Origin: Dicyema japonicum
Lineage: Eukaryota; Dicyemida; Rhombozoa; Dicyemidae
Assembly: GCA_011109175.1 (NCBI GenBank)
Contig: RDEW01000014.1
Coordinates: forward strand, 1,226,143 to 1,290,142
DNA length: 64,000 nt
Direction of reading: 5' to 3'
The position numbers and the translations under genes are program-made. Below are positions 1 to 64,000 of the stretch, piece by piece. Positions within the stretch are counted from its first letter, which is position 1, and each line of letters starts with the position of its first letter. Below the pieces are notes generated by a model that saw only the letters and a program-made list of their open reading frames with translations, was not told where the DNA came from and made no database searches.

Positions 1-2020
1 GAGACAGCAGTACGAGACCTTCGGAAGTTTTATAATGGCAACATTGTCGAACGCTAAAGAAACATCCGCCTGAGAATTGAAAATTGCTCTGAACACCAAA
101 AGAGAACTAAGGAATTAACGAAACAGCATCCTTCATGAAATAAGAGTCCGGGCACGTCTTTTATGGACGAAATACTTAGACGAGAAGGTTACCGAAATTG
201 AAAAGCTCTCTCCTAAAAGTCAAATGTTCATGGCTGTGCGGTTGCTTAATTGGGGTTCTTGAAATTCCAAAATATAGATATGGGATTAATCGGAACACCT
301 ATTAGATGATGGGTACAATGGCTCACGAATTACTGACCACTTTCAGAAACAATTCCAAACAGATGATACCTATGCACCCACATTTATTGGGCATCCGCGG
401 AGCTTGTCAAATTAAATAACACATTCGGAGGTCCTAGATGAATTTCACCATTTGAACAACAACAGGGCTTCGGGATGTGATGGAGTTCCAGGGAAATTTC
501 TCAAATACGCACCCGATAGTCTGGCGAGCTTCTTCGCACAAATACTGAACAAGGCTTTTGCATTACACTGCCCGCTTCCAATCAAGACCGGAATATTAAT
601 ACCCCTTCATAAACCGGGCAAAAGACGGGGACCCTTCGTAAATTAAGACTTATTGTGCTAGTCACCACTCTAATGAAAACTTTATCGACTATTGTTCGAG
701 GCCGTATATCAATGTAGGTCGATCGATGTCTCTCTTGTGGTTAAAGTGGTTTCAGTCCTGGAAGATCCACGACTGATGTTGTCTGGAGTTATCGCTGGAT
801 CAATGCAGTATGTGCCAAGTACAAACGATCTATTCATATCCTGAGAATCGACATGAGCAAGGCTTTTGACAGCATCAACAGGAATAAACTATCTACCATG
901 TTGAAAGACGTTGTCGATGAATACAGTCTGCGTATACATATTCTATTATCTGAAACTGAACTACTCGTCAGAGTTGGATCTAAGGAGTCTAGACCTTTTT
1001 CTTCCAATGTTAGTACCCCACAAGGGGACACTCTATCTCCTGTATTATTTATCATCTACTTGGAGGCAGCTTTGAAAGATCCAAGAGTACAAATTGGATG
1101 TTCGGACAACCACTTTATGGAAATCATTAACGCGGATAATTTTGAATTTATTGGAGAAAGCGAAACAATTTTGAGTAAATGGTCTCCCAAAGTCAATAAA
1201 GACAAAACTGAAATAACCACTATTGAAAGAACGTCAACCAACGTTGAGAAGTGGAGGAACACCCGAAAACTCGGATCATTATTTGGAGATATCACGCGAC
1301 GAAAGATATAGGCCACAATAGCCTTAAAAAAATTACAATCAATTTTGATGAGAAAGAATCAAATTCCTACTAAGATGCGATTACGCTTATATAATGGATT
1401 TGTCCGACCATCCTCATGTACAACGCAGGTACTTGGGGAACATCAAAGAAGGATATGGAACAACTCTACTCATTTCACAGAGGCTAAGAAAACTCCTTGG
1501 ATACTCTTAGTCAAAGGAAATCTCAAACAATAAATTATACTGACTGATTGTGGACCAATAAGTCTGAACATACTTAAAGTCCGCTGGCACCTTTTTGGTC
1601 ATATTCTACGAATGAGTGAACAAACACCATGCAATGCCGCTATGAAATAATTTTTCGGCCATACTGAATCTTCTGCATTCTGAGGACGTCCAAGAAGTCG
1701 TCTTCCAAGGACACTTTTGGAAAATTATGCAATGATCGGGGGCCCACCGATGGATGCAGACGGTCTGGACGAAATCAGGAAGCGAGCACGACAACGAGAA
1801 GGTTAACTGAAGGATTGTTGAAAAACATGGAACAGGCGAAATCATAAACAGTGTTTACTGGTAACGCGGATGTGCTTAAATTAACCAACATTTCTTAAGC
1901 GGACGACCTCGACTTTATGTCAGAAAACAAATTGGCCCTATTTCGACTCCTCGTGTTGGCACCTGCTGGGCTGACGAGATGGTTTTCAGAATGAACACAG
2001 CAAAATCAGAGTTGTGTTAA
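1..2020 (+). mobile_element. Decayed RTE-like LINE (family A) remnant, RT and C-terminal part
   Basis: Broken reading frames encode pieces of a non-LTR reverse transcriptase. Visible pieces are ASGCDGVPGKFLKYAPD (about 460-520), KAFDSINRNKL (about 860-895), TPQGDTLSPVLFIIYLEAAL (about 1014-1073) and a C-terminal FGHILRMSEQTP...GRPRSRLP segment (about 1590-1705). The order matches the better preserved RTE-like copy at 49139-52425. The catalytic YADD box is altered here (INADN), and many stops and frameshifts interrupt it. A second RT scrap containing ADDLDFMSENKLALFRLL lies at about 1895-1960. This copy is clearly dead. The first 430 bases are probably its 5' linker, but I see no motif there. 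Confidence 0.75.
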
Positions 2021-2364
2021 CCTATATAAATAAGGCTGTGGCTTATGTGATGGGAACAAGCATATGATGGTCTCTCAAATCATAATTGCAAACAAAAAGA
2101 GTCAGTTTATGAAACAGCGCTTTACAATGAACAGAAGAGGTGTTTAACAGCAACGAACGCATTCTCTTAATATTTGACTTTTCTCTAACTCAGAAATTGT
2201 AATACACTCAAGATGAGTGGTTTTATTTTATAATAGCTTATTCCAAATAATATAAAATAATTAAGATATTAAAGTAACTTATTGGGAGCATGAAGAATTA
2301 TTATCATAGGCACGTCTGCGATGCCAAGATCATGACAAAGCATGTGCAACACGAAAAGTTAACA
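2020..2364. other. Unassigned AT-rich spacer
   Basis: No coding, repeat or RNA feature recognised between two family-A remnants. Confidence 0.4.
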
Positions 2365-3560
2365 ATCTAATTAACATCTTTTTCGATCCGATGCCATGTT
2401 CCGCAGCATATCTAGATCGTCCCCATCTTTACGGCACTTTCCAATCCTCCTGAGATCTTCATCTAGGATTACCGGCAGTGTTGTCCTCGGCCGACCGCGG
2501 AAACGCGAAGTTTCTAAGACAAAATACTCCTCCATTGCTATGTTGGCAGGGGTCCCCATATCGTGGCGGAGTATGTGTCCAAACAGCTTTCATCTTGAAA
2601 CAGTAATATCACATGATATTGGCTCAGATCCTGTTCTCTTGTATAAGATTTTGGACGGCACTTTGAAGAAACGAGTGCTCGGAGATGATTTCTGCGAAAA
2701 GAATTCAACTTTTCGAGTTCCTGCCCTTTTCATGCCCATGTACCGGCATCATATAATAGGATTAGCCTCACTAGTGCATTGTATAGTCTCATTCGAGTTT
2801 TAGGGTCAAGCCCTTTGTGCAGATGCCAGGTCTTCGTCATTTGGTGAAAACGAAATTATTTAGTGTCTTTATTCGTGTTGTATCTTCGGTGTCACCGAGA
2901 AGGGATCCTAGTTATTTTTATCTACGCCAGTGCTCCTCGGTCCTTTCCTTCCTTCTTTTTAGCTCCGTTATTACGGTTTTGTTTGTGTTTACTTTTAATA
3001 ACAACTTAGCCATTTTATCAGGAATCTTCTCCAAAAGTGCAATCTTTGTTATTTGAAAAATGTCCACGTCATCCGTATGTGCTATTATGCTAGATCCTTC
3101 TGCGATTTTAGGCTTCAAGTCTCGTAGAGCTGTTTCTAAATAAATAAAAAACAAAATCAGGGATAATGGATCTTCTTGAAAAGGACCAATTGTCGTTTCA
3201 AATGTCCTCGATAAAGCTTTCTCAGTCCTGACCATCAAACTTGTGTCCGCCAGGAGTGTCCTGACCATCCTAATCGTTGAGCCCTCCAAGAAGTGCTCCA
3301 GTATTTGCAGCACTTGTTCCTGTCGACGGAATCAAAAGCCTTTGACACATCAATCTCCAGAATTGTTGCCAATATTTAAAATTTTTGAACAGTCGCACTT
3401 CTCCATTTGTGGCTCCATGTAACATCTGACGTTGATCTTCCTTTGAGAATCTACTTTGAAAAGCCGACAAGTACGATTCTAGGCGTCTTTCCATTTTTGA
3501 AGCGTAATATAGTATCTTCAATGCATCAACAGAATAGGAATAATTTATCATTTGTTGACG
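2365..3560 (-). mobile_element. Decayed RTE-like LINE (family A) fragment
   Basis: Read on the minus strand, this gives RERLESYLSAFQSRF-like text, then LEGSTIRMVRTLLADTSL and DPLSLILFFIYLETALRDLKP, a degraded TDDVD (YADD box) and KVNTNKTVITELKRRKERTEEHWRR. It ends with TPANIAMEEYFVLE and FRGRPRTTLPVILDEDL, the C-terminal domain of the family. These align in order with the 49139-52425 copy. Frameshifts separate the pieces, so it is inactive. The 5' half with the APE endonuclease is absent. Confidence 0.8.
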
Positions 3561-5849
3561 ACAGAATCATGACTTTTGTATCATGGACTTGCAAGTTTCA
3601 TAATATACAAAGTGGAAAGATAAAACCTATAAAATTTCATTATGGTAAATCATTCTCATAACTAACAAATCACCTATAACCTAAAAATATTTTCTATAAG
3701 TGATGATGTGAGGATGATTTTAGGCTGTTTGATGGGAATAATCAGTTGTTGACGTAAGCGAATGATTTGATCATTGGATACAACCTTAGTTTCACATTTT
3801 GGAGATTTGAGTGTTATGCTAAACGAAAAGCAAATTCCACGAAACGGAAATCCTAAAAAAATCGGATTAACTTTGCTATCACTCTCCCACCATGTTAGAA
3901 CTGAATTTCATAAAAAGGTTATTTTCGACGATGTCAGAACCAGAAATGATCTTCCAAAAATGAAAAGAAACTCAACTCCTTAAAATCGGAAATTAGCTGC
4001 ACCTGTTTCTTTCGCAGTGAGCAGCCAAAAAAAGTTTAGTGATGGGCAGTGAAAATTACAAAATCCCCTCTGCAAACTTTTCTGAGAAAGGAACGGCATG
4101 GATATAAATCATGGGTGGTGGAGGAACACCATAGATAATTCATGTTATAGAATAATAGAATAAGCCAATAAACATAGAACTAACAGAATATGAACTCAAT
4201 GTACATAATATCCATGTATAGTCTGGAATAAGTTAGTCAATACAAATTAGCGAATACTTTTCCAATTATTTTTATTCAATTGTCTGAATTATGTCAATGT
4301 TACGTAATTGGATGTGCTCATTGGTTATAACTACTCATTCAGATTACAGAGAATTCAGACTCAAGGCTTCATCTATTTTTAAAAATATAGAGTGTATTAT
4401 CAAGAAAATTGTCAATCGCCTGCCAACAAAGTAAGAATGATGAGCAGTGACTATCTGTGCATTACATAGTGGTAATACAATTGCACTTATGTCGACAATG
4501 CCTAATAAAGCAGTCAAAAACTGAATACTAAGTCTGCAATTCCTAGTAGTTAATGAAACTCCATAAATGTTATTAGAGTGGATAAGAAAATAACCACAAA
4601 AACATAAGTGCAAAATGGTAATGTCTGTGTTGTATAAATTATAGAAAATGATCACTTTGATCCAAGTTGGGATCACCATCCAACAGTCTTTAAAGCATGT
4701 CAAAGTAGAGAAGCTACATATATGATGTGAGTGAATTATCATTAATGATTATGTGATATAATTAATACTAATCTGGGATAATATTGTGAGGATGATCTAT
4801 ATTTCAACCATCGTGATCCCTTGAGACAATAAAACAAAAATATAGGTTGGACGGTTAACGGGAAACTGATAACATGTTAGGGTAATCAACTGAAGACATC
4901 CAAATGGAAGATGATGTTTCCAAAGTAATACCTAATAATATATTATGTTTATTTTCTTTAACTTGATATACTTTAATTACTTTTATATTCTCATCCCTAA
5001 ACCACGTGCCTTGTAAAATTCTTTTTCATGAATTTGAAAAATATTATTAAACTTTAAAGAAATCTTCGTTGCCTCGGTTCCGAAAGAATCCAAATTAATT
5101 ATGTTGTTCAATAATATCATATAATCGATTAAAAACGGTTTTTCAAATTTTCTGATATAGATAAGGTTAATTAGTAATTCTCTGCATTTCATTTTGATTT
5201 TTATCAATCATACAAACAATTTCTTGTTTCCATGGTGATCAAATATCCAAGACTTATACTTATTAACAAAGGATGTACATGTTTAAATCAATGTCATATA
5301 TTCTTACATAAAAAATCGCGATATTTTATATATCTAAAAATAGTCATCAGAGCGTGCAAGCAATATTTCCAAATTATGTATATTTTCCTGTCAACAAAAT
5401 TAAAAATGAGGGTATACTTTTTTACTTTATCCAACTGTTTTCGCTTGGATTAAGGTATCACGTTGAGATTTCCCTTCTCGAATTCGCTTATTTTGAAAAA
5501 ATTTCAAACAATGGTTATCCAACACAGAACATTCTGTTTAGTCGGTATCCTTAATTTCCATTAGATAAGGACTTAGAGGGACTATAGGGTTATATGGTCA
5601 TACAAGATATCATTGAAAATGATAATTCGGTATTGTTTACTAAGTGTAGGTAAATTGGAACCGTTGTTTTTGAAGATATAATGAGTTAGTCATAACATTG
5701 TGCAATATAAATTCCTGAAAATATGGAATCATATATTGTAAACTAAAAATAAGATTACGAGAATCAAGACTTTGCATTACAATAAGTCATATAAATTGGA
5801 GTTATTAAAAATATGACGAAAATGAAACAAAAATAATAAAATTATGTAT
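3561..5849. other. Gene-poor AT-rich stretch with unidentified ORFs
   Basis: No recognisable gene. A 132-codon hydrophobic minus-strand ORF (4344-4742) and a 74-codon minus-strand ORF (4983-5207, containing IRKFEKPFLIDYMILLNN) look mildly protein-like. I cannot match either to a family or connect them by plausible micro-introns. A 69-codon plus-strand ORF at 3774-3983 is equally unplaced. They could be exons of an unknown gene or chance ORFs in AT-rich DNA. Confidence 0.3.
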
Positions 5850-5950
5850 TACTGTGGAGACTTATTTACTAACCCCGGATACAGCGAGAAAGAACTGTGG
5901 AGACTAAGTTCTACAAGTAAAAAGGAGTTTCCCGAATGTATAAAATAAAA
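5850..5950 (-). repeat. 3' tail of a family-A LINE
   Basis: On the minus strand this carries TTTCTCGCTGTATCCGGGGT followed by an AT-rich tail. That is the same 3' terminal sequence as in the RTE-like copy ending near 52405 and the fragment at 33893. Only the 3' end is present, as expected of 5'-truncated LINE insertions. Confidence 0.6.
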
Positions 5951-7050
5951 GAAAAATAATAATTTATATTTTTAATAAATTTATAAATAATATTTTTAAT
6001 AAATTTATAATCAAAATTATCAACTATTTTATCAGTGATGCCTATCCACGTCTTACCTCTATCTCAACAAATGAGAATGTCGGGACTCTTCCATGTGCAT
6101 AACTCAAAAAACTTTTATACAATGACTCAACACGAATAAAATTGTGCCTCCTGCTCTGCTCAACTTTTACCAAGTTCTGGGCACCACATGTGTTTATCGT
6201 CTTTCCCTCTCTAACCTAGTACTAACGGCTACTCACTCAGGAGCAATCTAAGTGAAGGCGAAACATTTAAATATAAATGCAAGACTTTGGAAGACGCTTT
6301 ATCTTCATATCTGTCGCAGCCGAAAATTCTTGGATTCTTAAATACAACTAGCTAACTTTCTGACTCGCCATCGAATAGCAAAAACTGAGAAAAGACAATA
6401 AAAAAGACGATTGAGAGCGCATTTCTATACAAATTGTAATATTTTTTTTCAAATTTTGCTAAAGATGGATGAAAAAGTATGAAAATTGGTAGTCTGACAT
6501 ATCTTTTGCTGTTAATAGATGAATAGTCCTACAATGCGCTTTATGTTTCGCAATGATACAAAAAACCAACAGTGAAGGATTAAATAGCACTATGAACGCT
6601 TAGGCATCACGAGCCAATTACCTTTGCGGCAACATTTCTGAAATTTTTAAAGTAAACCTTTTGTGACAAGAATGTGCTCTAATTATAAGATCGCTATCGG
6701 GAAATTACTTTAATTTATTATGCATCCGAGAAATAAGAAAATACGATAGCGTCTTTGCCAGATTCAGCCCGTTTTCGTAGAGTGGAATTTTCGGACCCAA
6801 GGCTGTCTCTTTTTTAAGATCGTTTGGGTCTATTATATCGAAAGTGAGAATGAGTTTCTTGGAATCGATTGGCTGTTTCGAAGGAATTCTCGGAAAGCTT
6901 TAATGGAAACAGCCAAATTTATTAATTAATTTTACTTTGTTAACATGGGAACCACAGGAAAAATGATAAGCTATCAGTATTTTCATTTTATTTTGGATTT
7001 TTGAAACCACCAGGTTTATTTGATAAGTGAATGGCAATAGCAAGTCAACA
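5951..7050. other. No recognisable feature
   Basis: AT-rich sequence with short ORFs only. I see no conserved protein, RNA gene or terminal repeat. Confidence 0.4.
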
Positions 7051-7310
7051 GTGACTCTTAAGATAAAGGGACGTCATCTTGTGGGAATGGGAAAATTATT
7101 AAAATTTACTAATGACATTATATTTATCTCTTTTTGTAAAAAAATGAACATTGTTATATGTGATTTACCTGGTAAGACTTTTAGACGGTACAAAGAAAAA
7201 ACCCACCAGGTTTAATGCATCTTGTACAGTTCTTGTTGCCTCCTCAGGTAAAGAGACCTGTTTCATTCCAATAACGAAATTGTCATCGTAATAGAAAAGG
7301 TTAGTTTGAG
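7050..7310 (-). mobile_element. Decayed CR1-like RT scrap (family C)
   Basis: On the minus strand the text resembles FYYDDNFVIGMKQ followed by EEATRTVQDALNLVG. It aligns with SYADDLVVAVKHRRIEEATRSMQDLLNLMG in the copy at 21545-22880. The nucleotide match (acccaccaggttta versus acccatcaggttta) supports common origin. The YADD box is altered and frames are broken. Confidence 0.6.
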
Positions 7311-8369
7311 GTAACTAACGTGAAAAAGTCATTAATTACAATAAATTGGTTATTTTCAAAAAGAGATTAAAAAACATTAATTTAAGTCACATTAAATATT
7401 TTTAATAAAATTAATAAAGTTGTTTTACCACGTTTTTGTGATGTTGACTACATTGTAGACATTAATTGCCTGTGATGACATAATTGCTACTACTGATAAG
7501 TGATATTATTATATAAACTGAGGCAACATCGAATATAATATATTTGTTAACTTTTTTCAATCATTACAAGACATTGGTAACTTGTAACTCTTAATATTTA
7601 AAACTATATTGTTTCGAATGAGAGAAATCAGTTGTTGTTGGAATGAAGGAAAGGGCAGGCCGAATAGCAAAAATGCTTAAATATAAGGAACATGAAATTC
7701 TCTCCTTAATTACTATGATGGGCTTGTTATTTGAACCTGAAAAGTTAGCTGAGATGGATGTTAGTATCATCTAGTGTTGAGGGAGAACCATGTCCAGGTT
7801 AGGTCGGCAAACATAGACCCACTGTACATGCGTGGTCTTTGTATTGTTGTATTATGAGTGCCTGTTGCTGGTATGCTGCTGAAATTTGAGTTTGAGGCAC
7901 ATTGGCATCTGACAGGAAGATGTCAATATACAAATCCACTCATTGTCATATATCCTCTAAATATGACCTTAACCAAATAGAAAGTGTGAAGAGTTGGTTA
8001 GTGTTACTAGAAAACCTTATAGAGATCACTTTAAGAACCTGACTGGTAAAGTAATAGAAATGAGAAAGTACAGTCTGAATAAAGAATAATGACGTATATC
8101 GATGTAATAATTGACCTTAAAAATAATATTCAATTGTTTTTCAAGTAATTGGTTCGATTGATTATATTTTTAACAATTCATCGTAATTATTAATTTTATA
8201 TGAATAATTATGACGCTTAAATCAATGTCTTCTCAAGAACTCTCAATACTATCAAAACAAATTTAGGAATTTGGACAAATTCTCCCAGAAACAGGGACAA
8301 AGGAATCACTTAAAGTGTGCAGTCTTAGGTAAATTAATTTTAGAACTTTTAACAGACTTTAACAGTAGA
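7311..8369. other. Unassigned AT-rich stretch
   Basis: Possible coding-like text near 7643-7760 (ERAGRIAKMLKYKEHEILS) is interrupted by stops and not identified. It lies upstream of the PDE1-like pseudogene on the same strand and could be its decayed 5' region. Confidence 0.3.
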
Positions 8370-9890
8370 TCATTAAGACTACTCACAATGAAATAAAACC
8401 ATGTGAATTATTAAATAGTCTCAAATATATAAAAGACTGCATTGATATTTTACATGAAATACCAAAGTTATATTTCACATAATTAAAGAGGATCAAACAT
8501 ATTAATTCAGATTTGATTGAAAATGATTCACAAGTTGCCAAATGGATTGAGGAAACATTTATGAACTCAACTACTTTGAATCCCAGAAGTTTAAATCTCA
8601 AATTCCGTGAGGTGCAATGATTATGAAGATCGGAATTGCTAGTTCAAAGTTATTTTATACTGAAAGACAAAATTTTTAATTTTGGATAAAAGGTACACGA
8701 GTTTAGTACTGAAATTGAAAATTATTTAAAAGTAATTTATAGTGAACATAGAGAATATTCAAACATGGAACTTTGATATTTTCGGTCTCAGAATGAAGAC
8801 CAAACAAACGGAACTCTGACTTTTGGCCTTAAACTTTTTGAAATTTATAATCTAAGAAGTATTTTCAAAGTTTTGTCTTTTTTTAAATAAAAAGATAAGA
8901 TATGACAAATTAGTGAATTTTTTAACCAGTCTGACTGACGGGTATGAAGTGCATAATAATTTTTATTATAATTCACTCATGCTGCTGATGTGTCTCAGAC
9001 CCTCTTTTCAATGATTCATAATTTTGGTCTTTATGTAATTTTTCAAAATAGAAAACCATGACGTATTATGAGATTCTCGGATGTTTAGTATCATCCCTAG
9101 CACATGATTATAAACACAATGGGAAGACTAATAACTTTCAAGTAATTACAGGGGAGAGGACTTGTTTATATTCTAGATCATAGTACGCCATTATATACAA
9201 TGACATTTCTGTACTTGAAAATTATCATCACTTTTCCACATTTAAATTATTAAAAATTGATGATTCTAATATTTTTGAGTCACTCACTCCTAACGAGTAC
9301 AGGTTACTACTATCAGTAAAATTACAGACAAATCAGAGCTTTAGTGATAAAAATGATTATTACTACGGATATATCCACACATTTTACTCGTTTAAATAAT
9401 ATGAAACAAATTTACTCACAAGGGAATGAATCTTTTTTTGTAAAATAACATATTATATTTTAGTGAAAAAAGATTTGATGTATTATTATTGCATACAGCT
9501 GATATAGGACATCCAACTGAACATTGGTAAATTCACACTCAGTGGACAAGAAAAATAGTCAATGAGTTTGTTGCTCAGGTTTTTTAAATTGTGATTTTAG
9601 GCGGATAATGAAAAATCTATGAATATTCCCTGTTCTCCCTTGTGTGACAGATCAACAACAGTCATCAGAAAATCAATACTTAGTTTTATAAACTTTATTG
9701 TCAAACCCATATTTGTATTCGTTTGGGAAATGAAGCGTGATACAAATATATATTAGAAGAAAGAAGGATTTTTAATTACACTGAGGAGTTAACCACCATT
9801 GTCGATGTTTGGACTTATAATCTTAACCAACATTTTAATAAATGGGAAAAATTTGATGAAAATGAAATTAATGAAATAATTAAAAAATTA
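8370..9890 (+). pseudogene. PDE1-type cyclic nucleotide phosphodiesterase pseudogene
   Basis: Ordered segments match calmodulin-dependent 3',5'-cyclic nucleotide phosphodiesterases: the pre-catalytic helix (SLKYIKDCIDILHEI), INSDLIENDSQVAKWIEETF, IQTWNFDIFGL, FEIYNLRSIFKV, HAADVSQT, SSLAHDYKHNGKTNNFQ, YAIIYNDISVLENYHH, KMIITTDISTHFTRLNN, LLHTADIGHPTEHW and CSPLCDRSTTVIRKSQLS. The gene is dead. There is a frameshift just before HAADV, the PDE signature His that precedes Asn is Tyr, and a TAG replaces a residue just before YAIIYND. A TAA falls just after TEHW where the family has Lys. A 22-nt GT-AG intron at 9579-9600 is still recognisable and phase-correct between EFVAQ and ADNEKS, so this is a decayed genomic copy rather than a retrocopy. 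Confidence 0.85.
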
Positions 9891-10080
9891 TCATAATTTT
9901 ACATTAATTCTACTAATAATGTGTTAAATTCTGGTATTATTCATATTCATAATCCAAATATTGTAACCTAGCTTACTCCAGACCACATTGATCTTTTTGA
10001 GGATGGTGTCTCTGGAGAACCTTATTTATATTGGAATTCATTTCTGGATAACCACAAAACCAAAGACTCACTAGATTTAG
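9768..10080 (+). repeat. Inverted repeat, left arm (PDE1 pseudogene 3' end)
   Basis: The PDE1 C-terminal region and following sequence (including accattgtcgatgtttg at about 9794) recurs in inverted orientation at about 11745-12030, with substitutions and small indels. The two arms enclose the EBP gene. Confidence 0.8.
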
Positions 10081-10706
10081 GAATTCCCTTCACAACATAA
10101 GTGGAAGGATATAGGACGGAAGTGGTAAAAATATGCCATCAATACCAAATGGCGCATTCAAACCAAAATAATCCACACAAGCGTCTATATACACTTTCAA
10201 TGCAAATTCAATTGTGAATATGGCTGATCTTCTTAGTGTAATTCGTACCTTACTGGCAATCGGTGAGTTTGAAATATGTTAAAACATTTAATTTGTCCCA
10301 AAGCCATGTTTTTAATTTCCAGATTCGCTCAAATCATACGTCAAGTTAGACGAAGCAGCTTGCCCCGACACAACATCCTCATAATGTTAATTGGTGGGTA
10401 TTTCATTCCCCTTCGTTGATTTAGACTTGGCTGCAAGTTTTTCTTTTATTAGCAAGTTTTCTTTCCTCGGTTGTTAATGCTTTCCCAACTTTTCCTATTG
10501 ACGAAATTTTGCAAGGCAATTAAGAATTGTGTTAGAGGAGTATTGGAGAAAAGTTTTAGAGAACAACCAAAAACTCTTGTAATCAAAAAGACTTTGCAAG
10601 TAGGAATAGTTTGCCAAATTGGTTTACCTTATATATGAGTAATCACAATATTAGAATAAAGAAAATTATTAAATGTTAATTAGCCTTAAGTTTTCTAATA
10701 GGGACG
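10081..10706. other. Intergenic, possible short unidentified exon pair
   Basis: Around 10222-10265 there is an ATG-initiated text MADLLSVIRTLLAI followed by GT, with a later AG before a short open segment. I cannot identify a protein or confirm splicing. Otherwise nothing is recognised. Confidence 0.25.
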
Positions 10707-10710
10707 TAAT

Positions 10711-11352
10711 TTAACTTCCAAAGGGACTCATCATTATGAGAAGAGGAACAAAAATCCAAACCGAGTTGAGAGAGACAAAGTAAAACCAAAAATAAATAGG
10801 ATCCTTCCTATCCATACACTGTTCAAAGTCATCAAAGTACTCAGTTAGAAAGTACATAGTGGTCCCATACAACTGAAAGAGAACAGTCATCAACTGAAAT
10901 ACATACATTTTTGATATTTTAAGGATAGTCATCACAAAACAGACTACACATAGAGGACCGACCACATAGAGAGTGAATGATTCAATAGCTAAGACTGTGA
11001 CGTCATTTCTAAAATATATTGATTGGGTAACGTGAGGTAGCGAGAGTCAGAAATGGAGTACTTCTTCCCTAATTAATTATAGAACAAACAAACATAATTG
11101 TGCCATCAGTGTGTTCTGACTAATGATGGAGTCATGTTTTGTGACGTAAGTCATATCAATCACGAAATGAGTAAAGGCAGACAACAAAAACCACACCGCT
11201 TTGAACTTTCCAAAGCAGGATAGACCACAGAATTTTGCCAAACAACACCCAATCAAGAATATCCCCAAATATAGAGCAAGCAGATATGAAAGAAGTTCAT
11301 ATCTTGACATTGTATTAGGCACATAGCTTTTCTGTTGATTAAAATATTCCAT
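10711..11352 (-). CDS. EBP: Emopamil-binding protein family, 3-beta-hydroxysteroid delta8,delta7-isomerase
   Basis: Three exons (11352-11094, 11068-11032, 11008-10711) joined across introns of 25 nt (11069-11093) and 23 nt (11009-11031) give a 197-residue protein with TAA at 10711-10713. The human enzyme is about 230 residues. It matches the EBP family along most of its length. After an N-terminal membrane segment come FTHFVIDMTY, the splice-junction segment QLWKKYSISDSRYL, IESFTLYVVGPL, GTTMYFLTEYFDDF and DPIYFWFYFVSLNSVWIFVP. The catalytic-site His, Glu/Thr pair and the Asn/Trp of the last helices are conserved; one acidic residue is Asp instead of Glu. Family role: double-bond isomerisation in sterol synthesis in the endoplasmic reticulum membrane. 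The introns remove a stop and a frameshift, which makes the model convincing. EBPL is the alternative paralogue. Confidence 0.9.
11009..11031 (-). other. 23-nt spliceosomal intron of EBP
   Basis: GT-AG ends. Removing it joins DSRYL to TNDVTVLAIESF in frame, matching family spacing. Confidence 0.85.
11069..11093 (-). other. 25-nt spliceosomal intron of EBP
   Basis: GT-AG ends and an internal in-frame TAA. Removing it yields the conserved QLWK junction of EBP. Confidence 0.88.
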
Positions 11353-11744
11353 AAAACAATGTAAGCGTGTTTTAAATTTAAATTTATTGAACCAAAATCA
11401 CAATTAAAAATATATTTTTTTTTATTATCTTAATTTTATTTTTATTATATTATACATGGCGCTCCAATTGACTCATTTATCAAAGTATATGATCTCGTTA
11501 TTGCTAAGATCTTGGAAGGCCCGAGATATGAAAGAAACCTCCTTTGCTGTGGAGATTAACTTAAGACTTTAAGACTAACCGCAAGAAAAGGACTGGTATG
11601 GACACCGAGATCACTTAGTTGGACGATAACTTTTATTTTCTATTTCGTGATTTAAAGGTTATTAAATTAAAATAAATAAAAGATCTTGGGAGGCAAACGA
11701 ATCGTGTGAGAAATGTCAAATCTAGTGAGTCTTTGGTTTTGTGG

Positions 11745-12030
11745 TTAACCAGAAGGGAATACCAATATAAATAGAGTTCTCCAGAGACAACATCCTCAAA
11801 AAGATCAATATGGTCTGGAGTTAGCTAGGTTCCAGCATTTGGGTCATGAATACGAATAATACTAAAATTTAACACATTATTAGTAAAATTAATGTAAATT
11901 TATGATAAATTGCTAATTATTTCATTAATTTCATTTTCATTAATTTTTTCTCATTTACCAACATTTTGGTTATGATTATTAGTCAAACATCGACAATGGT
12001 GGCTAATTCCTCAGTGTACTTAAGAATCCT
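11745..12030 (-). repeat. Inverted repeat, right arm
   Basis: The reverse complement matches 9768-10080, i.e. the PDE1-like 3' region. It places PDE1 debris in opposite orientations on either side of EBP. Divergence suggests an old duplication or inversion. Confidence 0.8.
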
Positions 12031-12164
12031 TCTTTTTCCTAATCTATTTTTGAATTTACGCATCATTTCCACAACAAAAAAAAATATATTCATAAATGGG
12101 TAACAATTTCATCTTTGGGAGACTTTCTCAGGTTGAAATTATTTATGGTTTATTCCATTTTTGA

Positions 12165-12380
12165 TACCTTCCTAAGAGTCTCCCAAAGCTCCGTTTTGTC
12201 TCCTGCCTTATTCAAATTGCTTTGAGCGATATTCCAACTAATTCTAAGCCTCTTCTATCATATGCGGATGATCTGGTTATCGACTCTAAAGACAGTGACG
12301 TCATCGAAGGATTCAATAAGTATTTAAACTCTCTTGAAGAATGGATCAAATCCACACATTCTCTGTGAAATACTACTAGT
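12165..12380 (+). mobile_element. CR1-like RT fragment
   Basis: Encodes FLRVSQSSVLSPALFKLL, then PLLSYADDLVIDSKDSDVI and KYLNSLEEWIKST. This is the RT palm region with the YADD box, and the preceding GVPQGS is already degraded to RVSQSS. It is short and isolated, so it is a dead fragment. Confidence 0.75.
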
Positions 12381-13089
12381 CCCAAACCTGTAAAACCTAA
12401 AGACTACATAAACGCATACGTCCAATAATCATTAACATTATACTATAGATATATACAACAGGTGGATAAATATCTTCCCCCAAGGTGGATTTCATGATTG
12501 ACGGTCCACTAAGACGCTGTTTAGGTATACAAATGGTATGTGGAACTCTGCCATAAAAAACGCAAATATTATATATCTTTAAGTCCTTTTAACGGAAACA
12601 AACGGGACCTTAGTTAATATAACGTTGTTTTGTGAAAGTGTTTTTTAATAATAAACTGATGTAGGTTCTCTATAGACACTAAGCCAAGATTAAATTCATT
12701 TAATAAGCATTTTGTTGAAAGAAACTCTTCCCGCAGTCAACCATGGCAGACCTACGACGTATCCCACATGGTGATTCACCATCTCAATCCTGTTCGTAGG
12801 ATGCCTCAAAAGAGACTATGACCTAATAATATACAGTAAAGTCTCTCTAATTGGCCAACCCATAAATTGGCCAATTTATAGCTAAAAGTCAGGGGTTCAA
12901 AAAAGCAAATTTCCTAAGAAATTGGCAACATTAATAAAAAACATAAAATTTATTTTTACTAATCATTTTCAATTATTTTGTTAAAAAAAGTAAAAATTTA
13001 GAACTAAAAATTTTACCATGTGTTCGAAAGCTTCTCGTTGTAATTATACAAGGCTTAATTGTTTACAAAAACTCGCAAGTTCAAATTGA

Positions 13090-13515
13090 ATGGTTATTGA
13101 TGAAAATTAATAGTAAATCTTTTCATTCTATGTTATTCAAATGTTTAAAAGACCCGACTGTTGAAATTGCTTGGGGATGGCTTGCAAGAGGGAATAATAG
13201 TCTAAGAGCCGAAGCTTTGTATTGTTTATACAAGACCGAAATTTGTTCTTTGAAAAAAGGATCGATTTGCAATCATTGTAAATCTGCCAAAAATGGCAAA
13301 AGGATGTTAAATAGTGATTACATACGACGTCACAATGAGGTGGTGGGATGTCTTCATTTAAACCTGTGTCGTAAATATGGAATCACATATTCAAAGAAAC
13401 TGAAGACTCACTCAGTCCAATCAATAATAACAACTGAGAATGTTAAAATCTGAGTCGATACGACGCTAATTGCGGATGTCAAAGTGCAGCATAACAAGCC
13501 GGACATATTTGTTTT
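13090..13515 (+). mobile_element. R2-like C-terminal zinc finger/endonuclease module (family D2), truncated
   Basis: Encodes a 118-residue stretch with SICNHCKSAKNGKRML followed by SDYIRRHNEVVGCLHLNLCR and KTHSVQSIITTENVKI. This corresponds to the zinc-finger and RRHNE region that lies between the RT and the restriction-like endonuclease in R2-type LINEs. It stops at an N at 13516, before the PD endonuclease motif. It sits where the Tigger transposase N-terminus should be. Compared with copies at 15106 and 60668 it has a different 5' boundary. Confidence 0.75.
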
Positions 13516-13516
13516 N

Positions 13517-13860
13517 GATTCCATATGCGGAATTGACATTGTGAGCTCCTGAAGTATCTCGGAACAGCTTTTGAGAAATCTCGGAGCACATTGTGCGATT
13601 TTAAACTCAAAAGGAAGAAAGCCCACCAAGCAAAATTGTGTATGAGGAAATTGAGACTCGAAACGGATATGTTTTTATTTATTTTTTCACGTGCGATCAT
13701 TCCATCACTCCTTTATGGACAGGAAAGATGCTATTACACTGCATACAAAGAGAGTTTTATCTTGCTTCTCGAAAAATTGAGGAGATCAGCAAGATTGCCC
13801 TATACAAAAGGCTCGACGAGACGCTAGATGAAGATGAAATTTGCTAGTATTGTCGAAAAG
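13517..13860 (+). mobile_element. Jockey-like (family B) RT C-terminal scrap
   Basis: Text LKYLGT...KKAHQAKLCMRKLRLETDMFLFIFSRAIIPSLLYG aligns with the RT C-terminal region of the element at 25150-29110 (LKYLGIS...KKAFQALYCTKRLKLDVDSMLFIFRNVILPRLIYG). It begins directly after the N at 13516, so its junction with the endonuclease module may be an assembly join. Confidence 0.7.
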
Positions 13861-13929
13861 GGATGGAAATAGAGCATGGGTGACCAGTTATATTTTTATA
13901 TATATTATATATTATAACGCACAACGTCT

Positions 13930-14815
13930 TGCCATTGGAAATGATAAAACCAGTGCAGTACCAAACCTTAATTTTTTAGTTAATTTTCTCCACTTTCCAC
14001 GATCCTGAGCCAAATCCCTCAAGTAGTCCAGGTCATCTCCCGTAGTTAGAGATAATCCTATTCTCTTCAGGTCTCATGCATTGTCGTGGCCAGTGATGCT
14101 CTCGGACGTCCTCGGAACTTCACCTCCTCGGTTTGGAAGTATTCCTCCATGGCAACATTAGCTGGAGTTTCGATATTTCCCCGTATGCTCTAACGAAATT
14201 CCATGATGTCGGTTTAGAAGAGTAAACCGTAATAGAGTATAGTTCTTGACTTCTTGTTCTCATAGTATTGTTCTTGACTTCCAGCACGAATGAATCTTCC
14301 GTAGTTGTCCCATATGGAAGGAGTTTAGTTTTTCAATGTCATTTAGGGTTAATGACCAAGAACTTGCATTATATAGGAGTATTGGTTTGACTAACGAATT
14401 GTATAGTCGAGTTCTGATCTCTCGATTCAAGCCCTTCTTTCTTAGAAACCAATTTCTTCTCAAGTTGTATAAGGCCGTATTTGCTTTAATCTTTCGTGCA
14501 ATGATGTCTTCTTTATCTCCAAGCAGGGATCCCAGCATTTTAACTTTTAGCCAATGCTCTTCCAGAATAGATTCCTTCCTCATCAAAGTTGTCAGCTCTG
14601 TCTTGTCTTTGTTGATATTTAGTGACCATTTTTCGAATACTCTTGGTGCCGTCTCGAGTAATCCCAATAGGGCCTCCCCATTTTGCGAGACGAAGTCCAC
14701 ATCATCTGCATAAGCTATGATGCTAGTTCCCTCCACAATAAAAGGCTTGAGATCCCGTAGCGCAGACTCAAGATATGCAACAAAGAGGAGAGGAGACAAT
14801 GGATCTCCTTGTGGA
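13930..14815 (-). mobile_element. RTE-like LINE (family A) 3' fragment inserted in Tigger
   Basis: A 179-codon open frame (14260-14799) reads SPLLFVAYLESALRDLKPFI, SIIAYADDVDFVS, LNINKDKTELTTLMRKE and KPILLYNASSW. This is the RT palm and thumb with an intact AYADD box. Downstream, the C-terminal LAMEEYF...FRGRPR region is degraded. The fragment starts inside the PQGDPLSP motif and is flanked by Tigger sequence on both sides. Confidence 0.8.
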
Positions 14816-14884
14816 GTCCAGTATTTGTCGAAAATGGCATGGCTTGAGTATTTCCAATTTTAACAGTTATTTGTGTTTCAGCCA

Positions 14885-15105
14885 TTGGTTAATAACTTTG
14901 ACAACGAATTGTTCCATCAAAAATTTGTTATTAATGGACAATTGTCCAGCTCATTGTATAAAATCCAAATTGGAAAACATTCAGATATTATTTTTTCCTA
15001 AAAATAGTACAGCCTTAGTACAACCTATGAACATTGGAATCATTAAAACATTCAAAGTTCATTTAATAGACATAAGTTGTTATAACACAACTATTGGCTA
15101 CAATC
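14885..15105 (+). pseudogene. pogo/Tigger transposase C-terminal fragment
   Basis: Encodes LLMDNCPAHCIKSKLENI and STALVQPMNIGIIK. MDNCPAH holds the second catalytic Asp of pogo-type DDD transposases. The third motif, QPMD in the other copy, is QPMN here, so this copy has lost that catalytic residue. Confidence 0.8.
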
Positions 15106-16378
15106 GCAAAATATCTTGCCTCTAAATATGCAATTGCCGACAGGGAAAGCATGGATATTAAGTCCCTCAAGGACACTCAGAAAAAAATATTTATTAAATA
15201 AAATTTATTGCAAAACACTACACTCTATTATGTTCAAATGTATTGATGAAACAAATGTCGACCTATATACTTCCTCAGAATGGATATCCAAAGGAAATAA
15301 CGGCCCACGGAGCGAAGCATTGTACTGTCTTTTGCAAGATAGGAATTTGTTTTTTGCACACACAGGGTCATTATGCAACCATTGTAAAAAAAGCGAGAAA
15401 ATTGTTGATAATTTGGCCACTCAGTGTGGTAAAATGCTAAATAGTGATTATCTCCGAAGACATAATGAAGTGGTAAAGTGCATCCATCTTCATCTTTGTC
15501 GAATTTATGGAATCAAAAGAAGCAGGAAATTGAAAGGACATTCGGTTCAGTCAATATTGACGAATCAAAATGTCGAAATTAGAGTTGACACGTCGATTAT
15601 TACATAAACAAAAGTCCAATACAATAAACCTGATATTTTCGTGTATGACAAAATAAAGAAGGAAGTAACGTTAATTGAAGTGGGGATTACCTCACAAGAC
15701 CGACTAAAGCAAGTTGAAGTTGAGAAACTTCACAAACATGACTTGCAAGCAAATGAACTTTCGCTGCTCTATGAATGCCAAGTGAAGATTATTCCAGTGG
15801 TTTTGACGTGGGATGGAGCTGTGTCAAGATGCTTCAAGAATCATATGGATAAATTATCTATTGAAGAATCNAGTGGGGATTACCTCACAAGACCGACTAA
15901 AGCAAGTTGAAGTTGAGAAACTTCACAAACATGACTTGCAAGCAAATGAACTTTCGCTGCTCTATGAATCCCAAGTGAAGATTATTCCAGTGGTTTTGAC
16001 GTGGGATGGAGCTGTGTCAAGATGCTTCAAGAATCATATGGATAAATTATCTATTGAAGAATCAACGAGGACTTACATCCAATCGGTTGTGCTGAAGAAA
16101 ACGCTCGAAAGTATGCTCATTGAACATAAGCATGGGATGAAGGTATACGATGAAGAGTACGCCTCTGCTACCTCCCAACTTGTAGAATTGGCATGCCGTG
16201 AGAACAGCCCACTGAACTCCAACGGAGATATTTTGACTGAATCTGATGTGGAGATGCGGAGTAACAGGGAGGTTATGGCACACTATTCTTCTAAGAGAAG
16301 AAGAGGGAAAACCAACAATCTGGATCAAAATACGCTTAATTAGTTGATTTACTCGTTATTATTATATTATTTATTAAG
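15106..16378 (+). mobile_element. R2-like zinc finger plus restriction-like endonuclease module (family D2)
   Basis: A nearly continuous frame encodes SLCNHCKK...LATQCGKML (CCHC finger), SDYLRRHNEVVKCIHLHLCR, KGHSVQSILTNQNVEIRVD, then NKPDIFVYD and VTLIEVGIT. It continues with VLTWDGAVSRCF and an acidic/basic tail ending near 16340. The finger plus RRHNE followed by a PD...E-V-x-I-T motif is the arrangement of the CCHC finger and restriction-like endonuclease at the C-terminus of R2-type LINEs. No reverse transcriptase precedes it. A 192-bp near-identical repeat flanks the N at 15871. One stop falls after the RVDTSIIT segment. Confidence 0.75.
15679..16063 (+). repeat. 192-bp near-identical tandem repeat around a single N
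   Basis: 15679-15870 and 15872-16063 are the same sequence, apart from at least one base (gaatgcc versus gaatccc), separated by one N at 15871. Removing one copy restores a continuous endonuclease frame. This strongly suggests two contig ends that overlap but were not merged. Confidence 0.85.
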
Positions 16379-16727
16379 TTCAATACCATGAAAATGAAGC
16401 GATAATTAATGAATTGACGAAATGGTGTTATCGGAGAATTCTGAAATGGAAATTTTCATTGATGAAGACGAAATGATGAGTTCTGAAAAAGAAGACGAAA
16501 TAATGATAGAGGTACTTGAACTTAAAACAGACTGAGATTTCAAATGCACTATATCTGATTAAACAAAAAATAATAAATAATGTCAAAAATGATTTCCGCT
16601 AATAGAAGATGCACTCAAAATAATATTTTAAAATTAAATGAAAGCTTGGGTTAAAATATTACTTTTATAAAAAAATTGACCAAAAATCATTCAGGAACAA
16701 ATTTGGGCCAATTTAAGGTATCTACTG

Positions 16728-17180
16728 TATTTGTGAACATTTTAGGCAAATACGTGTGGTCATTTGTTATTAATGACCAAAAAAACCCTAACTAAAAATC
16801 CCCCCAGTTAATGACTTTCTTTCACTGTCCTTAACCAATCAGGAGCTCATATTGTGCTCACAAAATAAGTAACTTTTTTTGCTTACTAAAAGTCGCAATG
16901 TGCCCAATTTTTTAGCACCGAAAGAATCTAGTTACCGGGTTCCTGTAGTATTCAAAACGATTTTTTGTAAAAAGCCAAACAGAATGCCTATCTCCATAAA
17001 AAAGCTTACATTGAAATCCAAGACTCTACTTTAAAAATTATTCTGTTGTAAGTTGAGGTGCTTTACTTGTATTATTTTTGTTAATTTTTCTATATATCAT
17101 TTTGTGATTCCATCCGTAAATGTCAGTATATCTTTTCGGTTAATTTGTAATAATAAAAAACCATATTTACAGTAATTCAT
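16728..17180. other. Spacer without recognisable feature
   Basis: AT-rich sequence between the Tigger end and the D1 LINE fragment. Nothing recognised. Confidence 0.4.
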
Positions 17181-17182
17181 AT

Positions 17183-18130
17183 TTAAAACTGCCATCCATC
17201 CAAAGTGGACCCCGCCGACATTATCGACGTTGCGTTGTCTCTCACGATTGCAACAGAGATCAACTGAAGTAGCCACCGGGTCTCACGTGCGTCGTGGCTA
17301 TTTAGTGTAGCTAAGCGTCCAAGTTTCTTTAGAAAGCGAAGCGATTTTCCACTTATTCCTCCAGTTGTCTCGACCACTATCGGATAAAACGCGAATCGGT
17401 GGCGTAGCACTTCGTATTTCTTCTCCTTTGCCCTCATCGTTTTTTCCGCGAAATACAGTGTGTATACCGCGCTCCCGAAAATGTTGGACGGGCAAAGCGT
17501 GTCGACACAAGTAGCGTCCCAGACCAAAGGTTTCCCCTCTTCGAATGGGAAAATTGTGATCCCGTCGGGACGTTTTCCGTCTCCTCTATCCAGACCAACA
17601 GGTTCTAGTATGGATCGGTATCCCGCAGACTTCAGGGCTCGCTTGACAATTCCGTTGATCGCCTTGTGTTTTGGGAATCGTCCTGCACTCCTTCTACAAG
17701 AGAGGGCATGGAGTCGATAACAATCGACGGTTGCGCCACATCGGCATTTGTGGGTCCTGCAAATCTCCAGTCCAAGTCTGGTGGAGATGCCGATGCGGAC
17801 AGTATCGTCGTCAAGATGGGTCCCGACACTGCCAACTGGGAGTGCATTGATCCATGCGCCGCTCGATTCGCATCTTCCAGTGACTAGACAGGCACGTCTG
17901 TGTTGGTTTGATTGGTTCATTATCCTCGCAGATGGTTCTGTAACGATTTTTCTGCTCAGGCATCATCCCCTTCAAATGCTCCATCTCAGTGATTTCAGAT
18001 GATTCTGTTTGGAGTTGGAGAATCATCCTGACCAGCAGTCGGCTGGAGCCCAAAGAGGATAGATAAGCAGGGCAATCCAGATCTTTCGTTGAAGCGATTC
18101 CCAGTCCGCCCAGGCTAGCGGGTAGGGTCG
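17183..18130 (-). mobile_element. LINE C-terminus with zinc-binding and endonuclease-like domain (family D1)
   Basis: The minus strand first shows a post-RT segment (TLPASLGGLGIASTKDLDCP). After a frameshift comes a 245-codon open frame: SGAWINALPVGSVGTHLDDD, a Cys/His cluster (CRTHKCRCGATVDC...LHALSC), then KRPDGITIFPFEEGKPLVWD-A-T and PIVVETTGG. The RPD...V-W-D-A-T pattern is compatible with a PD-(D/E)xK-type nuclease fold. This C-terminal domain recurs in invertebrate LINE-type polyproteins in my memory, but I cannot name the clade with certainty. GC content is clearly higher than in its surroundings. Related fragments lie at 35041-35260 and 62274-62773. Confidence 0.7.
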
Positions 18131-18273
18131 CTCGGTCCCACCCTTATTTGTAATTGAATACAAATTATGTATAAACTGGTTTCTAATATAGGCGTGGTGT
18201 TATTATCTTAAATATTAGTGGTGTTAGAGCACAAGTTTAATGTCATACTATTAATTCTTAAAATAAACAAATT

Positions 18274-19640
18274 TTAATGTTTAGATATTAAACGCTTAAA
18301 AAACTTCTTATTTGAATACTTCTTTTCATCCATATCCTCACCCAAAGTGGTCATCTCCGTCCTTTGGTCGTCCATCCTTGTGAGTTGCATTCTATCAAGC
18401 AGTTCATTTAGTTTGGAGACCTCAGATTCATTACCAGCTTTTACTGAAGGGGGAGACACTCGCTGGTCGTTCAATCTACCAACTTCAATCCGCTCAATTA
18501 AATTCCCCAACGATTCATTTATCAACGGCTGAGACTTCAATTCTTCCAACCATATCCTCGACTTCTCGACTACATCCTCACCGCAGAACATCTTGGCATG
18601 CTCAGTGTGTTTTTCTGCATAGTAAATAGCTTCCCTCCGCTTTCCCAAACATTGGAAACACTCACTAATAGACATGGAAGTAGCCACAACGGTTGCATGG
18701 TCCTCCTTTACTATAGATTCAGCATATATCGTTTCATGGAGTTCAATTGATCTATCATAGTCCACAGTTAACCAATATGAGTGAGCCAGAGACATGAGAC
18801 CCCTCAATCGAAGGGACCATACAGTTCCAGCCGTACTCAACCCAGTGGTGTACCAGTGGATAGCCTCCTCATAGGCACCACTAAGCAAATGACAGTTCCC
18901 CAAACATAGTTGGACCTTACAGTCTGACACTTCCCCCTCAGAGTAATCCAGTCGCTATAATTAACCCAAATATAACCATTTTATAGAACTTCTCTGCGAT
19001 CCTATAGTTCTCTGACAAAAAGTGGCAATCTGCAATACAGGTAAAGACCTTTCCCGAGTAATCATCAGGACAGACTTGCATATATGATTTGTAGAAGCGA
19101 ATACTTTTATCAAATAACTCGTTGGACGCATCATTATGCTCACGTCTCAGTTTCTTAGCCATCAAAAAATGGGTTGATGCCAAAATCCATAAAGCCCTTC
19201 CTTTTAGTTCCTAATAGTTAAGAATGTGTAAAACCTTGCTATTGTGAGAATTCGCAAGAGTCAACTGCTGTCTGGCATTGTCAACCGCTTCATCAAACCT
19301 CCCACGTGTCTTTAGAAGGGAAGCTAAGTTTCCCAGAGCTTTGAGTTCTCCGATCGGGTCTTTGATTTTCCTGAAATCGATTTTAAAGGGATTACATATT
19401 CAAGACGAGATCCTCGTTGAAATAATTCAGAGACTGGTCAAATGATTTTAGTCTAAAGTAGCACGTGGCCAGATGATTGTATATTGAACTCTTTAGACGT
19501 TTATTTGAGATATTGTGAGTAAGAGCCTCTTCAAAGTATTTTATGGCTTCTTCAAAGTTTCTCATGCCCATACACTGAGCACCAGAGAACACAAGCTTGT
19601 CACAAATAATATTTTTGGTCATATTTCTAAGCATAAACAT
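18274..19640 (-). CDS. TPR-repeat protein, similar to the N-terminal TPR region of Tonsoku-like
   Basis: Four exons joined by introns of 25 nt (19371-19395), 24 nt (19211-19234) and 22 nt (18955-18976) give a 431-residue protein. It is in frame from ATG at 19638-19640 to the stop at 18274. It is built of TPR units, e.g. NFEEAIKYFEEAL, SIYNHLATCYFRLKSFDQSL, ALGNLASLLKTRGRFDEAV, GNCHLLSGAYEEAIHWY and ISECFQCLGKRREAIYYAEK. The run KIKDPIGELKALGNLAS, followed by ELKGRALWILASTHFL and ELFDKSIRFYKS, parallels the TPR array at the start of TONSL, a replication-fork and histone-binding protein. The ankyrin and leucine-rich repeats of full TONSL are absent. The C-terminus is charged and low in complexity. 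GPSM2-like or other TPR scaffolds are alternatives. Confidence 0.75.
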
Positions 19641-20039
19641 ATTTTAGAAACCACAATTAGACAGATAGATAACAACAAGAAATGATGCAGAAAAAGCGCC
19701 AATATATTATTTAAAATATTTGATAAAATTATTAATAAAACATTTTAAGTTTTTTATTTCTAATAATTTAATGGATTGACGCCGTCATTATTGTTTAATC
19801 ATTGCTGAACTAGATTGTCTTCTGGGATTCGCACACAAACAAACAAAAAAAAACTGCAATTCAAGTACCTTCTCAATGGTTCGGATTAATGTCTTGGATT
19901 AATTACTGCTTTTACTTTTAAAGTGTCAGTTCTGCCTAATATGAGGTTTACATTCCTATACCTTATAGGAAGGGCTGTAAAAAATAATTTAATTATTTAT
20001 GGCTTGCATAATCGCTATTAAAGTCTCACTGGAGAATAT
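19641..20039. other. Upstream region of the TPR gene
   Basis: AT-rich. Nothing beyond the presumed promoter region is recognised. Confidence 0.4.
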
Positions 20040-21430
20040 TCGGACATAATCTGAGGATAGTTTACCCCTCACCAAATGGAGAATGCAGATTCCTTGGCAA
20101 AAGAATTTTGAGTTTTTGATAAGGTTTTCCACATCATTCGTGCTATCGGTTTTCCTTGAGGAGTTTGAGCATTGTTCGATTTACATGGACGGGAACACTT
20201 TTTTCATGTTAATGTGACTCACTTTTGCTTAGTGGTCCACTATGATATCTCCCTGATGAAATAAATCACGTGGTGTTTGTTTCCTATCAATACTGGTAAT
20301 TGTGTTCATTGTATTTATGTCAACTGAATACCACGTAGGTTACCCCAGAAATCCTTTAGTGTTGTCCGGTGGTTAATTTTGGTGATAAAATTATTCCAAT
20401 TTCCTTTTGTTGATTAATTATGTTATTTCACTATTAAGATTGGATAGTCTGGTCGTAGGGATTCTTGGTTTTTTAGTCGGCGTTTTGTATGAATTTTTTC
20501 GATAATTCCTCTTGGAATGTGTTTCTTGTCAGCACGGCGTCAAGCAATTTGAAATTCTCAACGGAACAGTCGGTTATAAATTTTTATGTTTCTTATCGGA
20601 ATGAATCCCATTTTGCACGTTTGTAATTTATTATAGTTTTTCAGTGCCTAACAATAGGCGAGAGTAGTTAGATTGACAGAAGGATACAATGAGTGTAAGT
20701 CATATACAATTCTCCAGGATATTTTATTATAGTTTTTCAGTGCCTAACAATAGGCGAGAGTAGTTAGATTGACAGAAGGATACAATGAGTGTAAGTCATA
20801 TACAATTCTCCAGGATATCGCCGTAGATAGTGATGGAGAACATAATGTGAGGTCAAAAAATGTATTGGAGTGTCCAGGTCTGAAAGCTGTTCGAGTTTGT
20901 GAATTCCTGTAATTGAGGATACCTAATTGTTATAGTTCATAATGGGACTTTGTGGCGAGATGTAAATATTTACAAATGTGTACCCTGTGTAATTTATTTT
21001 CACCAAAACGGAAGTAAGTTCAATGTGATAGATTTGTGTATAAGATTTTTTTAGATTTGTGTATAAGAACACCGCCTCCCCTGTTTTATTTCGGTCGATC
21101 ACGGCGGACAATTGAGTAGTTTTTGTAATGTGGAAGACTTTCTGGATAGTTTCTTTTCTGGTAGCATGAAAATATCAATTTTGTGGGAAGTTAAAAATGC
21201 AAAAAGTTCAGTTGATTTGTGTGTGAGGCCGTTTATGTTGAATTGCATAATATTGAAGAATTTCCCGTTCTTGTGGGGCCGGAGTTTTGTTCAATGTCCC
21301 CAGCAAAGATTAGGAGTAGCCAATCCGATCTTTGGGAGTGAATGCTATGAGCTCAATAGCCGCCATCATCCAGTACGACTTCCCAGAGGTTGTTGAAGAA
21401 TAAAAAGAGCCATCAATTTCTCCCTACCAT
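20040..21430 (-). mobile_element. CR1-like LINE 5' half (APE and linker), decayed
   Basis: Minus-strand fragments give an endonuclease-type stretch (LSAVIDRNKTGEAVFLYTNL and YTGYTFVNIYISPQSP, about 21090-20950) and a linker (RNYRKNSYKTPTKKPRIPTT, then IDRKQTPRDLFHQGDI). The I-Y-I-S-P-Q segment corresponds to the N-V-Y-I-P-P-Q motif in the copy at 55300-58460. Stops are frequent and a 96-bp tandem duplication (20627-20818) lies inside. Confidence 0.6.
20627..20818. repeat. 96-bp perfect tandem duplication
   Basis: 20627-20722 is repeated immediately as 20723-20818 with no visible difference and no N between the copies. It lies in decayed LINE sequence. Confidence 0.9.
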
Positions 21431-21544
21431 TTTGAAGTTCCTGTATTAAATCATAAGAAAGAGGATAAAGGTCATCGTTTAATTAAGTGATCCCGGTGTC
21501 CATACCAGACCTTTTCCTGTGGTTAGTTTTGGATCTCCACAGCG

Positions 21545-23460
21545 GGAAAGGTTTCTTTTCATATCTTGGGCAGGCGTCCATATATAGTTTGATGTGCTTT
21601 ACCATTTTGAGGAAGTCTCGGTGACGTTCCGTAAGGTATGATTGGGGGGACGTTTAGTGTTCTCCGTAGTAACGAAGTGGACGTCATTTTCGACAATCTC
21701 AATAGTATTCTGAGACATAGGTTTTGTAAAACTTCCAGCTTGCTCTGTGCCGATAGTGATAACGGGGCAATCCATGCAGCACAGGCGTACTCGATACTAG
21801 GTAGAACAAATTGTTTGTATATAAGCTCTAACGATAGGCGGGAAGATATTGGAGAGTGCGTGAAAGCTTTGAGAATTCCAATTTTCTTTTGGACTAAGTC
21901 CACTTGATGAGTAAATGTGAGGAGGGGATCCAGGATGACTCCAAGGATTGAAAGCGTCTTCTTAATGGGAAACGGGGAGTCATATAATTTTATTTGTGGT
22001 GTTGCCCATATTTTTTTTTGTGATGAGGTAAACGTCATTACATGTGACTTTCCTGGTGATATATTCAGACGGTTCTTCAGGAACCAAAGACCCATCAGGT
22101 TTAGTAGATCTTGCATAGACCGTGTCGCCTCCTCGATTCTTCGATGTTTAACTGCGACCACGAGATCATCCGCATACGATAAAAATAATTTTGTTTTTTG
22201 TGGTTGGGGATGGGACGTCACATAGGAACATGTTGAAGAGCAATTCCATTTGGAAGGTATCGCGGTTTTGATTTTTGATTATTTGGCACCACTTGGCCCA
22301 TTCGACCGTTGATTAAGTTAGCTAACCATGACTTTAAGTTAGGGTGGATTGACGTAGTAAAAATTTTTGCTGTAAGAATCTTCCGAGATACTGAGTCAAA
22401 AGCCTTCTCTAGATAAGTTGTTGTTGAGTGTCTTTCGCAGAATCCGTGTAGAAAAGATGGTAGATTTATGAAATGACGGATCTTGAGAATGACTAGTTTT
22501 TCTAACACTCGTGATATGGCGCAGATGATGGATACCGGTCGGTAGAAGATATGGCGCAGATAATGGTTGTTTTCTCAGGATATGGTGTATCAGAGATTTC
22601 TTCCATATTGACGGAATCTTGTTCTCGTTTATTGAGAGGTTGAAAATTTGTGTTATTTTGGCCGTCACGGAATGACCCAGGTGTTTCAGTTAGAGAATGA
22701 AGATGTCATCTGAACCGCGGGACGACAAGTTATTCATTTTCCTGATTACTGAGTGGACTGTTGAAGGGTTGAAGAAGTCATGTTGGGAAATTATTCCTTC
22801 GACCATTGCTAGAATGAACATCCATGTCTTTTGAATATGGTTTATGACTAATATTGGGATATGGCTCTTGATGTCCAATTAAATGTGGAGAGCACTTCTT
22901 AAGCCTCCTTATCGATTTACATTATACAGTGAGGGAAGTATTGTTCGTAACTTATCTGAGCAAGGGTTCCCAACGTTCTTTGCTGTGTTTCGTGATGTTC
23001 CGAGTGATTTCTTTGTTCAGTTTTAATATCCTTTCAGTATCGGAATGTATCTTTTGCGATCTCGGAGTATAATCTCATTGAGGTATTCGACAGCAGCGTC
23101 GATAGATCCGAAGTTCTCTATCTGGAAGGTGTATGTGTAGTTCGATAAAAGATGTGAAGGCGGGCCATATTGTCTTTAAAAAGTTCACATTTGTTCTCAG
23201 AGTGTTCATTAACTTATGTTTTTGTAGATCCTCATGAAGATCGGGTTATGGTAGGTATGTAAGTCGTATATAACATCCCATAAAATGACAGCCTCAAGAG
23301 AAGGGGCGGCAAAGAAATGTCTGGTAAAGTAGGGGAGTCGCCTTGACGGGAAGGGGACCTTGTGTGTTTGCTTTGATTATTGAGAGTGATCAAGTCGTCA
23401 AAACTGTCAAATATAGGGGCCCCCGTTGATTCAGTTGTTGGTCACCATGCAGTTAGTTCT
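21545..23460 (-). mobile_element. CR1-like LINE (family C) RT and linker, decayed
   Basis: From high to low coordinates, minus-strand text runs from a linker (YTYTFQIENFGSIDAAVEYL, about 23120-23070) through IFNLSINENKIPSIWKKSL and VLEKLVILKIRHFINLPSFL. It continues with EKAFDSVSRKILTAKIF, NLKSWLANLINGRMGQVVPN and FLSYADDLVVAVKHRRIEEA, then LSILGVILDPLLTFTHQVDL and LPSIEYACAAWIAPLSLSAQ. This is a nearly complete RT domain with SYADD intact. It is interrupted by frameshifts, including at the usual GVPQGSP box (GIALQHVPM). Sequence to about 23840 is probably the decayed APE region. Confidence 0.78.
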
Positions 23461-23939
23461 CCCTTTGTAGGTCCTTTCCCCATTATATTATTCCACGGTG
23501 GTCCCAAACCGTCCTGCGGAGACCGATGATGTGGTTAACCACGCTCCATGTAGATCCCAATTCGAATTTAGGGAACAATTAGAGTTGGTACCCCCTGTAA
23601 GTACCAACTCCAGTATGACATCCACAGTAGTCCCAAATCCTGTACGGATCAATGGCCTGGGTAACAAAGTCCCGGGTAGACCCGGATATGAATGTAGGTA
23701 TCAATTGGTGTGGGTACTAGTTCTAACTTGGAAAATATCAGGAGATTTTGACCATTTGGCTGCTGCGTCCCCCAAAAGGTTCCTTCGTTTTTGTAGAATA
23801 TCTGCAGTATGTTTCTCAACCTTCTAGTATATTCCTTCGTCTTGTGGCACCACCTTTTTTTTATTTATATTTTAGATAGATAGATACTTTATCAACGTAA
23901 CAAACTTGATTCTAATTAAAAAACTAATTAAAAAAAAGT

Positions 23940-25020
23940 TTGTCTTGGTTGATGGGGTCTCGTTTAACAAGACACCATATGTCTCCTCTTTGAATAATTG
24001 ACCCCTTTCTTCCAACAAGAATTATTTTTTCAAGTGGTGCAATATTTCCTCAATGGATCTTGCACGTCTCTCATCACTTGGCGGTAATTTAGACTTTAAA
24101 TCATGTCGATATGCCAGTTTAATAGCATATCTCCTCGATTTATTGAGAAGCTCTACAATAGTACTTCTCTCATCACTTTCAAACCATCCTTGGAAGCCAT
24201 AAATCAAAAATGGTTCTATACAAGCTGTATACACATAAAGAAAAGTTTCCGGACTCAATTGAAAACGTAGAAGTGATTTCAACATCGCCGTAGCTTTTTT
24301 CTTCTTTTTCTTGATATAATTAATGAAGGAACCCTTCGAGTTCACACAAACTCCAAGATATTGTAACTCTTCCATCATTTGATCTCTCCAGTATCAATAC
24401 AAATCTTTGATTTGTTCTTGAAATTCACAATCCATGAAGCAGTACATTTTTCAAGAGATAAGGATAAACCGTAATCACGGCACCAGCATTTAATTATTTC
24501 GACATGTGTCTAAACACGTTTCCAGGAAATCGATCTATTAATACTCAGAAAACGTTATTCACTATGTTAGCTTCAACAGCCTTGGGGCATCTCCCATAAT
24601 TGGCAAAGTGGCTGGATGAACTACAATTCACACACGACTCATTATTGTTTGTAACCGGACACTGCGATCTTCTATGTGGCCCAGAACAAACAAGGCATCT
24701 TTCAACATTTTTGCAAAAACGAGCAATATGACCAAACTGTTGACAACGAAAACATTGGATCTCTGGTTTATTGAACCATTCAACTTTTATCTTCAGATAT
24801 CCAATTATCAGTCCAAATCTTACAAGGGATTCAGCCTTATTTCTGTCCGATCTTGTAAGTTTGGCAACAGACAGTCTGATGCCCTGCTTTTCAAATCTTT
24901 CAACCGTAAATTTTTCTCTCAATATCGTTTCCAAGGTATTCTTCCAACTCATTGGTTTCAATCCACGTCGGAAGACCTTTCGAGCATAACTACTGAGAAT
25001 CTCGGCGTAGACCCCCAATA
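23940..25020 (-). mobile_element. Internally deleted Jockey-like LINE (family B): gag fused to RT C-terminus
   Basis: A gag-type ORF (25018-24545) with zinc knuckles CFRCQQFGHIARFC, CLVCSGPHRRSQC and CVNC...YGRC is followed shortly by RT C-terminal text (MEELQYLGVCVNSKGSFINY...KKATAMLKSLLRFQLSPET...IEPFLIYGFQGWFE, 24378-24022). The APE and RT palm are missing. The 3' untranslated part holds the family hairpin (agacaccatatgtct at 23969-23983). The structure is a deletion derivative of the element at 25150-29110. Confidence 0.8.
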
Positions 25021-25238
25021 AACAAGAAATAGATATCGTTGACTAAGGTTTATAATTTGAATTTATATTTTATAACATTAAACTGATAAGGTTGAATTGA
25101 AATATTTATATTTTGAAAATAAAAAACGAAATGAAAAACAACAACATGTTACGAATTAGGTACTAATAAGTCTGCCTGTTAGGCCTAGACTCTTCATCCC
25201 GGTACCTTTTTTTTCTGATAATCCATTCTATGTCTTTT

Positions 25239-28126
25239 TTACTTTGACGTCCTGATTCGGATGTTCTCCTTGATCGGCCTGACAAGTTTGTTCTCTTCCT
25301 CCGTCAGGACTTCATGTAATTTCTTACCGTGTTTTCTCCAGTCGGGCAGAATCTTTTCTCTCGAGGGGGTGTAGAACCATCCCTCGCTTCCGTAGATCAG
25401 TCTGGGAAGAATCACATTCCGGAAGATGAAGAGCATGGAATCAACGTCTAGCTTCAGTCTTTTAGTGCAGTACAGTGCCTGAAAAGCCTTTTTCCTTCGC
25501 CCTTCGATGTCCTTCATGTATGATCCTCTTCCATTGACTGAAATCCCCAGGTATTTCAATGACGAAACTCTCGGTATACAGAGAGTGTAGGGCTCCTCCT
25601 CATGTCTACCCGGCCTGCTTATCCTCAAATAACTGGATTTTTCCGTCGAGAGTTTCATGCCTCTCCGATCGCACCAACCCTGGACTTCGTCGATAAAAAC
25701 ACCTAGTCGCCGCTCTGAGATGTATGCCTTCAAAGATGAATCCAGGATTAAAATGTCGTCCGCGTAAATCATTAGCTTGGTTCTGACGTTCTGCGGAGAC
25801 GGAAAATCTTCCATAAATATGTTAAATAGCAAAGAGCTAAGAATAGATCCCTGTGGCACTCCATTTTAAATGATATTCCATCCGAATAACTTCCACCAAC
25901 TACCACGTGGGATATCCTCCCGGTTAGATAGTCTTTCAACCATAGGAACATTTCTTTGGTTATTTTAGAGCGAACTAGTTGACGAAATAACGCCTCGTGC
26001 CATACACTGTCGAATGCCTTTGATATGTCGAGACAAATAAGGCTCAACTGGCTTTTCTTCTCCAGTGTATTTATAATTTCGTAGTTTAGTGAGTGGATAC
26101 ACTCTCCACATGATCTTCCCGGACGGAAACTAAATTGATTTGGTTGTAGAAAGTTGCTCTTTTCTATATACCGATTCAGTCTCTTAAATACAATACGTTC
26201 CATAATCTTTGATGTAGAACATATAAGACTTACCGGCCTATAACTGAAGGGATCCTTCCTTGCTGTTCCTGGCTTGAGGATCATCTTAACAATAGATCGT
26301 TTCCATAAAGGAGGCACGTGTCCGAGCCTGAAACTCGAGTCATACATCTCTCGTAGAACAGACAATAGTTCATCAGAACCTTCTTTGAACATAATCATAG
26401 AAATGCCATCAAATCCTGGGGCCTTGTTCTTGCATTCACGAATTGCTGTTCTAACTTCTGCCATTGAGACTTTTTCTGTCAAACTATCCAGATCTTCCAT
26501 AGAGTAATCCATGAAATTAGGCAACTCCTCTGAAAACTTTTCATTTATAACACTAATAGGATCAACACCCTGTATATTCTCTAGTTGATTTCGGAATACC
26601 GAAGGAACTTTTTCCAATGGGATTGTCCTTCCATTTTGATCGGCTAGCTTAATGTTTTTCGCTTTTAAACTCCCATTCGTTAGCCTCCTGTACATTTTCC
26701 AGAAACAAGGGTTTTTCCAGTTAACCTTAGAGGCTGCACTCTTCAATTTATTTTCGGCGTTTACTCTCCAAGCTTCTTGTAGCATTGTTTGGATCACATC
26801 AATTCTGTATTTCAAGATTTTCCTGTCCCACATATCAATACATCGTCTGTGCTTCGCCTTCAGAGTATTCCTCTCGCGAATAAGATCCCGTATTATAGGT
26901 GGGCAAGAATTTTTGCTCTTTAGAAAGCTCTTCAAGTAAACCTTCCTTCCATATAATTGAAGATACGTCAGCATAGTGCTGGATAGTACCCTGTCGTAAA
27001 CGTCCAGCTCATTAGGTGTAGAACAAGAGATAGTCTTCGATAGTAAGGTCTCAGACAAATAATGACGATAATGTACCCAGTCTATCGACGAAGTATCGTA
27101 GTATAGGAAAATTAGGTGTAGAACAAGAGATAGTCTTCGATAGTAAGGTCTCAGACAAATAATGACGATAATGTACCCAGTCTATCGACGAAGTATCGTA
27201 GTATAGGAAAATATTTTCTGCAATGTTTGGTTCTAAGTTTATAGATATTTCCTGCGGAATATGATCACTCCCAATGTCCCAAAGCAACGCTGGTCCGTCC
27301 ACATAATCCAGGAGCTGTGGAGACACTAGAGCCAATCCCAACATGTCAGCTCCGTTGTATGAGAAATGGTTAGGTTCTTTAGACGTCAAGACCTCAACTC
27401 CAATTTCGCTAGCCAGATCTGCAAGGAGTCGACCGTCCCCATTATTTTTGCAGCATCCATAGCGTTGAGGTCTCCTACCAAAATCGACATCGGGTTAGTT
27501 CCAAAAAATTGGACAATTTTTGCAGAAGATCAGGCCAAGTCCTTAGAATCCTACGCTTATCCATTTCCCTCCACATAGAATATCCACAGACACAAATTCC
27601 GACCGTTTCGAAAAAAGATTGAAGTTCCAGTTCCAGCCACTGCTCCATCTTTCCATGGAATGCCCACCGAGTTGTACCCTTCCATACTATATTTTTTTCC
27701 TTGTTTGATTTTAGTCTCGTTGACTACCAAGACATCCATCTTGGCAATCCTCACAAGTAGCGCTAGTTCATCATGCCTTCTCACCAGGGAGCGGGTATTC
27801 ACCAGCACTACTTTCAATTTACTTTTCAGCGGTTTGGTTGGTGGCCTGCGCTCTCCACAGCCAGGTCCACCAGACTCTAAAAATCCACTTTCAGCATTTT
27901 GCATAAATTTTTTCAGACGAGAGAGAATACCATTCAGCTCCCGAGATACCGACTCGGGGATTCCTGCTTTGCTCTGTTCATGTTTACGTTTGGCGCCCAG
28001 ATTTACAGATCCATCACCAATGTGAGAGCTATCAGTTTCATAATCTCTTCCGTCTGTTTGACCATCTCGTAAACTTCTGACTTTCTCTGCAAGTTTTTCC
28101 TTTTGGCTCTCCTCTCCACCGGCCAA
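25239..28126 (-). pseudogene. Jockey-like LINE ORF2: APE endonuclease and reverse transcriptase, broken
   Basis: APE part: VVLVNTRSLVRRHDELALLV, then MDVLVVNETKIKQGKKYSME and DIGSDHIPQEISINL, the last containing the SDH catalytic triplet. RT part: ECKNKAPGFDGISMIMFKEG, PFSYRPVSLICSTSKIMERI, CLDISKAFDSVWHEALF, then GSILSSLLFNIFMEDFPSPQ and MIYADDILILDSSL, the palm motifs with YADD intact. C-terminal: VSSLKYLGISVNGRGSYMKD and FIFRNVILPRLIYGSEGW. Frameshifts near 27560 and 25860 and the 100-bp duplication at 27011-27210 split the frame. Confidence 0.85.
27011..27210. repeat. 100-bp tandem duplication inside LINE ORF2
   Basis: 27011-27110 is repeated as 27111-27210, beginning attaggtgtagaacaagaga. 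No N separates the copies. The unit is not a multiple of three, so it shifts the frame of ORF2. Confidence 0.9.
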
Positions 28127-29076
28127 TCAGGAGTATGTGAAGTATTGGTCCACTTCATTTCTTGGATTGGCTTGATTCCTTCTTTTCTAGACACTGTTTG
28201 TCTGGAAATTATTTTCTTCGATGCTTCTCTCATTGCCGGACACCCTCTATAGCGGGCATTGTGTCCTGCTCCTCCACAATTGATACACTTGGTCTCTACG
28301 TTCGATGGATATTCACACATAAGAAGATCGTGCTCCCCTCCACACTTGATGCATCTCTTCTTTTCCTTACACTGTGCCGCGATGTGGCCGATGCGTTCAC
28401 AGTTGTAGCAGATGGGAGGGGGCCTCTTCATCCACTCACACTCGATCTTGTTTGATCCAATGTAGAATCCACAACGTATCAACGATGAGGCCTCCGCGTT
28501 ACTACTAACTGAGGCCTTTGCCATAGGCATAGGCTGTGATCCTCTTGACATTCGGGTTACAATCAAAGTTGAGGGTGCCATCTCCTGAAGGTAATCAAGG
28601 AGGTCGTTCTCACTCACCCAGAAAGGAAGGTTCCTGAGAACAATCTCACAAGGTTTCGATATGAGCGTTCTGAAGTGGTGGTTGTCAGGTCCAAAGGGAC
28701 AGGTCTCATTTATGGCCTTCATATATTCGACCATGTGGTTATTGTCGCGGAAATCTAATCGGAAGGAGCCCGGTCCTTTGTGGCTCATCCTCAAAGATCC
28801 ATATTGATCGTAAAAATGTAAAATATTCGCAATTTTTATCGGACTCATAGTACAGTGAACTGTGATCAATAGTGACTTGTTATCTGTAGAATCTTCTATT
28901 TTTGGTTGTTCTATAGGTTTGGACTTTACAGTTTGGTTGTGTGTCGTAGGGTTGTTCTCAAGTTTAGAGGGCTCCAAAGTGAACGACCCAGCCGTAGCAC
29001 ATCCTGGGGGACGAGAAGAGCTGTTGGTTCTCATCTTTGGGGCTTTCGAATTTGATATTTTTCCTCTAACAACCAT
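28003..29076 (-). CDS. Jockey-like LINE ORF1 (gag, zinc-knuckle nucleic-acid-binding protein)
   Basis: A 357-residue uninterrupted ORF starting at ATG 29076. The N-terminal third is charged and probably disordered. The middle holds a fold with IVLRNLPFWVSENDLLDYLQ (residues about 150-170), resembling the RRM-like region of Jockey gag proteins. Three zinc knuckles follow: CYNCERIGHIAAQC (CX2CX4HX4C), CIKCGGEHDLLMC and CINCGGAGHNARYRGC. The product would bind element RNA and form the ribonucleoprotein. The frame is intact although ORF2 is damaged. The C-terminus overlaps the start of the ORF2 region. Confidence 0.85.
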   Translation of the reverse strand: MVVRGKISNSKAPKMRTNSSSRPPGCATAGSFTLEPSKLENNPTTHNQTVKSKPIEQPKIEDSTDNKSLLITVHCTMSPIKIANILHFYDQYGSLRMSHKGPGSFRLDFRDNNHMVEYMKAINETCPFGPDNHHFRTLISKPCEIVLRNLPFWVSENDLLDYLQEMAPSTLIVTRMSRGSQPMPMAKASVSSNAEASSLIRCGFYIGSNKIECEWMKRPPPICYNCERIGHIAAQCKEKKRCIKCGGEHDLLMCEYPSNVETKCINCGGAGHNARYRGCPAMREASKKIISRQTVSRKEGIKPIQEMKWTNTSHTPDWPVERRAKRKNLQRKSEVYEMVKQTEEIMKLIALTLVMDL

Positions 29077-29219
29077 TTAATATTTTTGTAGAACTGTAGA
29101 ACAGAAAATTGAATCCTCCTGTAGAACTTCATTTATTTTAGAAGACAAGACAAATTTTATTTTCTAACAAACCCCAAAACTAATTACTGTAAAGAAACCA
29201 AAACCTGAACCAAAACTAA

Positions 29220-30510
29220 TTAAGTGGGTTTTTATTCATCGTGTAGGGTCATTTTATGAGACACCACATGTCTCTACTTCGTTTGGACCCCAAAAATTAC
29301 ATCACATTTTCCATAAGTGATGTAATAATTTTTCTATCTTTCTGACTTTCAGGTCGTAATCCTCTTCGATATTGGATTTTAAGTCCAGTCCATATGCCAA
29401 TTTAATCGCAAATCTTCTGGACTTTTCCAATTTTTTGACAAAGACATCACTTTCTTTTGTTCTAAACCATCCTTGATAACCATATATCAAGAATGGTTCA
29501 ACACACGCCGAATACACAAAAAGAAAAGTTTCAGGCTCCAAATGAAATCGAATTAAAGATTTCAACATTCCTGTAGCTTTCTTTCTTCGTGTTTTAATAT
29601 GTTCCTTGAAAGATCCTCTTCGGTCTATCAACAATCCGAGATACTTCAATGTTTCAGAGATTTTTATATCCCCAGTATTCACACATTGATTAATATTTTT
29701 TCTTTTACTTGCAATCCAAGTGACTGTTGTTTTTTCCCTCGATAGAGTCAACCCATTGTTTTGGCACCACTTTCCAATCTTAGTAATATGGGATTCCACC
29801 CTTTTCCATGAAATTTGTTTATTCATGCTTGAATCAAGCACAAGAATGTCATCAGCATAAATAATCATTTGACTATTTACGCTCTCTGTTTTTGGCAAAT
29901 CTCTCATTACGCAATTGAAGAGTAGCGGGCTGAGAATTGAACCCTGTGGAACTCCTCTTCGCAATTCAATTTTCTTTGAAATTAAATTTCCAACACGTAT
30001 ATATGACTTTCTTTTTGAAAGAAAGTTTTCTATCCATAATAACGCAGTTTTCCCAATTTCTGCTTTTGACAACGTATCAACAAGTCCAAAGTGCCAAACA
30101 CTGTCAAACGCTTTTGTTATATCCAAACATGCTATTGTAAGAAATTCCTTTTTATTTCGTGAAATTTCGATTGCAGATCTTAGCTCTTTAAAGCAATCTC
30201 CAGTCCCTTTTTTATGCCGAAATCCCAGTTGATTATCAGAGAGAAAATTATTATCCTCAACATGCCTTGATAGACGATTGAAAACAATTTTTTCCATAAC
30301 TTTCGATATTGAGCAGACTAGGCTAATTGGCCTATCTGCTTTTGACCTTGGCTTTCCTTTTTTCACAACCATGCGTACAATTGTTCGTTTCCAATAAGCT
30401 GGAACATGACCAAAACTCCAAGAAGAATTATATAATATTTTTAGGCACTCAATCAAAATTGGGCCTGCTTTATTTATTTTAGAATTAGTTCCAGTAGAGT
30501 TCAAATAGAA
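29220..30510 (-). mobile_element. Jockey-like LINE (family B), 5'-truncated, RT open
   Basis: A 5'-truncated insertion. Its 3' end carries the family hairpin (agacaccacatgtct, 29260-29274) and a short tail. Confidence 0.85.
29302..30504 (-). CDS. Jockey-like reverse transcriptase fragment, 400 codons open
   Basis: An uninterrupted frame holds most of the RT and C-terminal domain: ADRPISLVCSISKVMEKIVF, LGFRHKKGTGDCFKEL, LDITKAFDSVWHFGLVDTL, RRGVPQGSILSPLLFNCVMR, MIIYADDILVLDSSM, GKWCQNNGLTLSREKTTVTW, LKYLGLLIDRRGSFKEHIKT and VEPFLIYGYQGWF. All RT catalytic motifs are intact, including the YADD aspartates. It is truncated at the N-terminus (fingers domain and endonuclease missing), so it is not autonomous. 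The intact frame suggests recent insertion. Confidence 0.88.
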   Translation of the reverse strand: MNSTGTNSKINKAGPILIECLKILYNSSWSFGHVPAYWKRTIVRMVVKKGKPRSKADRPISLVCSISKVMEKIVFNRLSRHVEDNNFLSDNQLGFRHKKGTGDCFKELRSAIEISRNKKEFLTIACLDITKAFDSVWHFGLVDTLSKAEIGKTALLWIENFLSKRKSYIRVGNLISKKIELRRGVPQGSILSPLLFNCVMRDLPKTESVNSQMIIYADDILVLDSSMNKQISWKRVESHITKIGKWCQNNGLTLSREKTTVTWIASKRKNINQCVNTGDIKISETLKYLGLLIDRRGSFKEHIKTRRKKATGMLKSLIRFHLEPETFLFVYSACVEPFLIYGYQGWFRTKESDVFVKKLEKSRRFAIKLAYGLDLKSNIEEDYDLKVRKIEKLLHHLWKM

Positions 30511-31259
30511 TTGTATTTTTAATAATAATATAGTGTTATCGTTTGCATTGATTCATTCGATAAGGCAGAGGCGTATGATATTATATTTATCACAGACATA
30601 AACCTCTACTTAAAAAAATATAGATCTCAGAAATAATAGCTTGACTATCCAAAGTAAATTCGTTATTAAAAACAGCGAGCAGATTAGTGAAACATGTAAT
30701 TAATAATGTTATTTCAGACTGCAGTGCCATTGTGGACAAGTACAATGTCCTTGGCAATTGTATAATTTACTTTTTACTAACTTAATCGGTTCTTTTTTCT
30801 GGGATCTAAATTGGTGTTAATTAATTCAAATTTATTATGATTTAAATAATATCCTAGTTGGACAACTGAATCACACATCTCTACTCTTGACTCGGAAAGA
30901 ATAATTTCAGTTAAAAATAAATTGGTGTTAATTAATTCAAATTTATTATGATTTCAATAATATCCTAGTTGGACAACTGAATCACACATCTCTACTCTTG
31001 ACTCTGAAAGAATAATTTCAGTTAAAAAAGATGAGGAAATGAATCAAATATGATAGGTTTTAAAGAACGGATAGGTTTCCTTAGATTTATGAATGACATG
31101 AGCATTATCTCAATTATCTTATATAGTTTTGATCCCTATCGACATAATTGTCACTGAGATCTTTCTAAAGATATTCAAGGAGATCGATTATATAAACACA
31201 GTTGCTTCTTAGAGAGTCAGGCGTCCAAATTTTTTGAGAATATTCCTCGTCGGAGTACT
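30511..31259. other. AT-rich spacer containing a 111-bp tandem duplication
   Basis: No gene recognised. 30808-30918 is repeated as 30919-31029 with very few differences (for example gatttaaat versus gatttcaat). Confidence 0.5.
30808..31029. repeat. 111-bp tandem duplication
   Basis: Two adjacent copies starting aaattggtgttaattaattc. Only two differences are visible (taaat/tcaat and cgga/ctga). Confidence 0.85.
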
Positions 31260-33500
31260 TAAATGTATTGGCACATAACTTCTTTTGTCATCCAATGTCA
31301 AACTCTACGGATCGACACCCTGAATTTTTTTGATTCTTGAATCCTTGAGCGAATGCCGAGGAAGCTGATATAATAATTGTCAACGAAACGAAGATCAAGT
31401 CAAATGAGAATACAGTACTTCCGGGTTTCGAATCGATATTTTTATACTGGAAAGAGGGGGCTATACCATTGGACTGGAACATCATCTAAAGACAAGGAAT
31501 CCCAGAATTGTTTCATCAATTTGTATTCTCGAGCTTCGTGACAGGTTTTGTGACAGTTTGCGAAAGAATCATTGTCTGCGATGTAACCTGTGTGGATATT
31601 TCTCCACTTCGTTCCTTCTGAGATCTGATCATAAACCAAGATCTATTGCATTTAAAGACGTCTTACATAATAACGCTGCTCTTCTACGAATGTCTTCAGT
31701 TGTCGCTTTGTATCAGGCATAATAATGGACTTTGGAGATTCAGTAATACCCAGATACTTATATCCTTCGTGTTCTCCAGGGCTCAAACTGACTCGCTACA
31801 TATTTGTCTGTTTGTCGCAGAGTTGGAATAATTCAAATTTAATCCTATACTCTCAAGGACGTTTTATTCAATCAGATTTGGATTTTGCCTTAATTCTAGA
31901 GGCAAAACTAACTCATAAAAACGTGACTCCATCTTTTCTAGAATATTCCGTCTTCCACAGAGACAGAAAATATAGAAAAGGTGGAGGAATCAGATCAATG
32001 TAGTGAAGTTATCAAACAGGATATTGATTCTTTCAAAACTGTGATACCTACCCAACCCGGTCCCTCAAAGATTCCCACTATCAATGACACTATTCAATCT
32101 ATTTACAAGTAACCTTCAAACTCTCAAAACACCATGCCGAAGATCTCATTGTGGCACCGTGATCACAAAGAGGCTACGCAGAGGGTTCAAGAGATCCTCG
32201 ACTATAGGAATCCTGGTTTCTCAAGAACCGCATGGACACATCTCCTGGGAAGTCGAACACTAGTTATCTCTTCCTATAACCAGTTAACTTGAATGGAGAA
32301 CTCACCCCGTTAAGAAGAACCCCTCCATCCGTGGAGTCACATTCGACCCTCTGATGACGTTTTGCATCATGTGCATACATTAGTTTCTCGAGTCCAAAAA
32401 AAAGGGATCCTCAAAACCTTAGCTAGAGCCCCATAGTCTTCTCCTAGAATTATACAATATATCCTAACGTAACAGAATTACATCCCCCTGTTGAATACAC
32501 TAAATGTCACAAAAGTGATGGAACATCTCGCGGACAGACATAATAACTTCTTAAAAATGGCTAGGTCTTCTGGAAGCCCCCTTGAAGAGGACATTTTTGC
32601 GTACCAGGAGAATGCTCGTAAATTGGACATTCGTAAAAAATTCCAGATAAACCCGAAACAGAAGGAGATGCTGAATTTTTAAATTACTTTTATTAATATC
32701 AGTCGATTGTTGCCCCAGTTTGAATCTGTACATTACCCCCACCTCCATTTATGAGTCTGTGTACGTCCGATTGGAACTTTTTTATTTTATTCAAAAACCA
32801 GTGATCCAGCCACTATCGAAGACCTCATATCTTAGGCATTTGAATATTTATCAATTGATCTTCCATAAATCTTTGAACCTCCATAGTTCGACCTCACTGA
32901 CATGTATAAGACCAGCTACAAGCGTCAACCTGAGAGAGTGTTGTGAGCATCCATAAGTCCCTTGCAATCATTGGCGGTAATAAAAGGATTTGATTGGTAA
33001 TATCACTAAATTGGTCAGGAAAGGTAACCTTAACCAGGATCTCGAACAGATTCGCGATAGGATTCTTATGAAATCTCAATCAAGAGTTTCTTTCAAATCG
33101 TCTATTGGCGGGGGGGATCTTCTCGGGGCCTTCTCACTAATAGAATAAAACAATATTCTTCTCAGTGACTGTGGACACTGTGCTAATAGCATTTATCGCA
33201 TTAGTTTTTAGAATTCCCTCCCAATCAAAGCAAACAAAGTGGTAGTTATTAAACCAATATTTCACAAGTTAGCTCAACCCCCCCTCAAACATTACTCAGA
33301 TAAATGTGGTAGCGTAATCTGAGAGGCCATTATAACGAGAAGACTATCCGTAAACGTTCATTTATTCAAATAAAACTCAAACAGTCTGCATTCTCTAAGT
33401 TTCCTCAGGAAAGCTAGCATCTCCCGTTAATAGAACTGCTTCAACTGTAGATTTGATGAGTCAATTATTTTATAAAAACAAAACAGCCGATCATTTAGAA
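31260..33500 (+). mobile_element. Mosaic of decayed Jockey-like and CR1-like LINE scraps
   Basis: Near 31355-31430 ADIIIVNETKIKSNENTVLP matches the APE segment of family B. At 31890-31980 ILEAKLTHKNVTPSFLEYSV followed by KYRKGGG resembles the APE start of family C. Around 32310-32420 KKNPSIRGVTFDPLMTF matches the family-C RT C-terminal segment (LGVIFDPLLTF). Frames are badly broken, and no open domain or terminal structure remains. Assignments beyond these motifs are uncertain. Confidence 0.5.
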
Positions 33501-33892
33501 TTCCAAATTCTTTTTTAATATATACTTTTCAAATGAAGGAAACTGGTGGATGACAAGAAGGTAACTACCAAAAGCGAACAGTTCAGCACCCAAGTATGTC
33601 TGGTGTAGAGCAGAAATTAAAAAAGAAACAAGAAATATCAAGTCTTCTAGTCTGCTAAAAAGCAGAGAGGCACGACATCGATTTTGTTTATGTAGTCTAG
33701 TAAAGCCATATCTGTAAAAAGTTGTCCACGTTGATATAAATTGGTTTTAGGAGTGCGAACTTTGTGGGCTTCATGTGGATAATCTGCTTGTGGAGAAAAC
33801 TGCCCATATTTGTAATAAACAAACCCAACCTCTGACCAGTACCAAATGACCGCGAAATAATTTAATTGGTGGTGACTAAAGGACGAATTATT
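33501..33892. other. No recognisable feature
   Basis: Low-complexity AT-rich stretch between LINE remnants. Confidence 0.35.
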
Positions 33893-34180
33893 TATTTATT
33901 AACCCCGGATACACCGAGAAAGAAGTTAAAGTAGACAACTAATTAAGTGTATCCAGTTTCCACTTCAACAGAAACAGAGTCCATCCGGAATCAACATAAA
34001 GGGTAAAACGTCCATTACATGCAGTTGTGGAAACCCCTCCAGTGGAGTGGAGAAGAGCAAATGATCCTTTTTCGAGCCGGCCTGGCACTGGGCGTCACCT
34101 AGACAGGTGGATCACATGACGCCACTCTAATAGGAAGAGAGAGGAGGAACAGACAAGCAAGCAGAAAATTTAAACCAATT
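33893..34180 (-). repeat. 3' end of an RTE-like LINE (family A)
   Basis: The reverse complement matches the 3' untranslated region of the copy at 49139-52425, including the tagagtggcgtcatgtgatc segment and the terminal TTTCTCGGTGTATCCGGGGT followed by TAATAAATAAATAAT. Coding sequence is absent. Confidence 0.8.
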
Positions 34181-34439
34181 AACCGAGCAGCACCACACGG
34201 CGCCACGCAGCAAAATTCCAGAAATATCAAGGTACCATTCCCAGATATCATTGAAACATTAACTTAGCTCTTCATTAAAACAAGCATAGATTTTCGTTAA
34301 TTCATACAAGTGCTCCACCTCATTAAAGAAATAATAATTAATTTTTTCAATAATTATATTATTTATTGGAAGAAAATCATAAATCTTAATTCATTCAAAA
34401 TATTATGTCTCAAGACAAATTTTTTCTCATAATATGTCA

Positions 34440-35040
34440 CAGGCTCTATTGCACACATGTCTAATACGCATTTGAATAATCCTTGGTTTTCTACCCTTAC
34501 CTTCAATGCCAGGGGCCTTAATGACTGGTCGAAGAGCCACCAACTATGTCTGGACCTTGCAAAATATGGATGCTCTGTTTGCTGTCTCCAAGAGACGAAG
34601 CTCAGAAAAGGACTCGATGAAAACCTTGGAGACTACAGACTAATCCTCCTTCCATCGTACTGTAAACACTATGGACAGGGTTTCGCTGTTCACAAGAATT
34701 TGCTCCCCAGATTACATCGATATTGGAAAATTGATGACAGGATATGTGTTATTCAATTTCTTATTGGACCCAAAGGGAAGTCCAGGCAACTAATTTCCAT
34801 TGTGAACGTGTACGCCCCACATAGCGGCCGTTTTGCCAAAAACCCAGAGGAATTGGACGTTTTCTACGAGGAACTTGTCGAGGTCGTATCTTCTCTGAAG
34901 TTTTCATCGTTCCTCTTTATCGCTGGTGATTGGAATGCTAAAGCTGGGGTACATCAAGGACACGAACGTTTTATTGGACCACATGGAAGGGGAGTCAGGA
35001 ACCATCCCGGTACTGCTTTAGCATATTTCTTGAAGCGGTA
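34440..35040 (+). mobile_element. RTE-like LINE (family A) 5' part with open APE endonuclease
   Basis: A 194-codon open frame starting at ATG 34457 encodes the apurinic endonuclease-like domain: TLTFNARGLNDWSKSHQLCL, CCLQETKLRKGLDENL, ISIVNVYAPHSGRFAKNPEE, FIAGDWNAKAGVHQGHERFI and GPHGRGVRNHPG. The QET, NVYAPH and GDWNAK motifs are those of APE-type LINE endonucleases. The sequence breaks at about 35040 and continues into a D1-type fragment. Nearby 5' sequence (gctctattgcaca, 34443) matches the start of other family-A copies. Confidence 0.85.
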
Positions 35041-35270
35041 GGATTCTCGGCAGTACTGGAACCTGTGGGATTGGACCGCGGAGATAGGAAAAGACCGGAT
35101 GGGTTAACTATCTTTCCGTTCACTGAGGGAAAATCGCTCGTATGGGACTGCACTGTTGTGGATTCTTTCTCGAACTCGATGATGCTCAGCGCAGTCTGCT
35201 GGTTCGGCAGCCGATCTAGCAGAGAAAATCAAGATTAAAAAATATGGCGAAATTGGAGACCGCAAAACCC
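35041..35270 (+). mobile_element. D1 endonuclease-like fragment
   Basis: Translates to GFSAVLEPVGLDRGDRKRPD, then GLTIFPFTEGKSLVWDCTVV and AADLAEKIKIKKYGEI. It is collinear with GYRSILEPVGLDRGDGKRPD and following in 17183-17920 (opposite strand there). The RPD...V-W-D motif is retained. It is joined directly to an RTE-like endonuclease. Confidence 0.75.
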
Positions 35271-35329
35271 CAACTAACTAAACAAGGTAAGAGCCATTAA
35301 CTAAAGAGGAAAGCCAAGATTTGGGGTCG

Positions 35330-35995
35330 TCTATATCGGGGCACTCTCATGAGACACCGTATGTCTTTTCTCCGTAAAAAGCCCTTATTACAATGCGAGT
35401 TTCCACAAGCAATGTAATAAATCACCGATTCTTCACGTTTTTCTTTCGTATTTTTTTAAGCACTCCCGGGAAATCAAAATATAATTAGATTAATTAAGTT
35501 CCCCTTGTGCCACGTTCAGTATCCTCCCACACATCTTTTTCCATGTTCCCCTGTTCCGGGCCATTGCTCGTAATGAGTCAAGATCTTCACCATTTTGTAG
35601 TTTTGTTTATTTGGATAAGGTCATCATTTAGTACTGAAGGCAACGTCGCTCTAGCCCTGCCACGGAATGATCCCTTCAGTTGTGCGAAATAGTTCTCCAT
35701 TGCAATGTTTGGTGGAGTCAACATATCCATTCGTAAGATGTGACCAAAAAGTCTCCACCTAGCCTTGAGAATCTCCTCTGATAATGGCCTTAAGCCACAT
35801 CTTTTGTACAGTTCTGAATTTGATATCTCCTCTGATACATTCTTTCGTATTCGTCATCAATTTCAGATGCTAAATCCAATCCATGTGCGAGTTTAATTGC
35901 ATACCTTCTTGTCTTTTCTAATTTAGTTAGTAGGACTGATTCCTCCTCTGTTTTAAACCAACCTTGATATCCATAGCGTTCCACCTGCCATTGTG
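35330..35995 (-). mobile_element. Jockey-like RT end split by an RTE-like C-terminal fragment
   Basis: In minus-strand order: Jockey-like RT C-terminus (YGYQGWFKTEEESVLLTKLE, KTRRYAIKLAHGLDL, 35984-35820), then RTE-like C-terminal domain (LFGHILRMDMLTPPNIAMEN, YFAQLKGSFRGRARATLP, about 35770-35620), then the Jockey-like C-terminal LLHCLWK and 3' hairpin (agacaccgtatgtct, 35355-35369). The simplest reading is an RTE-like piece inserted near the end of a Jockey-like copy. Confidence 0.65.
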
Positions 35996-36085
35996 ATTGA
36001 GGGTGTCTTGGTCTACCATGAATCGCTGTTATTTCCCGATCACATAATAATGCTGAAACTTAAGTGTTACAAAACTCTTTTTCAA

Positions 36086-36300
36086 CTCTTTTCACGCTTA
36101 ATCGCTTTGTTGACTCAAAATAAAATTCTTTGTTTTTTGAGGGAACAAGGGACCGATTCTTTGGCCTCTTCTATTTTCGACCTTTTCACGCTTAATCGCT
36201 TTATTGACTCAAAATAAAATTTTTTGTTTTTTGAAGGAACAAGGGACCGATCCTTCGACCTCTTCTATTTTCGACCCTTTTCACGCTTAATTGTTTTGGG
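36086..36300. repeat. About 95-bp tandem repeat, a little over two copies
   Basis: The segment starting ttcacgcttaatcgcttt recurs at 36091, 36185 and 36280 with a few substitutions. Confidence 0.85.
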
Positions 36301-36344
36301 CACAATGTCGAGACCGATGAAGTTCTTGGTTTCATCATCTAGAG

Positions 36345-38359
36345 CAGGGGTTCCCAAACTTATTCAGGTCATCGCCCCCTTTAACAAACTTTTAAAAAAT
36401 ATCGCCCACCGGGAAAACCTATATGGTAGCGAGTTGGAAATAAAAAATTTAATAATTAATGTGAACAATGATATTGCAAAATGTAAGACACAAATTTCTC
36501 AATATTTGGCTTCATGTTTGTAAGCCTAATTCGTAGATCTCCTCTTTCAACGATGTCCAAGTGGTTTCTCCTTTTGGTAGCTGTGATACAATACTGAAGC
36601 CTCTCTCAACCAATTAAGAAGTGGGAAAATTAATAAAAAACAATTTTGATTTTTTCAATAACATGATATTTTTCAGGAATAATTTTTTGCAACCAAAAAT
36701 CTTGATACGACCGGTGTTTAAAAGTGGGTTTAATTTCAAAATCGTTTTTTAACATAATTAGTTGCTCTTGACAACAAGATTCAACGTTATCTACATTCTG
36801 AAAGAGGTCTATTACCCAATCTGGAACTTTGAATTCACATAAATCTTTGAAACGTCCCTTCATATCTTGTTCAAGAGTGATCAAAATTTTCAATATAAAT
36901 TTCGATATCATCTTCAGAAAAGATGTTTTTAAAACCACTGAGACGTGGAAATTGGATTAATTCCAATATTCCTACAAAATAAAGGTTTCAAAATAAATGC
37001 AGAAATAAGTGACTGCCTAAATTAATTTAAAAAAATAATACCCTGATTAAATTAATATCAGCAAATTCACGTAAAGTTCATTAAATTTAGCAAAAATATC
37101 TAAGTAAGCCTCATCATGTTTAATCCGGGCCAATTTGAGAGTTTAAAAATTAGAGAAATTGTACAACAGTGCTGAAAAGAAAGAAAATCCGAACCAAACA
37201 GTCGCCCTTTGATAACCACCGTAGTTTGTATTAATAGTCGTATAAAATCTTCATTTTCAATACATAGCTCTCGAGAAAGACGTGAATTTAAAGAGTTGGA
37301 TTTAATTTTGTAAATAGCAGAAATAACTGTATTGAGAGAGTCACGTAGACGACCATTTGTATTTTTAGCAACCAGATGCTGTCGATGGATCACACAATGA
37401 ATAGTCATTACATTTGATGTTTAAGTATGACATAAAACCGCGATAGCGACCAATCATTGAAGATCAGTTGCACATGCAACTATAAAGGTATATCTTTAGG
37501 ACAGAGAAATACATGGACTTTGTCAAACATTGATTCCCCTTTATATCAGTTTTAAGCTTTCGAGCAAAAAGTAATTCATAATTCGACCATCCTTGACAAA
37601 ACGTACATATGCAAGCAATAATGAGTCATTTCCAATAAGTATTGACTCATCTATTGTAGACTGAATTCCGTATTTTTAAGTATTAAACAAAGATCGTTTT
37701 CCACATCGAAAGCCATATCATATCTCTGTATCGTATTGTTGATAAGCGAAATCGACTTAATATGGGAAGGTTGGTGTATTACTGTTTTCAGTACTCATGA
37801 ATTGATGGTATTATCAGTACCTCCCCAATTGTGTGCGGTTTTCACGACTTGGCGATAAGTAAAGCGATGTTATGTGATGCAACAACGCTATCATCACTAC
37901 GAATATTTACTCCAGGCTCCGTTGACTTTTTCGTTTCCTTCGAAACTTTTGGAAAAACGTCCTGGTTATTTGGACGGAACTATATTTTAATAAAAAATAA
38001 GAACCTTTCGTAAATGCTGACTTAATCTAGAAGGCTTCATACCCTCGTTAGAAAATGACTTTGAGAATAATAAACAGAAATGTAGTCTTTTATCATTAGG
38101 AGATGCGATGAAACCATATTTTAAATATTGAATATTATATTGACGAATTTTTTTATTTAGTGTCTCCATTGTTAAATATACAAATACACTGCAAATCACG
38201 CTTGTGTCAATTTAAAATTACAGGTTCACCATACTGAAATTCTATAATATTAATTAAATGTGTGATATAAAGTTTACGGATAATTTATTATCGTCCACTT
38301 GAAATTAAAATTCCCTTGATAAACGATTTATTCATAAACGCCCCCTTTGGGAAACCCTG
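36345..38359 (-). mobile_element. hAT-type DNA transposon (ZBED5/Charlie-like), decayed
   Basis: Terminal inverted repeats are CAGGGGTTCCCAAACTTATT at the left and CAGGGTTTCCCAAAGGGGGC read from the right. Minus-strand fragments match hAT transposases of the ZBED5/SCAND3 type: a degraded BED-finger region (YLKYGFIASPNDKRLHFC, SNEGMKPSRLSQHL, about 38110-38010), then TIHCVIHRQHLVAKN, IKSNSLNSRLSRELC, FKDLCEFKVPDWVIDLF and SYQDFWLQKIIPEKY. Many stops and frameshifts show it is dead. I do not see a convincing 8-bp target duplication (atctagag versus atgagaaa). Confidence 0.82.
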
Positions 38360-38875
38360 ATGAGAAATGACGAGTCTTGGGTTGTCGTACCGATTTTTTA
38401 TGTATAAAGATCCGTCTAATACAGTCCTACCCCGTTTCGGGGCACACCCCGGCGGTGGGGCACCCCCGCTTTATTTGAATACACTAAAATCTTCAACATC
38501 TAAATTTTTGAAACAGCGAGGTTTATTATATTTCCCAATGATCAATGGTTCAAGATTTTCACCCTTATAATTGCATAGAAGTTCTGTAATTCTTTCTTTG
38601 AATTGTTTGTATGGTTGATCATCAACAAATGACTTTCATGGTGTCATTTTGTATAAAGTGATGTTTCATCACAATTGAACACATTTCCTCTTCCATATTC
38701 AATTATTTTCTTATCAAATTAAAATAGGCAATCATGTGGGATTAATCGCAGGAATATTTTCGCTGCATATTGTTTTAAATAACATTAAGTAGATCACTTA
38801 TTAAGAATGTCTTTAACATATTTATTAGAATAAACACGTGATTAGTTATATGTAAACCCTCTACATGAAAAGTAA
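38360..38875. other. Spacer between hAT element and SURF6
   Basis: Includes a short GC-rich patch near 38425-38470. No gene recognised. Confidence 0.35.
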
Positions 38876-39771
38876 TCAACATCTTCCATGGCCTCTACTT
38901 TGAATATTCTTAGCTCTCTTAGACTGTCTAATTGACTTGTTACTCTCCTCCACTCTTTTCCTCTCAGTCCACATCTTTAAAGACTTTTGTTTTCGTTTCT
39001 GCTTAATCTTCAGTTTCTTCTTCAACAAATCCACGCTCGGCATTGGTTTCTCTCCAGAAGCCATCAATATCGAGTCCCTCCATCTGTCATCATCTTCCAT
39101 TTTATTAGCAGCCTCTTCATCACCCTTTTCCCTAGTTCTCTTGACTTTATGCGTTCGAGAGATGGCCTTTATTATCACTCACCCACAAACCTTCCTCAGC
39201 TTAGTTTCTGTCCTCACTTTTCCCAATGTTTTAGAATTTCTTTTCAAATCATTTACGGTCTCTGGTTTCGCCTCCTCTTCCACACCATCCTTACGTACTG
39301 GTTCTTCCATATCTTTAACCTGTCTCCTCTTCTTTACAATCCTCGTCTTTCCAAACTCTAAAATAAGCCAAGGGTCACTTTTATCATTAAGAAAGTTGTC
39401 CCTCAGTTTATCGACAAAGTTAGGGTTTATTAGTGTAGGTTTTGGTCCTCCAGTATAAAACCGAAGGTATTTGCTTGTTGATTTGTTGTTATTTAAGTCA
39501 TATTTACAGATTCTATTAAAATTATTCATAAATTTATGTTTGTATTTCTCTATAAATGAAAAGTGATTATTACCGTTAATAAAACACAGTTTATCAATTT
39601 CAAGGGGAAATAAAACATCTTTGGTTAATTTTTTGTAATCTTGGAGATTGAAGTAGTAGTTTGGTGAAATAGTGTCGATTAAATGATTAACCTCGTGCAG
39701 ATCCCGTTGAATATCCAAGCATTTGATGACATTCTTAAAGTAATTAACAAAGATACATCAAAGTCTGACAT
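38876..39771 (-). CDS. SURF6: SURF6/Rrp14 family nucleolar protein
   Basis: Three exons give 282 residues: start ATG 39771-39769, introns of 23 nt (39734-39756) and 24 nt (39167-39190), stop at 38876. The first intron was chosen because it joins MSDFD to NVIKCLDIQRDLHEVNHLI, and the N-terminal pattern L-I-D-T-I-S-P-N-Y-Y-F is that of Rrp14/SURF6. The C-terminus is the diagnostic basic domain: DDRWRDSILMASGEKP, VDLLKKKLKIKQKRKQKSLK and MWTERKRVEESNKSIRQSKR. Family members bind nucleic acid in the nucleolus and act in early ribosomal subunit assembly. The middle is charged and poorly conserved. Confidence 0.82.
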
Positions 39772-40389
39772 GCGACTTTATATTTAATTTAAATTATTTT
39801 AAAGAATATTAATAAATATTATTAATTTCTTGTTATGAACATTTTTGTTATCATTGATCATATATATTTCCTTCGTACCTACGAATAAACTCAATAGAGA
39901 AAACAATAAAACAGGTCCAGTGGTGTTTAACATATAGCAAATTGATACAAGACTCTTGAATTCGGTTTCTCAATAGGAGAGTTGAGAATCGAGGGGCACG
40001 CCCATGTAATTATGATCAGTATTATATATGCTTATTTAGGTTCTAGAGAGGAACATTTGGTCAAAAATAGGAAGGAACTTGCTTTGGTTTTACTGTCGTC
40101 TTTTATTTTATCATATCCCATCCTTTCGTCATATTTATTATAGCTTTTCAAAGTTGTCTCCATCCTATTGACTTTATGAGGTGGGGGTTGTTTTTTATAT
40201 AAGACGTTTCTCAGTATTCAGGAATGTTCTGTTGAGGCTAGTATCCTCAGTTGGTCTCTTTTGAAAAAGTTGATTTTCACAGAATTCATAATTATGTAAA
40301 GACAAGTATTGTACTGGATTTATCAATTAAATAACCCTGGCCTCACTAACTTAGAAGACCAATGCATATTAAATAGGACACAGTAAATG
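39772..40389. other. Upstream spacer of SURF6
   Basis: AT-rich. No gene or repeat recognised apart from the presumed SURF6 promoter side. Confidence 0.35.
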
Positions 40390-40885
40390 CCTGTCTTTCC
40401 CATAGATTGGAGACTTGCATGGTAGACCAACAGTGTATTAGTCCAGGACATTCAAAAAGGTTATTTGTTGTCTTTCGGAGAGGTTACAAAATGAACAGAG
40501 GATATCTTTTACATCATCCAGTTTACGTGCATCGGTAGAGAGGGGGTGGTGCCCAAATCGTAGACAAGTCATGTTTACCCGGATGTCCCTCGGAAGAGAG
40601 CTGATTAGTCGATTGGAGGAGGGGTCAATGTAGTATTTTATTATAATCGAGTCTTTGGATAATTCTCGTAATAAACAAAATCGTGTATCTGTATCAAACG
40701 ACCCCGGTCATTGGGGATGGAAGGGATAGGGGATAGCAAACAAGTCACGGGATGTCACAATAATTTGGTATTTCATTAAACCACTCGACTAGTCGATCTA
40801 TGTGGTGTTGTATTTTTTCCTTCACTGTTTGGGTGTTCTGATCCCGTGAGGCTAAGACGATATCGTCTGCATAAGACATAATTTT
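40390..40885 (-). mobile_element. LINE RT and C-terminal tail (outermost of three nested LINEs)
   Basis: Just below 40885 the minus strand encodes IMSYADDIVLASRDQNTQTV followed by IQHHIDRLVEWF, an RT palm cut exactly where the next element's 3' tail begins. Further down, SALFRGTSG-like text and a frame with LPRDIRVNMTCLRFGHHPLS and ILCSFCNLSERQQ resemble the C-terminal Cys-rich segment of Jockey/I-type LINEs. Dead copy. Confidence 0.65.
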
Positions 40886-41478
40886 TTTTAATAACCCCGG
40901 GAACACCCAGAAAGAAAGACAAAAGAGTCAAACAGTTAGGTGATCCCAGTCCTCGCAATCAATTGTGCCATTCGACGTCTGTGATCTTCCATTGTCCCCA
41001 CTACTTTCCGGAAGAGCCTTCTCTCGGTCTTGCAGAGGAATCCGATCGGGGAGGGGAATTTCTTATCCAATCGGTTTTCTCTTGCCATGGAAAGGATCAG
41101 GCGAAGCGGGTTTCCATCTTCCTCACAGACGCGAAGAAATTCTGAGCCACGACTACGGATCTTAGCTTCCATGAGTAGTGGGTCGACTGTTGATCCATTA
41201 CGTGGGCAAAGCATACTGATTGTTTTCTGGTGTATTGAGTTGATTCTTTGGACCATAGACTCCGATAGCACGAATCTCCATGCAACGGAGGCACACTCAA
41301 CGGCTGGCGCGATTGTTTGTTGGTATAGGGAGGAAACAGAAAAATCCATGTTCCTCGGGGTCCTCCGGAGAAGGGCGCATAAAACGTTAATTTTCTGAAG
41401 GCCCCTGGTAATCATGTCTTTTACATGGGAGTTGAAATTGAGTAGACTGTCGTACTTGACTCCAAGGACAGTGGGATT
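40886..41478 (-). mobile_element. CR1-like LINE 3' part (middle of three nested LINEs)
   Basis: Minus-strand text TVLGVKYDSLLNFNSHVKDM, AVECASVAWRFVLSESMVQR and HRRRMAQLIARTGIT-stop is the end of a family-C RT. It is followed by a 3' tail containing TTTCTGGGTGTTCCCGGGGT and TATTAAAAAAAA. The tail abuts the interrupted YADD segment of the outer element. Its own RT is interrupted at about 41478 by the tail of the inner element. Confidence 0.75.
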
Positions 41479-42550
41479 ATTATTATTATTTAAGCCAAAG
41501 AAACACCGTCTTAACCAATAACTAATATTCAGGTGATCCCGGCATCTCTCAATAATCGGGCCATTTTTTCTCGATGCTCCGACTGTGATCCCACGCATTT
41601 TCTATACGGACGGGGGTCTTTTTCCTTTTCTCTTCTGAAATTGCCTCCATTTGCCTCTATGATAGACTCGAGTGCTCTGGGGGCAATTTCTTTATCTGTA
41701 TATTTTTCTAGTAACTTTTTTGCTCTTGACTGGATATCTTGAATTTTTGTTAGGTTCGTTGCCGACAGGTTAGATCCCCATGCAGCACATGCATAGCCTA
41801 TTGTTGGCTCGACATACTGCTTGTAGAGGGTCCCGATACCTGGCGGATAAATTCCTCCACAGTTCCAAAGGAAGGCCTTTACAAAATTGATCTTCTTTGC
41901 ACAGGTTGATATGATAGATTCCACATGGGCTGAGAAGCAGAGGAAAGTATCAAAAGTTACTCCCAGTATCTTCTGCGTTTTCTTTTGTGGTATAGGTACT
42001 CCATTTAACGTGACATCAATTGTTTGCGTTCCCATCTTTCTATTCTTAGTAAATAGAGTGACTGCTGACTTTTCGGAACATGCATTTAATCGATTCTCGC
42101 ACAACCATCCAAATATGTTATTTAGTATTCCTTGTAGTCTTTCCTTAGCATGTTCGACGTTTACGTCTCTAGATGCGACAACTATGTCATCGGCATAGGA
42201 AAGTAGTATGTCATTGTTATTCATAGGTACGGGGAGATCACTCAAAAACAAATTAAAAAGGATTGGTGACAGAAGGAGATCCTTGGGGTACACCATTGGG
42301 TAATAATCCCGATCTGGAACTCTTGTTTCCGACGGATACTTTCCCTCGGCGTCCACTTACGAAATTTGCTAACCATAACTTTAATGGTGCATCAATTTTT
42401 GTCAAAAATATTTTTCGTATGAGGATCTTCCTTGGGACAGAGTCGAAAGCTTTTTGAATATCGATCTTACATATGACCGATTTTTCCTGTTTTGGCTTGT
42501 TCTTGTGTCCTTCAGTTATGAACTTCATTAATGTTGTTAGGATAAGCCAG
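41479..42550 (-). mobile_element. CR1-like LINE 3' part (innermost), 5'-truncated next to WRAP53
   Basis: Two overlapping frames give a long RT stretch: CKIDIQKAFDSVPRKILIRK, LKLWLANFVSGRRGKVSV, NGVPQGSP, then LSPILFNLFLSDLPVPMNNN and LLSYADDIVVASRDVNVEHA, ILGVTFDTFLCFSAHVESII and YACAAWGSNLSATNLTKIQD, ending EHREKMARLLRDAGIT-stop. A single frameshift lies between GVPQGSP and LSPILF. The 3' tail ends in a short (AAT)n run (about 41479-41493) inserted into the middle element. The 5' truncation point is only about 100 bp from the WRAP53 start. Confidence 0.8.
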
Positions 42551-42645
42551 AAATAATAAAAGAACAAAGAAAACCTATTCAATTATTAATATTTTAATTA
42601 CTAATTAATTTAATTGTTCAAAATATAAATTCTAAATGTTTATTG

Positions 42646-43934
42646 ATGTTGGTTCATCAAAATTTTGAAAATAATACTGATTCGGGAGTCACAAAAAGGT
42701 CAGTCGTTATTAAAATAATAAAGTGATTTCTCATATTTTACATACTTGACTGGCAATCAATCAGATTTTGATGTCAAAAATTGTGCCAAAGCCTGTAAGT
42801 GGTCCTTCGACGGTACTAAACTGTTGGTCTCATCCGACGATGCCTGCCTTCGACTGTATAATTTCGAGGACTGTTTTGAAAAAAGAATTTTCAAGCCCAC
42901 CATAGTAATTGATTAAACTTTTTCAGATGGGAACCATCGTGGCTTCTCATTCGCATATTATTTATGACTTTTCATGGACTGAAACTGACATTATCGACAA
43001 ACAGCTGTAAAATATCTTACTTATTACTGGTTCCTTTATTCAGGAAATGGACAGCCTCTCCATATCATGGACGCTAACACTTTTTCCTACGTTGGTTCTT
43101 ACATCTATAAAACTGATCTGGTTAATCTCTGTGCTTAATTTTCAGGGTAACGTGAAAAGTCCGTACAGCTGTACCTTTTCGATGAATTCTGAGTTTGTCC
43201 TCGCTGGTTTTTGTGGAAGAATTTTGGTTTATGACACTGAGAGGCCTGGCTGTGACTTTATCGTCAATATTAGTACTAATTGTACTATCATTTTGTAATC
43301 CTAAAGATAATGACGGAGTCTCTCACTTAAATGGGATCATTTCTACCATATCACCGAATCCTGTTCAGAATTACCTCCTTGCTGGGGGTTGTTATGACGG
43401 AACAGGTCTTTTGTGGAGTTATTTTAGTGGGTTTGTTCAACATGAGATTGAAGAGACCCTTGCTAGCCGTGTTTAAGGGACATATGGAAGGAGTAACTCA
43501 TGTAATGTTTTCGAATGATGGGATCCGTTTATTTAGTGGAGACCGAAAGGTTTTGATGGGAGATGACTTTTCAGGGATCAGAAATTGTGTGCTGGGATCT
43601 GAGGATGACTGGGAAGGTCGTGGGAGCATATAGGAGGGTTCAATCTACTAGTCAGAGGGTTTATTTTGACATGTAGCACGTTTGTGATCAATTTAAGATA
43701 TGATGATTGTCTCCTGTCTGGTGATGACTATGGAAGGGTTGTAATGTGGGGGAGTGATGGAACAGAGAGTAGTCAAATAGTGCACGAGGATGTTGTTAGT
43801 GGATTGAGGTAGTAATTAATAGTAATGCTAGTGTTAATAAAGTATATAAGGTTATGGCCACGTGCTCTGGAAGTAGACACCTTTGTAGTACTAAAGGTGA
43901 TAATTCTGTACGTATATGGAAAATAAATTTATAA
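42646..43934 (+). CDS. WRAP53: WRAP53/TCAB1-like WD40 protein with nine micro-introns
   Basis: Ten exons give 356 residues in frame from ATG 42646 to TAA 43932-43934. Introns: 42699-42723, 42905-42926, 43007-43029, 43121-43145, 43282-43306, 43431-43455, 43550-43574, 43673-43697 and 43809-43831 (22-25 nt). The order of WD40 blades matches WRAP53: CAKACKWSFDGTKLLVSSDD, IIYDFSWTETD, NGQPLHIMDANTF, CGRILVYDTERPGCDF, NGIISTISPNP, LLAVFKGHMEGVTHVMFSND, EIVCWDLRMTGK and SQRVYFDIYDDCLLSGDDYG. In animals this protein guides telomerase RNA and other CAB-box RNAs to Cajal bodies. The long N- and C-terminal extensions of the human protein are absent. The third intron ends in TG, not AG (see findings). 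A LINE end lies about 100 bp upstream, so the promoter must be short. Confidence 0.92.
43007..43029 (+). other. 23-nt WRAP53 intron with GT-TG ends
   Basis: Only removal of exactly these 23 nt joins KQL to FLYSGNGQPLHIMDA in frame and removes the in-frame TAA at 43008. Its last bases are TTACTG, where TTACAG would be canonical. Either a splice-site mutation, a sequencing error, or a non-canonical site. Confidence 0.65.
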
Positions 43935-44004
43935 TATCATTAAATTGTGTTTATGTTTTATTTTCAAATAATATAATTTGACAAAACTAATTTGTTAATT
44001 ATTG

Positions 44005-46542
44005 TTAATGTTTGTTATTTTTCGTAACAATTTTGATTAGTGTTTTGGTCATGTAATAAGGTTTGTCATCTGACCCGTCGTTAATGTTCATGTCCTCCAC
44101 TAAATACATAAGCAGGGTAATTACAGAAGCATATGAATATGGTGGTGACACCAGAATTATATATTTCATACAAAGCTATGTTTAGTATTAAGGCGAAAAT
44201 ACCCACAACCTAAACTACTAATCCACATATACAATGACAGGGATGATTCTATAGTTCAGATCTAATGGGTGGACTCCGATAAAGTGTTTATCAACACTGA
44301 CTGACTCAAACTTTTCGAAAAACCACAAATATGCGAGTATGGCTGAAAATATAAGAATATTAGACTTGTGAAAGCAGTGGAAAACAGAACAAATACAAAA
44401 ATAATGATTTTGGCAAGTAAATTTGTAATAAGCAGACTAAATGTTAAATCTGTGATTACCTCATGGGATTATTGAGAATAAGAAAGAAAACCTTTTTGGA
44501 AGAGTAGCAAAAATTATTTCCATGAATGACAATCTGTAATAAACAGAACGTGATTACATAAATGTATGTATTTTCAGTAATAAACTTTATGACTTTATCT
44601 AAACACCAAAAAAAGCATTTCATGTATCTTAATAATATCAATAATTACTTTATTATTGTATTCACAAATCTATTGTTGTATTTGTTGAGTTTAAGTGAAA
44701 TGTATTCCAATATTAATCTAATATACTTTACAATGGCAATCAATATGGAACCAAAGGCAATAGACCCAAGGTGATATCTAAATGTTACATCAATTCTGCC
44801 TTAGAGTTGTCCTGATGGCTTTCATTGTTGGTAAGGATGGTATGTCTTTGGGTTTCTCTAATGACCAATAGTATCCACTAAAACTCCCAGCAATAACACA
44901 AGTATTTAATCCATGAATGAATTGAATTATCCAAATCCACATAAACAGAATGAATGCGTATAACAAGTATTGATATCTTAGAGTGAAAACAAATATCACT
45001 TTGTCTCTCCATATTTTACGAATTTGCAGGCATCCGCCATAATATCCTAATGTTTAATTGAATTATTACAGTTGGTTTGCAGGAAATGTAATCACTGATA
45101 TTTAATGTAGAATTACCAAATCGTGGATTCCCCATCGTGTTTACATATCTGTGCTTTAAGAGAGGAAATATACCCACAAATTATAATACACATAAATGTA
45201 ACAACCAGAATTAGCAATATATTGAATATACCCCACAGGTACACCCCCCATACATAATTCAAAGCCCTGGTATATTCACAAAAATCAAACTTTGAAGTCT
45301 CGGCGAGCAAATGGGTCGCAATTTTTATTTTTCTTATAGTTCCGATGACTACCAACAACAGCAGAATTAAGAATATTAGGAAAATAATGGCTACACTAAA
45401 TTCATTAAAAACCTAAAGTCAGATTCAGATTGTAAAAATCTCCATAGGTTTTGAAATTTATTTTGAATTCATTTGGCCAACTTTCACCTCCAGCATTTTT
45501 TATTTTTATATATCTTTGAAAAAATAAATAAGATCCTGGAACTTAAAGTGAATGGGAAACCTGCTCCCAACGTTAAAAACAAAAAGACGAGAATGAGGGC
45601 AATCAAAGGTCCAACAAATAATCTGAGGATAAAAATAGTAACGAATCCGATTAATATTGATAATAAAGAAAATCTGTTGAATATATTATTTATACAAGAA
45701 AATTTCATTTTTTGTGGTCAAAATGTCACTCAAAGATGCCAATACAAAGGACTTGCTTATATCAAACAAGTGATTATTTCTCAAGTTATTATAAATCACA
45801 AACTTCAAAAAGTCACCGAGTTTTGTTATACTCATGTTTTTTTTGTACATTTGAATAGTGTGGTTTATATCGACTAATTGCATTAAAACCTTGGGGATGC
45901 ATCTTTTGACCACTACAATGTTACAATTGAATAGTACAGCTTTGTGTTTCCAACAAGTAACTAGGACATTTATTATATTTGATTATGGTTGAAAACTACT
46001 TGTTATTCATTTGGGTTACATTGTCAGTAGAATTAGCAAAGGGACAATACCCATCTTTCATAAAGGTTTTGTAGTTTACAGAATTAATAATTTTGTTAGA
46101 ATCGGGACATTTACTCACACACACCTGAATTAATGTCCTAAGTACTTGTTGTGAAGGACATCCATTGATGAGGGAATCCATTTCCAAACAGACAATAAAG
46201 TCGAAAAATAAGAGATATGGTTTTTCCTGGTAATTCTTGTCTTTCCCATTATTGACTCCGCACAACTTTCCATTCGAGTCGGTTGGATTGGTAATTCTCC
46301 TAATATCTCCGTAAGTCACACCTGAAAAATCATTATGAATATGTACAACCAATGATTGCTACCCCAACCAATGCTATAATAAGTACTACAAACAGCAACA
46401 GACAAATCAAATCAGTACATCTTCTACATATTACCAACAAACTCAGAAACCTTTCAACTTTTAATCCAGCATGGTAGTTCAATCGTTCAGACATATCGAA
46501 ATAATTGTGCTGTAAACGACGAAACCGTTTTTTATTTATCAT
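44005..46542 (-). CDS. SLC44 choline-transporter-like membrane protein with 17 micro-introns
   Basis: Eighteen exons give 710 residues in frame, the usual length for SLC44/CTL. Introns (5' to 3'): 46322-46346, 46125-46145, 45961-45999, 45913-45937, 45674-45695, 45542-45560, 45391-45412, 45095-45116, 45047-45069, 44977-44999, 44778-44799, 44628-44648, 44534-44557, 44437-44459, 44301-44326, 44210-44232 and 44100-44124. Diagnostic segments: CRRCTDLICLLLFVVLII (first membrane helix), NPTDSNGKLCG, CPSQQVCVSKCPDSN (extracellular Cys loop), AGSFSGYYWSLEKPKDIPSL, LRYHLGSIAFGS, KYMKCFFWCLDKVIKF, HGNNFCYSSKKVFFLIL and the C-terminal FLEDMNINDGSDDKPYYM. Plasma or organelle membrane transport of choline-type substrates is the family role; the exact paralogue is not determinable. 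Most introns carry in-frame stops or shift the frame, so the model is well constrained. The first intron could also be 28 nt (46322-46349). Confidence 0.93.
44778..44799 (-). other. 22-nt GC-AG intron in SLC44-like gene
   Basis: Donor is GC, acceptor AG. Removal joins RTTLR to YHLGSIAFGS, one of the most conserved SLC44 segments. The alternative reading runs into a stop within a few codons. Confidence 0.82.
45542..45560 (-). other. 19-nt GT-AG intron in SLC44-like gene
   Basis: Removal joins LTLGAV to PGSYLFFQRY and then NEFKINFKTYGDFYNLNLT, matching the family. The unspliced frame ends shortly after. It is the shortest intron seen in the window. Confidence 0.78.
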
Positions 46543-46849
46543 TAATGCACGATTAAAAGCTAATCAGCTATAACATATTTGATTTACATCAGTCGTCACT
46601 ATGTGATTAAAATGGTAACAAAAGTTTATAAGTTTTCAAAAATAAGAGTTTTTACAATCAAGTAAAGACGTTTTATTTTCATAAATTTAGTGCTAAATTA
46701 TACAAAAATTCTATTGAATTCCCTCATAGCTCAATTAACTTGTTATTATAATAGGATTATTTATTAATAACTGCGAAATTAAGTTTTTGATATCCGCATA
46801 TACGAAAAAGAATAGTTTTATTATCTATTAATAAAGATATCTCCCGGGA

Positions 46850-47757
46850 AGCCTCGGGGAACACGCAGTAAGGGGGCAGCAGATCCAACCCATAGAGTTC
46901 ACATTATACTCGCTTTTTTCTCCATGTTTTTTCATCATTTATAAGATCTACGGCTAGTGATCACCCTGTTCTATTGACAGAGTTGAAGAGTTCGAGCGCA
47001 CTGGTTTTAATCGATGGTAGATGCGTGTTCTCTGTGAATTCCCTTATCGCTTTTGGTGATGAAGTGTGGTCAGTGACCTTTTGTTATGACGACAATGTCA
47101 CACTTGCGCAGTCTTGCTGAGTGCTTAAACAAGTATTGCATAAGAGTAGGCTGAACGCCGTGTAAAAATGAATCAGTGACTCTCCGGGAAGATTGAGACC
47201 ATTTCTTCCGTGGTCCATTGCACGTATCCCCGGGTTAGCTTTTCCATCCCTGGCGTTCCAGTCCCCGGCGACAAAAAGAATGTAAGAAAACGAAAGATAG
47301 TAGTATAAACTCGTGAATGTAGAGTAACATGCGTCCAGCTTTTCCATAATTGTTAAGACTCATGCTCTTGTTGGGAATATGCATTTATAATGGAAATGAC
47401 TGAGTTAATTTTATTTCCGAATTTGATTTGCAGCACTGAGACACGATCTAATGCTGCCCACATTCTTGTAACAAAGTGAAACAGGTCCTGATGGATTGCA
47501 AATCCGAGACCATAATGACAACATCCCGATGAGATGGTAAAAAGGATAAATTTGCCAAACCGTTCTGTACATTGTACGGTCGTTTTGTCTTTTGTAGACA
47601 GCAGACAGAGATGTTTGTATTTTGTTGGATCGCATGCCAGTTGGTGTTTCTTGTAGGGTTGTTTATTAAAAGTTCCCAGAGTGAACGGACAAGTCGGTAA
47701 AGAATACGAATAAGACATAGTGCAATAGAGACGTCGTCACCACCTCAACCAAAAATC
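46850..47757 (-). mobile_element. RTE-like LINE (family A) with APE region joined to a 3' tail
   Basis: The minus strand starts with the family 5' box (TTTTTGGTTGAGGTGGTGAC, about 47734-47753), then ATG 47718 and APE text (YSLPTCPFTLGTFNKQP, LSLWSRICN frame shifted, GYGLGFAIHQDLF, VISIINAYS and FVAGDWNARDGKANPGIRAM). Around 46900-46850 a tail with GTGTTCCCCGAGG appears without any RT between. It is an internally deleted, frameshifted copy. Confidence 0.75.
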
Positions 47758-48710
47758 TAAAAATGAATAATATAAAAATCAGAAAATTTATAAATCGACC
47801 AAACGATTTTTATTTATAGAGTTTTCCTATCAATAACGACAAAAAATTACATTATTTTTATTAAAATTTCTCTCTTTTCGAGAGTTTCAATAGCTCACTC
47901 AATGCTGCGCAAAGTTGCAGTATAGTTAGATAAACATGATAGAGAAAATTATTTTATGTTAAACTACAAAACAGTTAACAATTTCTGGAAGCTCACTTCA
48001 GTCATGGCTAACCACTCTCAGAATTGAAAACCTGTCTCTGATGACGATTTTTAAGGAAATGCGCTAAATAAGCTAGATCCTTTCTCCAATATCCATCTTC
48101 CTCCTTGTGAGAGGCGACAGCTCATCAGGGTCAGTGATCTGCTTCCAAGATAAACAAATTATTCAATATACTTGGCCCCAGTAGGCAAAGTTTATCAGGC
48201 TGATCGACACTTCAGAATTTTGCTAACCATTTTAAGACTAACATGAACTCATCTTTTATCTACTAAAATAATCGTTGACTGTCTTAAAATTTTCCGGAGT
48301 GGAAACAGAACTTTTCCAAAAAATGCGAAGGATTTTCTTGCTTCATTAGTTGAGCTTTGATGGGATTTGTTAATATGTGAATTGCATATTGCTTATTTCT
48401 CACAGTTAAATACTCAATTGCTTGTTGTGAACGTTCTTTTTCAAAGTTAAAACATACAACATATTCGTGGATGTCAAATCAGGCAAGTATTTTCTCTGAT
48501 CAGCATTGAATAGAAATTCCTGACAAGCGAGGTGAAAGAAGCTGAGGTACTGACAGTAAAGGAACGATTGGACATTTGTTTATTGTTTAATAAATTAAAT
48601 AATGATAAATCTCACTCTTATGTGTATTTATTCTCACAACTTAATTTATTTTATTCACGATTAAGTTAGTTATAAGGGATTTGGGCAGTAGATAGCTTTT
48701 GCACGCCCCT
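47758..48710. other. Spacer with no recognised gene
   Basis: AT-rich sequence with only short ORFs. I see nothing that matches a family. Confidence 0.35.
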
Positions 48711-48711
48711 G

Positions 48712-48746
48712 CTTTTGGCTGAGGTGGTGACGTGACTCGATTGCAC
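48712..48746 (+). repeat. Isolated 5'-end box of family-A LINE
   Basis: Contains TTTTGGCTGAGGTGGTGACG followed by tgactcgattgcac, the same 5' terminal box seen at 47734-47753 and 49145-49165, here without any following coding sequence. Confidence 0.65.
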
Positions 48747-48764
48747 CAATACTGTTTTATAGGA

Positions 48765-49070
48765 TTTAAAGATGACAATTCCAGTATTGTCAGAAGCTGA
48801 ACTGAATTAAATTGTGGTAAATGCAAAATCTACAATTTTACCTTTCAGAAGATAAGTATTCAAAATCTGTGTCATCTTTCGCGAATTTACTACCTGATGT
48901 AATTTCAGACCAGATGAAGATCTTATATTCATCTGATCCCTTATCACCATAAAGGCAATGGCAAGAGCGATAGAGCTTAGATGGTACTAATGTCTCTTTT
49001 GGCATAATTTTGTGGCACATCATACACTCTGCTCTCTTCGAATCGTCCTCAAACTGGCAAAATTCATAAG
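48765..49070 (-). other. Unidentified exon-like segment, duplicated at 53158-53389
   Basis: The minus strand from about 49060 reads FEDDSKRAECMMCHKIMPKE, TLVPSKLYRSCHCLYGDKGS, DEYKIFIWSEITSG and DTDFEYLSSER, then reaches a GT. It contains two CxxC/CxC-type clusters (CMMC, SCHC), so a small zinc-binding protein is possible, but I recognise no family. 48765-49001 is nearly identical to 53158-53389, where the segment is bounded by N on both sides. Confidence 0.45.
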
Positions 49071-49138
49071 CAAGATATTCTTATATTTTTCTATTTTAGA
49101 AGTGGAATAATAACAAACTTTAATAGGCATACTATCAA

Positions 49139-52100
49139 CCATTTTTTTTGGTTGAGCTGGTGACGTGGCTCTTGATCTCAATGTCTGGAAAACACAGTTT
49201 CAAGCCATTGGACTTCTCCCTTCTCACGTTTAACGTCAGGGGACTCTCTAGCGTTTGGAAACGGAAGGAACTGGTCGAGGATCTTTCAAAATACAAGGTT
49301 TCAATCGCCTGCCTTCAGGAGACCAAAGTAATCAACGGGATCGAAGAACAACATGCGAACTTTTGACTAATCTTCCTTTTGGTGGAAACAAGCACTATGG
49401 GCTAGGATTTGCAGTCAGGAAAGATCTATCCAAGAGAGTCTGCAAATGTTACAATGTGAACGATAGAATCGGGGTGTTGCAATTGAAACTGGATGACCTC
49501 AACCCGTCGAAGAAATATCTAACTATAATAAACGTGTACGCCCCTCACAGTGGATGGCTTAATAAAAACCCTGAGGAGATTGATGACTTTTACACTAGTC
49601 TTTCTGCCGTTTTCTCCATGTATGCTCTCTCAACACTAGTAATGATCGCAGGAGACCTAAATGCGAAAGCTGGCACCCAGGTTACGACCGATGAGACATT
49701 CATGGGAAGGCATGGTAGGGGGAAAAGAAATCTCCCGGGAACTCTACTAGCTAACTTCTGTCAAACGAACAACCTATTTTTATGCAATACAGCCTTCATG
49801 CATCCAGCCAGACATAAATCTACGTGGTCGGGACACAGAACAAACCCCGAAGGGCGAGTGATAAATATGTACAACCAGATCGACTATATCATATGCAGGC
49901 AAAAAGATCGAGGAATTATACTTGATGCACGAGCTTATGGTGGATCGATTATCGACAGCGACCACAAAATGGTTATTGCTAGACTTTCTCTAAAGAGATT
50001 TATGGTACTACAAAGAACGAAACGGAAGCACATTGAAACCACAGAACCCAACTATAGACGTTATAATCTGGAATCCTTAATCAGTCAATCAGAAGGGGCC
50101 CTAGAATTCAAAGAATATCTGGATGCAGAACTAGAAAACATGCCTACAGATTTGCCGCCCGGAAAATCCTGGGATTTTGTAAAGCACTCAATACACAAAG
50201 GAGCCAATCTGCATCTATTGAAAGAAAATGAGAAAACCCCATCGCACAATGAAATTTCCACGGTGAAGGACCTTGCCAATAAACAGAAGACCATATGGAT
50301 GCTATATCAAAATACTGACGATTCGAACGTAAAATCAAAATTGCGGCTAGAAAGAAAAACTATCAAAGCAAAAATAAGAAAAACTATACGCCAGCATAAC
50401 AGAAATAAAGCACTGGACCAGATTAAGAAGATAGAATCTCTCAAGGACAACGCTAGATTTTACGAGGCTGTGAAACAGATGAAAGGAAATAGACCCCATC
50501 AACAGATAATGATAAGAGATGACAAAGGAACGCAAATCGTGGACCAAATGGAAGTGGCTGAAACTATCGCTGCCCACTTTGGAAAACTTTTTGACCCAAG
50601 GAACGACACTACCAACCTAGAACGAGGAAAATTGGACGAGGAAGTCACACCATATGAAGTTGAACTTGCGAGTTCCAAGTTGAAAAACAACAGGACTCCT
50701 GGCCCCGACGGACTCGCTGGTGAATTCTTCAAATATGGAACCCAAAAGCTGTATGAATGCATCGCTAAAATCCTGAATGAAATGTACTATTATGGTCACA
50801 CGCTGACCCTGGGAGAGGGTATCTTGATACCTGTACAGAAGGCGAATAAACCAAGATCAAAGGTGGAGAACCTCTGTCCGGTCATATTAATGAATTCACT
50901 TCGGAAAATTCTGGCGAACATAACATTACAAAGGATGGAAGGACGCCTAGATACTTTTCTGTCGCCATACCACAGCGGATTCCGAAAAGGAAGATCTACT
51001 TCCGATGTTTTGTGGTCCCACAAATGGAGATCTGCGGCCGTTCAAAAGTTCAAAATGTCTACAACCATCCTCGGAATCGACATTTCGAGGGCCTTCGACT
51101 CTGTCGACAGACGGAGGCTAATACTGGTTTTGGAAAGTTTCCTAGACGCTTCAACTGTCAGAATGACCACCACCCTCCTAGCTGATACTTGGCTCACTGT
51201 AAGAGTCGGGGGAGCCTTGTCTCGCCGATTTGAGACGACTGTTGGCACTCCACAGGGAGACCCATTATCACCTATACTTTTTGTCATATACCTTGAAGCT
51301 GCTTTACGGGAGTCAAAACCGATAATGGGTGAAAAGACAAACATTATTGCGTATGCTGACGACGTAGACTTTACTTCAAATGACAAAATACCGCTCACCC
51401 GCTTGATGGAAGAAGTGTCTGGAAGACTAGCCGAATGGTTCCTAACAGTAAATCCGGACAAGACTGACGTAACTGAACTCAAGAGGGAAGAAACAAGGAC
51501 AGAGGAGTACTGGCGCAAATGCAAAAAGCTTGGCTCCCTCCTAGGAGACCATGAAGAAATTACGAGAAGGAAAACCCTAGCACAAACTGCCCTCTCCAGA
51601 TTAAAGAACATCTGGCTTCACAAAAAGGGCCTTGACATTATAACAAAAACTCGATTATACAACTCGCTAGTGAAACCCATACTACTATATAACGCTGTTA
51701 CCTGGGCCTGCTCAAGAAATGAACTGAAGAGGCTTAATGCGTTTCATAGAGACCAATAACGGCAGATGATATTCGAAAAAAGTGACACGAGGATGTCATC
51801 TAATCTTCTTTATAAGAGGACGAAGACTTCAGAAATTTCTAATGAGATTCTGGATACACGATGGAGGTTTTTCAGCCATATTCTGCGACTGGACCTAGAT
51901 GCCCCCGCGAACGTAGCCATGGAGGATTACTTCTTGTTGGAGGCCCTCCGTTTCCGTGGTCGCTCAAAAATGACACTGGCAGTCGTTCTCGACGAGGACC
52001 TCAAAGAAATGGGACGGCATCTTGAAAGTGGAGAGGATTTTGACTGGTTGCGCACTGCGGCTTCGAATAGGAGGAAGGATGTTAATATTAATGTGGTTTT

Positions 52101-52425
52101 ACCTGGCTAATTGGATGAAGTTTCCTGTCTGTTTTGTCAGTTCATCTTCTTCCCCTGCCTACTAGAGTGGCGTCATGTGATCCTTTTCTCAGGTGGTGCT
52201 TAGTGTCAGGCAGGCACGAAAAAGGATTATTTGCTCTCCCCCACTCCACTGGAGGAGTTTCGACAACTGCAAAAACTGGATGTCTTTTAACTTTCATGCT
52301 AGTTCTGGGTGGACTTATGTAACGTTGAAGGACTTTTTCTGTGCCTTGGAAACTGGATGCACTTAATTAGTTGTGTACCTCTTTCTCGATGTATCCGGGG
52401 TTAAAAAATAAATTAATTAAAAAAT
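49139..52425 (+). mobile_element. Nearly intact RTE-like LINE (family A), about 3.3 kb
   Basis: From the 5' box (TTTTTTGGTTGAGCTGGTGA, about 49144) to a 3' end with TTTCTCGATGTATCCGGGGT at 52382-52401 and an AT-rich tail. It has one ORF with APE and RT and no gag ORF, a short 3' untranslated region and a tail of short AT repeats, all typical of the RTE clade. It serves as reference for the family-A fragments listed elsewhere. Confidence 0.88.
49181..52110 (+). pseudogene. RTE-like ORF: APE endonuclease, reverse transcriptase, C-terminal domain
   Basis: One frameshift near 49340-49366 and one TAA (51757-51759) interrupt an otherwise continuous frame of about 970 codons. APE: LLTFNVRGLSSVWKRKELVE, ACLQETKV, IINVYAPHSGWLNKNPEE, MIAGDLNAKAGTQ and SIIDSDHKMVIARL (catalytic Glu, Asp/Asn and Ser-Asp-His present). 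RT: NNRTPGPDGLAGEFFKYG, YHSGFRKGRSTSDVLW, DISRAFDSVDRRRL, GTPQGDPLSPILFVIYLEAA and IIAYADDVDFTS (catalytic Asp pair present). C-terminal: RWRFFSHILRLDLDAPANVA, FRGRSKMTLAVVLDEDLKEM and DWLRTAASNRRKDV, the terminal segment usual in RTE proteins. Only two lesions, so insertion is probably recent. Confidence 0.88.
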
Positions 52426-52859
52426 TAACGCCACCTGGAAATTGTTACTACAGAAGAAGTGAAACGAACCATCATGAAGTACCGAAGGGAGATCTTGGAT
52501 TTATCATTATTCAGACATTGAGTGAAATAGCAAACCTCAAGTTTCATATTAACCTCTTATTCGCATCTCTCGTCCAAATGAAAATGTATTCAGCACGTAG
52601 AAAAATTATTTTTCCAACGGAGGGATTGAAAATGAGAAAAAATAAATAAAAATTTTCTACCCTTAAAAATTTACTACGCTATTGGTCGGGAATTGAAAAA
52701 GAACCATTCACTTGTCTCCACAAGAAGACGATTCACCCCTCACGTCTATGCTGCCGCAATGTGTGAGGATCCCACGATTAATTAATTTAATTTTATAGTG
52801 GACTTTGAAATTTTTCATTTCATATCTGGTGACTTAAGCTGTTCAGAAGAAACGATAAC

Positions 52860-53156
52860 AGACGACAACTTATCTTCTTTTTAGTGTTTTCTGAGATTGT
52901 TGAAAAAGACGGAAAATTGATAAAAAAAGACGTTAAGGCTCAATTTAATATTGATATAATTTCAAATCGCTTTTCGTACGCGTGTGATTTGTGGGGACCT
53001 TCATTATCATGGACGAATATTAAGAAAATCGAGGACAAACAAAAGAAGGTTTTTAGAGTCACGGAGCTGTGGACTTGTGGGAGACACAGAACCGGACCGA
53101 CTACTCTGGAGGTCATCATAAAACTAATCTCCGGCATGCAGGAAAGTGGCCTTGCA
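52860..53156 (+). mobile_element. CR1-like RT C-terminal fragment (family C)
   Basis: NRFSYACDLWGPSLSWTNIK followed by KIEDKQKKVFRVTELW and GPTTLEVIIKLISG aligns with YACAAWGSNLSATNLTKIQD and ALESIIEANGG of the copy at 41479-42550. It ends at the N at 53157. Confidence 0.7.
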
Positions 53157-53157
53157 N

Positions 53158-53389
53158 ATTTAAAAATGACAATTCCAGTATTGTCAGAAGCTGAACTGGA
53201 ATTAAATTGTGGTAAATGCAAAATCTACAATTTTACCTTTCAGAAGATAAGTATTCAAAATCTGTGTCATCTTTCGCGAATTTACTACCTGATGTATTTC
53301 TACACCAGATGAAGATCTTATATTCCTCTGATCCCCTATCACCATAAAGGCAATGGCAAGAGCGATAGAGCTTAGATGGTACTAATGTC
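53158..53389. repeat. Second copy of the 48765-49001 segment, bounded by Ns
   Basis: Near-identical to 48765-49001 with scattered differences (gaactggaatt versus gaactgaatt; ttcctctgat versus ttcatctgat). Single N characters lie on both sides (53157 and 53390), so its placement here may be an assembly artefact. Confidence 0.85.
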
Positions 53390-53390
53390 N

Positions 53391-53460
53391 GCATCTTGCA
53401 AGTGGAGAGGATCTGGACTGGTTGCGCGCTGCGGCTTTGAATAGGAGGAAGTGGATGAAA
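53391..53460 (+). repeat. RTE-like C-terminal scrap
   Basis: Encodes HLASGEDLDWLRAAALNRRK, equivalent to HLESGEDFDWLRTAASNRRK of the copy at 49139. It starts immediately after the N at 53390. Confidence 0.75.
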
Positions 53461-53603
53461 CTAACCAGTGATTTGCTAATTCGTGTTGCACATGCTTTGT
53501 CAAGTCCTATGACATAGCGATAAGTGCTTATAATAATAATAATATCAACCAATATGAAAAAAAATAACACGCGAAATTCAAGTAGGCGTGGAATAACAAA
53601 ATA

Positions 53604-55290
53604 CAGTAAAGTCCCTCTAATTGGCAAACCCTTAAATTGACCAACATTATTAAAAAAACATAAAATTTATTTTTACTAATCTTTTTCAATTATTTTTTTT
53701 AAAATAAAAATTTAAAACTAAAAATTTTACCATGTGTTCGAAAGCTTCTCGTTGTAATTATACAAGGCTTAATTGTTTCTCAAAAACTCGAAATTTTGAG
53801 ATGTAAAGATGAGAATAATACTACATTGTGCCAAACAATCGCTCACAGATTTTCTGATTTATTTAATATTCGAATTTCAAGAAAAACCGTGAATAAAATT
53901 CTTAATTACCGAGAGTCCATATTAAAAACATCTAAAAATTATACTCCTTTAACAAATACATGCAAATTATTAAAATTTCCTGAACTTGATACTAAGCTTG
54001 TTGAATGGATGGAATTGATGGAATCTAAGGATATTTTTACTTTGTTTATGTTAGGTGCTATGTTAATATCAAATAAAGCACAAAATATCGCTAAAAAGTT
54101 ATCAATTAGTAATTTCAAGGATTCAAAAGGATTTCTAATTCAAAAAAGACATGGTTTTAGAATGCATGAATTACAAGGGAAAATGATTACTGACAAACAA
54201 CTTGATTTAGAAGGATTTGTAGATCACTTTGAAGAAATTTCTAAACATAATAAAAAAGACGAAATTTACAATATAGACAAGACAGGGCACTATTATAAAC
54301 TGATTCCGTCCAAGAGCATATGCAAAACACGATTTGGTGGATATAAAAATTTCAAAGATCGGGTTTCAATTATGTTATGTACAAATATGACTGGAACCCA
54401 TAATGTTATGATTTCAAAATCTAAAGTACCCAGATGTTTCAAAAATTAAAATTATTATCGCTCTAATAGAGCATGGGTGACCAGTTATATTTTTAATAAT
54501 TGGTTAATAACTTTGACAACGAATTGTTCCATCAAAAATTTGTTATTAATGGACAATTGTCCAGCTCATTGTATAAAATCCAAATTGGAGAACATTCAGA
54601 TATTATTTTTTCCTAAAAATAGTACAGCCTTAATACAACCTATGGATATTGGAATATTAAAACATACAAAGCTCATTTAATAGACATAAGTTGTTATAAC
54701 ACAACTATTGGAAAACAAAAACATTTCAGTTTATGAATCTTATAAAAAGTTAAATTCGAAAGACACGGTTTTTTTCTTACTGATGGCATGGGAAAATGTA
54801 TCAATTGAAACGTATTAAAATTGTTTCAATAAATTGCGTAAACAAGAAGTCCAAATGATTGGGGCAATAATATTACTGAAATTTTTAGGAAAACTGGCAT
54901 TTTGGACCATCTGGACATGGAAATATTCCTTGATATTCAACACCATGATAATGAAGCGATAATTAATGAATACGACGAAATGTTGTTATCGGAGGATTAT
55001 GAAAAAGAAAAATACATTGATGAGTGCGAAATGATAAATTCTGAAAAAAAAGACGAAATAATTGATGGAAGTAATAGAATTGCAAACAAAACTGAAATTT
55101 CAAATGCACTATATATTATTTAACAAAAAATAACAAATAATATCGAAAATAATAATGATGTAAAAATGATTTCCGCAATTAAGAGATACACTAAAAATAA
55201 TATTTAAAAAAATAAAAGTAAGCTTACTAATGGTTTTTTAAATAAATGTTTTTCTTCAAATTCCCAAATTAGCCCAAAATTGTTCCTGAA
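53604..55290 (+). mobile_element. pogo/Tigger DNA transposon, transposase broken
   Basis: The left terminus CAGTAAAGTCCCTCTAATTG follows TA, as in the copy at 12834. No matching right terminus in the expected orientation is found; sequence near 55260-55290 resembles the right subterminal region reversed. The interior is less rearranged than in the first copy, which allowed the inserted pieces there to be recognised. Confidence 0.8.
53796..55120 (+). pseudogene. pogo/Tigger transposase (CENP-B-like DNA-binding and DDD domains)
   Basis: A 217-codon frame holds the CENP-B-type DNA-binding region (CQTIAHRFSDLFNIRISRKT, KAQNIAKKLSISNFKDSKGF) and the first catalytic block YNIDKTGHYYKLIPSKS. The usual D-E-T-G is D-K-T-G, with Asp retained. 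After a stop come LLMDNCPAHCIKSK and LIQPMDIGIL with the other two aspartates. Further frames toward 55120 encode an acidic tail (DDEMLLSEDY-like). Stops at about 54449 and 54680 inactivate it. All three catalytic Asp residues are still present, unlike the copy at 14885. Confidence 0.82.
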
Positions 55291-55644
55291 CTATTTTGTA
55301 AATCACGCGTCCTCAAATCTTTTCCGGTAAATGAGGATACATCCAAAAATATACATGATTGGATGTCTCCGAATGCGATCCGAAGTGTTGGATCGAACAA
55401 GTTTTTGGCATCAATGTCAGTGAATCTTATTTTCCTCAGGAAATTCGGGGAAAGGAAATTTGGAATTCGGAAATCGATGACTAAGAATGCTTAATTGCGG
55501 CGTGATGCGGTTCACCTGTTGTTGTGGTGGCGCTCAGTGCAAGTTCTGCATGGAAGAGAACCGTTCTACTTTCCTTACCTTTCTGCGATCTTCAGAAGGG
55601 TGGCCTACTACTCCCCCGTTTTCTCTTTACTACTTCTGTCTGGT

Positions 55645-55668
55645 GATGTAGAACCTAATCCTGGACCC
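55645..55668 (+). other. 2A-like ribosome-skipping motif
   Basis: Codons for D-V-E-P-N-P-G-P, exactly the D-x-E-x-N-P-G-P consensus, preceded by LLLLSG and directly followed by the endonuclease domain. 2A-type motifs at this position are known from several non-LTR retrotransposons. Confidence 0.85.
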
Positions 55669-57194
55669 AACTGCACGCTGACTATTCTACAATTAAATGT
55701 AATTGGAATCCTTAATAAAGTTTAGGAATTACGATCCCTCTTACCCCATTTGAGAGTGAATATTGCCCTCATTCAAGAATCGAAGCTCTTTATAAAGTCC
55801 CCAATACCTTGTTTTCCTGGATATTGTGTACTTCGCAAGGACCGAACAAGAAGTTTCAGAGGAAAACTATTATTGACTATCGTTATGGATGGACTTAAAT
55901 AAACGAATGTCATCCCTTTTGTATCTTCTCTCAGCGAAGGGGATTTTATTCTGGAACAGATTTCTATTGAAGTTCCCTTTTCTTCGACGAGATGTTTTAC
56001 ACTGTGTAATGTCTATATCCCGCCTCAGGGGTCATGTACTACTTCCTACATCCCCAACCTATTGAGACTGTGTGGACTAAAGGATCTGTTACTATGCGGA
56101 GACTTAAATGCCAAACATCCACTCTGGGTCCGGACACAATCAGCCGACAGTCGCGGCGACTACATCCTTTCCATACTTAATGATTTGACTATCCTCAATG
56201 ACCCGGACACCCACACAAGGACCCCGTCCCGCAGAAGGGACACTCCAACATCCCCGGACCTGTCCCTCTGCTCTCCTTCTATGGCTGGATGTATTTCATG
56301 GAATGTTCGTTATGGTTTCTCAAGCGACCATAACCCCATTGTGTTGAGACTTAGAAGGTCTATTTGTTCACCGTGTTGATCTACAGTTCAAAAATTACTT
56401 GAAAGTTGACTAACAAGGTTTCAGGACGTATGTGGACAATAGTCTCCTTGACCTTACTATGGTTAATTGTAAAGTAGAGAAGACGGCCAAGATTCTGTCT
56501 GCTATCATTTTGAAAGCTGATAAACTAATTATATCTGTCGCCTCTTACAAGAAGTTCAATCCAAGAATATCATTGCAAAGTGTGTCACTCATCAAGAAAC
56601 GAGATGTGCTGAAGAGGAAAAAAACGCAGACAAATAACTCCTTCTACTCCATACGTTCACTGAATACCAAATTATCTGAGTTATCCGAACTAACAACATA
56701 CTCAAATGGAGCCGCCTAGTTGGACGACTATGTCACAAAAACTCTTGTGCCACATTTTGGAAAACGCTAAGAAGGATCAATAACCCTATCAATGAGAAAG
56801 ACCGCGGAACTGAGGCCGTTAATTGGAACGCTTCGGAACCCTCACGCGAACACGATTATGAAGTACTACGTATCGATCAGCCGTAAAGATTTTTCTCGGG
56901 CCGCAACAAGAACCGTATTCCACCTTCTTCACCTCCCATGATGTTGACAAGACTATTAAATTGCTACGCCCCACTCGTGCTTGTGGTTCCGACGGTATTT
57001 GTACTATTCATCTCAAACACCTTGGACCTCAGTCACGGGCCATACTATCTAGGCTGTACAGCGACTCTATCAACTACCATACGCTACCTAATATATGGAA
57101 GAACTCCTTGAATACGCCAATTCTAAAGCCTGGAAAAGCAAAAGACGTTCCCTCTTCTTACCGCCCCGTCTAAATAACTTGTGTTTTATCAAAA

Positions 57195-58262
57195 TTGCTG
57201 GAAAAGCTTGTATTAATGCGTATCTCTCATGTTCTACATCTACCAGTATTTCAACATGGTTTCAGAACAGACAGTTCTACAACGACTCATTTGGGTTCTA
57301 TCTCCCAGTTTATTACTGATGGCTTCAACATGAGAACACACTTACGGACGGCCTTAGTATCCATCGATATACAGAAGGCCTTTGATTCTGTTACGAGAAA
57401 ACTCCTAACGCAAAAGATTTTTAATTCCAACTTACATCCGAACATCAAGCTATGGCTGCAGAATTTCTTAACTGGGCGACGCGGAATGGTCCGGATTAAC
57501 AAAACAACTTCAAAATCAAGATTACCCCCCAATGGGGTCCCGCAAGGCTCCCCTCTGTCTCCTCTCTTATTTAACTTACTTCTACACGATTTACTTACTA
57601 TCAATGATCAGGACACCATGTTTTTATCTTATGCGGACGACTTTATTATCGCTGCAAGGGACAAATCTCCCTCCAGGGCTGTGGCGGTGGTTCAGTCACA
57701 CTTCAACCAGATGTGTGACTGGCTATCCATAAATTTGCTGTCTGTGTCTGCATCCAAGTCTCAGTTCACGCTATTTACTACGGACAGAAAATTTAAAGGT
57801 AGGCTTGAAATATTCTCCGGAAACATTCCCATCCTTTATACACGAATCCAGAAAATACTTGGAGCAACTTTCGACTATCTGATGACGTTTGCCAGTCACA
57901 CGGAGGAGGTGTTAACCAAGGGTCTTCGAAAATGGAACGTCCAAAAAGCCATCGTAAAAAAGAGCCCCTTCCCTCCTACTGCTTGTATCAGCGAAGTATA
58001 TCTCCAAATTATTGCGCCGACGATTGAATATGCCTGTTCTGCCTGGAGATTCGCCATTCCTTCTACGAAGGTGGAGCGTGTGAATTCTATCAGACGGAAG
58101 ATAATGGGGCACATACAATCAGACTCCACATCCGTCCCCAGTCTGCTTTTAGAGGAGGCGACGGTGAGAAATGGCCAGGGTTTCTTACGTTTTTGCAAGG
58201 AACTGGAAAACCCATTCAAGGAAAAGTTGGCCCAATTCGGTAGGAATTTCGGTCGGTTATAA
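57195..58262 (+). CDS. CR1-like reverse transcriptase domain, 355 codons open
   Basis: Contains the main RT motifs: VLHLPVFQHGFRTDSSTTTH, VSIDIQKAFDSVTRKLLTQK, NGVPQGSPLSPLLFNLLLHD, FLSYADDFIIAARDKSPSRA, SINLLSVSASKSQFTLFTTD, KILGATFDYLMTFASHTEEV and PTIEYACSAWRFAIPSTKVE. Both YADD aspartates are present. It lacks its own start because the fingers region lies in another frame upstream (56961-57173). Without the upstream APE in frame it is not functional, although this segment is undamaged. Confidence 0.85.
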   Translation: MLEKLVLMRISHVLHLPVFQHGFRTDSSTTTHLGSISQFITDGFNMRTHLRTALVSIDIQKAFDSVTRKLLTQKIFNSNLHPNIKLWLQNFLTGRRGMVRINKTTSKSRLPPNGVPQGSPLSPLLFNLLLHDLLTINDQDTMFLSYADDFIIAARDKSPSRAVAVVQSHFNQMCDWLSINLLSVSASKSQFTLFTTDRKFKGRLEIFSGNIPILYTRIQKILGATFDYLMTFASHTEEVLTKGLRKWNVQKAIVKKSPFPPTACISEVYLQIIAPTIEYACSAWRFAIPSTKVERVNSIRRKIMGHIQSDSTSVPSLLLEEATVRNGQGFLRFCKELENPFKEKLAQFGRNFGRL

Positions 58263-58471
58263 AAAAGTGCACGCCAATTAAATTCCTTTGCAAAAGAAAA
58301 AGAAGGCGTTTCCGGAATGCGGTTGGGTCGGAACTGAGGCCGTTACTTGGGTCATCAGAAGATTAGATGAAGAGAGTTCGGATGTTGTTGGAGGCTGAAA
58401 TCACCTAATTAGTTAGTTTTGACCTATCTTTTTTGGTGGTCTTGGGGTTAAACAATTAAATTCGGGTAAAC

Positions 58472-58661
58472 CTAGCGCGCCTTCGCTCCGGTCATCATGT
58501 GGATGTGATCGCCTACCTGTAAAAAACCAGGCAGTCGTCACTTTGCCCTTCATGTAAACTTGATGACCAGGGGACAGATCACCAATTTCATGCACTTTGC
58601 CATTTTCTGTGTAATCCCTAAACGAGATCAACCTTTTTGGATCTCTGGAAACGTCCGTCAT
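58472..58661 (-). CDS. Small protein of unknown function, 54 residues, one 25-nt intron
   Basis: ATG 58661-58659 opens MTDVSRDPKRLISFRDYTEN and runs through GKVHEIGDLSPGHQVYMKGK. A 25-nt GT-AG intron with a pyrimidine-rich end (58517-58541) then joins to VGDHIHMMTGAKAR and TAG at 58472-58474. Without splicing the frame continues into LINE sequence. Base composition is more GC-rich than the surroundings, and the start context (actaccaATG) looks reasonable. I recognise no family. It lies 147 bp downstream of the MDH1B stop on the same strand. The 3' end of a CR1-like LINE abuts its stop codon, so the true C-terminus could have been lost. It could also be the last exons of a longer gene. Confidence 0.5.
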
Positions 58662-58808
58662 TGGTAGTTACGTTTTTGTTAGCCACCGGGTTCCTTCACT
58701 TGAAGGGAGCGGGGGTGAATAAATGATCAGCTGTAGAATCAGTTCAATTGGATTTCTGTGTAAGAATTAAATAGAAACAAAGTTATTGATATATTAGTGA
58801 ATTATATA

Positions 58809-60423
58809 TTAATTTTCTTGACTTTCCTCTGACTTTTTAAATTGCATCAAATGTTTATCAATTCTAGTTTTATCCTTGACAGAGACGTAGTTTTCATATA
58901 AATATTGTTGATTCTAATTCTCTAATATCAAATTACCTTAACGCACTCAAAAATATTTTTTATATCATCATTACTGAGCTCAATGTCCTCCACAACAGAC
59001 CATCCCCCGTTCTGGGAAAAAACAACAGGAAAATTAAAAACAATATTTTCAGGGACCTCAAACCACCCTAGCATTCAAAAAAATTATACCTTGGGAAATA
59101 ATCCCAATCGAATAAATGTTCCCGTCTCCTGAGCACAGCCACTGTTCCAAAATGTTAAGGATTTTATTAACGTGGGCCAAAGCACCTGATTTATTGCAAA
59201 CTAGGTTAGAAATGTCGCTATCATCGACCAACGATGTTTCAATCCACTTAAATTAACCCAGCCATACGTTTTGATCATACAAAACATCCTTCAAAGGTCT
59301 TCTAAAGTCATTCGTTGACTTTTGGATAGCTCCATCAGAATTCAATACTTTACAGTACTTGTAGCTGATGTAGAAATAGTTGTAAAAGTTACCCCAGTAT
59401 AAGAGGTCACTCACATTGGCGACTGGTACTTGGATCTTTTTTGCAATCTTATTACGAATCTTTTAAATAAAAATAAAAACTTTAATGTCTGCATTTCCGT
59501 TTATAGTGATAACGTTTGACCAGTAAAAGTAGCCATTGCTTGAGGAATAAAATATTTGGGCAAATAAATGAACATCACCGTCAATTCCACAGAAAACATA
59601 CTTTGTTGTCATTTTACAACATTTTTTACACAACATTGAGTATAATTCACACAGTTCCTTGCTGAATCCACCGACAAAAAATACAATGTCACTTCCAACT
59701 AAAACGTCATCAAGCTTGGTAGAGGTTAAGACTTTCCTTAAAGAGTCAAACCCAACATTTTCCAGGTCCTCTATTTTTTTCAATATTTCATCTTGTTCAT
59801 CATAAACATTTAGTTGGACATCCTTTCCTTTACATATTTTGGAGGACAAAAGTTCTTGGGCCAAAAACAGGCCTCCCTGGCTTCCTACATCCACAATTGT
59901 AATCACGGTTGGGTTTATAGTTTCTTTTTCAATTTTATACTAAAAATATAATTTTGAGACAACCTTTCTATCAGTCTCCAACTTCCATTCTAAATTTTCT
60001 TGGGCAATAAGCTTTATTCTTTCAGTACAGAGTGTACATTTAACATTATAATATTCGTGTGCATATTCTTGGAAATCGTTTATTCTAAAAATATATTTAA
60101 TTCATTTTAAATATTTAATAATAAATTACCCGCCAATTAAAATTATTTTTCCACCAGTATTTATTAACTCTCTGTATATTAGTGGAGAATGTTTATGACT
60201 CCATTTATTATCAGAACATATTTGAGTTAACCATTCCTAATTTAATAAACAAAATTATGTACATCCCATTGAGATTGTAATTTCTGTACTTTAGTGATAT
60301 GAAAGTCATCAAAGTTTGCTTTCAAATAGTCCCCTATATTTTCTGCAATCGTATAAAACGGACAATCTGCAATTCCTATTAAGTTATATTTCATTAATTA
60401 CCACAAATTACCAATTTTGCCAT
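58809..60423 (-). CDS. MDH1B: Malate dehydrogenase 1B-like protein, eight micro-introns
   Basis: Nine exons give 468 residues in frame. Introns: 60376-60401, 60237-60262, 60085-60129 (45 nt), 59940-59963, 59460-59480, 59247-59267, 59068-59089 and 58914-58936; all but the third are 21-26 nt. It matches MDH1B from the first residue: MAKLVICGIADCPFYTIAEN, WDEWLTQICSDNKWSHKHSP, GGINDFQEYAHEYYNV, ERIKLIAQENLE, a Rossmann-type VITIVDVGSQGGLFLAQEL, LYWGNFYNYFYISYKYCKV, YDQNWIETSL, PENIVFNFPVVF and GGWSVVEDIELS. MDH1B is a divergent malate dehydrogenase paralogue found mainly in animals and linked to ciliated cells. Whether it is enzymatically active is not evident here. Upstream lies a 48-bp tandem duplication, so regulatory sequence is very short. 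Confidence 0.92.
60085..60129 (-). other. 45-nt intron of MDH1B
   Basis: GT-AG, phase 2, between GG and INDFQEY. It is the longest intron found in the window and very AT-rich. Confidence 0.8.
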
Positions 60424-60437
60424 TACTTAGTTATAAA

Positions 60438-60533
60438 TTTTTATTTTTTAATATATAAAATGAAAAACAAAAAATAATTACTTCATTTATTTTTTAATAT
60501 ATAAAATGAAAAACAAAAAATAATTACTTCATT
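60438..60533. repeat. 48-bp tandem duplication upstream of MDH1B
   Basis: Two adjacent copies of a unit containing aatatataaaatgaaaaaca, starting 15 bp upstream of the MDH1B ATG. A third, partial copy follows. Confidence 0.85.
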
Positions 60534-60667
60534 TGGTTTTTAATATATAAAATAAACGTTAAGAGCGAATTAATACTCCTTCAGTTCCTTAAAAGTTTGG
60601 AAAAGCAGTCGACTGTTTGTTTGCGAAGGTCGGGGATTCTGCGAGTAATAAAAACAAAAAATAGCAC

Positions 60668-61680
60668 TTGGCTACAATCGCAGGATATCTTGCCTCTAAA
60701 TATGCAATTGCCGACAGGGAAAGCATAGATATTAAGTCCCTCAAGGACACTCAGAGGAAATATTTGTTAAATAAAATTTATTGCAGAACACTACACTCTA
60801 TTTTGTTCAAATGTATTGATGAAACAATTGTCGATCTATCTACTTCCTCGGAATGGTTATCCAAGAAAAATAACGGCTCACTGAACGAAGCATTGTACTG
60901 TCTTTTGTAAGATAGGAATTTGTTTTTTGCACACACGGGGTCATTATGCAACTATTGTAAAAAAGCAGAACAACTGTTGATCATTTGGCCACTCAATGTG
61001 GTAAAATGCTAAACTAAGTGGTAAAGTGCATCCATCTTCATCTTTGTCGAATTTATGGAATCAAAAGAAGCAGGAAATTGAAAGGACATTCGGTTCAATC
61101 AATATTGACGAATCAAAATGTCGAAATCAGAGTTGACATGTCAATTATGACAGAAACAAAAGTCCAATTCAACAAACCTGATATTTTTGATTACAACAAA
61201 ATAAAGAAGAAAGTAACCTTAGTCAAAGTGGTCATTACCTCACAAGAACGACGACTAAAGCAAGTTGAAGTTGAGAAACTTCACAAACATGAATTGCTTT
61301 CAAACGAACTTTCGATGCTCTATGAATGCAAGTAAAGATTATTCCAGTGGTTTTGACATAAGTAGTTTTGACATGGAGCTGTGTCAAGATGCTTCAAAAA
61401 TCATATGGATAAATTATCTATTAAAGAATCAACGAGGACTTACATCCAATTGATTGTTTTGAAGAGAACGCTCGAAAGTATGCTCATTGAACAAAAGCAT
61501 GGGATACCCCTCTGCTACCTCCAAACTTTTGGAACTGGTATGCCGTGAGGACAACCCACTGGTCTCTAACGGAGATATTTCGACTGAATCTGATGTGGAG
61601 ATGGGGAGTAACAGGGAGTTTATGGCACACTCTTCTTCTAAGAGAAAAAGTGGGATCGAGGGTGGAGTATTGGGCCAAGT
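60668..61680 (+). mobile_element. R2-like zinc finger/endonuclease module (family D2), third copy
   Basis: Encodes LATIAGYLASKYAIADRESI, TLHSILFKCIDE, a damaged CNYCKK finger region, CIHLHLCRIYGIKRSRKLKG, HSVQSILTNQNVEIRVDMSI, NKPDIFDYNKIKKKVTLVKV and the terminal NREFMAHSSSKRKSG. It is collinear with 15106-16340, and its 5' boundary (ttggctacaatcgca) is the same as there. The endonuclease motif L-I-E-V-G-I-T is L-V-K-V-V-I-T here, so a catalytic acidic residue is lost. The RRHNE block is deleted. Dead copy. Confidence 0.75.
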
Positions 61681-62285
61681 TGTCCAGATATCACGCTTTA
61701 CTCTCCAGCCTTTTAATGTCATGAATGATCCATCAAAACACATGAGAACATCAATCATGGAGTCAGACCCACTCCTGAAATTTGGAAGACCATTCGAGAC
61801 GTTTCAAGTGAGGGTGAAAGATCATCCGAGATGGATCACAACCAAAAGGACCATAAGAAGTCGGATGTACCCCCGATATATCTCAGCAAGCCGAAAAAGA
61901 AACTGGATATGCTCTACTGACTGAAAACGAGATAAATGTATTGAAAGCCATTAAAACAACCTATTCTAACGGACCTGATAAGATCCCAATGATCCTCCTA
62001 ATGAATCTTGGGGACTATAGAATCGCTGCATTAACGAATATATTAAACCACTCTATTAACAAGAATTATATTATAGTCTTATGGGAGCTTTCCCACTTAT
62101 GTACAATTTTGAAACACGGAAAAGTCAAGGATCCTGCTACATACAGACCTGTATCGTTATTGTGCTCGTTTTAGAAAATCCTAGAAAAGCTGGTTCTTGA
62201 AAAAATCAATAATTTTCTCCGGGACATGTCATTTCAACGTGGTTTCAAAACGGATAGGTATACTTCAACCCATTTATCTGCATTG
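61681..62285 (+). mobile_element. CR1-like LINE fragment (RT fingers)
   Basis: VLKAIKTTYSNGPDKIPMIL, ALTNILNHSINKNYIIVLWE, KVKDPATYRPVSLLCSF, then KILEKLVLEKINNFL and FQRGFKTDRYTSTHLSAL is the first part of a family-C RT. It breaks off before the palm. Confidence 0.75.
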
Positions 62286-62790
62286 ACTAGCTAGACGTGC
62301 TTGTGTGGGAACGAAGTTACAAATTATTACGAACTTTATATTAGTTCTCCAGATTCCTCTGGTTTGATGCTGCCTCGTATTTGATTTAATTAATAAAATG
62401 TTTCTTACGTTATTATTTTTTCGGGTCTCAGCCTTTTCCCAAGCTGACCGTGGGTGAGTTGTTGTCATAGCAAGGTTGGAAGGAGAGAGGTCATCAGGAC
62501 AGGTGGCGTCCCAGGGGAGATATCTACCACTTTCCCAGCACATGTGGCGTCCCAAAATTTATTCCGTAAGGATCTTCCTGGACACTGAGNACGTTATTAT
62601 TTTTTAGGGTCTCAGCCTTTTCCCAAGCTGACCGTGGGTGAGTTGTTGTCATAGCAAGGTTGGAAGGAGAGAGGTCATCAGGACAAGTAGCGTCCCAGGG
62701 GAGATATCTACCACTTTCCCAGCACATGTGGCGTCCCAAAATTTATTCCGTAAGGATCTTCCTGGACACTGAGTCAAAAATCTTCTCTAT
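62274..62790 (-). mobile_element. D1 endonuclease-like fragment joined to an RT scrap, duplicated around an N
   Basis: On the minus strand an RT motif (KIFDSVSRKILTE) runs within a few codons into SGRYLPWDATCPDDLSPSNL followed by AMTTTHPRSAWEKAET. The W-D-A-T segment is equivalent to V-W-D-A-T in 17183-17920. The sequence occurs twice (about 62405-62589 and 62591-62772) with one N at 62590 between, again pointing to an unresolved contig overlap. Confidence 0.7.
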
Positions 62791-63430
62791 ATTTACTGAA
62801 CCAGCACGCTTTTCAGTTTTGATATCCTTTTAGTTCCGTCCACTAATTGTCTTATGTCTTCAGATTATTTCTCGTTGGATTAGTTCTCTCGTTTCAGCAT
62901 CAATTGGATGTGATGGACGTTCAGGGAGACTCATGAATATTTTGCGAGCTCGGAATATAATCTAGATATTTGCTTGATAAAACGTGTGAAAGCGGGCCAT
63001 AATGCTAGTGAAAAGTTAACCTTAATTCTAGGGAATGACGGTGGAGGGGATATTTACATATTAACAACTGTCAATCGGAGAGAAAGTAGGCGGATTCTCA
63101 GAGTTAGTTGTTCCAGCGTGTCGTCTTAGGGGGAAGGATCAATATATGGTTCCTGATTGGCGTAATAAGGCCTCCTCTCCCTCCATGGCTTCTATCTAGC
63201 CTGAAAACTAAGTATCCTGGAAAGTTGGAGGTTGGCCGCCGTGGTTTTAGTTTTGCCTCTTGGAAAAGAGCTATATCCACTGAATGTTTGACTAGAAAGC
63301 GTTGTCCTCGACGTCTCAGCAAGAAAAAAGCAGGATCCGACACCATCAGCGCCTCCATGGTTGCGTGATAGTGAGTTTGAAACACTTCAAGTGAGGGATG
63401 CCACCACGTAGATGAGTCACGCAACATCAA
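62791..63430 (-). mobile_element. CR1-like LINE 5' part (APE start and linker)
   Basis: The minus strand from 63430 gives SVDIALFQEAKLKPRRPTSN, FPGYLVFRLDRSHGGRGG and LITPIRNHILILP, matching the start of the APE domain in 55740-55830 (VNIALIQESKLF...FPGYCVLRKDR). Between 63060 and 62870 decayed linker sequence resembles 22990-23150. The endonuclease core is missing. Confidence 0.72.
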
Positions 63431-64000
63431 ATTAAATTAAGGATTTCATTAATAATGATAACACCAGAAGACCNTAATAAATTCTTTCATATATTTGGAA
63501 ATGTAGGAATTGATAGAATAGTTGCATAACCTAGATAAAACGATCTGTGTCTGAGGTCCTAAGCACAGGCACTGTCAGGGTCACAGGCACGGGTGAGGCG
63601 TAGTAATTTAATAGACTTGTCCACATCATGAGGACTGAAGAAGGTAGTATATGGTTTCTGTTGTGGACCACATCATTTGATAGATCGACACATAATATTA
63701 CATAAGATTGTATGCAAGTTTCTGTGCGGATTCTAAGGCACTACGAGTAATGACTTTTACGGAGATGATGTAGAAATTAACATTATGTCGGTTTTCAGAA
63801 TTACTGAAGTTAATATCTTGGATACCTTGTCAATTTAAAAGTTTTCAAAAGCGAATAAGTAAATGATTGTTTATATGAGCGCTAAAACCAATCCAATCAG
63901 TCTTCGAACTTTGTAGAAAACCATGAGAAACAAATAGGTCTTTTGAGCCTTTAACACAATTGGGTTATAGTCGCTTGAAAAACAATGGTTAACAGTACAC
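63431..64000. other. No recognisable feature; N at 63474
   Basis: No coding or repeat signal recognised. A single N marks another sequence join. Confidence 0.4.

Follow-up and report, generated by a model that had tools for sequence, protein, structure and literature searches.

Micro-introns in six genes of the window

The window, a stretch of 64,000 nucleotides, carries six genes in which we fixed 41 introns; all but one, which has 45 nt, are 21-26 nt long. Their lengths are distributed as follows: 21 nt (4 introns), 22 (8), 23 (9), 24 (6), 25 (11), 26 (2) and 45 (1). Forty are bordered by GT-AG and one by GC-AG. The genes are listed below, with intron lengths (nt) in brackets.

10711-11310, minus strand: EBP-like gene (PF05241, 70.3 bits); 2 introns: 11069-11093 (25), 11009-11031 (23)
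18274-19640, minus strand: TPR gene (TPR_12, 73.9 bits); 3 introns: 19371-19395 (25), 19211-19234 (24), 18955-18976 (22)
38876-39771, minus strand: SURF6 gene (PF04935, 55.1 bits); 3 introns: 39734-39756 (23), 39550-39573 (24), 39167-39190 (24)
42646-43937, plus strand: WRAP53/TCAB1 gene; 8 firm introns: 42699-42723 (25), 42905-42926 (22), 43121-43145 (25), 43282-43306 (25), 43406-43427 (22), 43550-43574 (25), 43673-43697 (25), 43809-43831 (23)
43007-43043, plus strand: candidate 37-nt GT..AG stretch in WRAP53/TCAB1
44005-46542, minus strand: SLC44 (CTL5-like) gene, 714 aa (PF04515, 236.3 bits); 17 introns of 21-25 nt: 46322-46346, 46125-46145, 45996-46019, 45913-45937, 45674-45695, 45536-45560, 45391-45412, 45095-45116, 45047-45069, 44977-44999, 44778-44799 (GC-AG), 44628-44648, 44534-44557, 44437-44459, 44343-44365, 44210-44232, 44100-44124
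58809-60423, minus strand: MDH1B-like gene; 8 introns: 60376-60401 (26), 60237-60262 (26), 60085-60129 (45), 59940-59963 (24), 59460-59480 (21), 59247-59267 (21), 59068-59089 (22), 58914-58936 (23)

The Pfam domains EBP, SURF6, TPR, WD40 and Ldh_1_C were recovered from the window models, and the genes are read with the standard genetic code. If kept, 38 of the 41 introns would shift the frame or introduce an in-frame stop, as the sequence-only reading had stated for most of its introns; the other three are multiples of three and stop-free. That reading had also counted introns gene by gene, and its numbers were reproduced for EBP (2), TPR (3), SLC44 (17) and MDH1B (8), but not for SURF6 (two proposed, three found) or WRAP53 (nine proposed, eight firm and one candidate found). 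A further "small gene" with one intron was not located in the window, which yielded weak candidates only. From the proposed length range of 19-28 nt, plus 39 and 45 nt, the short class and the 45-nt intron were recovered, whereas no intron of 19, 28 or 39 nt was found. The window also holds several long ORFs with reverse-transcriptase-like motifs, as judged by eye.

The additional SURF6 intron is the first one (39734-39756), and its support comes from the frame. The TPR gene may perhaps be GPSM2/LGN-like, its GoLoco match being weak (21.7 bits, under the cut-off of 25.1). A first, partial model of WRAP53 had human TCAB1 (7bgb_K) as its best PDB match (E 7.2e-27). Early models of this gene with a 34-nt or 22-nt intron were replaced by 43282-43306, which presumably fits the human sequence better. 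The 37-nt stretch at 43007-43043 is probably the intron earlier given as 39 nt; when it is taken out, the reading frame is out by one, and the claim that all coding sequences are multiples of three in length does not hold for WRAP53.

The strongest homology evidence within the window concerns SLC44. With all 17 introns removed, its product matches PF04515 over positions 1-325 of 326, whereas an earlier, incomplete model reached 67.4 bits over positions 1-154 and had no match among PDB sequences. The protein search (5 matches among 8000 scored candidates) returned choline transporter-like protein 5 from fish and mammals, the best being a fish CTL5 (E 1.1e-74, 94% coverage). The junctions lie in ungapped blocks in 17 of 17 cases against this best homologue (P0001), in 17 of 17 against P0002 and in 12 of 17 against P0003. 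Retaining any one intron lowers the score by 2 to 730 against P0001 and by 3 to 653 against P0002; against P0003, retention of each of the last four introns changes it by +4, 0, 0 and 0. There are weak spots in this test: retention of intron 45996-46019 lowers the score by just 2 to 5 points, and similarity to P0001 is nil or negative near the junctions at residues 65 and 250.

For MDH1B, an open frame of 468 aa, the 4736 candidates drawn from 5.8 billion proteins included no homologue at E <= 1e-3, and its Ldh_1_C match is marginal (23.8 bits, cut-off 22.6). For this reason its junctions rest on the frame and, like its name, on what we take to be the sequence of the family.

A reference gene and the splice signals

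The PRPF8 gene of the same genome, located outside the window, served as a reference. It contains 36 introns of 20-26 nt, and its product is 86.4% and 87.1% identical to human PRPF8 over the 900 and 700 residues counted. In the alignments, 35 of the 36 junctions are separated from the nearest gap by more than 15 residues; the remaining one falls in a loop where the human protein has 12 extra residues, and its borders are less sure. A 20-nt "intron" proposed here by the finder was rejected, as its letters encode protein in another frame (VDDE motif); it lies beside a T run with a probable one-base assembly slip. Apart from this slip, the frame is conserved after intron removal in PRPF8, as it is in SLC44; WRAP53 has the one exception given above.

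The window and PRPF8 together provide 77 curated introns (41 and 36), of which 76 are shorter than 30 nt and 73 must be removed. Their borders, imposed by the finder and curation while the frames in PRPF8 and SLC44 were fixed by homology, are GT-AG in 76 and GC-AG in one. The 76 introns of up to 30 nt have a mean length of 23.33 nt (SD 1.34). Micro-size is not universal in this genome, as introns of 32-57 nt were predicted in other genes. For some counts, 61 introns from 11 predicted genes were added and 8 longer than 28 nt left out, giving a set of 130.

In a control based on codon usage only, 256 donor/acceptor dinucleotide pairs were compared at intron penalties of -6 and -3.5. GT-AG ranked 1 and 1 in PRPF8 and in TPR, 51 and 51 in SLC44, 85 and 9 in MDH1B, 84 and 75 in WRAP53, 32 and 43 in SURF6, and 78 and 78 in EBP, where no intron was called; summed over genes at -3.5, it ranked 1. 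In five of the seven genes GT-AG did not stand out by codon usage alone, and as the test is too weak for these, homology was used as the deciding evidence.

Apart from GT and an A or T at +3, the 5' splice site has almost no code: none of the 77 donors reads GTAAG or GTGAG, G occurs at +5 in five and at +3 in one, and positions +3 to +6 carry 0.29 bits against intron composition. In the 130-intron set T stands at +3 in 45, and AG is preceded by T or C in 106 and by G in none. The +5G and U1 complementarity of metazoan donors, a usual trait and no strict definition of U2-type introns, do not characterise the donors here. By AT content the introns are well separated from decoys of 20-26 nt that lie in exons and are bordered by GT-AG (AUC 1.00 for PRPF8, 0.93 for five genes of the window).

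A weak branch signal was also detected. TNAY at -11 to -6 is present in 29 of 40 window introns (18.4 expected, z 3.4) and in 30 of 36 PRPF8 introns (22.0 expected, z 2.8); since the PRPF8 control stretch at -20 to -12 is raised as well (z 2.4), part of the signal reflects base composition. Neither curated set shows enrichment of YTNAY, a stricter motif (z 1.2 in the window, -0.5 in PRPF8). Where TNAY was found (59 of 76 introns), its A lies on average 15.2 nt from the 5' splice site (range 9-20); the putative branch point is thus about 15 nt, and cannot be more than 22 nt, from the donor.

Origin of the introns and of the genome

It could be asked whether the apparent introns stem from indels in the assembly, from pseudogenes with frameshifts or from GT..AG pairs that arose by chance. 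The probable slip in PRPF8, the frame shift in WRAP53, six single Ns in the window and the codon-usage result in five genes would fit such an artefact, which is nevertheless a negligible prospect: the 36 inserts of PRPF8 interrupt a protein 86-87% identical to the human one, and all 17 SLC44 junctions fall in ungapped blocks. Judged by these alignments, the artefact is already refuted for both genes. Removal from DNA instead of RNA, in the manner of ciliate internal eliminated sequences, would fit inserts that are short, AT-rich and precise. Dicyemids are reported to eliminate DNA in their somatic cells, and ciliate eliminated sequences are of similar size. We regard this as very improbable in view of the GT-AG borders (with the reservation on the finder made above), the T or C before AG, and the fact that for coding regions of D. 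acuticephalum both genomic DNA and cDNA were cloned and 16 introns defined (PMC2222250).

The host might also belong to another lineage with micro-introns, e.g. orthonectids, appendicularians, ciliates or nucleomorphs. The mean of 23.33 nt is below the 24.93 nt of D. acuticephalum (Welch t -3.8), and the two top-scoring named matches of mitochondrial MDH (MDH2) are plants (52-53% identity). On the other hand, 24 of the 27 organism-named MDH2 matches among those listed are animals, with up to 58% identity, the standard code applies, and the orthonectid Intoshia has a median intron of 57 nt according to PMC6543705. The assembly (64.67 Mb) and the GC content of the window (30-41% in 4-kb bins) are close to the D. 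japonicum genome, described as 67.5 Mb with 36.7% GC, 48.9% repeats and many LINEs (PMC6736024). A non-dicyemid host therefore seems unlikely, though it is the least improbable of the three alternatives. The proposal of a "dicyemid-like" genome is supported indirectly, by these traits and its richness in micro-introns, the plant matches speaking against it; dicyemid identity is likely on this basis.

The earlier statement that introns of about 20-30 nt are known in dicyemids, minute parasites of octopus and squid, agrees with the literature, where they measure about 25-27 nt. D. acuticephalum, D. japonicum and Dicyema sp. are credited with means of 26.2 nt (16 introns of D. acuticephalum, PMC2222250) and 24.93 nt, a median of 27 nt, several AT-rich introns per gene and 5' splice sites of very low information (0.5 bits), the weakest known at publication (PMC2222250, PMC2483917, PMC6543705); a mean of 38.2 nt is given for D. 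japonicum in PMC6736024. Compared with published dicyemid introns, those described here are slightly shorter and richer in AT (80.4% versus 69.89%), few genes being compared, and in the window set they show a weak branch signal, whereas a different test reported no signature in 41 dicyemid introns (PMC2483917). That standard gene finders would miss every one of these genes was overstated, as D. japonicum was annotated with trained AUGUSTUS (PMC6736024).

Our results support spliceosomal micro-introns: we consider them, with a probability of roughly 0.9, to be U2-type introns that have shrunk to about 23 nt in an animal which is most likely a dicyemid.

Recognition of introns of 23 nt

Genes for U1, U2 and U6 were found, and the loci read carry canonical boxes; the U1 matches extend over the full length, with scores under the Rfam cut-off, and the 5' ends of the U1 genes fit a donor code that the curated introns do not use. 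U2AF2 (334.8 bits, cut-off 310.3), SF1 (PF16275, 111.5 bits) and a PUF60-like protein are present. The suggested adaptation of the spliceosome to micro-introns is not seen in the U1, U2 and U6 boxes, PRPF8, U2AF2, SF1 or the PUF60-like protein; RED/Smu1, SPF45, U1C and LUC7, outside this set, are the most likely factors for it. The human machinery could not handle introns nearly as short as these, yet the organism seems to remove them with a splicing core of ordinary appearance.

Human extract requires about 50 nt between the 5' splice site and the branch site and fails at 46, for which the B-complex structure offers a reason (PMC6692369). Human introns dependent on SPF45 (truncated pyrimidine tract, PMC8363638) or Smu1/RED (short distance from 5' splice site to branch, PMC6692369) pose a similar problem, but the model introns measured 56 nt in one case and 80-90 nt in the others. 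Introns of comparable size occur in Paramecium (20-35 nt) and the Bigelowiella nucleomorph (18-21 nt) (PMC2222250), for which PMC2483917 describes donors largely of the form GT(A) and the lack of a branch signature, and PMC5014332 proposes size as a recognition feature. Unlike the present host these are non-animals, and their donors are largely GTA, whereas T at +3 is common here.

We propose that the intron is recognised as a unit, i.e. a short AT-rich island with GT at its start, AG about 23 nt further on and a branch A about 15 nt in. SF1, U2AF and U2 would bind the branch site and the 3' splice site, and U1 pairing would contribute little. An RNA of this length would hardly offer room for U1 and U2 snRNP next to each other, so that the 5' splice site is probably passed to U6/U5/PRPF8 after or instead of U1. 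Within 15 nt only short pairings of U6 with the 5' splice site and of U2 with the branch site would fit (about 6 nt each by our estimate). Tentatively, and at somewhat less than even odds, the 50-nt limit may come from early steps that can be dispensed with (co-assembly of U1 and U2, extended U6 and U2 helices) and not from the catalytic core, intron identity then lying in a length-gated AT-rich island.

Dicyemid micro-introns with very weak 5' splice sites are already known. What is new here is the complete lack of GTAAG and GTGAG donors among 77 introns alongside canonical U1, U2 and U6 boxes and PRPF8, as well as a weak branch signal that places the branch point about 15 nt from the 5' splice site. 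Such a distance is apparently enough in this organism, with a canonical PRPF8 and U1 genes fitting a disused donor code. It thereby becomes possible to test directly, in an animal, where the spliceosome reaches its physical lower limit and what part U1 plays, and gene finding in such genomes must permit introns of about 20 nt.

Introns of the window genes

A small finder for spliced genes, with exon pieces from the window as its training data, supplied the intron models, which were then curated. The window lies within a 1.31-Mb contig (the assembly comprises 64.67 Mb in 191 contigs) and contains 41 such introns, distributed over six host genes.

Introns in the host genes of the window
EBP, 2 introns
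TPR gene, 3 introns
SURF6, 3 introns
WRAP53, 8 introns
SLC44, 17 introns
MDH1B, 8 introns

All are 21-26 nt long, with a single exception of 45 nt, and 38 of the 41 either contain an in-frame stop codon or alter the reading frame; the sequence-only reading had described most introns in this way. That reading had given lengths of 19-28 nt with two longer introns. Its counts recur unchanged for four of its seven genes (EBP, TPR, SLC44 and MDH1B), SURF6 has, in the curated model, one intron more than the two proposed, and its small one-intron gene was not located. For WRAP53, eight of the nine proposed introns are firm, but removal of the ninth (43007-43043, 37 nt) leaves the frame unrestored. 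In the PRPF8 gene of the same genome (contig C87) the frame is off by one within a T run, in the exon at the VDDE motif (C87:1217501-1227000, locus L049), which is probably an assembly slip. As the assembly thus probably contains frame slips, the WRAP53 break, too, may plausibly stem from a fault in the assembly, and such slips may account for other broken frames in this genome.

With all 17 introns removed, SLC44 matches positions 1-325 of the 326 of PF04515 (236.3 bits), and its match to fish CTL5 (P0001, the best homologue) spans 94% of the length. All 17 junctions fall in ungapped blocks against both P0001 and a further homologue, P0002, and 12 of 17 do so against P0003, a shorter protein. 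Keeping any single intron lowers the score by 2 to 730 (P0001) or 3 to 653 (P0002); for the last four introns, the change against P0003 is +4, 0, 0 and 0. Local similarity to P0001 is nil or negative at the junctions at residues 65 and 250, and keeping intron 45996-46019 costs little against all three homologues. The only window intron with GC-AG borders (44778-44799, SLC44) lies inside a 187-residue ungapped block shared with fish CTL5.

Long ORFs with reverse-transcriptase-like motifs, recognized by eye, sit between these intron-rich genes at 25239-30552 (-), 40939-42356 (-), 49255-52110 (+) and 57195-58262 (+). Frames at 36600-38200 (-) resemble, by eye, a decayed hAT/ZBED-type element, and one candidate frame there has a possible 25-nt intron. 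Six isolated single N occur at 13516, 15871, 53157, 53390, 62590 and 63474.

Introns elsewhere in the genome

After one false finder call was discarded, PRPF8 has 36 introns of 20-26 nt and a product of 2304 residues. The product is equal in length to human PRPF8 over human residues 479-1538. Against residues 1468-2309 it shows two gaps close to the C-terminus, of 2 and 1 residues, and in the N-terminal part (aligned from an earlier model) gaps of 4+8 and 1+4 residues; identity is 86.4% over 900 residues counted and 87.1% over another 700. For 35 of the 36 introns the junction is separated from every gap by more than 15 residues, the exception, at residue 201.7 (23-nt intron), being inside the first N-terminal gap.

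The predicted introns of MDH2 (5, of 23-26 nt) and SF1 (about 9, of 22-25 nt) are similar to the curated ones. Among the MDH2 matches listed, identity is highest to metagenome proteins (up to 60%) and reaches 58% to animal proteins; animals provide 24 of the 27 organism-named matches, of which the two top-scoring are from plants (52-53%). The micro-introns, genome size and base composition are consistent with a dicyemid. Further malate dehydrogenase-like matches were noted (L002-L008), two of them about 6 kb apart in opposite orientation on contig C2. Longer introns, of 32-57 nt, are predicted in RNA-binding protein genes (L033, L035, L037, L039, L041); one of 50 nt, in L035, begins with GTAAG.

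Sequence signals within the introns

In the 77 curated introns (window plus PRPF8), the 76 of 30 nt or less average 23.33 nt (SD 1.34), and AT content is 80.4% (window 74.6%, PRPF8 87.2%). After the GT, donor information at +3 to +6 amounts to 0.29 bits relative to intron composition: G occurs at +3 in one intron and at +5 in five, and none begins with GTAAG or GTGAG. Adding 53 introns predicted in 11 other gene models (8 introns above 28 nt left out) gives a set of 130, in which the predicted introns are not independent, since the finder itself uses donor and acceptor models. Here +3 is A in 78, T in 45 and G in one, +5 is G in 12 (13.7 expected from intron composition), and -3 is T or C in 106 and never G; one of the 53 (L044) starts with GTAAG. 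AT content by itself tells introns apart from GT-AG decoys of the same genes' exons (20-26 nt), with an AUC of 1.00 in PRPF8 (36 versus 118) and 0.93 in five window genes (32 versus 130, WRAP53 left out).

Of the window introns, 29 of 40 have a T-N-A-Y with its A at -11 to -6, where shuffled sequence predicts 18.4 (z 3.4); in PRPF8 the figure is 30 of 36, with 22.0 expected (z 2.8). Because the control stretch at -20 to -12 gives z values of 1.1 and 2.4, respectively, and the stricter YTNAY is not significantly enriched in the curated sets (z 1.2 window, -0.5 PRPF8), the branch-site signal is weak in the window and doubtful in PRPF8. The putative branch A lies on average 15.2 nt from the 5' splice site (59 of 76 introns), and the distance is at most 22 nt even with the A at -4.

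Splicing machinery and intron recognition

Scoring of the best candidates only, which makes all counts lower bounds, gave at least 11 full-length U1 matches (none above the Rfam cut-off), at least 25 U2 matches (22 above) and at least 10 U6 matches (9 above). Among the eight loci read for each, the U1 5' end is ACUUACCUGG in seven and ACUUACUUGG in one, GUAGUA is kept in all U2 loci, and seven U6 loci pass the ACAGAGA filter (exception L032). The eight U1 loci (L009-L016) have diverged bodies and near-identical 5' ends (ACUUACYUGG), even though GTAAG and GTGAG are absent from the starts of the curated introns. Four U2 genes (L021-L024), identical across the 62 bases read, lie in both orientations within 114 kb (C115:849574-963753), together with at least two further U2 matches. 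U2AF2 scores above its family cut-off and matches the human U2AF65 RRMs (E 4e-59), although its gene model probably misses one intron; a PUF60-like protein has a half-pint match under the cut-off. An SF1-HH match begins 485 bp right of the window, in locus L050 (C45:1290143-1294142); SF1 is the branch-point-binding protein.

Splicing in human extract requires that the branch site lie about 50 nt from the 5' splice site and fails at 46; from the human B complex a distance of about 52 nt follows (PMC6692369). If the T-N-A-Y A is the branch, the distance here is about 15 nt. We infer that U1 and U2 snRNPs would be unable to bind side by side on such introns, and that U6 and U2 could not both form the extended helices that they have in the human B complex, leaving short helices only. 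With the donor code nearly absent, intron identity would have to come from an ensemble of GT, a short AT-rich stretch, branch A, AG and narrow spacing; the order of events is likewise one that we infer. Size has been proposed as a recognition feature in nucleomorphs (PMC5014332).

Micro-introns as such are already known, as dicyemid introns were described in 2007 (16 introns, 26.2 +/- 1.9; PMC2222250), in 2008 (n=41, median 25, mean 24.93, SD 2.51, weak donor of 0.5 bits, branch signature absent; PMC2483917) and, at genome scale, in 2019 (median 27, Intoshia 57, PMC6543705; mean 38.2, PMC6736024). Introns are slightly shorter here than in D. acuticephalum (Welch t -3.8), but few genes underlie this difference and we therefore claim no record. 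No inventory of dicyemid snRNAs or splicing factors was seen in the open-access papers that mention both dicyemids and the spliceosome. What is added here is a canonical splicing core alongside micro-introns, a figure for the distance from 5' splice site to branch site, and a measure of introns as AT islands.
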